Assembly: GCA_027488855.1 (NCBI GenBank)
Contig: JAIYAV010000268.1
Coordinates: forward strand, 1-40,311
DNA from: Saprospiraceae bacterium
Lineage (GTDB): Bacteria > Bacteroidota > Bacteroidia > Chitinophagales > Saprospiraceae
Reading direction: 5' to 3'
DNA length: 40,311 nt
The translations under genes and the position numbers were made by a program. The notes under the pieces were generated by a model, which worked only from the letters and a program-made list of their open reading frames with translations, ran no database searches and was not told the origin of the DNA. Positions 1 to 40,311 of the stretch are shown one piece after another. The first letter of the stretch is position 1, and each line of letters starts with the position of its first letter.

Positions 1-1323
1 ACTCGTACTTACCTAGAAAAAATTGGCCAACAACTGAGCGCAGATTTACATTTGAAAAAATACGCGGTTAAAATCGGCGATTTTCGCTCCAGTTCCCCCT
101 TTGGAAGCAGTACAGCAAGTGTCAGCATCCATCTGGACATTCCGCAAGGGCATTTAAAATCCAATCAGTTTTTGTTAAAAATCGGCCAGATCAGCACCGC
201 GGGCAAAATGGCTGGAACAAAATTGACCTCGGATAAAATGGTGGAGAACCAGCTTTGGGTGGTTCAATCCTACGCAGAGATCAAGTCTGTTTTTGAAAAA
301 ATCAAAGGCGAAGTTCTTGAGTTCAATGACAAAATATTAAATCTACAGCCAGAAGCACAAGCGGAAAAACACATCGTGAGCTACCCAAATGCTGATGTTT
401 TGGCACCAACCCTAGCTCGTGAACCGGATGAACCTGCCTTTATCCCCCGCTATCGCTATGAAGATGATCCCGATCGCCCCTTCATCCCCACCGAGCAATT
501 TGTACGCCTGATGCACTTGTTGAAGCGCAAACGCAACGTCATTTTGCAAGGGCCTCCGGGTGTAGGCAAGACCTTTTTGGCCACCAAACTGGCCTATGGC
601 TTGATGGGCTTTAAAGACAGCGCTCAGATTCAGCGGCTTCAATTTCACCAGTCGTACAGTTACGAAGATTTTGTGCAGGGTTTGCGACCTGCGTCGAATG
701 GGGGCTTTGAATTGCGTAACGGCGTTTTTTACCAATTGTGCCAAGCCGCATTGGCCCACCCTGACAAATCTTATTTTTTGATCATCGATGAAATCAATCG
801 GGGCAATTTGAGTAAAATTTTGGGCGAACTACTCCAGCTAATCGAAGCCGATAAACGCGCCGAAACCTACGCCGTTCGCCTCACCTACAGCCGAGCCACT
901 GATCCCGATTTTTTTGTGCCTCCCAATTTGTACCTGATTGGCACCATGAACACCGCCGACCGTTCTCTGGCCATCATTGACTATGCCTTGCGGCGGCGTT
1001 TTGCCTTCATCGACATCGATCCTTGTTACGATCAAAGTTTTGTTGATCATTTGCAAAAACAGGGCATTTCGGCAATATTGGCGCAGTTCATCGCCCAACA
1101 AATCCCGCGACTAAACGATGAAATTGCCCGCGACCCCAATCTCGGCAAGGATTTTCGCCTGGGGCACAGCTATTTTTGCACCTACAGCCCTGCATTGGAT
1201 GAATGGCAGTGGTATCAGGATTTGTTGCGCTACGAGATTCGGCCGATGTTGGAAGAAATGTGGTTTGATCAGCCGGAAAGGGTGGATAAAATTTTCCAAA
1301 GCCTGGAAATTGCCCGGCCATGA
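1..1323 (+). CDS. mcrB: McrB-type AAA+ GTPase of a modified-DNA restriction system (5' end cut by the window)
   Basis: The reading frame is open from base 1, so the N-terminus lies outside the window. The AAA+ module is diagnostic. Counting from the TTG at 52, a Walker A GPPGVGKT lies at residues 167-174, followed by YSYEDFVQG, a Walker B FLIIDEINRG and the sensor segment IGTMNTADRS with an arginine run (ALRRRF). These are the hallmarks of McrB, the GTP-driven translocase that partners the McrC nuclease to cut methylated DNA. The ~130 residues before the AAA+ part would belong to the DNA-recognition region, which is variable in this family, and I do not recognise its fold. The stop overlaps the mcrC start (ATGA at 1320-1323), so the two are translationally coupled. 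The family call is secure; which modified base is recognised cannot be read from this sequence. Confidence 0.93.
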   Translation, partial: TRTYLEKIGQQLSADLHLKKYAVKIGDFRSSSPFGSSTASVSIHLDIPQGHLKSNQFLLKIGQISTAGKMAGTKLTSDKMVENQLWVVQSYAEIKSVFEKIKGEVLEFNDKILNLQPEAQAEKHIVSYPNADVLAPTLAREPDEPAFIPRYRYEDDPDRPFIPTEQFVRLMHLLKRKRNVILQGPPGVGKTFLATKLAYGLMGFKDSAQIQRLQFHQSYSYEDFVQGLRPASNGGFELRNGVFYQLCQAALAHPDKSYFLIIDEINRGNLSKILGELLQLIEADKRAETYAVRLTYSRATDPDFFVPPNLYLIGTMNTADRSLAIIDYALRRRFAFIDIDPCYDQSFVDHLQKQGISAILAQFIAQQIPRLNDEIARDPNLGKDFRLGHSYFCTYSPALDEWQWYQDLLRYEIRPMLEEMWFDQPERVDKIFQSLEIARP

Positions 1324-2354
1324 TCCCCATCCAAAACCTGTACTACCTACTCTGTTATGCCTGGAATACCCTGGACGAAGCCGAGCGGGTCAACATCCAA
1401 ATCGAACAGTTCAAAAACCTGCCGGATTTGTTTGCCAAGGTGTTGATCAATGGCCTGCGGGTGTTGCTCAAACGGGGCCTGGATCACGATTACCAGGAAC
1501 TCGAACAGGTGGTGGAGGGCATCAAGGGAAAACTGAACTTGAGCGCCACGCTCAAAACCCAGCAACTCTGGCAACGGCGTAGCATCTGCCAGTTTGATGA
1601 ATACAGCGCTGATACCCCTAGCAATCAAATTCTGGCGGCCACGGTACAACATTTGTTACAAACGCCTGCAGTGGATAAAGGCCTCAAAGCCGAATTGCAA
1701 CAACTCCAGCGGATGTTTCCACCGCTGAAACGGATTACCCTAACGCCCCGCGCTTTTCAGCAAGTGCAGTTGCGGCGCGACCAACGTTTGTACCATTTCC
1801 TGCTGCACATTTGTCGCATCGTTGCCGAAAATCTGTTGCCAACCGAAAGCGTAGGCCAGTTCAAATTTGTCGATTTCCGCCGCGACGACCGCAAGATGAA
1901 CCGCGTGTTTGAATCTTTCCTTTTTCGTTTTTACCAAAAAGAACAACAGGAATATTGGGTAAGGCGCGAGCAAATCCGCTGGCAATGGGAAGCCCCACAG
2001 GATCCACAGCACTTGAATTACCTGCCCATCATGGAAACGGATGTTACATTGGAAAGTGCCAATCGAAAAATCATCATCGACGCCAAGTATTATCGGCAGC
2101 CGCTGGGTGGGAGTCGTTTTGAGGTGGACAAATTGTTTTCCAGCAACTTATATCAAATGTACAGCTACTTACTCAATCAGGAGCAGCGCGACGAGCGTTC
2201 GCGGGTGGCTACGGGAATGCTCATTTATCCACAAACGGATCAGCCAATCCGGCTTGACTACCGTTTTGGAACCCACGATATTTTGATTCGCAGTGTGAAT
2301 TTGAATGCGCACTGGCGGGAGATTCATGAGGAATTGTTGAGGCTGGTTTTTTGA
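1320..2354 (+). CDS. mcrC: McrC-type nuclease subunit
   Basis: This 344-residue protein begins with IQNLYYLLCYAW, a start typical of McrC/LlaJI-type subunits. Near the C-terminus it has a PD-(D/E)XK arrangement: D241 in METDVTLE, then D254-A-K256 in IIIDAKYY. This is the expected catalytic centre for double-strand cleavage when bound to McrB. The ATG overlaps the mcrB stop by four bases, which fixes the start. The length matches the short form of McrC. No frameshift or missing catalytic residue is seen, so the system looks intact apart from the window edge. The pair would act on incoming modified phage or plasmid DNA in the cytoplasm; that role is established for the family, not shown here. 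Confidence 0.9.
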   Translation: MIPIQNLYYLLCYAWNTLDEAERVNIQIEQFKNLPDLFAKVLINGLRVLLKRGLDHDYQELEQVVEGIKGKLNLSATLKTQQLWQRRSICQFDEYSADTPSNQILAATVQHLLQTPAVDKGLKAELQQLQRMFPPLKRITLTPRAFQQVQLRRDQRLYHFLLHICRIVAENLLPTESVGQFKFVDFRRDDRKMNRVFESFLFRFYQKEQQEYWVRREQIRWQWEAPQDPQHLNYLPIMETDVTLESANRKIIIDAKYYRQPLGGSRFEVDKLFSSNLYQMYSYLLNQEQRDERSRVATGMLIYPQTDQPIRLDYRFGTHDILIRSVNLNAHWREIHEELLRLVF

Positions 2355-2375
2355 AACACCTTAGAAGGCGAATAA

Positions 2376-2518
2376 CACCTAAGGTGTCTAAGGTGTCTAA
2401 GGTGGTGAAAAAACAAGCGGCGCAGCCGCTCAAAAAATCCTCTACATTAACTCTTGTAATTTTTTCTCAAACTAGATGTTTTTAATTGAACCACCTTAGA
2501 CACCTAAGGGCACCTTAG
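2376..2518. repeat. Imperfect inverted repeat built from tandem CTAAGGTGT units
   Basis: The left arm (2376-2406) is tandem copies of a CTAAGGTGT-like unit and the right arm (2490-2518) is its approximate reverse complement, with ACACCTAAGGTGT forming a small palindrome inside the left arm. It lies between the convergent mcrC and TPR genes. The same unit recurs as a 12-bp perfect hairpin at 35841-35871, 33 kb away, so it is a dispersed repeat and not local noise. Confidence 0.7.
2408..2436 (-). terminator. Rho-independent terminator for the small TPR gene
   Basis: A 6-bp GC-rich stem AGCGGC/GCCGCT with a GCA loop (2416-2430) is followed on the minus strand by a two-base gap and six T residues (2408-2413). 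It lies about 120 bases downstream of the TPR gene stop and points in its direction. It sits inside the inverted repeat at 2376-2518. Confidence 0.6.
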
Positions 2519-2557
2519 AAAGCGGACAACCCTTGATGTCTTAGATGGTTCAAAAAA

Positions 2558-2881
2558 TCACAGTTCCAATTCCAAATTCAATTTCGCCGACTGTAATTCC
2601 GCCAAAGCATGTTGATCGCCAGCGGCTTTGGCCACCTCAATGCCCTTTTCATACGTTGAAACCGCTTCCAACAAAGCTTCCTGGCGCTCGTACAACTTGG
2701 CGAGGTGGTAAAAAACCCCCACATAACGCGGGTCTTTTTCCAGCACTTGCTGGTAGTAATGCAATGCCTCGGAATCATCCATTTGCCCTTCGTACTCCTT
2801 CGCCAACGCAAACAGTACAAAGGTATCCCCTGGATCAGACTCCTGCATTTCCAACAGTTGAAGTAAACGATTATTGGACAT
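2558..2881 (-). CDS. Small tetratricopeptide-repeat protein
   Basis: This is a 107-residue, wholly helical protein. It contains at least two TPR units, visible as FALAKEYEGQMDDSEALHYY followed by DPRYVGVFYHLAKLYERQ, each with the usual small and aromatic positions. It has no signal peptide and no catalytic domain, so a cytoplasmic scaffold or protein-binding role is likely. I chose the ATG at 2881 (MSNNRLLQ) over the GTG two codons upstream. It is divergent from etfB, with 160 bases between the two starts, and convergent with mcrC. No specific function can be assigned. Confidence 0.8.
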   Translation of the reverse strand: MSNNRLLQLLEMQESDPGDTFVLFALAKEYEGQMDDSEALHYYQQVLEKDPRYVGVFYHLAKLYERQEALLEAVSTYEKGIEVAKAAGDQHALAELQSAKLNLELEL

Positions 2882-2938
2882 AAACACTGATTTGTTGTTA
2901 GGGTGAACTTTTTGCCCCTTAAAAAAGTTACAAAAGAG

Positions 2939-2962
2939 AATTTAGCGAAAATTCGCTAAATT
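2939..2962. promoter_or_regulatory. Perfect palindrome in a divergent promoter region (candidate operator)
   Basis: Arms AATTTAGCGAA and TTCGCTAAATT (11 bp each, 2-base centre) lie 57 bases upstream of the TPR start and 79 upstream of etfB. There is no T-run after the stem in either direction, so a protein-binding operator is more likely than a terminator. The binding protein is unknown. Confidence 0.45.
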
Positions 2963-2988
2963 AGTTTCGGCTTTGCTATCGAAATCCA

Positions 2989-2996
2989 TATCTTTG
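2989..2996 (+). promoter_or_regulatory. Candidate -7 box of the etfB promoter
   Basis: TATCTTTG matches the Bacteroidota -7 consensus TAnnTTTG, 45 bases before the etfB ATG. The -33 element is weak: GTTTCG at 2964-2969 is at about the right distance but is not a good TTTG match. Confidence 0.5.
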
Positions 2997-3041
2997 CCAA
3001 AGCTAAAATAAAACTTCATTTTTGCCAAAAATACGTATTCG

Positions 3042-3785
3042 ATGAAAATACTGGTCTGCGTGAGCAAAACGCCCGACACCACCACCAAAATCGCTTTCAA
3101 CGCCAGCAATACTGAGCTGGATAGCAATGGGGTACAGTACATCATGAACCCCTACGATGAGTGGTATGCCCTGGTACGCGCACTTGAATTGAAGGAAGCC
3201 CTAGGCGGAACCGTTACCCTGATCAACGTTGGCCCTGCCGACAACGACCAGGTCATCCGCAAAGGTTTGGCCATTGGTGCCGACGATGCAGTGCGCATCG
3301 ACATGAACCCACCCAGTGCCCTGAATGTGGCTTTCCAAATTGCGGAACACGCCCGCGCCGAAAGTTACGACCTGATTCTACTGGGCAAAGAAACCATCGA
3401 TTACAATGGCTCCGAAATTGGTGCCATGATCGCCGAATACCTGGATTTGCCTTTCGTTTCTTACGCGACCAAACTGGATACCAGCGATGGCAAAACGGCA
3501 ACGATCCAGCGCGACATCGAAGGTGGGGTGGAAGAAGTGGAAGTGGATGCTCCTTTTGTGATGAGCGCCGCCAAAGGCCTGGCCGAGCAGCGCATCCCCA
3601 ACATGAAAGGCATCATGATGGCCAAATCCAAGGCCCTGAAAGTAGTGACACCCGCTGCTTTTGAGGACAAAGCGGTAACGGTACAGTACACCTTGCCACC
3701 AGCCAAGTCGGCAGTAAAAATGATTGCCCCCGAAAACATGGAAGAGTTGGTGAAACTCTTGCACGAGGAAGCGAAAGTAATTTAA
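3042..3785 (+). CDS. etfB: Electron transfer flavoprotein beta subunit
   Basis: This 247-residue protein opens with MKILVCVSKTPDTTTKI and contains MNPYDEWYALVRALELKE and LILLGKETIDYNGSEIGAMIAE. These are typical of EtfB, the small subunit that, with EtfA, carries electrons from acyl-CoA dehydrogenases to the quinone pool through a membrane ETF dehydrogenase. Length and motifs match the family. The gene is followed after 111 bases by etfA on the same strand. The pair is almost certainly co-transcribed, although a long inverted repeat fills the gap. The start is the only ATG that keeps the conserved N-terminus. Confidence 0.95.
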   Translation: MKILVCVSKTPDTTTKIAFNASNTELDSNGVQYIMNPYDEWYALVRALELKEALGGTVTLINVGPADNDQVIRKGLAIGADDAVRIDMNPPSALNVAFQIAEHARAESYDLILLGKETIDYNGSEIGAMIAEYLDLPFVSYATKLDTSDGKTATIQRDIEGGVEEVEVDAPFVMSAAKGLAEQRIPNMKGIMMAKSKALKVVTPAAFEDKAVTVQYTLPPAKSAVKMIAPENMEELVKLLHEEAKVI

Positions 3786-3790
3786 TCATA

Positions 3791-3888
3791 GTTGAGAAGT
3801 TGAGAAGTTGAGAAGTTGAGAAGTTCTGCGTCTAAGTCACTCGCGGAAGCCTCAACTTCTCAACTTCTCAACTCCTCAACTCCTCAAC
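3791..3888. repeat. Inverted repeat A: tandem GTTGAGAA arms between etfB and etfA
   Basis: The left arm is four tandem GTTGAGAA units plus GTT (3791-3825). The right arm (3851-3888) is the reverse complement, with units CTCAACTT or CTCAACTC. The loop contains GTCTAAGTCACTCGCGGAAGC, a degenerate form of the core seen in elements B, C and E. The right arm ends 8 bases before the etfA ATG. There is no T-run, so it is not a classical terminator. Confidence 0.85.
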
Positions 3889-3896
3889 AATATGTC

Positions 3897-4856
3897 ATGG
3901 TTCTCGTATTTGCTGAAAGCCAAAAAGGAAATTTCAAAAAAACCGCCTTCGAAGCGGTTACTTACGGATATAAAACCGCTCAGGTACTCGGCACCGAATG
4001 TGTTGCCTTGGCCTTGGGTACTGCGCACAATGCGGCTGATCTGGGTTTGTACGGAGCGAACAAGGTATTGCACGTTGCCGATGCAACCCTTGACCAATTC
4101 GACAGCCAGATTTATGCCAAAGTCATTGCCGAGGCCAGCCAACAAGTGGGAGCCAAAGTGATTGTGCTCAGTCACACCTCTACTGGGAAATCGGTCCACG
4201 GCCGTTTGGCAGCCCGTTTGGGTGCAGGTTCCGTAGCTGGAGTCAACAGCATTCCAACTGCTGATGGTGGTTTCAAAGTCAAAAAAGGCGTTTTCTCAGG
4301 GAAAGCCATCGCTGAATATGAAATCAAATCGGAAGTGAAGGTGTTGTCGGTAATGGGCAACTCCTTGCAGCCTGCCGTAGTAGGAAGCGCTGCTCCGGTT
4401 GAAGCCCTCGCGATTGCCGTACCCGCCAGCCGCGTAAAGGTAAAATCGGTGAGTCGAATCGAAGGCATCGTGCCATTACCTGAGGCTGAACTGGTGGTAT
4501 CCGCAGGTCGGGGTATGAAAGGCCCGGAAAACTGGGGCATCGTGGAAGACTTGGCGAATGTGCTAGGCGCTACCACCGCTTGCTCTCGCCCGGTTGCCGA
4601 CGTACACTGGCGCCCTCACCACGAACACGTGGGCCAAACCGGAATCGCCATCCGCCCCAACCTCTATATCGCCATCGGCATTTCCGGTGCCATCCAGCAC
4701 CTCGCCGGGGTCAACAATTCCAAAACCATCGTGGTCATCAACAAAGACCCCGAAGCTCCGTTCTTCAAGGCGGCTGACTACGGCGTAGTAGGCGACCTTT
4801 TTGAGGTAGTGCCGAAGTTGACAGAGGCGTTTAAGCAATTTAAAGCAGCGGAATGA
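3897..4856 (+). CDS. etfA: Electron transfer flavoprotein alpha subunit
   Basis: This is a 319-residue protein. The N-terminal half is the ETF alpha/beta fold ([25 protein letters not shown]). The C-terminal half is the FAD-binding domain, with SAGRGMKG near 202-209, SRPVADVHW at 230-238 and HVGQTGI at 244-250. It forms the heterodimer with EtfB and holds the FAD that shuttles electrons. I chose the ATG at 3897 because the longer frame from 3816 would translate the repeat arms and loop, and homologs begin at MVLVFAE. An ATG at 3892 is out of frame. The usual Shine-Dalgarno region is occupied by the right arm of inverted repeat A. The stop codon TGA (4854-4856) lies inside the left arm of inverted repeat B. 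Confidence 0.94.
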
Positions 4857-4988
4857 GAGATGAAAGATGAGAGATGAAAGATGCTACCGCAGAGACTTAG
4901 ACAAGGTCATCGTCAAAAACGCTGCGGTAGCATCTTTCATCTCTCATCTTTCATCTCTCATCTCTCATCTCTCATCTCTCATCTCTCC
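4853..4988. repeat. Inverted repeat B: 40-bp perfect stem with the CTACCGCAG core
   Basis: Positions 4853-4892 and 4922-4961 are perfect reverse complements over 40 bases. The outer 30 bases are tandem GAGATGAAAGAT-type units; the inner part is GCTACCGCAG/CTGCGGTAGC. The right side carries about four extra GAGATGA units (to 4988), so the arms differ in copy number. The loop is 29 bases and begins AGACTTAGAC. The element lies between two convergent genes, and the stop codons of both are inside its repeat units. No T-tract follows. Confidence 0.92.
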
Positions 4989-5611
4989 TTTAAAACGCTC
5001 CACACCATCCTCGGCGACATCCCGCCCATCCTTACCATTTTTACCCACAACAGGGTCATGTGTTCCAGGTACAGGGCTTGACTTAACGCGCCCGTATCGA
5101 GAGTTTCGAAGCCAAGATCAGTATTGAGTTGGGTAATCTGGGCTTTCGCGTCGGCATCATTTCCACAAATGAACATGGCGGGTTTTACATTGTACTCGGG
5201 AAAACTGCTGTTCTCCAGGTTTTCGTAGCCGTAAATCGTATAGGCTTTGACTACATGGGCATCGGGGGCCAATTCCTGGACAACCTCTGCACCTGAACGT
5301 TCACCTTTGAGTCCATGCGAAACGCCTGGGCCGACGGGATTCGTGCAATCAATGAGCGTTTTTCCCTTGAATTGTAATCCGCTTAGCAGCTCCGAGACCA
5401 CCTTGAAGGGGGTAGCCAGGAACACTACGTCGGCCGCATCGATGGCGGCTTGATGGTTTTGGACAGTCCAATGGGGATTTATCGCTAGTGCCTCACGGAC
5501 GCTATCCGAGTTGCCGTCCGGATGGGCAATGATGATTTGGTGGCCGTGGTGTTGTAGTCGATTGGCGAGGGCAAAACCTACGTTGCCAATGCCGATGAAT
5601 GTGAGGGTCAT
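4979..5611 (-). CDS. NADP-binding oxidoreductase of the F420-dependent reductase (NpdG-like) family
   Basis: This 210-residue protein starts MTLTFIGIGNVGFALANRL. It has a Rossmann GxGxxG at 7-12, followed by the NADP-type segment IIIAHPDGNSDS, then LIDCTNPVG and VKAYTIYGYENLENSSFP. These fit the family annotated 'NADP oxidoreductase, coenzyme F420-dependent', whose members reduce small cofactors or imine/enol substrates. Bacteroidota do not normally make F420, so the substrate is unknown and the F420 label should not be taken literally. The last codons (KER) and the TGA stop come from the right arm of inverted repeat B. The FISUMP-like gene lies 12 bases upstream on the same strand, so the two may be co-transcribed. 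Confidence 0.75.
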   Translation of the reverse strand: MTLTFIGIGNVGFALANRLQHHGHQIIIAHPDGNSDSVREALAINPHWTVQNHQAAIDAADVVFLATPFKVVSELLSGLQFKGKTLIDCTNPVGPGVSHGLKGERSGAEVVQELAPDAHVVKAYTIYGYENLENSSFPEYNVKPAMFICGNDADAKAQITQLNTDLGFETLDTGALSQALYLEHMTLLWVKMVRMGGMSPRMVWSVLKER

Positions 5612-5623
5612 GGTGCTCGATTT

Positions 5624-6184
5624 TTATTCTTCTTTAATTAGGCGAACGGAGCATTTAAGGTCACTTTCTGCATCGGTGATAAAAGGCCATATCTGATCCT
5701 TCTTTTCCGATTTTGGCCCATAAAAATTCTTTAGAAGGATTTGGACAGTTCCATCTGCTTCCACTACTTCGGTAGCGGGTTTCACCCAGTATACATTCTC
5801 CTCGCCCACCTTATAGCGCTGTCCTTCCGAATTCGTAACGCCAGGAAATGAGGCAATGTTCAAGGCGGCTTTGACTTCTTTGCCTACTGATACCGATGTG
5901 TATTCTTCCATCAAGCCAGCACCACAATGGCGTTCCACCTTGCGCCAATCTTTCCAGGTCGGCAAACGCCAGCCAGTTAGTTGTTCGTCCAGTTGTTTGG
6001 CTTCTTTCCAGGAATAAAGCACTTGTTGACAGGTACTATCCAGACATTTGCTGCCGGGAATGGGGACGTGGACATCTTCGGCGGTCCAGGTAACACCGTC
6101 GATGGTAACGGTGAGGAATTGGCCAGATTTGAGTCTTTGTGCGCCAGTAAAAAGCAATAGGCTGATAAATACAAAAAAATACAT
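5624..6184 (-). CDS. Secreted FISUMP-like protein
   Basis: This is a 186-residue protein with an N-terminal signal peptide (MYFFVFISLLLFTGAQ). The body carries GVTWTAEDV near the start, GWRLPTWKDWRKVERHCG in the middle and CSVRLIKEE at the end. This order (opening W-x-A-x-D/N, central GWRLPT, closing C-x-VR-x-I) is the signature of the Fibrobacter succinogenes major paralogous (FISUMP) domain, found in exported proteins of Bacteroidota and Fibrobacteres with unknown function. I chose the ATG at 6184 because the longer frame begins at TTG and adds a basic, non-signal stretch. It probably resides in the periplasm or outside the cell. Confidence 0.7.
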   Translation of the reverse strand: MYFFVFISLLLFTGAQRLKSGQFLTVTIDGVTWTAEDVHVPIPGSKCLDSTCQQVLYSWKEAKQLDEQLTGWRLPTWKDWRKVERHCGAGLMEEYTSVSVGKEVKAALNIASFPGVTNSEGQRYKVGEENVYWVKPATEVVEADGTVQILLKNFYGPKSEKKDQIWPFITDAESDLKCSVRLIKEE

Positions 6185-6238
6185 ATGTATCTTTTTTCTA
6201 CAGTTCAAAAAATTGATCAAATCCTTTCCTCTATCGGA

Positions 6239-6454
6239 CTATTCTTCAATAAATCGACTCTTATTCGTGCTCCACCAATCTTTTTTGATCTCTTCGCCAA
6301 ATGCCTCGATATCCTGGTCAAAATCGATTTTACGTGCCAAGAATTCTACCTTTAAGTAATTCATGATTCTCAATAAATCATCTTCATTGAAGTATTTTTT
6401 ATCCAAGGTGAGTTGTAAAGTCTCTGGAGTATTTTGAACTTGAAATGCTGTCAT
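6239..6454 (-). CDS. Small antitoxin-like protein, apparently without a partner toxin
   Basis: This 71-residue acidic protein (MTAFQVQNTPETLQLTLDKK...) has a predicted short N-terminal strand, a helical middle (LLRIMNYLKVEFLARKIDF) and a C-terminal GEEIKKDWWSTNKSRF. The layout resembles small antitoxins of Bacteroidota type II systems, in which a strand-helix DNA-binding part precedes a toxin-binding tail. The family assignment is tentative. No PIN, RelE or similar small toxin gene follows: the next ORF downstream is the secreted FISUMP-like protein, and upstream is the TPR-like gene. It is either a solitary regulator or a remnant. The start ATG at 6454 is preferred over an upstream in-frame codon at 6499. 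Confidence 0.5.
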   Translation of the reverse strand: MTAFQVQNTPETLQLTLDKKYFNEDDLLRIMNYLKVEFLARKIDFDQDIEAFGEEIKKDWWSTNKSRFIEE

Positions 6455-6531
6455 GGATGAATTTTGGATAAAAATAGCGAATATTTGGAGCATTGTCAAC
6501 CGGAAGATTCAAAGCAGATTCAACTCAGGAA

Positions 6532-7113
6532 CTAGCCTGCTTTCTGAATCTGCTTCAACCATTTCCTCCGCCCTTCTACTCGGTAAGTCACTTTTACTTG
6601 ATTGTCGATGAATTTCAGCACCATATCATTGGCTTCCTGCGGCACCTGGATTTTTACCCGGCCATCGGCAGCGTCCACCCCGATGCGGTGTTTGGTGGAG
6701 TCAACCATGCCCAAAATCCCTTCTACCACACGCAAGATGCCTTTTTCAACTTTGGCGGTTCCACTGGCTTTGCGGTGCTTTTTATTGATTTCTTTGAACA
6801 AGGCGCGCAATTCTGCGGCAATTTCATCCGAAGGGTTCCCACTCAGGGCATGGCTCAACCACTTTTCGGCTTCGCGCAACAAGCCACATTCTTTGGCCAA
6901 AACGGCGGCACTTTTGAGAATGATGGAACGAGTTGGCTCAGCGTCCAACAATTCTAGGTACCCTTGAGCCACTTCTTTTTCCAGCAGGTAAGCTTTTTGG
7001 TACAAATCCAAAGAACGATCAAACTGTCCTTTCTCCTTGGCCATCCAAGCTTCCTGAGCCAGGAGGTTGGCCTGACGGTGGGTACTGCGCAATTGACGTG
7101 CTGTTTGTATCAT
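6532..7113 (-). CDS. TPR-like protein, second gene of an unnamed two-gene module
   Basis: This 193-residue helical protein reads IQTARQLRSTHRQANLLAQEA, then DLYQKAYLLEKEVAQGY, then EPTRSIILKSAAVLAKECG, then LREAEKWLSHALSGNPSDEI. The EPTRS-SAA-L-A-CG-EAE-W/I-GL-G-P pattern is one I recall from small TPR-like proteins in cyanobacteria and other phyla, always as a helical solenoid. The last 60 residues form a separate, probably beta-rich tail (RVKIQVPQEANDMV, NQVKVTYRVEGRRKW). The ATG at 7113 overlaps the stop of the preceding gene (ATGA), so the two are coupled and the longer frame from 7158 is not real. No enzyme motif is visible and no function is known to me. Confidence 0.75.
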   Translation of the reverse strand: MIQTARQLRSTHRQANLLAQEAWMAKEKGQFDRSLDLYQKAYLLEKEVAQGYLELLDAEPTRSIILKSAAVLAKECGLLREAEKWLSHALSGNPSDEIAAELRALFKEINKKHRKASGTAKVEKGILRVVEGILGMVDSTKHRIGVDAADGRVKIQVPQEANDMVLKFIDNQVKVTYRVEGRRKWLKQIQKAG

Positions 7114-7673
7114 TTTTTTACGTAGGAAGCTTTTGGAGTTCCAAACTCGGTTACACAAATATACGCTGGCAAACCGGAATTATCCGATCGCTTGGTCTGT
7201 TGTTTTTTGATCGCCACTCTTTTTTCTACAGTATTGGTTTTGCTCTCCTTGCGAATACCCGACACTTCCAAACGCGCCAGGTAGAAATTGTACTCGTCCT
7301 CTTCATCACAGAGGTAGAAGTCAAAACCATTGTTGCCCATGGTTGGTTCCACGGCGCTGCATTTTTTTACCAAAATGGTGCTGAGGAGCACGGCAATACA
7401 CATCGCGCCGTAGTCGGTGGTACGGCTGGGCTCCTGGTACGATTTGTGGATGTTATCGGTGATTTCTAAGGCCCAGTTCACCTGGATGTTGCTTTTGTCG
7501 CCACTGTCGTTGATGGTGACGGGGAGGACTGTGCCGGATGAGTGGTTTTGTTCATCCATACACACGACGGCGGCTTCCAACATAGCGGTGGCGTAGCCGG
7601 GAGCGAGGGCGTTGAGGGTGGTGACGTGTTCGAGGTGGAGGTGGTGATTCACGGGATGATTATTGTTATTCAC
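7110..7673 (-). CDS. Unnamed 'ARLEVSG' protein, first gene of the two-gene module
   Basis: This 187-residue protein has an N-terminal HHLHLEHVTTLNALAPGYA, a middle RTTDYGAMCIAVLLSTIL, then GFDFYLC, YLARLEVSGIRK and the C-terminal LPAYICVTEFGTP. I recall this order of motifs from unnamed proteins encoded beside a small TPR-like gene in distant bacteria, but I know of no functional assignment. The FDF-acid-ARLEVSG region could be a nuclease-like beta core, which is speculation. The start is a GTG at 7673 inside a tandem repeat; no ATG exists before residue 31, and HHLHLEH would be lost if that were used. The stop overlaps the TPR-like start. The AAA-ATPase gene ends 32 bases upstream on the same strand. 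Confidence 0.72.
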   Translation of the reverse strand: MNNNNHPVNHHLHLEHVTTLNALAPGYATAMLEAAVVCMDEQNHSSGTVLPVTINDSGDKSNIQVNWALEITDNIHKSYQEPSRTTDYGAMCIAVLLSTILVKKCSAVEPTMGNNGFDFYLCDEEDEYNFYLARLEVSGIRKESKTNTVEKRVAIKKQQTKRSDNSGLPAYICVTEFGTPKASYVKK

Positions 7674-7718
7674 TTTTCACTTTTCGCTTTTCATTTTTCA
7701 CTCCCTCACACCCACACC
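7671..7718. repeat. Single-armed 7-bp tandem repeat (GTGAAAA) behind the ATPase gene
   Basis: On the minus strand this is GTGTGGGTGTGA followed by about four units of GTGAAAA/ATGAAAA/GCGAAAA. The ATPase stop codon (7706-7708) lies within it, and the GTG start of the next gene is the last unit. No complementary arm is present. The 13-mer GGTGTGGGTGTGA (7706-7718) recurs exactly behind mraZ at 24933-24945. Confidence 0.7.
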
Positions 7719-9274
7719 GCCAAAATCCGCTTCCCATCCAACTCAATCCATTCCTGTTTCCAACTCTTCACCTCACTATGGTCAAAAATGACCAAATACC
7801 CCGTATCCAGCCCTACCCGATCGAGGTAGCCGAGTAATTGTACCAAGCCTTCCTGGTGGGCAGCCTCGCCGTACCAAATTTTTAATTCGACGATGTATTT
7901 TTCTGCATAATAGGTAATGGCGACGTCGATGCGACGCTCCTCTGAAATTTCAGGCTCTTTAAAGTCGTAGCCACCGCCATTGATGATGGGCTTGATGAAA
8001 GCCAAGAAAATCAGGCGGCCCTGGCGCTCCAAAAAATCGCGGTCTTTTTTGCTGTACTGTTCTTTCATGAAGCGCTGGAAGCGATCCAGCACTTTGGGCA
8101 TATCTAATTTGCGATTGGGCAATTGGTAAATGACTGGAACATTCTCATTCCTAAAAGTGTAAGAAGTTTCCAATTTGGAACTGAAGTAGTTGTAAATCAA
8201 CTCGGCATAAATGCGATTGTGGATGCGCAAGCCACGCCCGTTGGCCAAATACCCGTACATCATACCCAGGGTGATTACGGGGTTGTGGATATTGTAAGTG
8301 ATTGACCTTTCATTCATGACGAGTTCAAAAACCAGGTCCTGTAGTTCGCGGTAGCCTTCCAGGTTTTTGATCAAACTGTCGAAGTTGGTGTTGCTTTCTT
8401 TAACCAATTCGCTGGCTGCATATTCCAAATCAGCAAGCGCCCACTCCTTAGCACCTTTGGCCGGGATGATTTTTTCGGCCAACATTTTGCACAATTTACT
8501 CACCAAAAAGGGATGGCCAGAGGTATACCACACCAACTTCTCTGCAAACACTGGTGCATCAATCTGAATGCCTGCGTCCTTACTGTATTCCTCCAACATG
8601 GGGATGATTTCGGGCGCAGACAAGCTCATGTTTACATCAAAATCCGTAGCAATATTCCAGGGCGAATTCAGGGTTTGAGCGGCATCGGGGCGAAGTTTAA
8701 TTTTGAGGGTTTTGACATCGTGCACCCCGGCGAGGATAACGCTGTGAAAAGTACTTCCGCTACCGCGTAAGGCATCCAGGTATTTGCTGCGCAACATTCC
8801 TAAAAAATGAAGAAAGACTTCGTTGTTGCCACTTTTATCTACTTCATCAATGAGCAGCACCAGCTTTTTTGGGAATTTATGCACCAGATCGCTGATGACG
8901 CGACCAATTTTGGAGAAATCCTGAAGTTCTTCGGCATTTTGCTCCAGCCAAGCCGCTACTTCAGTATTGCCCTGCGCGGCCAGTTCACGGCTCAGCAGCC
9001 CTAAAAACACTTGGCCAAAGCGCAGCGTACTGGAATATTCCCCCTCGCCCAGCGCTTCAAAACTGATGGTGATGGAAAAAAAATCACTTGAATGAGCCAG
9101 GGAGCGCTGGAGGTTCACCAACATGGTCGTTTTGCCAAATTGCCGTGGGCGATTGATGATAAAATACGCTCCACGTTCTACTAGTTCTAAAGTCTGACGC
9201 AATTTGGTCGACACGTCGGCCATATAGTGACGCTCGGGGATGCAGGTACCTGTGATGTTGAAGTATTTGGCCAT
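7706..9274 (-). CDS. AAA-ATPase-like protein with C-terminal PD-(D/E)XK domain (AAA-ATPase_like / PDDEXK_9)
   Basis: This 522-residue protein begins MAKYFNITGTCIPERHYMAD, the standard opening of the AAA-ATPase_like family. A P-loop NRPRQFGKTT lies at 41-50 and a Walker B LVLLIDEVDK near 137-146. A middle helical region covers MLEEYSKDAGI to TSGHPFLVSKLCKML. The C-terminal nuclease-like fold has RRIDVAITY...YIVELKIWYG (D then ExK) followed by GLVQLLGYLDRVG. The family is very common and often multicopy in Bacteroidota; a defence or mobile-element link is suspected but unproven. The start at 9274 is chosen because the longer frame would translate the ftsZ terminator. A -7 box lies just upstream. 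The stop lies in a tandem repeat shared with the mraZ 3' end. Confidence 0.85.
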   Translation of the reverse strand: MAKYFNITGTCIPERHYMADVSTKLRQTLELVERGAYFIINRPRQFGKTTMLVNLQRSLAHSSDFFSITISFEALGEGEYSSTLRFGQVFLGLLSRELAAQGNTEVAAWLEQNAEELQDFSKIGRVISDLVHKFPKKLVLLIDEVDKSGNNEVFLHFLGMLRSKYLDALRGSGSTFHSVILAGVHDVKTLKIKLRPDAAQTLNSPWNIATDFDVNMSLSAPEIIPMLEEYSKDAGIQIDAPVFAEKLVWYTSGHPFLVSKLCKMLAEKIIPAKGAKEWALADLEYAASELVKESNTNFDSLIKNLEGYRELQDLVFELVMNERSITYNIHNPVITLGMMYGYLANGRGLRIHNRIYAELIYNYFSSKLETSYTFRNENVPVIYQLPNRKLDMPKVLDRFQRFMKEQYSKKDRDFLERQGRLIFLAFIKPIINGGGYDFKEPEISEERRIDVAITYYAEKYIVELKIWYGEAAHQEGLVQLLGYLDRVGLDTGYLVIFDHSEVKSWKQEWIELDGKRILAVWV

Positions 9275-9293
9275 TGACGCTTTTATCTTTGCA

Positions 9294-9301
9294 CAAAAAT
9301 A
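9294..9301 (-). promoter_or_regulatory. Candidate -7 box of the AAA-ATPase gene
   Basis: On the minus strand this reads TATTTTTG, matching TAnnTTTG, 19 bases before the ATG, giving a leader of roughly 13 bases. No well-spaced TTTG -33 element is seen. Confidence 0.45.
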
Positions 9302-9334
9302 ATCAATTGATTGCATTAATGCTTGCATCAAAAC

Positions 9335-9370
9335 AAAATGCCCAGCAAGGTTCCCCCTGCCAGGCATTTT
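9335..9370 (-). terminator. Rho-independent terminator of the dcw cluster, behind ftsZ
   Basis: Arms AAAATGCC (9335-9342) and GGCATTTT (9363-9370) form an 8-bp stem. On the minus strand it is followed by a T-rich run (TTTTGTTTTG). It lies 64 bases beyond the ftsZ stop and is the first good terminator found after mraZ. Confidence 0.65.
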
Positions 9371-9433
9371 AAAAGTGTCGCTTACATGATGGAAAACAAA
9401 AAAAATAAAAAAGACTAAAGCGTCACAATAACG

Positions 9434-10903
9434 CTAGTCAACATTATCGTCTAAAAAAGCATTGCGTTCGGAGATGTCGAGCTCTTCATCGTCGCTGATG
9501 GTCCAGCGGGAGAAGGCCTGTTCGTTGGCAGCGGGTACGTCGTCCAGGTGGATGCCACGGCGCATGTAGGCAGGTTCACCCTCCATGTTGTTGACCATCT
9601 GAGGACTGTTCAACTTCTGTGGATTGATCTCGCTGCGCAAACGTTCTTTGCGGCGTTGTTCCATTTCCTGGCGGCGGCGGCGCTCCTCTTCCATGCGGTC
9701 GTGATCCTCTTTTACAAAAGGCTCATCGTACCCATGTTTGTTGCTGCGCTGGTATTTTTCGATGGTGGAGCGGATGTTGTCGAACTCCACGGTATTTTGG
9801 CCCTTGCGGGTATCTGGCTCAGATTCAGTGATCTCCTTCAGACCATAACGAGAAGTCCCCAGGTCTTTTTTTTGGCGCACATCGTCGTCGTCCAAAGATA
9901 CCTTGATCTTTTGGTCCCCCTTAGCAGGCACAGCTTCATCCACCGAAGGAGCATTGAAGCCAGTAGCGATGATGGTTACGCTGAGCTTGTCACCCAGGCG
10001 CTCATCGAAGCAGTTACCCCAGATCAAATCGGTGCCATAACCAGCTTCCTCTTGTACGAACTCAGTGATCTCAAAGATCTCGTCCATGGTCACTTCCTTG
10101 CGGCCCGAGGTGATGTTCAGCAGGATGTGGCGCGCGCCCCGGATGTCGTTTTCTTCCAGGAGCGGTGAGTGCAATGCCTCATCTACAGCTCGGCGAGCAC
10201 GGTCGTCTCCTTCCGCGCTGGCGGTGCCCATGATGGCCATGCCAGAGTTGCACATTACGGTGCGAACGTCTTCGAAGTCCACGTTGACGTAACCAGGTAC
10301 CGTGATGATTTCGGCGATCCCTTTGGCAGCGGTGGTCAGGATGTTGTCTGCTTTCGCAAACGCATCCGAAACCGACAAGTTGCCGTAAATCTGCCGCAAT
10401 TTATCGTTGGAAATGATGATGATCGTATCCACGTTTTTGCGCAGCTCCGACAATCCTTCCACTCCTTGCATAACCCGACGGCGGCCTTCAAAATTGAAGG
10501 GCAAGGTCACGATGCCTACCGTGAGGATGCCCATTTCGCGGGCCGTTTTGGCAATGATCGGCGCAGCTCCGGTACCGGTACCACCACCCATACCTGCGGT
10601 CACGAACAACATTTTACAGCCTTCGCCCAGGTATTTGCGCACCTCGTCAATGGAGCTTTCACAAGCTTCTTTACCCCGTGAAGGGTGCGAACCTGCGCCC
10701 AAACCTTCAGTGCCCAAAGGAATTTGAATCGGAACGGAACTGGCTTCCATGGCCTGTACATCGGTGTTGCAGATGGCAAAATCCACACCAACGATGCCTT
10801 GCTTAAACATGTGTGTGACGGCATTGCTACCGCCTCCACCGACGCCCAACACCTTGATGATGGAGCCTTTATTTTTTGGCATATCGAAAAGCATACCTTG
10901 CAT
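9434..10903 (-). CDS. ftsZ: Cell division protein FtsZ
   Basis: This 489-residue tubulin-like GTPase forms the Z ring. Visible motifs are VLGVGGGGSNAVTHM at 18-32, the tubulin signature GMGGGTGTG at 104-112, the FNFEGRRR segment and the T7-loop region NVDFEDVRTVM. Residues ~330-489 are a long charged linker with an arginine/glutamate-rich stretch (RMEEERRRRQEMEQRRKERL), the Bacteroidota-type EPAYMRRGIHLDD and an acidic end (ERNAFLDDNVD). The end differs from the classic FtsZ tail of proteobacteria, so its FtsA contact may differ. The start is the ATG at 10903, but MPKNKG at 10882 is also possible. ftsA ends 33 bases upstream, so they are co-transcribed. Confidence 0.97.
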   Translation of the reverse strand: MQGMLFDMPKNKGSIIKVLGVGGGGSNAVTHMFKQGIVGVDFAICNTDVQAMEASSVPIQIPLGTEGLGAGSHPSRGKEACESSIDEVRKYLGEGCKMLFVTAGMGGGTGTGAAPIIAKTAREMGILTVGIVTLPFNFEGRRRVMQGVEGLSELRKNVDTIIIISNDKLRQIYGNLSVSDAFAKADNILTTAAKGIAEIITVPGYVNVDFEDVRTVMCNSGMAIMGTASAEGDDRARRAVDEALHSPLLEENDIRGARHILLNITSGRKEVTMDEIFEITEFVQEEAGYGTDLIWGNCFDERLGDKLSVTIIATGFNAPSVDEAVPAKGDQKIKVSLDDDDVRQKKDLGTSRYGLKEITESEPDTRKGQNTVEFDNIRSTIEKYQRSNKHGYDEPFVKEDHDRMEEERRRRQEMEQRRKERLRSEINPQKLNSPQMVNNMEGEPAYMRRGIHLDDVPAANEQAFSRWTISDDEELDISERNAFLDDNVD

Positions 10904-10936
10904 ATTTTTCGAGCTTTAATAGTTATGCTCTTGGGT

Positions 10937-12301
10937 TTATAAATCCGCGTCTGGTTCCGCTTCGAACCATTCCTTGGTTTTTTTGAATAAACTATCGATC
11001 CAACGCCCGCCGGGTGCTGTTCGGGATTCTTCTTCCTCCTCCACAGTGGCCACTTTGGGTGTGCTCAGGTTTTCTTTGGGCGTTTCCACCGCTACCGGAG
11101 CCTCAATGGCAGGTTCGTTGAAGCGGCCTTTTTCACGGTCTTCAATGCCCCGCATCAGCAGGCCAATTGCCGTGGCGTAAATCGGGCTACTCAGTTGCTC
11201 AGTATAGCCATGCGCCAATGGCTCAATGGGGAGACCAATACGCGTAGGCATTCCGGTGTGGTATTCGGAGAGTTTTTCGATGTGGCTGAGCAATGCACCG
11301 CCGCCCGTCAGGACGATCCCCGCAATGAGTTTGCGCTCATAGCCAGATCGGCGAATTTCCCATACCACGTAGTCGAGGATTTCTTCCACCCGCGCCTGAA
11401 TGATCCGCGCCAGGTTTTTCTCCGAAATCTCTTTATGGTCACGACCGCGCACCCCGGGAATGGTGATGATGCGGTTGTCGTATACTTCGTCGGCCAGGGC
11501 TGAACCAAATTTAACCTTCAGTTTTTCAGCCTGTTGGGGCATCACCGTGCAGCCTTCCTTGATGTCTTTGGTGATCACGTTACCTCCAAATGGAATCACT
11601 GCCGTGTGGCGAATGATGCCGTCCTGGAAGATGGTGATGTCGGTGGTTCCGCCACCGATGTCCACCAGCGCTACACCAGCTTCCCGCTCCTCTTCGTTGA
11701 GTACCGACATGGCTGAAGCAATGGGCTCCAAGGTCATGTTGGCCACCCGCAAGCCGGATTTTTCAACGCAGCGGTACAGGTTGTTGGAGGCAGCGATTTG
11801 CCCGGTGATGATGTGGAAATTGGCTTCCAAACGAACGCCCGACATCCCGATGGGATCGAGAATGCCTTGTTCGTTGTCCACCGCGTATTCCTGTGGAATG
11901 ACGTGGATGATTTTGTCTCCTGGAGGCAGTACCAGTTTGTACATGTCTCCGATCAGCCGATCGATGTCCTCTTGGCTGATCTCCACGATATTGTTGTCGC
12001 GCATGAGGATGCCACGGTGTTGCAAGCTCTTGATGTGCTGGCCAGCAATACCTACGTGTACCCAATCGAAATTGGCGTTCACGCCTCTACGTGCGGCGAT
12101 GACTGCTTCAGAAATAGCATTAACGGTTTTTTCGATGTTGGAGACCACTCCGCGCAAAACGCCTTCTGAGTTGACTTTACCAACGCCCAAAATCTCTAGT
12201 TTTCCATGCTGATTCTTACGTCCCGCGATGGCGCATACTTTGGTCGTGCCGATGTCTACGGCTACCACCACGTCTGATTTGCGAGCATTTGTTTCCATCA
12301 T
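10937..12301 (-). CDS. ftsA: Cell division protein FtsA
   Basis: This 454-residue actin-like ATPase tethers FtsZ to the membrane. The phosphate-1 motif VVVAVDIGTTKVCAIAG lies at 11-27; further along are the phosphate-2 segment VALVDIGGGTTDITIF and the adenosine motif GIVLTGGGALL. An acidic/proline linker is followed by the amphipathic membrane-targeting helix WIDSLFKKTKEWFEAE at the C-terminus. Two tandem ATGs (12301 and 12298) are both possible. The 146 bases between ftsQ and this gene are the longest gap inside the second half of the cluster; I see no TAnnTTTG box or strong hairpin there. Confidence 0.96.
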   Translation of the reverse strand: MMETNARKSDVVVAVDIGTTKVCAIAGRKNQHGKLEILGVGKVNSEGVLRGVVSNIEKTVNAISEAVIAARRGVNANFDWVHVGIAGQHIKSLQHRGILMRDNNIVEISQEDIDRLIGDMYKLVLPPGDKIIHVIPQEYAVDNEQGILDPIGMSGVRLEANFHIITGQIAASNNLYRCVEKSGLRVANMTLEPIASAMSVLNEEEREAGVALVDIGGGTTDITIFQDGIIRHTAVIPFGGNVITKDIKEGCTVMPQQAEKLKVKFGSALADEVYDNRIITIPGVRGRDHKEISEKNLARIIQARVEEILDYVVWEIRRSGYERKLIAGIVLTGGGALLSHIEKLSEYHTGMPTRIGLPIEPLAHGYTEQLSSPIYATAIGLLMRGIEDREKGRFNEPAIEAPVAVETPKENLSTPKVATVEEEEESRTAPGGRWIDSLFKKTKEWFEAEPDADL

Positions 12302-12447
12302 GAATGTTCATATTTGGCCTTTTCACCAAAATGGGAATGTAGGCGGTTAATTCGGAGCGGGTTGTGTAAGCGTTTTTTCAGTAAGTTAGCTGCAATCCTG
12401 TCTCCTTAAAATGGGATATTAATTTGTTGCTGAGTAAAACCTTTGTT

Positions 12448-13236
12448 TCACTTACAAATCACCTGTCCGCGATAGCGAACATCAATACTGCGGTATTTGC
12501 GCCAGCCTTCGTAGGGCATAGCTTCACGGTAAAATATCTTCAGATTCTGGATCTTCTCCTGTGCATCTTCGTACTTTCCAAATACAATCTTTTGGTCGCC
12601 GATTAGTGGGGCCAAAATGAAGTCGCCGTTGCTGCTCACGAAGATTTGTCCGATCATCGCATTTAAAAATGCGTCCTTGCGGAGGTCACTACTGAGCAAA
12701 AACAATTGTCGCAATAAGTGTTTTTCACGCTCCAAAAAATCGGGCACATACACGGGTATACTCCCTGTAGCCACTACCACCCGAGCGGTAAAGTGTTTGG
12801 ACAGGGGCATCCGAATGCCGTTTTTATCCAAGTAGTAATTCCAACCATCTTTGTCGATGATGCGAATTACGGGTTCTCTTTGGGTCACGGTTACCCGTAC
12901 AAAATCGCGGGCATCCAGGTATACTTCGGCATCTTGCACCAGAGGGTCTTTTTCCAAAACCTGTTCCAGGCGTTCAATTTCCACGTTGCGCACCGAGCGG
13001 GACTGAAACTCATAACCAAAGGCTTTGTGGATCAATTCGGTTACGTCCACGGGCTGCATCAGCAAATCGCCATTGGGCAAAGGTTTGATGTCGACTTCCA
13101 CTCCTTTTACCGCTGAACTTTTGCGGTGGTTTACGGCCGACAGCACGACCATCGCCCCCACCAGCAGAGTGCCCATCCAGGCCAATGCTTTGAGCTGTTG
13201 TCGCGTGATCTTGTTTCTATTTGTCGATTCGGCCAT
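12448..13236 (-). CDS. ftsQ: Cell division protein FtsQ/DivIB
   Basis: This 262-residue single-pass membrane protein has a short basic cytoplasmic N-terminus, a transmembrane segment (~residues 18-38, AWMGTLLVGAMVVLSAV) and an extracytoplasmic region. The latter contains a POTRA-like part (LEQVLEKDPLVQDAEVYLDARDFVRVTVTQREPVIRI) and a beta domain. That block of hydrophobic positions followed by V-x-V-x-x-R-x-P-x-R is the recognisable FtsQ signature. The position between murC and ftsA supports the call strongly, since the sequence itself is divergent. FtsQ bridges early and late divisome proteins. murC ends 13 bases upstream. Confidence 0.9.
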   Translation of the reverse strand: MAESTNRNKITRQQLKALAWMGTLLVGAMVVLSAVNHRKSSAVKGVEVDIKPLPNGDLLMQPVDVTELIHKAFGYEFQSRSVRNVEIERLEQVLEKDPLVQDAEVYLDARDFVRVTVTQREPVIRIIDKDGWNYYLDKNGIRMPLSKHFTARVVVATGSIPVYVPDFLEREKHLLRQLFLLSSDLRKDAFLNAMIGQIFVSSNGDFILAPLIGDQKIVFGKYEDAQEKIQNLKIFYREAMPYEGWRKYRSIDVRYRGQVICK

Positions 13237-13249
13237 GCTATGGTTTATT

Positions 13250-14626
13250 TTATTTCGGGTTGTTTTGTTTTTTTGTACTGTTCAACCAATTTCCAATCGG
13301 TTCTACCAGGGTATCAATGTCTCCGGCACCCAGGGTCAGCAATACTTCCGGTTTGTTGTTTTGCAGGGCTGGCAACAAGTCCACTTTGCTGATTTGGTGT
13401 ACATTGGGGTTCTTCATTAGTTTTACCAATAGGTCAGAACTCACTCCTGGGATCGGTAGTTCCCGGGCCGGGTAAATATCCAACAAGTATATTTCGTCCA
13501 ATTGGTCCAGGGCATCCGCAAAACCGTCGGCGAAGTCGCGGGTACGGCTGAACAAATGCGGCTGAAACACACCTGTAATTTTGGAGTTGGGGAACAATTC
13601 CCGCGCCGCGCCAATGGCCGCATTCAGCTCCGTGGGGTGGTGCGCATAGTCGTCAAAGAATGCCGTTTCTTCATCGCGGTAGATGATTTCAAAACGGCGT
13701 TTCACCCCCCGGAAAGCGGCCAATCCACTGCGAATATCGGCCTCTTTGGCACCCAGTTGCAGCGCAATAGACAGGGCTACGGTGGCATTTTCCACATTGT
13801 GCCGTCCAGGCAGTGGCATCTGCAAACCTTCAATCGTGCCCTGTGGACTGGTATAATCGAACACGAAGTAACCTTTTTCTACCCGAATGTTGTGTGCCTG
13901 ATAATCCCCTCCTTCGACGCCGAAGCTGCGGTACGCAGTGCCATCCTCAAAATGGTGCTGCAAGTTGTGCTGCAACCACAAGGTGCCACCCGGTTTAAGC
14001 TGTTTGGCAAAGGCTTTGAAGCCCGTATTGAGCAGGGTTTCTTCGTCCCCATAAATGTCCAAATGATCGGCATCCATCGACATGATGGACGCGATATCGG
14101 GATAGAGGTGCAAAAAGGAACGATCGAACTCGTCGGCTTCTACCACTACCCAATCGCTGCTACCCAACACGTAGTTGGATTCAAAATTGCGGGCAATACC
14201 TCCCAAAAAGGCGGTACAATCCACTCCGGTGCTGCGCAACAAGTGAGCAGTAAGCGAAGAAGTGGTTGTTTTGCCATGCGTTCCCGCGATGGCCACGGTT
14301 TTCATGCCCCGGCTGATGATGCCCAGTACTTCGGCCCGTTTTTTAATGGGGGTACCATTTTGCAAAAAATGCTGGTACTCCGCATGGCTGGTTGGAACTG
14401 CTGGGGTATACACCACCAAATCAACACCCGTTGGGACCTTGCTCAAATCTTCTTCGTAATGTACATGCATGCCTTCAGCTTCCAACGCGCGGGTCAGTTC
14501 AGTGGAAGTGCGGTCGTAACCATGTACTTCTACTCCACGTTGCAGGAAATAGCGGGCGATGGCACTCATGCCGATGCCGCCAATTCCGATGAAATAAAGC
14601 TTTTTAATGTCTTGAAGGTCAAGCAT
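13250..14626 (-). CDS. murC: UDP-N-acetylmuramate--L-alanine ligase
   Basis: This 458-residue cytoplasmic Mur ligase adds L-alanine to UDP-MurNAc, the first step of stem-peptide synthesis. The N-terminal nucleotide-binding domain has FIGIGGIGMSAIA at 12-24. The ATP-binding P-loop is GTHGKTTTSS at 115-124. The central domain contains VVEADEFDRSF, and the third domain has FDDYAHHPTE and FQPHLFSRTRD. Length and motifs are normal. Its upstream leader is occupied by inverted repeat C, which separates it from murG. Confidence 0.97.
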   Translation of the reverse strand: MLDLQDIKKLYFIGIGGIGMSAIARYFLQRGVEVHGYDRTSTELTRALEAEGMHVHYEEDLSKVPTGVDLVVYTPAVPTSHAEYQHFLQNGTPIKKRAEVLGIISRGMKTVAIAGTHGKTTTSSLTAHLLRSTGVDCTAFLGGIARNFESNYVLGSSDWVVVEADEFDRSFLHLYPDIASIMSMDADHLDIYGDEETLLNTGFKAFAKQLKPGGTLWLQHNLQHHFEDGTAYRSFGVEGGDYQAHNIRVEKGYFVFDYTSPQGTIEGLQMPLPGRHNVENATVALSIALQLGAKEADIRSGLAAFRGVKRRFEIIYRDEETAFFDDYAHHPTELNAAIGAARELFPNSKITGVFQPHLFSRTRDFADGFADALDQLDEIYLLDIYPARELPIPGVSSDLLVKLMKNPNVHQISKVDLLPALQNNKPEVLLTLGAGDIDTLVEPIGNWLNSTKKQNNPK

Positions 14627-14638
14627 AACTTGTATTTT

Positions 14639-14746
14639 GGTTGAGAAAGTTTAGGAAGGTTTAGGGAGGTTTAGGCTGCCGCAGCGATTTTGACTATGTC
14701 GCTGCGGTAGCCTAAACCTTCCTCAACCTTCTCAACCTCCCTCAAC
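14639..14746. repeat. Inverted repeat C between murG and murC, with the CCGCAGCGA core
   Basis: The left arm is tandem GTTTAGG/GTTGAGA-type units (14639-14674), the core GCTGCCGCAGCGA...TCGCTGCGGTAGC spans 14675-14711, and the right arm is the complement (14712-14746). The core stem has one mismatch over 13 bp; outer arms pair imperfectly because T and G units alternate differently on the two sides. The murG stop (14732-14734) and its last codons lie inside the right arm. Confidence 0.88.
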
Positions 14747-15844
14747 TAGACTCAGTACTTGCTCCGCAATCTCCTCAGCAGCATTTGGCTTCGCCAGCGC
14801 CAGGATATTTTGAGCAAGGGTGTTGCGTTTGGTTTCGTTTTGCAATAGTTCCAGGGCTGTGGGTAAAAGTGCAGAGACTGTATCCGCATTGCGGACCATG
14901 ATCGCGGCATTTTTATCCACCAAGGCCTGGGCATTTTTCGTTTGGTGGTCTTCCGCTACAAAGGGTGAAGGCACCAAAATGGCGGGTTTCCCTACTAGGC
15001 ACAATTCCGAGATGGTAAGGGCACCTGCGCGTGAGCAAACGACGTCTGCTGCGGCATAAGCCAGATCCATCCGGTCGATAAAGGCCATTAGTTTTACATT
15101 AGGCAACTGTGCCGTTGCACAGTTTTGGTATTTCTCGTAGTGGCTTCCCCCGCATTGCCAAAGCACTTGGATTTCAGGGTTGTTTTGCCAAAAAGCCGTG
15201 TTTTGCGCCATTGCTTCGTTGATCGACAAGGCTCCCAAACTCCCACCGAAAATCAGCAAGGTGGGTTTGTTGGCTTCCAGGCAAAAATGAGTACGCGCTG
15301 CACCAGCATCAGTAGCCTGGGCCACTGCCCGGCGCACCGGATTCCCGGTGAGGACAATTTTGTCCGCCGGGAAAAAGCGCTCCATACCTTCGTAAGCCAC
15401 GCATACTTTTTGCACCCTTTGGCTCAACAACTTATTGGTCACCCCGGCGTAAGAGTTTTGCTCCTGAATCAGGGCAGGTACTCCTTTGCGGGTGGCAATG
15501 TCCAAAAGTGGTCCACTGGCGTAACCACCAACCCCTACTGCTGCTTGTGGCTTGAACTTGCGCACAATGGAGCGGGCCTTGAGCAAACTGTACACCAATT
15601 TTACTGGAAAAAGCAAATTGCGGAGTGACAAAGAGCGTTGGAATCCACTGATCCACAAACCCTCGATCGGGTACCCGGCTTTGGGCACTTTCTCCATTTC
15701 GATTTTTCCTTGTGCACCCACAAAAAGAATCTGCGCACCGGGCACTTTTGCCACAATCGCGTCAGCAATGGCAATCGCCGGGAACACGTGTCCCCCGGTA
15801 CCGCCGCCGCTGATGATGATTCTTGGTGCACTATTTTTTTCCAT
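14732..15844 (-). CDS. murG: UDP-GlcNAc--MurNAc-pentapeptide-PP-undecaprenol GlcNAc transferase
   Basis: This 370-residue peripheral membrane glycosyltransferase makes lipid II from lipid I. The G-rich loop GGGTGGHVFPA lies at 13-23. Further motifs are VGVGGYASGP, LIQEQNSYAG, the donor-site segment IFGGSLGALSIN and SRAGALTISEL. Family length and motifs are normal. The last residues before the stop (VEGG) are encoded by the right arm of inverted repeat C, so the extreme C-terminus is probably repeat-derived. It starts 5 bases after the ftsW stop. Confidence 0.96.
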   Translation of the reverse strand: MEKNSAPRIIISGGGTGGHVFPAIAIADAIVAKVPGAQILFVGAQGKIEMEKVPKAGYPIEGLWISGFQRSLSLRNLLFPVKLVYSLLKARSIVRKFKPQAAVGVGGYASGPLLDIATRKGVPALIQEQNSYAGVTNKLLSQRVQKVCVAYEGMERFFPADKIVLTGNPVRRAVAQATDAGAARTHFCLEANKPTLLIFGGSLGALSINEAMAQNTAFWQNNPEIQVLWQCGGSHYEKYQNCATAQLPNVKLMAFIDRMDLAYAAADVVCSRAGALTISELCLVGKPAILVPSPFVAEDHQTKNAQALVDKNAAIMVRNADTVSALLPTALELLQNETKRNTLAQNILALAKPNAAEEIAEQVLSLVEGG

Positions 15845-15849
15845 AATCT

Positions 15850-16989
15850 TTAGTCTGCTTCGTTTAGTTCTACAAATCGGCTCACACTAAGAATAATCCC
15901 AAAAGCAATACAGGTGAACAAGGTGGACGTCCCTCCTCGGCTCACCATGGGTAGCGTAACCCCAGCCACTGGAATCAAGTGTAGTGCAGTAGCAATATTG
16001 ACAAAAGCCTGTGTGATCAGTAATATTCCCAAACCCAGGGCTACCATCGCTCCAAAGGCTTTGGAACTTTTGGTCACCAGACGGGTAATGCGGAAAAAGA
16101 GTACGATGTACATCGAAATCACAATTACCCCGCCGATCACGCCATATTCTTCACAAAGGATGGCGTAAATAAAATCCGAATAGGGAGAAGGCAAATAATT
16201 GCGTTGAATGCTGTTGCCAGGTCCTACGCCAAGCCATTCACCGTTGGCGATGGCAATTTTGGCTTGTTGCACCTGATAACCTCCATCTGGGTTGGTCACA
16301 AAATCCCGAATCCGCGAAGACCAGGTATCTACCCGAATAAATCCGGGAAAAGCATCTGCTGAAAAGATCAGGAGTGCAAAAACGATCAGTCCCAACACCA
16401 AAAGGGCAATGATAAAACGCACATCAACCCGCCCTACGAACATCATCATCAGGCAGGTAAAAAACAGCAAAACACCAGTGGAAAGGTCCGCTGGAGCAAT
16501 CAATCCACAAATGATGAGTACGGGTACGATGATCGGGATAAAGGCCGATTTCCAGTCTTTGATGTAATCCTGTTTGGCAGAAATGGAGCGGGCCACGTAA
16601 ATCACCAAAGCAATTTTGGCAAAATCCGAGGTTTGGAAAGTCAAACCAGTAAAGGGAATGGCAACCCAGCGCCGGGCGTCGTTGATGTTGGCGCCAAAAA
16701 ACAGGGTATAAAACAGTAAGAGTAATGCAATGAAAAACAAATAAGGCGCCGCGCGGTGAAAGCGCATGTAATTAAAGGTGTGGCAAAAGTAGGTGATCAA
16801 CAAACCTCCCATTACAAACACCGTTTGTCGAACCAGGAATGCCTCAGTATTGCCGCCACCCTTAGCGTAGGCCAATGTACCCGTGGAGCTGTACACCACC
16901 AACAGCGAGAATACTGCCAAAATGGACAGCACCGCCCAAATGGAACGATCTCCCTGTAATTCTGAACTGATTCTCGCAAAAACGCTCAT
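15850..16989 (-). CDS. ftsW: Septal peptidoglycan polymerase FtsW (SEDS family)
   Basis: This 379-residue polytopic membrane protein has about ten hydrophobic segments. SEDS-type motifs are visible: PFTGLTFQTSDFAKIALVIY, the loop GEWLGVGPGNSIQRNYLPSP, DFIYAILCEEYG and the closing GVTLPMVSRGGTS. It polymerises lipid II at the septum together with the class B PBP encoded upstream. I chose the ATG at 16989 (MSVFARI). The frame remains open to 17058, but those 23 extra codons would translate inverted repeat D. The left arm of that repeat begins only 4 bases before the start codon, so any ribosome-binding site lies inside the hairpin. Confidence 0.94.
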   Translation of the reverse strand: MSVFARISSELQGDRSIWAVLSILAVFSLLVVYSSTGTLAYAKGGGNTEAFLVRQTVFVMGGLLITYFCHTFNYMRFHRAAPYLFFIALLLLFYTLFFGANINDARRWVAIPFTGLTFQTSDFAKIALVIYVARSISAKQDYIKDWKSAFIPIIVPVLIICGLIAPADLSTGVLLFFTCLMMMFVGRVDVRFIIALLVLGLIVFALLIFSADAFPGFIRVDTWSSRIRDFVTNPDGGYQVQQAKIAIANGEWLGVGPGNSIQRNYLPSPYSDFIYAILCEEYGVIGGVIVISMYIVLFFRITRLVTKSSKAFGAMVALGLGILLITQAFVNIATALHLIPVAGVTLPMVSRGGTSTLFTCIAFGIILSVSRFVELNEAD

Positions 16990-16992
16990 AAT

Positions 16993-17080
16993 AGTGATGA
17001 ATGATAAGTGATGAGTGATGAATTTGCTCCGAGCAAGGGGCAACCCATCACTCATCACTTATCATTCATCACTCATCACT
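16993..17080. repeat. Inverted repeat D between murD and ftsW: 28-bp perfect stem
   Basis: Positions 16993-17020 and 17046-17073 are perfect reverse complements over 28 bases, built from AGTGATG/AATGATA-type 7-bp units. The right side has one extra copy of the unit (17074-17080). The 25-base loop contains a mini-hairpin TTGCTCCGAGCAA and lacks the CTACCGCAG core. The stop codon and last codons of murD are inside the right arm; the ftsW start is 4 bases from the left arm. Confidence 0.92.
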
Positions 17081-18390
17081 CCAAAAACTGCGGCTTTAAA
17101 CTGCTCGCCACGGTCTTCGTAGTTTTTGAATAAATCGAAACTGGCACAGGCGGGAGAAAGTAAAACGGTATCACCAGCACTCGCTAATTGTGCTGCTTGT
17201 TGTACCGCTTCCTCCGCCGATCCGGTTTCCACAATTGTATCGATGACTCCACTGAAGCTTTGGACAATTTTGCTGTTGTCCAGTCCCATGCACACAATGG
17301 CTTTGACTTTGGCTTTGACAAAATCGAGCAGCGGCCCGTAGTCATTGCCTTTGTCCTGGCCACCCAGGATCCAAACGGTCGGTTTGGTCATGGCCTGAAG
17401 GGCGTAATACACCGAATCGACGTTGGTGGCTTTGCTGTCGTTGATGTATTCTACACCGTTTACAGTAGCTACTTTTTCGAGTCGGTGGGGCGCATTCACG
17501 AAGGTGTTCAAACCTTCCTGGATTACAGCGGTCGCAAGGCCCAGTTGAAGCGCGGTTTGGATTCCAAACAGTGCGTTCATGTAATTGTGCTGCCCCATCA
17601 ATGGAGTTGTACTCATTTCAAATGTAAACCCGCCAACTTTAAGGCGAGTACCCTCCGTCATGCTGGAGGAAATGGCTACCGGATTAGCCTGGGTGGGGTA
17701 CTTTTGTAGCTGCCCGCCCACATTGGGGTCGTCGGCATTGTACAAAAAAGTATCCCCGTTTTGTTGGGCTCGAACGATGTTGAACTTTGCTGCCGCGTAT
17801 TTCTCCAATTGGTAGTTGTAACGATCCAAATGGTCGGGCGTGATGTTCAGAATCATCGAGATGTCCGGGCGGTATTCCTGAATGCCTTCCAATTGGAAGC
17901 TACTCAGTTCCAACACGTAGTAGGGATAATCGCGTTCGGCCACAATTCGGGCGAAACTTTTGCCTACATTCCCTCCCATCACCACATCCAGGCCCGCTTT
18001 GGCGAGTAGGTGGTAGATCAGGTTGGTCGTGGTCGTTTTACCATTGCTTCCGGTGATGCCGATGGTAAAATGCCGGGTATACCGCGCTGCAAATTCAATT
18101 TCGGAGATGACTGGCAACCCTTTTTGGAAAATTTCCTGTAAAAGGGGTGCTTTATCCGGGATACCCGGGCTTTTGATGATCAAGTCAGCGGCCAGGATGC
18201 GTTCATGGTCGTGAGTGCCTTCTTCAAAAGAGATCCCCCATTGGTTCAACTCCGTTTTGTACTGTTCCTTGATCTGACCTTTGTCAGATACAAATACTTC
18301 GTGGCCTTTTTGCAAAGCCAATATTGCTGCTCCGACGCCGCTTTCGCCTGCGCCGAGAATGGCGATGTTCAATTTTTGATCGAGGCTCAT
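17062..18390 (-). CDS. murD: UDP-N-acetylmuramoylalanine--D-glutamate ligase
   Basis: This 442-residue Mur ligase adds D-glutamate. The N-terminal Rossmann-like motif is ILGAGESGVGAA at 11-22, the P-loop is GITGSNGKTTTTNL at 111-124, the central domain has ITPDHLDRY, and the C-terminal domain has NDSKATNVDSV and LSPACASFDLFKNYEDRG. These are all diagnostic. The last residues VMSDE are encoded by repeat D and probably extend the native C-terminus. It begins 4 bases after the mraY stop, consistent with one transcript. Confidence 0.97.
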   Translation of the reverse strand: MSLDQKLNIAILGAGESGVGAAILALQKGHEVFVSDKGQIKEQYKTELNQWGISFEEGTHDHERILAADLIIKSPGIPDKAPLLQEIFQKGLPVISEIEFAARYTRHFTIGITGSNGKTTTTNLIYHLLAKAGLDVVMGGNVGKSFARIVAERDYPYYVLELSSFQLEGIQEYRPDISMILNITPDHLDRYNYQLEKYAAAKFNIVRAQQNGDTFLYNADDPNVGGQLQKYPTQANPVAISSSMTEGTRLKVGGFTFEMSTTPLMGQHNYMNALFGIQTALQLGLATAVIQEGLNTFVNAPHRLEKVATVNGVEYINDSKATNVDSVYYALQAMTKPTVWILGGQDKGNDYGPLLDFVKAKVKAIVCMGLDNSKIVQSFSGVIDTIVETGSAEEAVQQAAQLASAGDTVLLSPACASFDLFKNYEDRGEQFKAAVFGVMSDE

Positions 18391-18394
18391 GGTT

Positions 18395-19663
18395 CTAGCG
18401 GACTTTAAGGGTAATGATGGTCATCACGGCCAATAAAATCCCGACGATCCAAAAGCGGGTCACAATTTTCACCTCGTGCATCCCCTTCTTCTGGTAGTGG
18501 TGGTGCAAGGGTGACATCAGGAAAATCCTGCGGCCTTCGCCGTACTTCCGCTTGGTGTATTTGAAGTAGGCCACTTGTATGACTACGGACAAGTTTTCTA
18601 CCACAAAAATCCCACAGAGCATAGGGATCAACAACTCTTTGCGGAGCAAAATGGCCAGTGCAGCAATGATCCCACCAAGGGTCAAACTGCCCGTGTCTCC
18701 CATGAATACCTGCGCCGGAAAGGCATTGTACCACAAAAAGCCGATACAAGCGCCCACCAAACAAGCTGCAAAAACCACCAGTTCCTCGGTCCCGGGCAAG
18801 TGCAGGATATTGAGGTAGTTGGCAGCAATTGCATTGGAAGAAACGTAGGCCAAAATGCCCAAAGTCGCGCCAATGATACCCGAAACCCCCGTTGCCAAGC
18901 CATCAATTCCATCCGTCAAGTTAGCGGCATTGGATACTGCCGTCACAACGATGATGATGAAAGGGATGTACAACAACCACAGCCATTTTTTGCCCGACTC
19001 CTGATCACCCGGCATGAGCCAGGCGTAATCCAGGTGGTTGTTTTTCAAAAAAGGCACGTTGGTGACGTTGGTTTTGTAGTCCGCTTTTTGCACTGCAGTT
19101 CCATCTGGTTCTTCAGAATAGATGAAACTACTGACTCGATCCGACTCTGCCAAACCTGCTTCTAACGCCGCATTGGTTTCCATCCGCACCTTGATGTCGG
19201 GGTTGAACATCATCGCTGTAGCAATGATGATACCCAGTACTACCTGGCCGATGATTTTGTAGCGCCCACTCAAGCCTTCTTTATTTTTCATAAAGACCTT
19301 GATGTAGTCGTCGACAAAACCAATGATCGCCATCCAGGAGGTTGTAACCACCATAATGATGACGTAGATGTTGTCGAGTTTGGACATCAGGAGGCAAGGG
19401 ATCAGGATAGCCAAAATGATGATCACCCCGCCCATGGTAGGGGTACCTTTTTTGGAGGTCTGCCCTTCTAGGCCGAGATCACGGATCGTTTCACCAATTT
19501 GTTGCTTTTGCAAAAACTTGATGATCCGTCCGCCCAACACCAATGAAATGATCAGGGAAAGAATGATTGCTACCCCGGCCCGGAAAGTAATGTACTGAAA
19601 CAAACCAGAGCCTAGAAAGTGCCCAAAATTGGCTTTAAGCCAATCGACTAAGTTAATCAGCAT
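18395..19663 (-). CDS. mraY: Phospho-N-acetylmuramoyl-pentapeptide transferase
   Basis: This 422-residue membrane enzyme transfers phospho-MurNAc-pentapeptide to undecaprenyl phosphate, forming lipid I. Motifs are [17 protein letters not shown], the catalytic-site [18 protein letters not shown] and [12 protein letters not shown]. It is about 60 residues longer than the proteobacterial enzyme because of an insertion near residues 165-230 ([13 protein letters not shown] to [11 protein letters not shown]), which I recall as common in Bacteroidota. The ATG at 19663 (MLINLVDWL) is preferred to the TTG at 19711, which would add a non-homologous polar stretch. Confidence 0.96.
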
Positions 19664-19685
19664 AATTCTTGATGATTGTAAGGAT

Positions 19686-19708
19686 CCAGTTGGTTTTGAA
19701 TCAACTGG
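19686..19708. other. Short stem-loop in the murE-mraY gap
   Basis: CCAGTTG and CAACTGG pair over 7 bp around a 9-base loop. It lies in the 160-base gap between murE and mraY. There is no T-run after the stem on the minus strand, so it is not a convincing terminator. The rest of this gap shows nothing recognisable. Confidence 0.35.
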
Positions 19709-19823
19709 CAAACACCCTATTTACTTTTAAAGCCGCAAAAATAGCAATTCTCCCCTGCTTTCCACTTTTGGTGGCGCAAGAGTTATCCACAAAGCCTCAA
19801 TTTTAGCTTGTTGTTTAAATAAG

Positions 19824-21305
19824 CTAATGCGAAAATTCTTCGTTCAGAATTTCCTTATCGTCAAAGGGATGTTTCACCCCTTTAATTTCCTGGTATTTTT
19901 CATGGCCTTTGCCCGCAACCAACACAACATCACCACTTTGCGCCAAACGGCAAGCTGTACGAATGGCTTCCTTGCGGTCGGTGATGCTCAGCACCTGGCG
20001 GCGTGCCTCGGTTGGAACGCCAGCCTCCATCTCGCGGATGATGGCTTCGGGTTCTTCCGAGCGTGGATTGTCGCTGGTCAGGATCACCTGATCGCTGTAT
20101 TGACAAGCCACTTTCGCCATGGTGGGCCGTTTGGTCCGATCCCGATCGCCACCACAACCGACTACGGTCAGCACTTTGGAATCTGCTTTGCGCAGGGCTT
20201 GGATGGTTTCCAGCACTTTTTCCAAAGCATCCGGCGTATGGGCATAGTCAACGATTGCGGTGACCTTGCGCTTGGCGTCGAGTACGTAGTCGAAGCGGCC
20301 TTCCGCCGCTTTGAGCTGACTCAGTTGGGTGAGGGTGTCTACTTTGTCCTGTTCCAGCAAAATTGCCGTGGCATATACGGACAGGAGGTTGTAGGCGTTG
20401 AACTCACCGATCAGACGGCCATAAAATTCCTGATTGTCAATGTCCAGATGCAGCCCCGTTAGGCTGTTCTCGATGATGCGGGCCCGAAACTCGGCCATTT
20501 GCCGCAGGCTGTAGCGGTAAACTGTCGCTACGGTGTTTTGGGTCATCACCATTCCCCGTTTGTCGTCGACATTGACCAAGGCAAAAGCTTGTTTTGACAA
20601 TTGGTCAAAGAAGCCTTTTTTGGCGCGAATGTAGTTGTCAAACGTTTTATGGTAATCCAGGTGATCATGGGTGATGTTTGTGAAAATGGCCCCTTTGAAG
20701 TCCAGCCCAGCGATACGACCTTGGTCGACCGCATGAGAACTCACTTCCATGAAGGCATATTCACAACCAGCTTCCACCATCTGGGCCAACAATGCGTTGA
20801 TGGCTACGGCATCGGGCGTTGTGTGGGTGGAAGCGATCACCTGGCCGGCGATGCGATTTTCTACTGTCGATAGCAAACCACATTTGAAGCCTAAACCACT
20901 AAATAGGTCATAGAGTAAAGTAACCGTGGTGGTTTTGCCATTCGTCCCCGTAACGCCGACCAGATTGAGTTGGCGGGAGGGGTGCTCGTAAAAAGCGGAG
21001 GCCAGAAAGCCCAGCGCTTGAGCCGAATTGGCAACTTGCACAATGGTTACCTGATCCGGAACGTTTTCCGGTATCGTTTCCACAATCAGGGCGCGGGTGT
21101 TGGCTTGTACAACCTGAGGAATAAACTGGTGGCCATCCACCTGCACTCCTTTTACGGCTACAAACAATTTACCTGGGCCCGCCTTGCGGGAATCAAAAAT
21201 CACTTCCTCAATTGCGATGTCCGTCGAACCCAAAATCTGCAACGGTTTTAGTCCTTGCAGCAATGATTTTAGGGTTTTGCTAGGCTGTCCCATGTCTTCT
21301 TTCAT
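19824..21305 (-). CDS. murE: UDP-MurNAc-tripeptide synthetase (meso-diaminopimelate-adding)
   Basis: This 493-residue Mur ligase adds the third residue of the stem peptide. Visible are FDSRKAGPGKLFVAVKG at 37-53, the P-loop GVTGTNGKTTT at 117-127, EVSSHAVDQGR, NITHDHLDYH and GCGGDRDRTKRP. D412-N-P-R415 is the DNPR motif that in characterised MurE enzymes selects meso-diaminopimelate over lysine. The ATG at 21305 overlaps the PBP stop (ATGA), which fixes the start and implies coupling. It acts in the cytoplasm before MraY. Confidence 0.97.
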   Translation of the reverse strand: MKEDMGQPSKTLKSLLQGLKPLQILGSTDIAIEEVIFDSRKAGPGKLFVAVKGVQVDGHQFIPQVVQANTRALIVETIPENVPDQVTIVQVANSAQALGFLASAFYEHPSRQLNLVGVTGTNGKTTTVTLLYDLFSGLGFKCGLLSTVENRIAGQVIASTHTTPDAVAINALLAQMVEAGCEYAFMEVSSHAVDQGRIAGLDFKGAIFTNITHDHLDYHKTFDNYIRAKKGFFDQLSKQAFALVNVDDKRGMVMTQNTVATVYRYSLRQMAEFRARIIENSLTGLHLDIDNQEFYGRLIGEFNAYNLLSVYATAILLEQDKVDTLTQLSQLKAAEGRFDYVLDAKRKVTAIVDYAHTPDALEKVLETIQALRKADSKVLTVVGCGGDRDRTKRPTMAKVACQYSDQVILTSDNPRSEEPEAIIREMEAGVPTEARRQVLSITDRKEAIRTACRLAQSGDVVLVAGKGHEKYQEIKGVKHPFDDKEILNEEFSH

Positions 21306-23431
21306 CGCAAGGTGATTGATATCGTCTGTCCACGTATTTTGGAATTGGGCGGTATCGATTGACTGATCACCTTCCCTACCCCATTGAGTCGAACCTTCAG
21401 CCCGGCATTTTCCAGGGCATATAGTGCATCTCTCAGAGTCATTCCCAACACATTCGGCACCACCCGCTCCGTCAAGACCCGATCCTGAAAAAGGATGGAA
21501 TCGGAATGGGTGCGGATTACCGCCATTTCAGTTCCAGGACGCCCAAAAAATGGCAAATCCAGGTACTTCATGGCCGTGCGCAAGTCTCCGGAGGAGCCAG
21601 CATCCAGCCCGGGGAGCGCTTCGTTTTTCATCACAGGCCGCTCGGCGAAATTGACCGGAGTTTGGTGATTGGTGCCTGTCGCCATAATTTTATCCGCCAC
21701 TTCCCGGAAAATGGGGCCAGCTACATCTGAACCATAAAATCCGGCTTTACGTGGCCGATGAATGACGACAATACAGGAATAGCGCGGGTTTTCGGCAGGG
21801 AAATACCCTACAAATGAAGCCCGGTAACCACCAATGCGGATGTTGCTTCCGGTACGTTTGTAATTGATCTGCGCAGTACCCGTTTTACCTGCAAAATTAT
21901 ATGCGTCTGTTTTTAATTTTTTGGCCGTACCATCATTGACTACACCCTCCAGCAATTCGCGAATGAGTTTAATCGAGTTAGGAGAGGCGATCTGCCTTTT
22001 CACTACAGTTGGCGGGAATTCTTCCAAAATTTCGCCATACCGCTGGGTTCCAGACACCAAATAAGGTTTCATCATCGTCCCATTGTTGGCGATGGAGTTG
22101 TAAAAATTCAACAATTGCAGCGGAGTGATGCGCAATTCATAGCCATGGGAAATCCAGGGCAGTGAAATGCCACTCCAGGTTTCACTAAATGCTTCTTTCA
22201 AATAAGGATTGGCCTCGCCTTCCACTTCTACCCCCGAGGGCAAGTGCAAATTGAATTGTTTGAGTCGGCGGATAAAACGATCTGGTCCATTTCCGGAGCC
22301 ATAAAAACGCTGAGCCAGTCCAGCAATACCTACGTTTGAAGATATTTCAAAAGCCTTTTGGATCGATATGGTGTCCAAGTCGATACTTTCCGTAGAAGCG
22401 TCCACCATCAATTGTTCAAAAAACTGTGCTTTACCGTGGTTGATGTTGATCGAATCTTGTAGTTTGATCACATTGTCCTCCAAAAGTGCCAACATGGTAG
22501 CCGTTTTGAAGGTAGAGCCTGGTTCAACCGATGACCCAATCGCATAATTGAACGATTCCCACCAGCCGGTTTCGCCACGCCCCAAATTGGCAATGGCACG
22601 GATGGCCCCGGTTTTTACGTCCATCACTACTGCGGTTCCCCATTCGGCATCGTGGGCATTTAGCCCGCGCAACAGTGCGTTTTCCACGATGTCTTGTACG
22701 TTGACATCAATGGTGGTGATGACATCGTCTCCACTTTTGGGGTCCATACCAGTAAGATCTTCGAGTGGCAACCAGATGTCTTTTTTGGCATCCACCCGAA
22801 TCATCATTTGCCCACCGGGCTGACCTTTTAGAATGGAATCCATGGCCCCTTCAATCCCGACTGGCTTGGCATTTTCTCGAATGTAACCGATGGTACGCTG
22901 GGCCAACAACCCAAATGGACGGCGGCGCTCATTGCGTTGCTCAACGATCAAACCACCCCGAAAACGGCCTTTGTTGAACAATGGGTACTGTTCGATTTTG
23001 GCTTTTTCAATAAAGGTGGCTCCTTTTTTGATCAGGATATGACGGTTGCTGGAATCGGCACGCGCCCGGATGAGGTAGTCGCGCAAGCCTCCGGGGGTGT
23101 AAGTATCATCCACGTAGCTGGCCAAACAATAAGACAAAGAATCAATGTTTTCATTAAAATCTTTGATCTGCGGGGCTACTGGGTCGAAATACAAATCGAA
23201 ATAAGGGATGGAGGTAGACAGCACACTGCCATCCAAAGCCAGGATGTTTCCCCGATCGGCTTCGATGGCTTTAAAACGTACATAGTTGTCCTTGCCTTGT
23301 TGGCGCCATACTTCCCCTTGCACCGCGCTGATGACGATGGTGCGGTATACCATAATGACGGCGGCCGGTATGAAGATACCGAACAACAAGAAGTAAATCC
23401 GATAAAGAATTTCGTTCTTGATTTCCATCAT
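21302..23431 (-). CDS. ftsI: Class B penicillin-binding protein (FtsI/PBP3) with a C-terminal PASTA domain
   Basis: This 709-residue septal transpeptidase has an N-terminal membrane anchor at ~10-30 and a PBP dimerisation domain (EADRGNILALDGSVL near 57-71). The transpeptidase domain carries the catalytic triad of motifs STFK (S306-K309), SSN (364-366) and KTGT (516-519). The last ~60 residues (VPNVLGMTLRDALYALENAG onward) form one PASTA domain. A PASTA domain is absent from E. coli FtsI but known in Bacteroidota and Gram-positive division PBPs. It cross-links peptidoglycan made by FtsW. Two tandem ATGs mark the start, 43 bases after the FtsL-like stop. Confidence 0.95.
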   Translation of the reverse strand: MMEIKNEILYRIYFLLFGIFIPAAVIMVYRTIVISAVQGEVWRQQGKDNYVRFKAIEADRGNILALDGSVLSTSIPYFDLYFDPVAPQIKDFNENIDSLSYCLASYVDDTYTPGGLRDYLIRARADSSNRHILIKKGATFIEKAKIEQYPLFNKGRFRGGLIVEQRNERRRPFGLLAQRTIGYIRENAKPVGIEGAMDSILKGQPGGQMMIRVDAKKDIWLPLEDLTGMDPKSGDDVITTIDVNVQDIVENALLRGLNAHDAEWGTAVVMDVKTGAIRAIANLGRGETGWWESFNYAIGSSVEPGSTFKTATMLALLEDNVIKLQDSININHGKAQFFEQLMVDASTESIDLDTISIQKAFEISSNVGIAGLAQRFYGSGNGPDRFIRRLKQFNLHLPSGVEVEGEANPYLKEAFSETWSGISLPWISHGYELRITPLQLLNFYNSIANNGTMMKPYLVSGTQRYGEILEEFPPTVVKRQIASPNSIKLIRELLEGVVNDGTAKKLKTDAYNFAGKTGTAQINYKRTGSNIRIGGYRASFVGYFPAENPRYSCIVVIHRPRKAGFYGSDVAGPIFREVADKIMATGTNHQTPVNFAERPVMKNEALPGLDAGSSGDLRTAMKYLDLPFFGRPGTEMAVIRTHSDSILFQDRVLTERVVPNVLGMTLRDALYALENAGLKVRLNGVGKVISQSIPPNSKIRGQTISITLR

Positions 23432-23474
23432 TTTGTTTTGTCAATTGTGGGAAGCGACGCCCAACAATCAAAGA

Positions 23475-23804
23475 TTAATAATCATTTTTGTCTTGCACTA
23501 CTATGCGTTTTGGCTGCGTCCCAAACGCTTCAAAGTTTTCATCCTTGAGTTGCTCTGCTAACTCGGACTGGCGGCTGTTGTACATGTTTTCTGATTCCAG
23601 AGTCATGTATTGCCAACGCAGTTCGCGCAAGTCGCGTTGCACCTGTTGGATTTGACGTATGTTTTTTTCAGCAAAACGGGAATTGGCGATGTAGATGACT
23701 GCCAAAAAACCCATAAACAGGATAAAGGACAGGTTTTTGAGGATGAGTTCCGAGGTAAGGAAGCCAAGCTCAAAGTATTGTCCGATGCCTGATTTTTTTG
23801 CCAT
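23475..23804 (-). CDS. ftsL: FtsL-like divisome protein
   Basis: This 109-residue protein has one transmembrane segment (~residues 26-43, LSFILFMGFLAVIYIANS) and a following coiled-coil (KNIRQIQQVQRDLRELRWQY, then LESENMYNSRQSELAEQL). The topology, size and position between rsmH and ftsI match FtsL, the small scaffold that binds FtsQ and activates FtsW-FtsI. Sequence identity is always low in this family, so context carries most of the weight. The gap to rsmH (76 bases) holds two REP-like hairpins. Confidence 0.8.
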   Translation of the reverse strand: MAKKSGIGQYFELGFLTSELILKNLSFILFMGFLAVIYIANSRFAEKNIRQIQQVQRDLRELRWQYMTLESENMYNSRQSELAEQLKDENFEAFGTQPKRIVVQDKNDY

Positions 23805-23830
23805 TTTCGACGTTTTTTACCTGAAAAACC

Positions 23831-23885
23831 CGTACGGGCGACCTTTACGGTCGCCTTGAGGGCAACCGCAAGGGTTGCCCCTACG
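23831..23885. repeat. Pair of REP-like hairpins with a GTAGGG head behind rsmH
   Basis: Hairpin 1 is GGGCGACC/GGTCGCC (23836-23855) and hairpin 2 is GGGCAACC/GGGTTGCCC (23860-23880). Both are enclosed by CGTA (23831-23834) and TACG (23882-23885). On the minus strand it starts CGTAGGGGCAACC, the form of many bacterial REP sequences. The rsmH stop TAG is the TAG of the head. Confidence 0.75.
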
Positions 23886-24777
23886 ATTTTGCGGCTACCC
23901 GCATTTTTGCGCTCCGAGAGCGCGGGTTTTCTTTTATTTCTGCCTCGGAAGGCAGGATGGCTTTTTTGCTCAAGACCTCGAAAGGCCGGGCAATGTTGCC
24001 ATAAAAGTCTTGTTCCATTTTTCCATCCGCATTGCCCGTCTTGATGGAATTTTTCACCATCCGGTCTTCAATGGAGTGGTACGCGATGACCACCAAACGG
24101 CCTCCGGGTTTCAACACCTGGAGCGATTGTTCTAAAAAATCGCGCAAAGCACCTACTTCATCGTTCACTTCCATGCGCAGTGCTTGAAACACTTGTGCGA
24201 GGTAACGATTGCGTTGTCCGCGCACCAAAGGATCAAGCAGAGCCAACAAATCGCCAATACTCCGCAGTGGGCGTACCTGGCGTTCGCGTACAATGGCTTG
24301 CGCAAGGGTGCGGGCATTGCGCACTTCACCCAATGTGCCAAACATGTTTTGCAGTTCGGCTTCGGTGTAAGTGGCCAACACATCGGCGGCACTGCGCTCC
24401 CCCTGTTGGTTCATGCGCATGTCCAGTTTGGTGTCAAAACGAAAAGAAAAGCCTCGTTCGGCTTCGTTCAGTTGATGCGAGGATACGCCCAAATCGGCCA
24501 GGATTCCATCCACTTGGTCTGCTCCATGTAAGCGCAAGAAACGGCGCAAGAAGCGGAAGTTGTGGGGTACCAACGTAAACCTTGGGTCGTCCAAAGTATT
24601 GCGTTGTGCGTCTTCATCCTGGTCAAATCCAATCAGGCGGCCTTTTTCCCCGAGTGCTTGCAGAATCAAGCGAGCGTGCCCGCCTCCTCCAAAAGTTGCA
24701 TCGACGTAGGTGCCGGATGTTTGGAGATTTAGGGCCTCGATGGCTTCGGTTGCTAGGACTGGATTGTGGTATTCCAT
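23881..24777 (-). CDS. rsmH: 16S rRNA (cytosine-1402-N4) methyltransferase
   Basis: This 298-residue SAM-dependent methyltransferase (MraW) modifies C1402 in the ribosomal P site. It starts MEYHNPVLATEAIEAL. The SAM-binding motif is YVDATFGGGGHARLIL at 24-39; DGILADLGVSSHQLNEAERG, the FDTKLDMRMN segment, and QVFQALRMEVNDE with VIAYHSIEDR follow. Length and motifs are typical. It is the second gene of the dcw cluster, after mraZ, with a 168-base gap full of palindromes between them. Its stop codon is part of a REP-like head. Confidence 0.97.
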   Translation of the reverse strand: MEYHNPVLATEAIEALNLQTSGTYVDATFGGGGHARLILQALGEKGRLIGFDQDEDAQRNTLDDPRFTLVPHNFRFLRRFLRLHGADQVDGILADLGVSSHQLNEAERGFSFRFDTKLDMRMNQQGERSAADVLATYTEAELQNMFGTLGEVRNARTLAQAIVRERQVRPLRSIGDLLALLDPLVRGQRNRYLAQVFQALRMEVNDEVGALRDFLEQSLQVLKPGGRLVVIAYHSIEDRMVKNSIKTGNADGKMEQDFYGNIARPFEVLSKKAILPSEAEIKENPRSRSAKMRVAAKS

Positions 24778-24794
24778 ATGTTCTCTCTTCCAAT

Positions 24795-24880
24795 CCCACG
24801 AATAAATCGCGGGGTGCTTTTCCCACGAATAAATTCATGGGCTGTGGTTGTATATGCGCTCCCACGGATGAATCCGTGGG
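24795..24880. repeat. Three copies of a 20-bp CCCACG...GTGGG palindrome between mraZ and rsmH
   Basis: Copies lie at 24795-24814, 24822-24841 and 24861-24880, with approximate consensus CCCACGAATAAATTCGTGGG. The third is perfect over 9-bp arms (CCCACGGAT/ATCCGTGGG). The second pairs with one wobble and the first has a mismatch, so the palindrome, more than the exact sequence, is kept. None is followed by a T-run. Confidence 0.75.
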
Positions 24881-24904
24881 GTGCGTAAGTTTTTCAAATC
24901 AGGG

Positions 24905-24945
24905 CTCCCTCACCCCCACACGTTCACACCCTTCACACCCACACC
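24905..24945. repeat. GGTGTGAAG-type tandem repeat directly behind mraZ
   Basis: On the minus strand, immediately after the mraZ TAG, are GGTGTGGGTGTGAAGGGTGT and degenerate further copies ending in GGGGGTGAGGGAG. It has no complementary arm. The first 13 bases are identical to the sequence at the ATPase stop (7706-7718). Confidence 0.65.
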
Positions 24946-25392
24946 CTATTTCGGGCTCATTACGCGTTGGGCCAGGTCGGAGAAATCGGCGGGTTCTTCG
25001 TCCAACATCTCATCGTAACGATCTTTTGACCACACCTCTACCCTATCGTTGTAAGCCATCAGGATGACTTCTTTTTCGATACCTGCGTATTCCAGGAGGC
25101 GCTTGTTGAGTAGGATGCGCAAGTTGTCATCCATGGTCAATTCTTGAGCACCCCGGTAGAAATAGCGTTGAAAGGCTCGACTTTCCTGATCGTAATAGTT
25201 CAGTTGGTCAATTTCCTCGGTGATTTTGTCCCATACTTCTCGGGGATACAACATGAGACATTTCTCAAAGCCCCGGTTCATCACAAAGGTGTAGGCTTCG
25301 CGCTCACCGAGTTGACTGATCAACCCGCTGGGCAAACGCATTCGACCTTTTTCGTCGATCTTGCATTCGAATTCGCCCAATAGTTTACGCAT
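24946..25392 (-). CDS. mraZ: Transcriptional regulator MraZ
   Basis: This 148-residue protein carries two SpoVT/AbrB-like halves: LLGEFECKIDEKGRMRLPSG (residues 4-23), and a second around AQELTMDDNLRILLNKRLLEYAGI with MAYNDRVEVWSKDRY. MraZ forms a ring that binds direct repeats in its own promoter and represses or activates the dcw operon. The length fits the family. A long array of TGG boxes lies 46-103 bases upstream, as expected for autoregulation. It is the first gene of the 13-gene division cluster. Confidence 0.96.
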   Translation of the reverse strand: MRKLLGEFECKIDEKGRMRLPSGLISQLGEREAYTFVMNRGFEKCLMLYPREVWDKITEEIDQLNYYDQESRAFQRYFYRGAQELTMDDNLRILLNKRLLEYAGIEKEVILMAYNDRVEVWSKDRYDEMLDEEPADFSDLAQRVMSPK

Positions 25393-25420
25393 GGATACAC
25401 CTTTAGAAGGTTTGTGTGTC

Positions 25421-25428
25421 CAAAACTA
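25421..25428 (-). promoter_or_regulatory. Candidate -7 box of the mraZ (dcw) promoter
   Basis: On the minus strand TAGTTTTG matches TAnnTTTG and lies 28 bases before the mraZ ATG, predicting a leader of about 20 bases. A TTTG at 25442-25445 could be the -33 element, but the 13-base spacing is short. The MraZ boxes begin 10 bases upstream of the -7 box. Confidence 0.55.
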
Positions 25429-25437
25429 CGGACATTT

Positions 25438-25495
25438 TCCACAAATTTCCACTTTTACCCACTTTTTTAACCAAATTTTCCAACTTTTTTCCCAC
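25438..25495 (-). promoter_or_regulatory. MraZ operator: six phased TGG boxes
   Basis: On the minus strand six (A)GTGG/TTGG boxes have their TGG at 25492-25494, 25480-25482, 25471-25473, 25459-25461, 25449-25451 and 25439-25441. The spacings are 12, 9, 12, 10 and 10 bases, close to one helical turn. Boxes 1 and 4 are full GTGGG, and several are preceded by A-runs (AAAAGTGGG). This matches known MraZ sites in E. coli (TGGGN repeats) and Mollicutes (AAAGTG repeats). The position over the promoter suggests repression by MraZ. Confidence 0.75.
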
Positions 25496-25718
25496 TTTCC
25501 TGTTCCAAAACCTACAATATCACTACTATAATTACAAAATACCTTTTTTGATTACAAAACCAGGCAAGATGGGGTTTATATCCTGTGGGAAAAAGTGGGC
25601 ACAAAAACGTGTTTTGGATTCATTTTGGCCCACAAGGTGTACAATAGAAGTGTACTTCGTATCTTTCAATACAAAAATAAACATTTTTTTGATTTAAAAA
25701 ACTATTTTAAACTTATTT
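25496..25718. other. AT-rich gap upstream of mraZ; a second GTGGG pair
   Basis: No gene is visible in the 326 bases between mraZ and the type IX-sorted protein gene. Beyond the main operator there is a + strand pair of perfect GTGGG boxes at 25585-25589 and 25595-25599, exactly 10 bases apart, and a minus-strand TATTTTTG (25672-25679) that could be a distal -7 box. The remainder is AT-rich without repeats or strong hairpins. Confidence 0.5.
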
Positions 25719-27317
25719 TTATCGTATCAATTGCACCTCACCATAACGGGTTTGTTCACGTCCGTTTTTCAACACGACATTGACTACATAAACGTATAAG
25801 CCCTCGGGAGCTGGTTTGCCTCGCGAGGTACCATCCCAATGGGTAGTGGGTTCTTCGGAAGACAGATCCCTTGCACTGAATACTTGTTCGCCCCACCGGT
25901 CAAATACCCTCAGTGAAACAATCGTCAGCTCAGAGGAATTGGCAAAAAGCCCAAAATTGTCATTTACCCCATCGTCGTTGGGTGAGAAAGCGGTAGGCAG
26001 GTATACTTTAAGGTAGTCCAAATCGAGGTAAACGGTGCTATCACAACCCAGGGTTGATTTGACATTGAGGGCGTAACGCCCTGGCGTACGAATTTGATGG
26101 ATGCCACCAATAGCCACAAAATCACCTTCGAGAATGCGGGTTTGCACAGAATCGATCAAATCGTCTTCGAGATTTAGGCTCAGTGTAACAATACTATCGC
26201 AATTGTAGATGGATTTAAAGGTTTCCACATAAACGCCCTGTCTGCTGATGGTACTGTTTTTGAATTTGAATGAGGTTCCCGGACAAATTTTGTGGGTAAC
26301 CGCCGTTTCGTCAACCGGGATTTCATGGTGGTACACTCCAGTAATGCGGCAATCGTTGGTGGATTCAATCCGCACTTGATAAGCACCTTCTCCTTTGGTC
26401 ACAATTAACTCAGGTTCAGTTTCTCCGACCAGTGCAATTCCTTCCTTGTACCACTGATAGGTGTAGCCATTGATGGTGGGCACACTGAGGATGTGTTTGT
26501 CATTGCAAGGGTGGTTTTGGGGTGAAATGACGTATTCAAAATTGATGCGTTCATCCAGAATGAGGTTGTCAAAATAGTAATAAGTATCGGTTGTCCAGCT
26601 GATTTCTGTACAATCGGGCCCAATGGCAATGGCTTTAATGTCTTCTTTGGGGGTTACATTGATTTCGTATTGTTTCCATTCGTTGACACCACCTACTGAT
26701 ATGCGTCCCAACTCTACCCAACCCGGCCCATTGGTAGGGCAGCCGAAGCGTTCATTTCCTTTGCCAAAAGGCAAGTATTTACAATCTGGTGTTCCAAAAA
26801 ACACCACATCCATTGGAGGAGAGTTGATTCCATGGGTAAAACCAATCCAAAATTTGAAGCGGTAGGCAGTATTGGCTTTGAGTGGGCCCAACAAACAGGC
26901 TCCGGTGTATTCTTTCCACTGAGGGTTTGAATTTTGTTGGCCGAAAGTACCGTTGCGAAAGCCTACCACAGCTTCGCCATCTGGATAGGGCAATGGTACT
27001 GGGAGATTGCTACGACCAGTCCAGCCACAGTTATGGATGTAATCCGTAGTGGCTTCCGAGGCTTGTATCCAGGTAACTGCACAGTTGAGCTGGGACCGAT
27101 CAGTTGGACAACAATTGAATTCTTCAAAAGAGGGATTGGGGATGAGCGAGACGGGTTCGATCACCTTACATTTACAATCAGTGGTGTCATTGAGATCAAT
27201 AAAACCATCGCCATCATCGTCAATGGCATTGTTGCAAATTTCAGTCCGGGCATTTTGTGCGGACAAAGACCCAATTGTCAAAAGGGTCAATCCAAGGGCA
27301 AGGAAAAGCAGTCTCAT
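25719..27317 (-). CDS. Secreted protein with C-terminal gliding/type IX (CHU_C, type B) sorting domain
   Basis: This 532-residue protein begins with a signal peptide (MRLLFLALGLTLLTIGSLSA). Next is a short calcium-binding-like acidic loop (NNAIDDDGDGFIDLND), a cysteine-bearing carbohydrate-module-like region (NPSFEEFNCC, GWTGRSNLPVPLPYPDGEAV, YYYFDNLILDE) and Ig-like segments with YQWYKEG. The C-terminal domain, LPTAFSPNDDGVNDNFG, VFDRWGEQVFSA and WDGTSRGKPAPEGLYVYVV, is the CHU_C signature recognised by the type IX secretion system. It is probably displayed on or released from the cell surface. I chose the ATG at 27317 because the longer frame places 11 polar residues before the signal peptide. 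The ligand is unknown. Confidence 0.88.
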   Translation of the reverse strand: MRLLFLALGLTLLTIGSLSAQNARTEICNNAIDDDGDGFIDLNDTTDCKCKVIEPVSLIPNPSFEEFNCCPTDRSQLNCAVTWIQASEATTDYIHNCGWTGRSNLPVPLPYPDGEAVVGFRNGTFGQQNSNPQWKEYTGACLLGPLKANTAYRFKFWIGFTHGINSPPMDVVFFGTPDCKYLPFGKGNERFGCPTNGPGWVELGRISVGGVNEWKQYEINVTPKEDIKAIAIGPDCTEISWTTDTYYYFDNLILDERINFEYVISPQNHPCNDKHILSVPTINGYTYQWYKEGIALVGETEPELIVTKGEGAYQVRIESTNDCRITGVYHHEIPVDETAVTHKICPGTSFKFKNSTISRQGVYVETFKSIYNCDSIVTLSLNLEDDLIDSVQTRILEGDFVAIGGIHQIRTPGRYALNVKSTLGCDSTVYLDLDYLKVYLPTAFSPNDDGVNDNFGLFANSSELTIVSLRVFDRWGEQVFSARDLSSEEPTTHWDGTSRGKPAPEGLYVYVVNVVLKNGREQTRYGEVQLIR

Positions 27318-27480
27318 AGGCGGTTGGTCATGGATGTAAAATAGATGCACAATCGGTCATTAAACTGTTAATTAGGGCTACACATATTGACCATTTCTAA
27401 AATTTATCCAAACAAGCATTTAAGATAGTAGAATAATTGGAAAAAGGGTAAACTGAAGTTCAGGAATGTTAAATTTGGTC

Positions 27481-27515
27481 GTAGGATTTGCGGCGCTCTG
27501 ATGGCAGCGCCCTAC
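27481..27515. repeat. REP-like hairpin with GTAGGG head
   Basis: GTAGG (27481-27485) and CCTAC (27511-27515) enclose GGCGCT/AGCGCC with a bulge. Read on the minus strand it starts GTAGGGCGCTGCC, the same head as the hairpins behind rsmH. It lies in the 266-base divergent gap between the type IX-sorted and M61 genes, in which a weak + strand -7 candidate TAAATTTG (27470-27477) is the only other signal. Confidence 0.6.
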
Positions 27516-27583
27516 AATGAAGTCCAGGCTTGTCTTTTTGTAAGCATTTCAGCCTTTTTTCATACCCATACGTACGTTAATTT

Positions 27584-29395
27584 ATGCCAATGAAATCTAC
27601 TATTTGCATTCTTAATTTTCTGCTGTTGTGCCGCTTTACCAGTATCTGGGCGAGCCCAAGTTCAATCAATTTCCACATTTCGATGGATCAACCTACCACG
27701 CATACTTTTCAAGTGAAAATGGAATGTAAAGGTTTCAGCGGATCCAGCATTGATTTCAAAATGCCCGTTTGGACACCGGGGTATTACCAACGATTGGATT
27801 TCGCCCAGCACGTTGATCAATTTCAGGCTTTGGACACCAAAGGCAAACCTTTAAAATGGGAAAAAATCAATACAAATACCTGGCGGGTAGTACCTCATCC
27901 GAAGCGGGGCATCGTATTGAGTTATACCGTAAAGACCCAACGTTCCTTTGTAGCCACACCCTATGTAGATGAAGAAAGGGCTTACATCTTACCAGGAGGC
28001 GTATTTATGTATCCCCACGGGCATTTAAGCCATGACTCCAAAATAAAGGTACAGCCCTATTCCGCCTGGAAACAGGTAGCTACCGGGCTGGAGGCTTTAC
28101 CCAATCAAGAATATACATTTGTAGCGCCCAATTTTGATGTCTTGTACGACAGTCCCTTGCTGGTTGGCAATTTGGAAGAACTGCCAGCATTTGAAGTGGC
28201 GGGTAAAAAACACCGCTTTATTGGCTATAAACTCGGCCAGTGTGACAAGGTCAAGTTCATGTCCGACTTGCAAAAAATCGTACAAGCCGCAGCCGATCTC
28301 ATTGGTGACGTCCCTTACAAAGATTACACCTTTATCGCCATTGGCCCGGGAGGTGGAGGAATTGAACACCTCAACTCTACCACTTTTGCCTTTGCAGGTG
28401 AAAGCCTGAGCAATCCACAAAGTCGCCTGCGCACTTTGTTTTTTTTGGCACACGAATATTTTCACCATTACAATGTCAAACGGATTCGCCCCATTGAATT
28501 GGGTCCATTCAATTACGATGAGGGCAGTCGGACCAATCAGCTCTGGATTTCGGAAGGGCTAACCGTGTATTATGAATATTTGCTGCTGCGCCGAGCTGGT
28601 TTGTGCAGTGATGCCGAATTGTTGGAAGCTTTCCGCAACAATATCAGGGCGTTTGAGGACAAACCTGGGCGTTTGTACCAAAATCTGGTGCAGGCCAGTT
28701 ATGAAACCTGGAGTGATGGCCCTTTTGGTCGCACGACTGATGAGGTCAACAAAACCATTTCCTACTACGACAAAGGTCCGGTGGTGGGTTGGTTCTTCGA
28801 CTTGCGCATTCGCCATTTGACCCAAAATAAAAAATCGCTGGACGATGTGATGCGTGCCTTGTATCAGGAGTATTACTTGAAACAGCAAAGAGGGTTTACG
28901 GAAGAAGAATTCCGGCGGGTTTGTGAAAATATTGCTGGTGCTCCTCTTGAAGCCGAGTTTCAGTACGTCAATTCCGTTGCTGAACTGAATTATGCTAAAT
29001 ACCTGGATTACGCAGGGCTAGGTATCGACCTTGCACCAAAGGCTGTTCCCGGTGCCTGGCTGGGGTTGACTACCCGAGTAGCGAAAGACAGCACCGTAGT
29101 TACTGCCGTAGAATACGATTCGCCAGCCTGGAAGGCAGGCCTACGCCGCCGGAATTTTATCTTGGAGGTGTACAATGAACCCGCCAAGACTTTCCCTTTT
29201 GCCAATATGATTAAGGATCAGTTCGCGGGGGATGAGATTGAGTTGATTGTACTGCAAGGTCAGGAAAAGCGTTATCTGCGCTTCATTATGGGTAAAAAAA
29301 AGGAGCGCTCTTTTGAGATGAGTCCGTTGGCTAACCCGGGGAAATTGCAGCGAGCGATTTATGAGGGATGGGTGAATGGGAAGGTTTCACCTTGA
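27584..29395 (+). CDS. M61 family glycyl-aminopeptidase-like metalloprotease with PDZ domain
   Basis: This 603-residue exported protein has a signal peptide (ICILNFLLLCRFTSIWAS). An N-terminal beta domain includes the family phrase MPVWTPGYY and is followed by the catalytic domain. The zinc site is H290-E291-Y-F-H294 with third ligand E324 in LWISEGLTVYYEY; GGGGIEHLNSTT upstream of it is also conserved. A PDZ domain lies at roughly 490-575 (GAWLGLTTRV, AGLRRRNFILEVYN). M61 enzymes remove glycine or alanine from peptide N-termini, probably here in the periplasm. The gene is monocistronic and convergent with the HtrA-like gene. Confidence 0.9.
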   Translation: MPMKSTICILNFLLLCRFTSIWASPSSINFHISMDQPTTHTFQVKMECKGFSGSSIDFKMPVWTPGYYQRLDFAQHVDQFQALDTKGKPLKWEKINTNTWRVVPHPKRGIVLSYTVKTQRSFVATPYVDEERAYILPGGVFMYPHGHLSHDSKIKVQPYSAWKQVATGLEALPNQEYTFVAPNFDVLYDSPLLVGNLEELPAFEVAGKKHRFIGYKLGQCDKVKFMSDLQKIVQAAADLIGDVPYKDYTFIAIGPGGGGIEHLNSTTFAFAGESLSNPQSRLRTLFFLAHEYFHHYNVKRIRPIELGPFNYDEGSRTNQLWISEGLTVYYEYLLLRRAGLCSDAELLEAFRNNIRAFEDKPGRLYQNLVQASYETWSDGPFGRTTDEVNKTISYYDKGPVVGWFFDLRIRHLTQNKKSLDDVMRALYQEYYLKQQRGFTEEEFRRVCENIAGAPLEAEFQYVNSVAELNYAKYLDYAGLGIDLAPKAVPGAWLGLTTRVAKDSTVVTAVEYDSPAWKAGLRRRNFILEVYNEPAKTFPFANMIKDQFAGDEIELIVLQGQEKRYLRFIMGKKKERSFEMSPLANPGKLQRAIYEGWVNGKVSP

Positions 29396-29449
29396 TGACA
29401 ATATTTTGAATTGGGGCAAAAAGATTTATCGCTAATTTTTAATTCCACC

Positions 29450-29577
29450 AAAGCGACATTTTTTAAGCACAAAGGACACCAAGGGGGCACAAAGGACACA
29501 AAGTTAGACGTTGACGACGCTTTGCTTTGTGATCTTTGTGCTGCCCTTGTGTCCTTTGTGCTTAAAAATGTCGCTTT
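29450..29577. repeat. Inverted repeat F between convergent M61 and htrA genes
   Basis: The left arm 29450-29503 and right arm 29520-29577 pair over about 55 bp with several mismatches; the outermost AAAGCGACATTTTT is near perfect. Arms are tandem CACAAAGGACAC-type units. The loop begins GTTAGACG and lacks the CTACCGCAG core. Lying between convergent 3' ends, it could act as a bidirectional stop, but no T-run follows either side. Confidence 0.85.
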
Positions 29578-29592
29578 GAGTAGTTCTTAGAG

Positions 29593-30738
29593 TTACTTCG
29601 AAGCCGCCAAACGCACTTTTACCTTCACTTCCCGCTGATCCCGCAATAGGGTGAGCGTCACCTCATCCCCAGCTTGGTAGTTCTCCAACTCCAGAATCAG
29701 TTCTTCTTTGGTAGCAATCCGTTTGTTGTTCATGGCCATGATGATGTCTCCCAAAACGATGCGTCCGTATTCGTCGCGGCGGGTTGCGCGCAATCCAGCA
29801 CTCGCGGCCGGGCCACCTTTGATCACGTCCATGACAAGTGGCCCCTCCAATTGGTTGCGCTTGATGTCGGAAGTTTCCAGGAGTTCTACCCCGATGGTGG
29901 GGCGCATGATTTTGCCGTATTTGATCAATTCAGGCACCGCCCAGCGCACTACTGCGACCGGAATAGAAAAACCAATCCCTGCGGAGGCACCAGATGGGCT
30001 ATAAATCGCGGTATTCACCCCAATGAGGCGGCCCGAAGAATCCAATAAAGGCCCGCCAGAGTTACCGGGGTTAATGGCGGCATCGGTTTGAATGGCATCA
30101 CGCACTGGGAAGCCACTTTCCGTTTGAATTTCCCGGCCCAAGGCACTGACAATCCCGGTAGTCAAGGTTTGGTCCAAACCGAAGGGGTTACCAATGGCGT
30201 ATACCGATTGCCCCACGCGCAAGTCCTCCGAAGTACCCACTGGAATCGGAACCATTTTACTATTGGGCGCTTTAATTTTTAGTACCGCAAGGTCTTTTTC
30301 GGGCGCAGAACCTACGAGCTCCGCATCCCAGGTACTGCGATCAGCCAAGGTAACCTGGGCTTTGGAGGCACCCTGAATCACGTGGTAATTGGTGATGATG
30401 TGCCCACTACGATCCCAAACAAACCCGGAGCCCGATCCCTGCGGAATTTCCATGACGTTGCGGGACCATAAATCGCGGCGCACCACCGAGGTCGTGATGT
30501 AACATACGCTGGGTGCAGCCCGCTCAAACAGGTCGATGGTATGTGATTCTTCGGGAGTCATGCCTTCCCGTACTCTAGCAACCCGAGTGGGTAAGGAGCT
30601 GTGCCCATTTTTGTCTCTGGCCACTACTTCAGTGCCAGATTCTTCATTGTTGTCTTTGTTTGTCCAAGCTGCGCCGGCAAAAAAGGCACCGACCAGGAGG
30701 AGGAGTGCAAGTGTGATGCGCATAAAGCCAGATGTCAT
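29593..30738 (-). CDS. HtrA/DegS-type serine protease with one PDZ domain
   Basis: This 381-residue protein has an N-terminal hydrophobic segment at ~6-24 that serves as a membrane anchor or signal peptide. The trypsin-like domain has the triad H119 (TNYHVIQG), D149 (EKDLAVLKI) and S227 (NPGNSGGPLLD). A single C-terminal PDZ domain (GPLVMDVIKGGPAASAG) follows. One PDZ and an anchor is the DegS architecture; DegP has two. It would degrade or signal on misfolded envelope proteins. The start is the ATG at 30738 (MTSGFM), though MRITLAL at 30723 is also plausible. Inverted repeat E lies immediately upstream. Confidence 0.92.
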   Translation of the reverse strand: MTSGFMRITLALLLLVGAFFAGAAWTNKDNNEESGTEVVARDKNGHSSLPTRVARVREGMTPEESHTIDLFERAAPSVCYITTSVVRRDLWSRNVMEIPQGSGSGFVWDRSGHIITNYHVIQGASKAQVTLADRSTWDAELVGSAPEKDLAVLKIKAPNSKMVPIPVGTSEDLRVGQSVYAIGNPFGLDQTLTTGIVSALGREIQTESGFPVRDAIQTDAAINPGNSGGPLLDSSGRLIGVNTAIYSPSGASAGIGFSIPVAVVRWAVPELIKYGKIMRPTIGVELLETSDIKRNQLEGPLVMDVIKGGPAASAGLRATRRDEYGRIVLGDIIMAMNNKRIATKEELILELENYQAGDEVTLTLLRDQREVKVKVRLAASK

Positions 30739-30746
30739 GGTCAAGT

Positions 30747-30873
30747 AGTTGAAATGTTTAGAGTTGAAATGTTGAAAAAAGTTGAAAAGTTGAGGCTACC
30801 GCAGCGACTTGGAGACAGCCTTAGTCTAAGTCGCTGCGGTAGCCTCTACTTTTCAACCCTTCAACCCTTCAAC
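30747..30873. repeat. Inverted repeat E upstream of htrA: GTTGAAAAG arms around the CTACCGCAGCGAC core
   Basis: The inner 16 bp GCTACCGCAGCGACTT/AAGTCGCTGCGGTAGC are a perfect stem starting at 30795. It continues outward as GTTGAAAAGTTGAG/CTCTACTTTTCAAC with a single mismatch, giving 29 of 30 paired. Beyond that, tandem GTTGAAATG or GTTGAAGGG units differ in number on each side. The element fills the gap between the second paralog gene and htrA, both on the minus strand. Confidence 0.92.
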
Positions 30874-30877
30874 TTTA

Positions 30878-32161
30878 TTAGGTTTTCCGTTCTTTTTTCT
30901 TCGCCGCCGGAAACAAAATATTGTTCAAAATCAAGCGGTATCCTGGGGAGTTGGGGTGTAAGCTCAGGTCAGTCTCCGGGTCTTCGATCCGGTGCCGGTA
31001 ATCCTCGGGGTCGTGACCGCCATAAAAAGTCCAAAAACCTTTGCCAAAAATGCCGTGGATGTAACGCGCTTCGTCGAGGACTTTATTTTCTCCGAGGACG
31101 AGAACATTGTTTTTCAGGTATGGTTTATTAAACGCCGTAGTTTGCCCCATAAAACCCTTGACTGTTCGGGTATGACATTGGGTCAGGATACTGGGTACTG
31201 GGTCCCATTTTGCGGAAAAATCAAAAAGGCTGAAATAATCCTGATCGGGGGAAACGTTCCGCATGCGGCCCACGTCAATATTGGAAAACGCCCGTTCGAA
31301 GGGGCTATTTGACAAAGTAAAATTTTTGAATGCGAAGGTTTTATTAAAATCTATTTTGGACTGCGCCTGGGGATCTTCTGGATCTCCATCAAAAATTTCC
31401 GCACAAATGTCCACTCCATCCGCCGCCAAGGCGATGTCGTAAGTATCGGTAGCCGAGCACATGGCAAACATAAAACCACCGCCAGCCACAAAATCGCGGA
31501 TTTTTTTGACCACCGCCAGTTTGCATTCGGATACTTTGTTGAAGCCCAGACTACGCGACAATTCTTCTGCCCTCAGCTTACTTTCCTCGTACCAGGCATT
31601 GGAACGATAGCCCCGATGGTTGCGGCCATGCTGCCCGGTAAAGTCTTCGTGGTGCAAGTGCAGCCAATCGTACTGCGCCAGTTTATCCCCCATCACTTCC
31701 CGATCGTACAACATGTCAAAAGGAATTTCTGCGTAGGTGAGCACCAGGGTCACGGCATCGTCCCAGGGCTGAAGACTTTTGCCACTGGCATCCACTTCCG
31801 GGGAATAAACGGCCACTTTCGGTGCCTTTTCCAGTTTCATGGCTTCCATATTGGCAGCTGGATCAGCAATTTGATTGAGGATAAGATTGAATTGGGCATC
31901 GGGGACAATTTCGTAGGACACGCCTCGGGTGAGGCATTCTTTTTCAAAAGCCTGATTGTGTTCAAAGGCAAAACTTCCACCCCGGTAATTGAGCAACCAC
32001 CAGGCTTCGACGCCTTTGTTCAGCACCCAATAAGTGATTCCGTATGCCTTTAGATGGTCTTTTTGCTTGTCGTGCTCCATCGGGAGCAGAATATATGCAG
32101 CTTTGAGTGGGCCGAGGACTGCTCCCATCAACACGAGGAATAGTAAATATTTCTTAATCAT
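30878..32161 (-). CDS. Secreted family often labelled 'asparagine synthetase B'; downstream tandem copy
   Basis: This 427-residue protein has a signal peptide (MIKKYLLFLVLMGAVLGPLKA). It has none of the asparagine synthetase motifs (no N-terminal catalytic Cys, no ATP-pyrophosphatase SGGxDS), so that common label is misleading. Conserved blocks are LHLHHEDFTGQ, the glutamine-amidotransferase-like GGGFMFAMCSATDTYDIALA, GFMGQTTAF, IHGIFGKGFWTFYGGHDPEDY and LHPNSPGYRLILNNILFPAA. The cysteine in FAMCSATD and histidine in GGHDPED could form a class I GATase-like site; this is inference. It is about four-fifths identical by eye to the gene upstream. Probably periplasmic; function unknown. Confidence 0.8.
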   Translation of the reverse strand: MIKKYLLFLVLMGAVLGPLKAAYILLPMEHDKQKDHLKAYGITYWVLNKGVEAWWLLNYRGGSFAFEHNQAFEKECLTRGVSYEIVPDAQFNLILNQIADPAANMEAMKLEKAPKVAVYSPEVDASGKSLQPWDDAVTLVLTYAEIPFDMLYDREVMGDKLAQYDWLHLHHEDFTGQHGRNHRGYRSNAWYEESKLRAEELSRSLGFNKVSECKLAVVKKIRDFVAGGGFMFAMCSATDTYDIALAADGVDICAEIFDGDPEDPQAQSKIDFNKTFAFKNFTLSNSPFERAFSNIDVGRMRNVSPDQDYFSLFDFSAKWDPVPSILTQCHTRTVKGFMGQTTAFNKPYLKNNVLVLGENKVLDEARYIHGIFGKGFWTFYGGHDPEDYRHRIEDPETDLSLHPNSPGYRLILNNILFPAAKKKERKT

Positions 32162-32215
32162 CTCTAATTTATTTAATTTATAAACAAAAAAAATAGAGAG
32201 ATAGATGTGTAAGTG

Positions 32216-32266
32216 CCAGGGTTCAGCCGGTCACTGAGCAAAGTCGAAGTGCTGGTTGAACCCTGG
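32216..32266. repeat. Hairpin containing the CACTGAGC...GTCGAAGTG motif between tandem paralogs
   Basis: Arms CCAGGGTTCA (32216-32225) and TGAACCCTGG (32257-32266) pair over 10 bp. The interior is GGTCACTGAGCAAAGTCGAAG followed by TGCTGG. The CACTGAGC-GTCGAAGTG interior resembles a palindromic intergenic repeat I have seen widely in bacterial genomes. It fills most of the 125-base gap. Confidence 0.6.
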
Positions 32267-32286
32267 AATTTGAAACCCTGTTTCTT

Positions 32287-33576
32287 TTAGGTTTTGCGTT
32301 CTTTCTTCTTCGCAGCTGGAAACAAGATATTGTTCAAAATCAAGCGGTATCCCGGAGAGTTGGGGTGCAAACTCAAATCGGTTTCGGGGTCGTTGACCAG
32401 GTGGCGGTAATCTTCGGGATCGTGACCACCGTAGAAGGTCCAAAAACCTTTGCCAAAAATGCCATGGATGTAACGAGCTTCACCGTGGGCTTTGTTTTCA
32501 CCCAGGATGAGTACGTTCGTTTTCATGTATTGTTTTCTAAAAGCAGTGGTTTGGCCCATAAACCCTTTGACGGTACGGGTATGGCATTGTGTCAACATGG
32601 TAGGTACCGGATCCCATTTTGCGGAAAAATCAAAGAGGGAAAAATAATCCTGTTCCGTGGGTACATCCCGGCCGGGTGCTTGCCCCACGTCGATGTTGGA
32701 AAATTCGTACTCCAGGGGGTTTCGTACCAGGGTGAAATTTTTGAACGCAAAGGTATTATTGAAATTCAGTTTGGCTTGCGCGTTGGGGTCGGAACCATCG
32801 CCATCGTAAATTTCGGCACAAATGTCGATGCCGTCGGCAGCAAGGGCTATGTCGTATGTATCCGTGGCGGAACACATGGCAAACATAAAGCCGCCGCCGC
32901 CCACAAAGTCACGGATTTTTTTGACCACTGCCAATTTTGCCTCAGAGACCTTGTTGAAACCCAAACTGCGGGCCAATTCCTCGGATCTTCTTTGGTTTTC
33001 GCGATACCAAGCATAAGAACTAAAGGAACGGTAAAAACGCCCGTATTGCCCCGTAAAGTCTTCGTGGTGCAAGTGGAGCCAATCGTACTGGGCCAGTTTA
33101 TCCGCCATCACCTCACGGTCATAAACCACATCGTAAGGGATTTCGGCATAAGTGAGCACCAGCGTTACGGCGTCGTCCCAGGGTTGGACGCGTTGCCCTT
33201 TGGAGTCTACATCGGGGGTGTATACGGCAATTTTTGGTGCCTTTTCCAACTTCATCGCCTCCATATTGGTCTCAGGATCCGCGATTTGGTTGAGTATCCC
33301 GTTAAACTGGGCATCGGGGACGATTTCAAAAGAAACCCCACGGGTGAGGCATTCTTTTTCAAAAGCTTTACTGTGCTGAAAGGCAAAACTCCCTCCCCGG
33401 TAATTCAGGAGCCACCAAGCCTCTACCCCATTGTTCAGCACCCAAAAAGTGATGCCATACGCCTTCAAGTGGTCCTTCTGCTTGTCAGGCTCCATGGGCA
33501 GTAGCATGTAGGCAGCTCTGAGGGGACCAAGGGTTGCGCCAATCAGCCCCAAAACAAGCAAGCATTTTTTGATCAT
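32287..33576 (-). CDS. Secreted family often labelled 'asparagine synthetase B'; upstream tandem copy
   Basis: This 429-residue paralog of the next gene has the same signal-peptide type (MIKKCLLVLGLIGATLGPLRA) and all the same blocks (HLHHEDFTGQ, GGGFMFAMCSATDTYDIALA, GGHDPEDYRH), ending in an identical KKKERKT. It differs mainly in loops around residues 195-215 and 295-305. The head-to-tail arrangement points to a recent tandem duplication. Both are on the minus strand and may share a transcript running from the divergent promoter region shared with the vWA gene. I do not recognise its biochemical role. Confidence 0.8.
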   Translation of the reverse strand: MIKKCLLVLGLIGATLGPLRAAYMLLPMEPDKQKDHLKAYGITFWVLNNGVEAWWLLNYRGGSFAFQHSKAFEKECLTRGVSFEIVPDAQFNGILNQIADPETNMEAMKLEKAPKIAVYTPDVDSKGQRVQPWDDAVTLVLTYAEIPYDVVYDREVMADKLAQYDWLHLHHEDFTGQYGRFYRSFSSYAWYRENQRRSEELARSLGFNKVSEAKLAVVKKIRDFVGGGGFMFAMCSATDTYDIALAADGIDICAEIYDGDGSDPNAQAKLNFNNTFAFKNFTLVRNPLEYEFSNIDVGQAPGRDVPTEQDYFSLFDFSAKWDPVPTMLTQCHTRTVKGFMGQTTAFRKQYMKTNVLILGENKAHGEARYIHGIFGKGFWTFYGGHDPEDYRHLVNDPETDLSLHPNSPGYRLILNNILFPAAKKKERKT

Positions 33577-33680
33577 TGCCAGATTTATTTAAGTTCGTAT
33601 TAAAAAACGAATTTAGCACTCTTTGGGTTGCTTCGCGACAATAAATTTTCTCTTGCAACCATTGAGAGCGCAAAATCGTT

Positions 33681-33688
33681 TATATTTG
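33681..33688 (+). promoter_or_regulatory. Candidate -7 box of the vWA gene promoter
   Basis: TATATTTG matches TAnnTTTG, 41 bases before the ATG. An ATTG at 33661-33664 is the closest -33 candidate, with 16-base spacing. A short inverted repeat TTCGT/ACGAA (33594-33611) lies on the other side of this divergent region. Confidence 0.5.
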
Positions 33689-33728
33689 CTGACTTCACGC
33701 TAGATAACCCGACAATTTAGGTACAATT

Positions 33729-35825
33729 ATGGATCGTTTGACTTTTTCTTACCCTGCTTGGTTCATGCTGTTTTGCTTGTTGCTTGGCTTAGGCTATGCC
33801 TTTGTTTTGTATTACCGCGACAATAGTTTCAAAGACCAGGCCCCCTGGTTGCGTTGGTTGATGAGCGGATTGCGTTTTTTGGGTGCTAGTTTCCTCGCCT
33901 TCTTTTTGTTGTCCCCGCTGTTGCGCTACAAACAAATCGACACCCGCAAACCCATTGTAGTACTCGCACAAGACGCTTCAGAATCGGTGGGCAATGCGAT
34001 TGGCAAAAGCAAAGCGGAATACCAGCAAAAACTCGAACGCCTGCAACGCGACCTCGGCAACGATTACGAAGTAAAACCCTTTGCTTTTGGTAGCTCGGTT
34101 CGAGAAGGGCTTCCCGAAAAATACGAAGACAAAATCAGCAATCTGGCCGACCTGTTTTCCAATACCTATGATTTGTATGGAGGGGATAACCTGGGCGCCA
34201 TTGTCCTAGCCTCCGATGGCATTTACAACGAAGGCAACAATCCCTTGTATTCGGGTGAAAAATCGGCAGTACCCGTGTTTACGATTGCATTGGGTGATAC
34301 TACGCCCAAAAAAGACCTGGTGTTGAAGCGGGTTTTTCACAATAAAATTGTCTATCTCGGGGATCAGTTTAGCGTGCTGGTCGACATTTCGGCCATCAAT
34401 TGTGCTGGCAATACAACCTCGCTTTCGGTTTACAAAGTGGATGGCGGCAAAACACAAATGGTGTCGTCTCAACCCCTGAACATTGACCGCAAAGACTATT
34501 TTGCCACCAAAGAAATCATCCTCAATGCCAACGAGGCTGGTGTACAGCGCTACCGGATAGTAGTCAACAAAGTGCTGGGCGAGGCATCAAGCAACAACAA
34601 CAGTCAGGATATTTTTGTGGATGTACTGGATGCGCGGCAAAAAATTCTGTTGCTGGCCCATTCACCCCACCCCGATATTTCGGCCATCCGCCAAAGTATT
34701 TCGGCCAATAAAAATTATCAAGTTGAAGTAGCAGACTTCAAGGATTTTAAAGGCAATGTGGCTACTTATGACTACGTCGTGCTGCACCAGTTACCAGGAA
34801 AAGGGGTAGATGCATCGGGGGTTTTGGCCACTTTGGATCGGGAAAGAATTCCCCGCTTGTTCGTCACGGGTGCCCAAACGGATTATGGGCAGTTTAACCG
34901 GGTGCAAAACCTGGTAACCGTCCAAACCGATGGCCGCAATACCAACGATGTACAAGGGCGTTTTGCCGGGAATTTTGCTTTGTTTCTGTTGGATGACAAA
35001 CTCAAAACCGAGTTTGCCAATTATCCCCCTATTCAGGCGCCTTTCGGTGAATTTAAAGTGGGTGGTTCTGCGCAGGTAATGATGTACCAGCGTATTCGCA
35101 AGATTGATACCCAATATCCTTTGTTCATTTTTGGCGAACAAAATGGCGCACGTACAGGTGCCCTCCTGGCGGAAGGCATTTGGCGCTGGCGTTTGTTCAA
35201 CTTCCTCAATGTGGACAACCACGAGTTGTTCGACGATTGGGTGAGCAAAGTGACTCAATACCTGGGTGTAAAAGAAGACAAACGGAAATTTCGGGTCAAT
35301 GTGTCCAAAAACATCTACCGTGAGAATGAACAGGTGTTTTTTGATGCAGAATTGTACAACAAGAGTTACGAGCTGATCAATGAGGCGGATGTACGCCTCG
35401 TCATCACCAGCGAAAAAGGAAAGGATTATACCTATACGTTCAATAAGTCGGGCAAAGCTTACAGCCTCAATGCAGGTACGCTGCCCGTGGGGAATTACAA
35501 ATTTGAGGGAAAAGTCAACAGCGGTGGCGAACAATTGAGCTACAATGGTCAGTTCAGCGTGCAGCCCATCCAATTGGAGCAGTACGAAACCACGGCAGAT
35601 CATCGGCTCCTGCGTTTGTTGAGCGAGCAATATGGGGGTAAAATGGTCAGCACTGCGGAAATGAATGACATCCCGGCCATGATCAAAGCGGTCGGTACGG
35701 TCAAACCGGTCATTTATGAGAATGCTACCACCAAATCTTTGATCAACATCAAGTGGTTGTTTGCGATTTTGTTGGTATTGATTGCTACGGAGTGGTTTTT
35801 GAGAAGGTATTTGGGGAGTTATTGA
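33729..35825 (+). CDS. Membrane-anchored von Willebrand factor A-like protein
   Basis: This 698-residue protein has two N-terminal transmembrane segments (~10-28 and 46-65) and one near the C-terminus (~670-690). Between them lies a vWA-like domain with a MIDAS-type D82-x-S84-x-S86 (LAQDASESVG) and a second acidic site at IVLASDGIYNEG (D163). A middle GATase/flavodoxin-like region (KILLLAHSPHPDISAIRQ) and beta-rich Ig-like modules (RVNVSKNIYRENEQVFFDAEL) follow. The topology recalls Bat-type (Bacteroides aerotolerance) and other large vWA membrane proteins with periplasmic bodies; the exact partner is unknown. It is monocistronic and convergent with the AbiE operon. Confidence 0.75.
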   Translation: MDRLTFSYPAWFMLFCLLLGLGYAFVLYYRDNSFKDQAPWLRWLMSGLRFLGASFLAFFLLSPLLRYKQIDTRKPIVVLAQDASESVGNAIGKSKAEYQQKLERLQRDLGNDYEVKPFAFGSSVREGLPEKYEDKISNLADLFSNTYDLYGGDNLGAIVLASDGIYNEGNNPLYSGEKSAVPVFTIALGDTTPKKDLVLKRVFHNKIVYLGDQFSVLVDISAINCAGNTTSLSVYKVDGGKTQMVSSQPLNIDRKDYFATKEIILNANEAGVQRYRIVVNKVLGEASSNNNSQDIFVDVLDARQKILLLAHSPHPDISAIRQSISANKNYQVEVADFKDFKGNVATYDYVVLHQLPGKGVDASGVLATLDRERIPRLFVTGAQTDYGQFNRVQNLVTVQTDGRNTNDVQGRFAGNFALFLLDDKLKTEFANYPPIQAPFGEFKVGGSAQVMMYQRIRKIDTQYPLFIFGEQNGARTGALLAEGIWRWRLFNFLNVDNHELFDDWVSKVTQYLGVKEDKRKFRVNVSKNIYRENEQVFFDAELYNKSYELINEADVRLVITSEKGKDYTYTFNKSGKAYSLNAGTLPVGNYKFEGKVNSGGEQLSYNGQFSVQPIQLEQYETTADHRLLRLLSEQYGGKMVSTAEMNDIPAMIKAVGTVKPVIYENATTKSLINIKWLFAILLVLIATEWFLRRYLGSY

Positions 35826-35840
35826 GACCAACCTAAGGTA

Positions 35841-35871
35841 TTTCTAAGGTGTCTAAGAAACACCTTAGAAA
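35841..35871. repeat. Perfect 12-bp hairpin of the CTAAGGTGT family
   Basis: TTTCTAAGGTGT and ACACCTTAGAAA enclose a 7-base loop CTAAGAA. It uses the same CTAAGGTGT unit as the inverted repeat at 2376-2518, and both lie just behind genes on the + strand. No T-run follows on the + strand. Confidence 0.65.
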
Positions 35872-35918
35872 TTAGATGTTGCAATATCATACCATAAAGA
35901 AAGGGGCTATTTAGTTTC

Positions 35919-35936
35919 ACTGAATTAAAATTCAGT
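35919..35936. other. Palindrome spanning the AbiEii stop codon
   Basis: ACTGAATT and AATTCAGT pair perfectly around AA. The toxin stop codon (35925-35927) lies in its centre. It is AT-rich and has no following T-run, so it is at best a weak terminator. Confidence 0.3.
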
Positions 35937-36701
35937 TTGCTGAACAAATTGAGGAAAGAGCAAGACACGTTGTGCGTCACTTGAGTTGAACAAAAACGGG
36001 GCAACATCTTTGGCCAATTGCGCCAAGTCCAAGTTGGCGAGACGATTGTAGAGAGCTTCTTTTAAGTCTGTGGCATTTGTCACCGCAAGTCGTTGTTGCA
36101 AATAAGCATAATTGGGTCTTGTTTTAGCACATAGAAAAGTAATGTCGTAGATATCGCGCCCCTTGGGCTGTTTTCGTAGGCAAAAAGCTGTGATTTTCTG
36201 AGCAAGCAACAAATCAACAGGTGTAGTGCGTATGCTTCCAAAAACGTCAAACTTATTGAGCAAATAAGTTTCAGGCTGGAAATCAAAGTTTTGTGGCTCA
36301 GTATCCAATTGAATCAGAATTTTTGCCTCCCGGTGTCCGCTCAAGCCAGTCTGATGGAGTAAATGGGGAAACTTAATGTAGCAATGGTAGGCACCCCGAT
36401 AAACTTGTTCCATTTCAATTTGTAAGCCTTCGCGTTCCAGCCCTTGTTTGATTACCTGGGCAAGTTGTTCAAAATCGGTGGGTGACAAATCAAAATTGTC
36501 GAAATCCAAATCTTCTGAAAAGCGATTGGTTTGGTGTACGATGCGCAAACAAGTGCCGCCTAGAAAGGCAAACTTCGTGGCAAAATCACTATTAAAAATC
36601 AAGGCCAATATCTTATACTGCAAATATTCTCGAAGCAAAAAAGACCCGAAGCTATGCAGTTGTGGTGGGTAAAATTGCTGGATTTGGGCAAAACTTAGCA
36701 T
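35925..36701 (-). CDS. abiEii: AbiEii-family nucleotidyltransferase toxin
   Basis: This 258-residue protein has the AbiEii/AbiGii nucleotidyltransferase signature FLGGTCLRIVHQTNRFSEDL: G48-G-T50 followed by R60-x-S-x-D64-L-D66, the metal-binding aspartates. The downstream block TPVDLLLAQKITAF...GRDIYDI (K169, R182, D183) completes the active site. These toxins act by attaching nucleotides to tRNA or similar targets, arresting growth during phage infection. All key residues are present, so the toxin looks active. The antitoxin stop lies 3 bases upstream of the ATG, meaning tight co-translation. Confidence 0.9.
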   Translation of the reverse strand: MLSFAQIQQFYPPQLHSFGSFLLREYLQYKILALIFNSDFATKFAFLGGTCLRIVHQTNRFSEDLDFDNFDLSPTDFEQLAQVIKQGLEREGLQIEMEQVYRGAYHCYIKFPHLLHQTGLSGHREAKILIQLDTEPQNFDFQPETYLLNKFDVFGSIRTTPVDLLLAQKITAFCLRKQPKGRDIYDITFLCAKTRPNYAYLQQRLAVTNATDLKEALYNRLANLDLAQLAKDVAPFLFNSSDAQRVLLFPQFVQQTEF

Positions 36702-36704
36702 GGC

Positions 36705-37325
36705 TTAATCCTGTTTTTCAATGAAGTTTAAAAAAACGTCGACTCGTTGGGCTAATGATTTAGAATTGAACGCTTGGGAATACTGACTGAATGTATGTTT
36801 GTTAAAAACCCGTTTGATTTCTCGCACATTCAGGCGCATTTCGTAAAAATGGCTTTCATCCACCATTTCTGGATGTAGATAGAGGAAATCCAATATTGTT
36901 TTTTCAGGCGCTGCTATTTTGAAATAAAAATTTCCGAACGACACCATAAGATAGCCAAAATAAAGACTTGGTTTAATGTTTTGATAACCAAAATCCCCTA
37001 TGGCCGTTTGAAAATTGTTTGTTTTTAAAGTTGAAATCGCCGTCATCTTAAATACACCTTCGGGTATAAAGCCATAGTGCGACATGGCCGTTTCCAAAGA
37101 AATATAAGAAGGCTGATAGATTTGATTGGAGATAAAAAATAAGGTATTGCTATCAAGCGGTGTTTCTTTTAACCGGTACCATGAATTCCGGATTTTTTGC
37201 AAATATTGTTTTTTTTGCCAATTCACTAAATTTTTTGGGTCAAATTCAGGAAACACTTTATTAATCTCTACCTTGGAAATTACCGGGTAAGTTTTAAAGG
37301 TGGAGCGAAATATTTGAAAGTTCAT
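36705..37325 (-). CDS. abiEi: AbiEi-family antitoxin
   Basis: This 206-residue protein is in the correct place and of the correct size for AbiEi. The N-terminus (FKTYPVISKVEINKVFPEFD, then NLVNWQKKQYLQKIRNSWYR) fits the winged-helix DNA-binding part. The middle has the characteristic YISLETAMSHYGFIPEG, and the C-terminal half has APEKTILDFLYL. AbiEi antitoxins neutralise the toxin indirectly and repress their own promoter by binding inverted repeats. An inverted repeat indeed overlaps this promoter. The ATG at 37325 is the first start after the -7 box. Confidence 0.85.
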   Translation of the reverse strand: MNFQIFRSTFKTYPVISKVEINKVFPEFDPKNLVNWQKKQYLQKIRNSWYRLKETPLDSNTLFFISNQIYQPSYISLETAMSHYGFIPEGVFKMTAISTLKTNNFQTAIGDFGYQNIKPSLYFGYLMVSFGNFYFKIAAPEKTILDFLYLHPEMVDESHFYEMRLNVREIKRVFNKHTFSQYSQAFNSKSLAQRVDVFLNFIEKQD

Positions 37326-37371
37326 TTTGTTTCTATTTTCGGTTAAAATTAGTAATTTTTAGAAACAAAAT
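37324..37371. promoter_or_regulatory. Candidate AbiEi operator: 12-bp perfect inverted repeat
   Basis: ATTTTGTTTCTA (37324-37335) and TAGAAACAAAAT (37360-37371) are perfect reverse complements separated by 24 bases. One arm overlaps the antitoxin start codon and the other overlaps the -7 box, so binding both would block transcription. AbiEi proteins are known to bind paired inverted repeats in their promoters. Confidence 0.7.
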
Positions 37372-37373
37372 TA
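37366..37373 (-). promoter_or_regulatory. -7 box of the AbiE operon
   Basis: On the minus strand TAATTTTG matches TAnnTTTG, 40 bases before the antitoxin ATG, and sits inside the right arm of the operator. The leader would be about 34 bases. Confidence 0.6.
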
Positions 37374-37408
37374 TTTTTTCCACTTCATTTATAGCTGAAG
37401 ATTTTCGT

Positions 37409-37455
37409 AAAAAAAGGAGAGCACTTACCCATCAGGCAAATGCTCTCCTTTTTTT
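37409..37455. terminator. Bidirectional rho-independent terminator between the PUR gene and the AbiE operon
   Basis: Arms GGAGAGCA (37416-37423) and TGCTCTCC (37441-37448) form an 8-bp stem flanked by A7 on one side and T7 on the other, extending the helix. On the minus strand it ends the PUR-family transcript 25 bases after its stop; the T-run also serves the + strand. Confidence 0.85.
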
Positions 37456-37479
37456 ATCCAAACACATCAATTGTGTGTA

Positions 37480-37935
37480 TTACCAAGCCATATCGTCTTC
37501 CTTGAAAGGAGTACCGGATGGTTCCAGTTTTTTTGCAATTGGCGGAGGCGGAGTGGCTGGCCTTTGTTCTTTAACAGGCTCATCATCAAACTCTTCATCG
37601 CCACGGTCGTCCCGCTCATCGAAATCTTGAGCATCGTATTCTTCATGCCGACGAGTAAATTCATCGTAGTCGTATTCTGGCATCAGCTCCGTTTTGATGT
37701 GCTCCACTACCTCTTGTAGGGAATCCATAAAACGGTTGAAATCTTCTTTGTACAAGAAAATTTTGTGGCGCTCATAGCCATCACCATTGAATTTACGAGT
37801 GCTTTCGGTAAGTGTCAAATAGAAATCTTCACCCTTTGTTTTGCGAACGTCAAAAAAGTACGTTCTCCTCTTACCCGCGCGGATTTTCCTCGAATACACG
37901 CTCTCAAATCTCCGTTGGTTTCTCTCGTGATCCAC
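37480..37935 (-). CDS. PUR-family (DUF3276) DNA/RNA-binding protein
   Basis: This 151-residue protein has one PUR-alpha-like unit: SVYSRKIRAGKRRTYFFDVRKTKGEDFYLTLTE with KIFLYKEDFNRFMDSL. This is the strand-strand-strand-helix pattern of Bacteroidota DUF3276 proteins, related to the BpuR protein of Borrelia and to eukaryotic Pur-alpha. Residues 85-151 are an acidic, disordered tail with a proline run (ATPPPPIAKK). Members bind single-stranded nucleic acids and may act in post-transcriptional control. A good promoter lies upstream and a strong terminator downstream, so it is monocistronic. Confidence 0.88.
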   Translation of the reverse strand: MDHERNQRRFESVYSRKIRAGKRRTYFFDVRKTKGEDFYLTLTESTRKFNGDGYERHKIFLYKEDFNRFMDSLQEVVEHIKTELMPEYDYDEFTRRHEEYDAQDFDERDDRGDEEFDDEPVKEQRPATPPPPIAKKLEPSGTPFKEDDMAW

Positions 37936-37981
37936 TGCTTTGGATGTTTTAATTTACCGGATAAATAAGATTACCACTGTA

Positions 37982-38011
37982 CAAAAGTAAGTAATTGCCT
38001 GAATAATCAAA
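37982..38011 (-). promoter_or_regulatory. Bacteroidota-type promoter of the PUR-family gene
   Basis: On the minus strand a -33 TTTG (38008-38011) and a -7 TACTTTTG (37982-37989) are separated by 18 bases, within the usual spacing. The leader is about 40 bases. It is the best complete promoter match in the window. Confidence 0.65.
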
Positions 38012-38136
38012 GAATTCGCAAAAAAAGTTCCCTTTAGCAGCACATAACTAGCCTAGCGCAATGGAGTAAAGCCCCAAAGCTGAATGGATTAGACATGTGT
38101 ACAAAAAATGAGTTTACAGAAAATTAACACCGTCCA

Positions 38137-39927
38137 TTACAAACTGGGTACGGGAACCTCTTCGGTTTGTTTTTCAAAAAGATCGGCGTAATACCCCTTG
38201 TTTTGGAGTAAGGTTTCGTGGGTTCCGGCTTCTACGATTCGCGAGCCATCCATTACGATGATCTGGTCGAATTGTAAGAGAGAATAAATCCGGTGGGTGA
38301 TGATGATGGCCGTTTTGTTGGCCAGAGCGGTGGTGAAATATTCCAGCACCTGCTTTTCCGTATTGGTGTCCACTGCGCTGAGGCAATCGTCGAGGATCAC
38401 AATATCCGGTTGTTTGATGAGGGCCCGGGCAATGGATACCCGCTGTTTTTGTCCACCCGAAAGGGTTACTCCCCGTTCGCCAACCATGGTATTGAAGCCT
38501 TGGGGCAGCTCCATAATGTCATTGTAAACCGAAGCGTAGCGGGCAAAATTTTCGATTTCAGGCTGCGGTGCATCCCTTTTTCCGAAGGCAATATTGGCCG
38601 AAATGGTGTCCGAAAAGAGGAACACGTCCTGAGGCACGTATCCAATGCGCTGGCGAATCTTGGCCAGATCGTGGGTCGCCAGAGCCTGCCCATCTAGCAA
38701 AATTTGTCCTGCACTCACGTCATACATGCGCAGGAGCAAGTCGGCAATGGTGGTTTTGCCCGCCCCGGTACGCCCGATGATGGCCATTTTTTGCCCGGGA
38801 GCCAGTTTGAAATTGATGTTTTGCAAAGCGGTAATGCCCGTATCTGGATAGGTAAAGGTCACGTTTTGGAATTCGATTTCCCCCTTCAGGTTTTCGGTAT
38901 TCTGCCCAATGTTGGTGATGCTCGGTTGGGTATTCAAAAACTCGTTGATGCGCTTTTGGGAAGCGGCCGCCTGCTGCACAATCGAAGCAATCCAGCCGAT
39001 GGCGGTTACAGGCCAGGTCAACATGTTGACGTAAATGACAAACTCGGCAATGTTGCCCGGAGTGATGGTGCCTTTGACCACTTGTAAGCCGCCAAAGTAG
39101 ACCACCAAAAGTGTGCTAATGCCAATGAGCAACAGCATGAGTGGGAAAAACAAGGAGTTGGTCAGTGCCAAACGCAGTGACTGCTGTTTGAATCGATCAC
39201 TCTGCTCGGCAAAATGTTTGACGGTTGGGGCTTCTTGCACATAGGACTTCACTACCCGAATCCCCGAGTAGACCTCCTGAGCCGTGCTGTTGAGCACCGC
39301 CAATTGTTGCTGAATTTTTTCACTCTGCCGGTTGATGAGGGTACTCACATAATAAATGGACAGGGATAAAAAAGGCAACGGAATCAAACAGTACAAGGTC
39401 AACTCAGGGCTGACCATCAGCATCGAATAAATGACGAGAATGAACAAAGAAATGAGGTTGACACCATATAAAATGGCTGGGCCGAGGTACATGCGCACCT
39501 TATTCACGTCTTCGGTGATGCGCGCCATGAGGTCGCCGGTGTTGTTGCGCTTGTAAAAGGCCAGATCGAGTTTTTCGTAGTGGGCAAAAACCTCTTTGCG
39601 CATGTCGTACTCCATCAAACGCGACATCACAATGATGGTTTGCCGCATCCAGTACATGAACAACCCCATGAACACCGCCAATACCAGAACCAATAAGCCG
39701 AAGTAAAACAGTTGTTGTCCCAACATCTTAAAGAACTCGCCCTCAAGGGCTGTCCCCTGATACACGCGGTACAGGTACAGGTTTTCTACGACCAAATCCA
39801 GCGCTTCGCGGATGGTCTGGGGCTGCAAGACCCGGAAATAATTGGACAGGGAGACGAACAAAAAGCCGAGAAAAAATTGCCGACGGTATCTCCAAAAGTA
39901 TTTGTTCAGGTAAGCTAATTGCTTCAT
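38137..39927 (-). CDS. ABC-type exporter, fused membrane and ATPase domains
   Basis: This 596-residue half-transporter of the MsbA/LmrA type has six transmembrane helices in residues ~15-320. The ATPase domain has Walker A GRTGAGKTT (385-393), Q-loop YVPQD (430-434), signature LSGGQKQR (489-496), Walker B IVILDD (509-514) and H-loop H545. The residue after the Walker B aspartate is D514, where most active sites have glutamate. LDDxLSAVD is typical of the degenerate subunit in heterodimeric exporters such as BmrC/YheI, so it may pair with a second half-transporter elsewhere. The substrate is unknown; lipid or drug export is likely. The start ATG is at 39927. Confidence 0.88.
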   Translation of the reverse strand: MKQLAYLNKYFWRYRRQFFLGFLFVSLSNYFRVLQPQTIREALDLVVENLYLYRVYQGTALEGEFFKMLGQQLFYFGLLVLVLAVFMGLFMYWMRQTIIVMSRLMEYDMRKEVFAHYEKLDLAFYKRNNTGDLMARITEDVNKVRMYLGPAILYGVNLISLFILVIYSMLMVSPELTLYCLIPLPFLSLSIYYVSTLINRQSEKIQQQLAVLNSTAQEVYSGIRVVKSYVQEAPTVKHFAEQSDRFKQQSLRLALTNSLFFPLMLLLIGISTLLVVYFGGLQVVKGTITPGNIAEFVIYVNMLTWPVTAIGWIASIVQQAAASQKRINEFLNTQPSITNIGQNTENLKGEIEFQNVTFTYPDTGITALQNINFKLAPGQKMAIIGRTGAGKTTIADLLLRMYDVSAGQILLDGQALATHDLAKIRQRIGYVPQDVFLFSDTISANIAFGKRDAPQPEIENFARYASVYNDIMELPQGFNTMVGERGVTLSGGQKQRVSIARALIKQPDIVILDDCLSAVDTNTEKQVLEYFTTALANKTAIIITHRIYSLLQFDQIIVMDGSRIVEAGTHETLLQNKGYYADLFEKQTEEVPVPSL

Positions 39928-40228
39928 GTTGAATCAGGATGCGGGTGTTCGAGGGTACAAAGATGCACAATAAGTTGGAAACCCACAAATGGGGCGTTTG
40001 GTTGAGGGGTAAATAAGAAATTGATCACATAAAGGTGTAAGATGCCTCACCAAAGTTTTGTCAAATCAAAAAAATAGTAGAGCTTTGCCGCATCTAAAAG
40101 CCTTTACACTTGAGGCTTGCTTTACAGATCGCTCCATAATTATTTAAAACAGTGCACCTCTGCTTCATTTTCAATCGATTATCATTTAATTAATTTGAGT
40201 GCATGACAAAATTGGGGCAGATATAGGA
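39928..40228. other. Gap without a recognisable gene
   Basis: These 301 AT-rich bases upstream of the ABC exporter contain no ORF with a coding look, no TAnnTTTG box in a good position and no strong hairpin. The exporter promoter must lie here but cannot be pinned down. Confidence 0.4.
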
Positions 40229-40311
40229 CTAAGCAGCCCTTGCATTTGCTAATTTTTGCTCAGCATTAATCCTAAATTCCATGAAAGCCTCCATATCGCC
40301 ATTGATTTTTA
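40229..40311 (-). CDS. 3' end of an unidentified gene (cut by the window)
   Basis: On the minus strand the last 83 bases give an open frame ending KINGDMEAFMEFRINAEQKL-ANARAA and a TAG at 40229-40231. The helical, charged composition looks coding, but the fragment is too short to identify. Confidence 0.4.
   Translation of the reverse strand, partial: KINGDMEAFMEFRINAEQKLANARAA

What the first reader, a model, noticed from the sequence alone, without database searches (positions are those of the whole stretch)
4853..30873. Dispersed long hairpins share one core but have site-private tandem-repeat arms
Elements B (4853-4988), C (14639-14746) and E (30747-30873), and in degenerate form A (3791-3888), have the same centre CTACCGCAGCGAC / GTCGCTGCGGTAG, often with GTCTAAG in the loop. 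Outside the core each has different arms: GAGATGAAAGAT units in B, GTTTAGG in C, GTTGAAAAG in E, GTTGAGAA in A. In every case the two arms stay complementary. A conserved core with diverged yet still paired arms implies an active process that rewrites one arm from the other, such as template switching within a cruciform, combined with copy-number slippage. I do not know a described element of this form. It could be a non-autonomous mobile hairpin, a structured RNA processing site, or a chromosome-organisation element.
Basis: partly seen in the sequence, partly recalled or inferred. Interest (0 to 1): 0.85.

Follow-up and report, generated by a model that had tools for sequence, protein, structure and literature searches.

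The report
Hairpins swapped at fixed gene ends
In one bacterial genus many genes are followed by a DNA hairpin whose two arms stay matched while its letters, its tip and the tip's direction differ between sister species, as if DNA copying itself kept rewriting and exchanging these hairpins.

Summary
The four hairpins share a core that my searches found only in one genus (Haliscomenobacter, named from the chromosome length of G002). The arms are not private: they use a small vocabulary of 7-10-base words, and arms and tips recombine as modules. Between G000 and G004 (flanks 89-97% identical at these sites) 18 of 22 tandem-arm sites hold a hairpin in both, but 13 of the 18 differ in arm class, repeat length or tip (partly judged by eye). 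Repeat spacing is 8 in 126 of 144 intervals in G000 and 9-10 in 200 of 220 in G004. At one site the hairpin differs while 114 of 115 adjacent flanking bases agree. Core tips lie inverted between species at 5 of 7 informative sites. Sense-strand G.U and A.C mismatches are equal (71, 73), so RNA-pairing selection does not explain the matched arms. Arm copying and spacer inversion are published products of template switching; tip inversion is well seen here, in-place arm copying less so (most paired changes lie in exchanged hairpins). Whole-hairpin exchange has a one-locus precedent, the Nostoc trnL intron stem; its mechanism here is inferred. A new genome-wide variant of known processes.

The parts
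3788..3891 (.). Element A: arms of GTTGAGAA units (3791-3825 / 3854-3888) between the two ETF genes; only a right half-core of the CGAGCG variant (3830-3849)
   Evidence: orthologous gap: GTTCCA arms + SC tip in G004, GTTCGA arms in G002, no hairpin by eye in G001 (17-base gap) and G003
4853..4990 (.). Element B: ATGAGAG/ATGAAAG arms (4853-4883 / 4931-4987), core 4884-4930; the ETF-alpha stop codon TGA (4854-4856) lies in the left arm
   Evidence: ATGATGA arms without core in G004, ATGAAAA arms without core in G001; G002 and G003 gaps not read
14639..14746 (.). Element C: GTTTAGG/GTTGAGG 9-10-mer arms, core 14676-14710, between murG-like and murC-like genes
   Evidence: tip inverted in G004 against G000 and G001, outer arms conserved
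30747..30873 (.). Element E: GTTGAAAA arms, core 30796-30842 with both half-cores exact
   Evidence: 9-10-mer arms and another tip in G004, tip inverted between G001 and G004, GTTCGAG arms in G002
16993..17073 (.). Tandem-arm hairpin (RTGATGA words) without the core, between ftsW-like and murD-like genes; the murD-like stop codon is in the right arm
   Evidence: same in G004, GTGAAAA/GCGAAAA-type arms in G001 and G002
32216..32266 (.). Short hairpin CCAGGGTTCA.../...TGAACCCTGG around the second tip module SC (32232-32251)
   Evidence: G004 has a GTTCCA tandem-arm hairpin with another tip at this site
29460..29568 (.). Hairpin of another dispersed family (CACAAAGGA words), no core
   Evidence: a different hairpin at the orthologous gap in G004, a 42-base gap in G001
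3042..3785 (+). ETF domain protein (electron transfer flavoprotein beta, by position)
   Evidence: PF01012
3897..4856 (+). ETF alpha
   Evidence: PF01012 + PF00766
13250..14626 (-). Mur ligase (murC-like)
   Evidence: PF01225, PF08245, PF02875; gene name by order and recall
14732..15844 (-). Glycosyltransferase 28 (murG-like)
   Evidence: PF03033, PF04101; gene name recalled
29593..30744 (-). Trypsin-like protease with PDZ domain, on one side of E
   Evidence: PF13365, PF13180

Best explanation
A genus-wide population of modular intergenic DNA hairpins. Arms are about 3-4 copies of a 7-10-base word and its complement; tips (the 47-bp core, the SC tip, a third tip with GTGAAAA arms) are interchangeable. 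They sit directly behind the upstream stop codon. Two DNA-level processes run on them. (1) Within a site, the replicating strand folds back or switches to the other arm: this inverts the tip and copies one arm onto the other; slippage changes unit number (tip inversion shown; arm copying supported at single sites; agent inferred). (2) Between sites, a resident hairpin is overwritten by another one, most likely by intermolecular template switching or gene conversion between dispersed hairpins, so that a species-wide repeat unit spreads over persisting sites (turnover shown; mechanism inferred). No element-encoded enzyme is assumed. Site persistence may in part reflect selection for some hairpin at gene 3' ends (inferred).
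For: Pairing: in 95 core elements (many found through the core, so not a random sample) the left arm matches its own right arm at 79-97% for positions 1-15, against 31-55% with other copies' arms at positions 2-15, falling to background by about 40 nt. Tip inversion: the core could be compared at 10 sites; 7 gave a clear call and 5 of these a flip (C; L184:18396; E in G001 vs G004; L126:12236 in G001 vs G004; L126:13732 in G001 vs G000/G004); 2 kept direction in every comparison, 3 were unclear. One flip also in another family, L236:6637. Paired changes, 20 of the 47 G000-G004 sites aligned: 10 mirrored, 2 unpaired double and 52 one-sided among 578 pairs; about 0.8 mirrored expected if arms changed independently. 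L169:6490 (G000 vs G001): two mirrored substitutions and 7 bases more in both arms, flanks and outer arms alike. Against RNA selection: sense-strand mismatches in co-directional tandem-arm hairpins G.U 71, A.C 73. Persistence: 18 of 22 tandem-arm sites have a hairpin in both G000 and G004 (one by eye), against 137 such hairpins (131 in gaps) for 1,594 gaps. Turnover: 6 of 18 switch arm class; 8 of 11 GTTGAG-type sites switch unit length; spacing 8 in 126 of 144 intervals in G000, 9-10 in 200 of 220 in G004. L008: another hairpin, adjacent flanks 60/60 and 54/55 identical. [quoted passage not shown]
Against: Of the 10 mirrored changes 6 lie at sites where the hairpin was exchanged (E, L132:15597, L142:14354, L144:2305, L008) and 4 in two short hairpins of no tandem class (L156:6417, L203:12053); the five sites with the same tandem-arm hairpin in both genomes have 0 mirrored, 12 one-sided and 1 unpaired double change. 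The own right arm is the single best match for only 8 of 95 left arms. Equal G.U and A.C is also what neutral decay of freshly inserted perfect palindromes gives. Alignments inside tandem repeats are uncertain. Ectopic conversion was not seen as an event: no donor was identified, and class switches (GTTGAG to GTTCCA) share little homology. No gradient of unit length along the arms, so conversion tracts ending inside arms were not detected. In 4 of 22 sites one genome lacks the hairpin, as insertion or deletion would give.
Confidence: 0.45

Rival explanations
1. RNA function: the hairpins act as 3'-end structures of mRNA (terminator, stability or processing element) and compensatory substitutions under selection keep the stem.
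For: Tandem-arm hairpins start a median 4.5 nt behind the upstream stop codon (84 co-directional cases; other families 33 nt, 121 cases); they are rarer between divergent genes: 12 for 280 gaps, against 84 for 1,038 co-directional and 35 for 276 convergent; at L126:16474 all five genomes have a hairpin or short stem-loop behind the same gene, of four kinds (by eye).
Against: No wobble excess in sense orientation (G.U 71, A.C 73; other families 67, 66). Stems of 25-50 bp are longer than a terminator needs (recalled), and TTTT follows within 15 nt in 19 of 84, background 363 of 2,151. No hairpin by eye at A in G001 and G003 nor at L126:12236 in G002. May still explain why sites persist.
Confidence: 0.2
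2. Ordinary mobile palindromes (MITE- or REP-like) of several subfamilies that insert repeatedly into the same short intergenic gaps and are deleted quickly.
For: Empty sites: L156:8166 and L254:11405 have the hairpin in G004 and none in G000; L161:5927 likewise. Species-specific subfamilies look like recent bursts. Paired differences between species mostly sit in exchanged hairpins. 13 Y1 transposase matches in G000. Nested tips suggest insertion into loops (L179:926, L161:9487).
Against: 18 of 22 sites occupied in both genomes is far above independent hits on about 8% of gaps. L008 shows exchange inside nearly unchanged flanks. No clear target-site duplication at the two empty sites read. 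Tips flip within otherwise like hairpins (C, L126:12236). The other families were kept at 12 of 25 sites (10 lost, 3 unclear, by eye); the contrast with 18 of 22 is weak (P 0.03, or 0.10 without the unclear ones).
Confidence: 0.25
3. The core is a REP of the GTAG type moved by a RAYT (Y1) transposase.
For: The core ends in GTAG; Y1_Tnp matches in all 5 genomes of the genus.
Against: None of the 10 Y1 loci read (of 38 matches) has a core hairpin beside the gene; only scattered half-core-like matches with up to 3 mismatches. GTAG here is base-paired inside the palindrome at both ends, whereas GTAG-REPs carry it at one end, not involved in base pairing (PMC3733652, passages).
Confidence: 0.05

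Closest known systems
[quoted passage not shown]
   Same: A stem built of degenerate 7-base repeats that pair; copy number varies; one repeat class is replaced by the other in several lineages, probably as a whole region; extra elements occur in it (PMC4476775 and PMC3488679, passages).
   Different: One locus inside an intron; here many intergenic sites per genome, interchangeable tips, a species-wide unit length and tip inversion, in another phylum.
Template-switch (quasipalindrome) mutation of inverted repeats
   Same: Arm homogenisation and spacer inversion (PMC8604942, passages); creation and upkeep of stems (PMC8794818, abstract and introduction).
   Different: Whole-hairpin exchange and a genome-wide unit are not part of it in the passages read.
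Segment replacement at small variable loci of bacterial genomes
   Same: Loci with one segment replaced by another inside unchanged flanks are common in three species (PMC2884548, passages).
   Different: General microdiversity, not hairpins replaced by hairpins; illegitimate recombination assisted by homology is proposed there.
GTAG-/CGTC-tagged REPs
   Same: Small dispersed palindromes in high copy (PMC3733652, passages).
   Different: They carry an unpaired tag at one end and, for GTAG, often a RAYT gene nearby; here arms vary in pairs and no such link was found.
Small dispersed repeats (SDRs) of cyanobacteria (Elhai 2008)
   Same: Recalled: very small mobile modules, some inside repeat-built stems; SDR5 has a precise insertion point in HIP1 (PMC4390886, passage).
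   Different: The paper itself is not held, so not compared in detail.
Coding palindromes of Nematomorpha mitochondria
   Same: Arms of inverted repeats evolve in concert; template switching proposed (PMC6649704, passages).
   Different: Inside protein genes; no tandem words or shared tips in the passages read.

Membership tests
Template-switch-shaped inverted repeats | Arms homogenised within the element | tested here: inconclusive
   Own-arm pairing far above other copies; mirrored changes 10 of 578 pairs, 0.8 expected, but 0 at the five unexchanged tandem-arm sites; clear at L169:6490
Template-switch-shaped inverted repeats | Spacer inversion between close relatives | tested here: met
   5 of 7 informative core sites flipped, 10 compared; one more flip in another family
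GTAG-type REP with RAYT | GTAG tag at one end, outside the pairing | tested here: not met
   CTAC/GTAG at both ends of the core and paired; definition
GTAG-type REP with RAYT | Y1 transposase gene flanked by the repeat | tested here: not met
   0 of 10 Y1 loci read, of 38 matches found; 28 not read
MITE of an insertion sequence | Same terminal sequence in all copies | tested here: not met
   Arms of four word classes (GTTGAG, RTGAAAA, ATGAGAG, RTGATGA) surround the same core
MITE of an insertion sequence | Target-site duplication at empty/filled site pairs | tested here: inconclusive
   Two empty sites read by eye, no clear duplication; at most TCA at L156:8166
Intrinsic terminator | Stem followed by a T run | tested here: not met
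   TTTT within 15 nt in 19 of 84 against 17% background
Conserved structured RNA | Excess of G.U among mismatches in the transcript | tested here: not met
   G.U 71, A.C 73 in sense orientation; no Rfam match in the window
Nostoc P6b-type repeat stems | Stem of inverted degenerate short repeats, replaced as a whole between lineages | tested here: met
   Met as a way of working only; units here are 7-10 nt; no sequence kinship was tested or is claimed

The most novel reading that the evidence does not exclude
Hairpins as self-perpetuating genomic sockets: a hairpin site, once there, is copied, repaired and overwritten only by other hairpins, through replication-born hairpin-to-hairpin conversion without any encoded enzyme, so that a population of dispersed hairpins evolves in concert (same repeat unit genome-wide) as a parasite of DNA replication that lives at gene ends.
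Probability: 0.3. Interest if true: 0.85.

Novelty: new variant of a known kind. Interest (0 to 1): 0.66.

Why it matters
Template switching is usually inferred from single events. Here one bacterial genus offers very many natural replicates (147 tandem-arm hairpins in 2.29 Mb of two genomes sampled), with close relatives and, if G002 is what its length says, a cultured type strain, in which tip inversion and whole-hairpin exchange can be read and timed. It also bears on an open question: whether paired differences in stems prove RNA function. Here long stems that differ in pairs between species show no sign of RNA-level selection, a warning for covariation-based discovery of RNAs, and a possible parallel for the stem replacements known at one locus in Nostoc.

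Tried and rejected
Rejected or changed on the way. (1) Private arms: own-arm pairing is real, but only 5 of 95 left arms are closer to their own right arm than to some other left arm, and the own right arm is the single best of 95 for 8. (2) RAYT/REP: no core hairpin beside the 10 Y1 genes read. (3) Loss of SbcCD as the reason for tolerated palindromes: SbcD is found over cut-off in 4 of 5 genomes, the exception being the 86%-complete G001. (4) A fold-back model in which a tip makes an inverted copy of neighbouring DNA (note): at the three SC sites aligned no single-arm state was seen (by eye). (5) Inside-out replacement of arms: no gradient of unit length. (6) Rfam and tRNA scans of the window: nothing. 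(7) Persistence of tandem-arm sites against other families is only weakly different. (8) Literature: the listings of searches showed no paper on these elements; the H. hydrossis genome paper (PMC3156403, passages) has 'repeat' only for CRISPR and an assembly tool.

Limits: the G000-G004 comparison covers about 217 kb of orthologous sequence; genes are a simple longest-ORF call; arm classes are word counts; several site classes (L190:2857, kept or lost in other families, tip replacement) were judged by eye on printed sequence. The genome-collection scan did not list G002 although G002 has the exact core 6 times, so that scan is not complete for the genus.
Full report
What is there. The window is a 40-kb contig of an 8.37-Mb genome in 422 contigs. 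Four more genomes of its genus are held here. Aligned blocks of the window are mostly 87-97% identical in G004, 85-95% in G001, 74-87% in G002 and lower in G003. G002 has 4 contigs, the longest 8,371,686 bases, the chromosome length and replicon number given for the type strain of Haliscomenobacter hydrossis (PMC3156403, passages); that is my only ground for the name.

The core. The consensus is a 47-bp near-palindrome CTACCGCAGCGACTTAGAC-loop-GTCTAAGTCGCTGCGGTAG, with a variant CTACCGCGAGCGAC. With both half-cores exact it occurs 5 times in G000, 7 in G001, 6 in G002, 16 in G004, 0 in G003, and in 0 of 55 genomes of the same family or order outside the genus. A scan of the species-genome collection returned 23 stretches, all from two MAGs whose matches have the positions of those of G004 and G001; it did not list G002, so it is not complete. 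With up to 3 mismatches, a 15-base half-core has 581 places in G000 against 461 for the reversed control.

Arms and tips are separate modules. A hairpin detector found 146 hairpins in 833,666 bases of G000 and 121 in 770,912 of G004, and none in Markov-1 simulations of 20 stretches of each. Many families exist; the tandem-arm ones use few words: GTTGAG/GTTTAG/GTTGAA (T1), GTTCCA (T2), GTTCGA (T3, seen at orthologous gaps in G002), RTGAAAA (T4), ATGAGAG (T5), RTGATGA (T6). In the enlarged sample (1,203,419 and 1,082,219 bases) the core is the tip of 71 of 79 T1 hairpins (two of them with the SC tip as well), 6 of 24 T4, 4 of 8 T5, 3 of 11 T6, 0 of 25 T2 (two with SC) and 10 of 229 others. SC (CACTGAGCGAAGTCGAAGTG) was found 17 times; in 11 of the 17 at least 20 of the 30 adjacent arm positions pair, with arms that differ from site to site except one orthologous pair. 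A third tip goes with T4 arms (3 of 24). A T1 hairpin pattern occurs in 5 of 5 genomes of the genus and 0 of 114 other relatives; a T4 pattern in 4 of 5 and 0 of 114.

Arms stay paired with their own partner. Over 95 core elements (38 G000, 44 G004, 10 G001, 3 G002; many found through the core) the identity of left and right arm at the same distance from the core is 79-97% for positions 1-15, 60% at 22 and at background near 40; against other copies' arms it is 31-55% for positions 2-15. Yet only 5 of 95 left arms are closer to their own right arm than to the nearest other left arm, and the own right arm is the single best of 95 for 8: the words are shared.

The same site, another hairpin. For hairpins with flanks in both G000 and G004 I got 47 non-redundant orthologous gaps. 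In 22 at least one genome has a T-class hairpin (flanks 89-97% identical); in 18 both have a hairpin (L190:2857 by eye), in 4 one lacks it. The sample has 137 T hairpins, 131 in gaps, for 1,594 gaps, so independent occupation would be rare (P about 3e-16). Of the 18, six switch arm class (A: T1+core to T2+SC; B: T5+core to T6; L142:8938 T5 to T4; L143:3062 AGCAATC words to T2; L168:17808 T1+core to T2; L190:2857 SC to T2); seven keep the class but change unit length, word or tip (E, L132:15597, L132:17461, L142:14354, L144:2305, L184:18396, L008); five are recognisably the same hairpin (C, with inverted tip; the hairpin at 16993; L142:11422; L225:7859; L168:7169, with the SC tip in G004) (partly by eye). 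The 25 gaps without T hairpins kept a hairpin in 12, lost it in 10, 3 unclear; the contrast is weak (P 0.03 or 0.10). Other genomes tell the same: A holds T1, T2, T3 or nothing; B T5, T6 or T4 (three genomes read); E T1 of three kinds or T3; L126:16474, L169:6490, L169:10832 and L176:9698 likewise.

Species-wide unit. T1 words are 8 bases apart in 126 of 144 intervals in G000 and 9-10 apart in 200 of 220 in G004, throughout the arm. Of 11 orthologous T1-T1 sites 8 differ in unit length in this way and 3 agree. T5 occurs 8 times in the G000 sample and 0 in G004, T6 1 and 10, T2 3 and 22. At L008 the hairpin is of the 8-type in G000 and the 10-type in G004 with another tip, while the adjacent flanks are 60/60 and 54/55 identical: the exchange stops at the hairpin's edges.

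Signs of template switching, for and against. The core is asymmetric, so its direction can be read. It could be compared at 10 sites; 7 gave a clear call, 5 of them a flip, 2 none, 3 sites were unclear. At C the outer arms are conserved around the flip; at L126:12236 the tip of G001 is nearly the reverse complement of that of G004 (score 28 against 4) between similar arms. One hairpin of another family flips as well. In 20 alignable G000-G004 hairpins, 10 of 578 pairs changed on both sides and stayed paired, 2 changed on both sides unpaired, 52 on one side; about 0.8 mirrored ones are expected from the one-sided rate. But 6 of the 10 are at exchanged hairpins and 4 in two short hairpins of no tandem class; the five same-hairpin T sites have 0 mirrored, 12 one-sided and 1 unpaired double change. 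In-place arm copying thus rests on single cases such as L169:6490 (G000 vs G001: paired substitutions and 7 extra bases in both arms) and L203:12053. In transcripts of co-directional genes, mismatches in T stems are G.U 71, A.C 73, transversion 68, against 2,376 paired positions. Selection for RNA pairing should favour G.U; it does not show, though neutral decay of new palindromes would look the same. Published work names arm homogenisation and spacer inversion as products of template switching (PMC8604942, passages) and shows that it can create and maintain stems (PMC8794818, abstract).

Where they sit. T hairpins start a median 4.5 nt behind the upstream stop codon (84 co-directional cases; quartiles -0.25 and 14; other families median 33) and end a median 22.5 nt before the next gene; TTTT follows in 19 of 84 against 17% background. 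They number 12 for 280 divergent, 84 for 1,038 co-directional and 35 for 276 convergent gaps.

Reading. Shown: modular hairpins found here only in one genus; arms paired with their own partner; persisting sites with turnover of arms, units and tips; tip inversion; no wobble excess. Inferred: that template switching within the hairpin does the tip inversion and arm copying, and that intermolecular switching or gene conversion between hairpins does the exchange. Not excluded: repeated insertion and loss of mobile hairpins at tolerated places, and selection for some hairpin behind genes. The closest described case is the P6b stem of the Nostoc trnL intron, built on one of two repeat classes, with several independent replacements of one class by the other and probable replacement of the entire region (PMC4476775, passages). 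What is new here is the scale, the interchangeable tips, the species-wide unit and the observed inversions. On checking this report against the calls I corrected the inversion count (5 of 7, not of 8), split the mirrored changes by site, and lowered the main confidence from 0.5 to 0.45 for that reason (the mobile-element rival rose from 0.22 to 0.25).

Noticed in passing
window 29460-29568; many places in G001, G002, G004: Another dispersed hairpin family (CACAAAGGA words, GTTAGACGTTGAC near the tip) with dozens of hits per genome; at this site G004 has a hairpin of yet another family (TTAGGTG words).
   Followed up: partly
window 2330-2570: Double hairpin of CTAAGGTG/ACCTTAGA words; G004 has a single shorter hairpin of the same family, G001 the long form.
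   Followed up: partly
L261 and L262 (G004, G001) against L126 16474-16554: By eye, the CACAAAGGA hairpin of G004 and G001 lies between two stretches that pair with each other (TTGAAATAACAG / CTGTTTTTTCAA), as if it had entered the loop of an older hairpin at this site.
   Followed up: no
window 4854-4856, 17062-17064 and other sites: Hairpin arms often supply the stop codon of the upstream gene: about a quarter of 84 co-directional tandem-arm hairpins begin at or before the called stop; the left-arm words GTTGAG, GTTTAG, ATGA carry TGA or TAG.
   Followed up: partly
L207 72-107, L208 1235-1284, L214 1273-1308: Perfect loopless palindrome AAAAGGCGATGTTCCAC/GTGGAACATCGCCTTTT (or close) in loci of Y1 transposase genes of G001, G004 and G002: a possible partner of that transposase.
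   Followed up: no
L211 2010-2307: Y1 transposase locus with the GTCCCTAAAGGGACTCGGG palindrome (like L139 18859 of the G000 census): a candidate REP/transposase pair distinct from the core.
   Followed up: no
L169 1-188 and ends of several G004 contigs: GTGAAAA tandem arrays match G004 contig ends at up to 100% over 79 bases, so these hairpins may help to fragment the draft assemblies.
   Followed up: no
L179 926-1038; L161 9487-9598: SC tip sitting inside the stem of the core, as if one tip had entered the loop of another.
   Followed up: partly
L171, L136, L161 (ATTTCGG words); L131, L132, L137 (AACGGATT words): Further hairpin families with quasi-tandem 7-9-base words, not studied.
   Followed up: no
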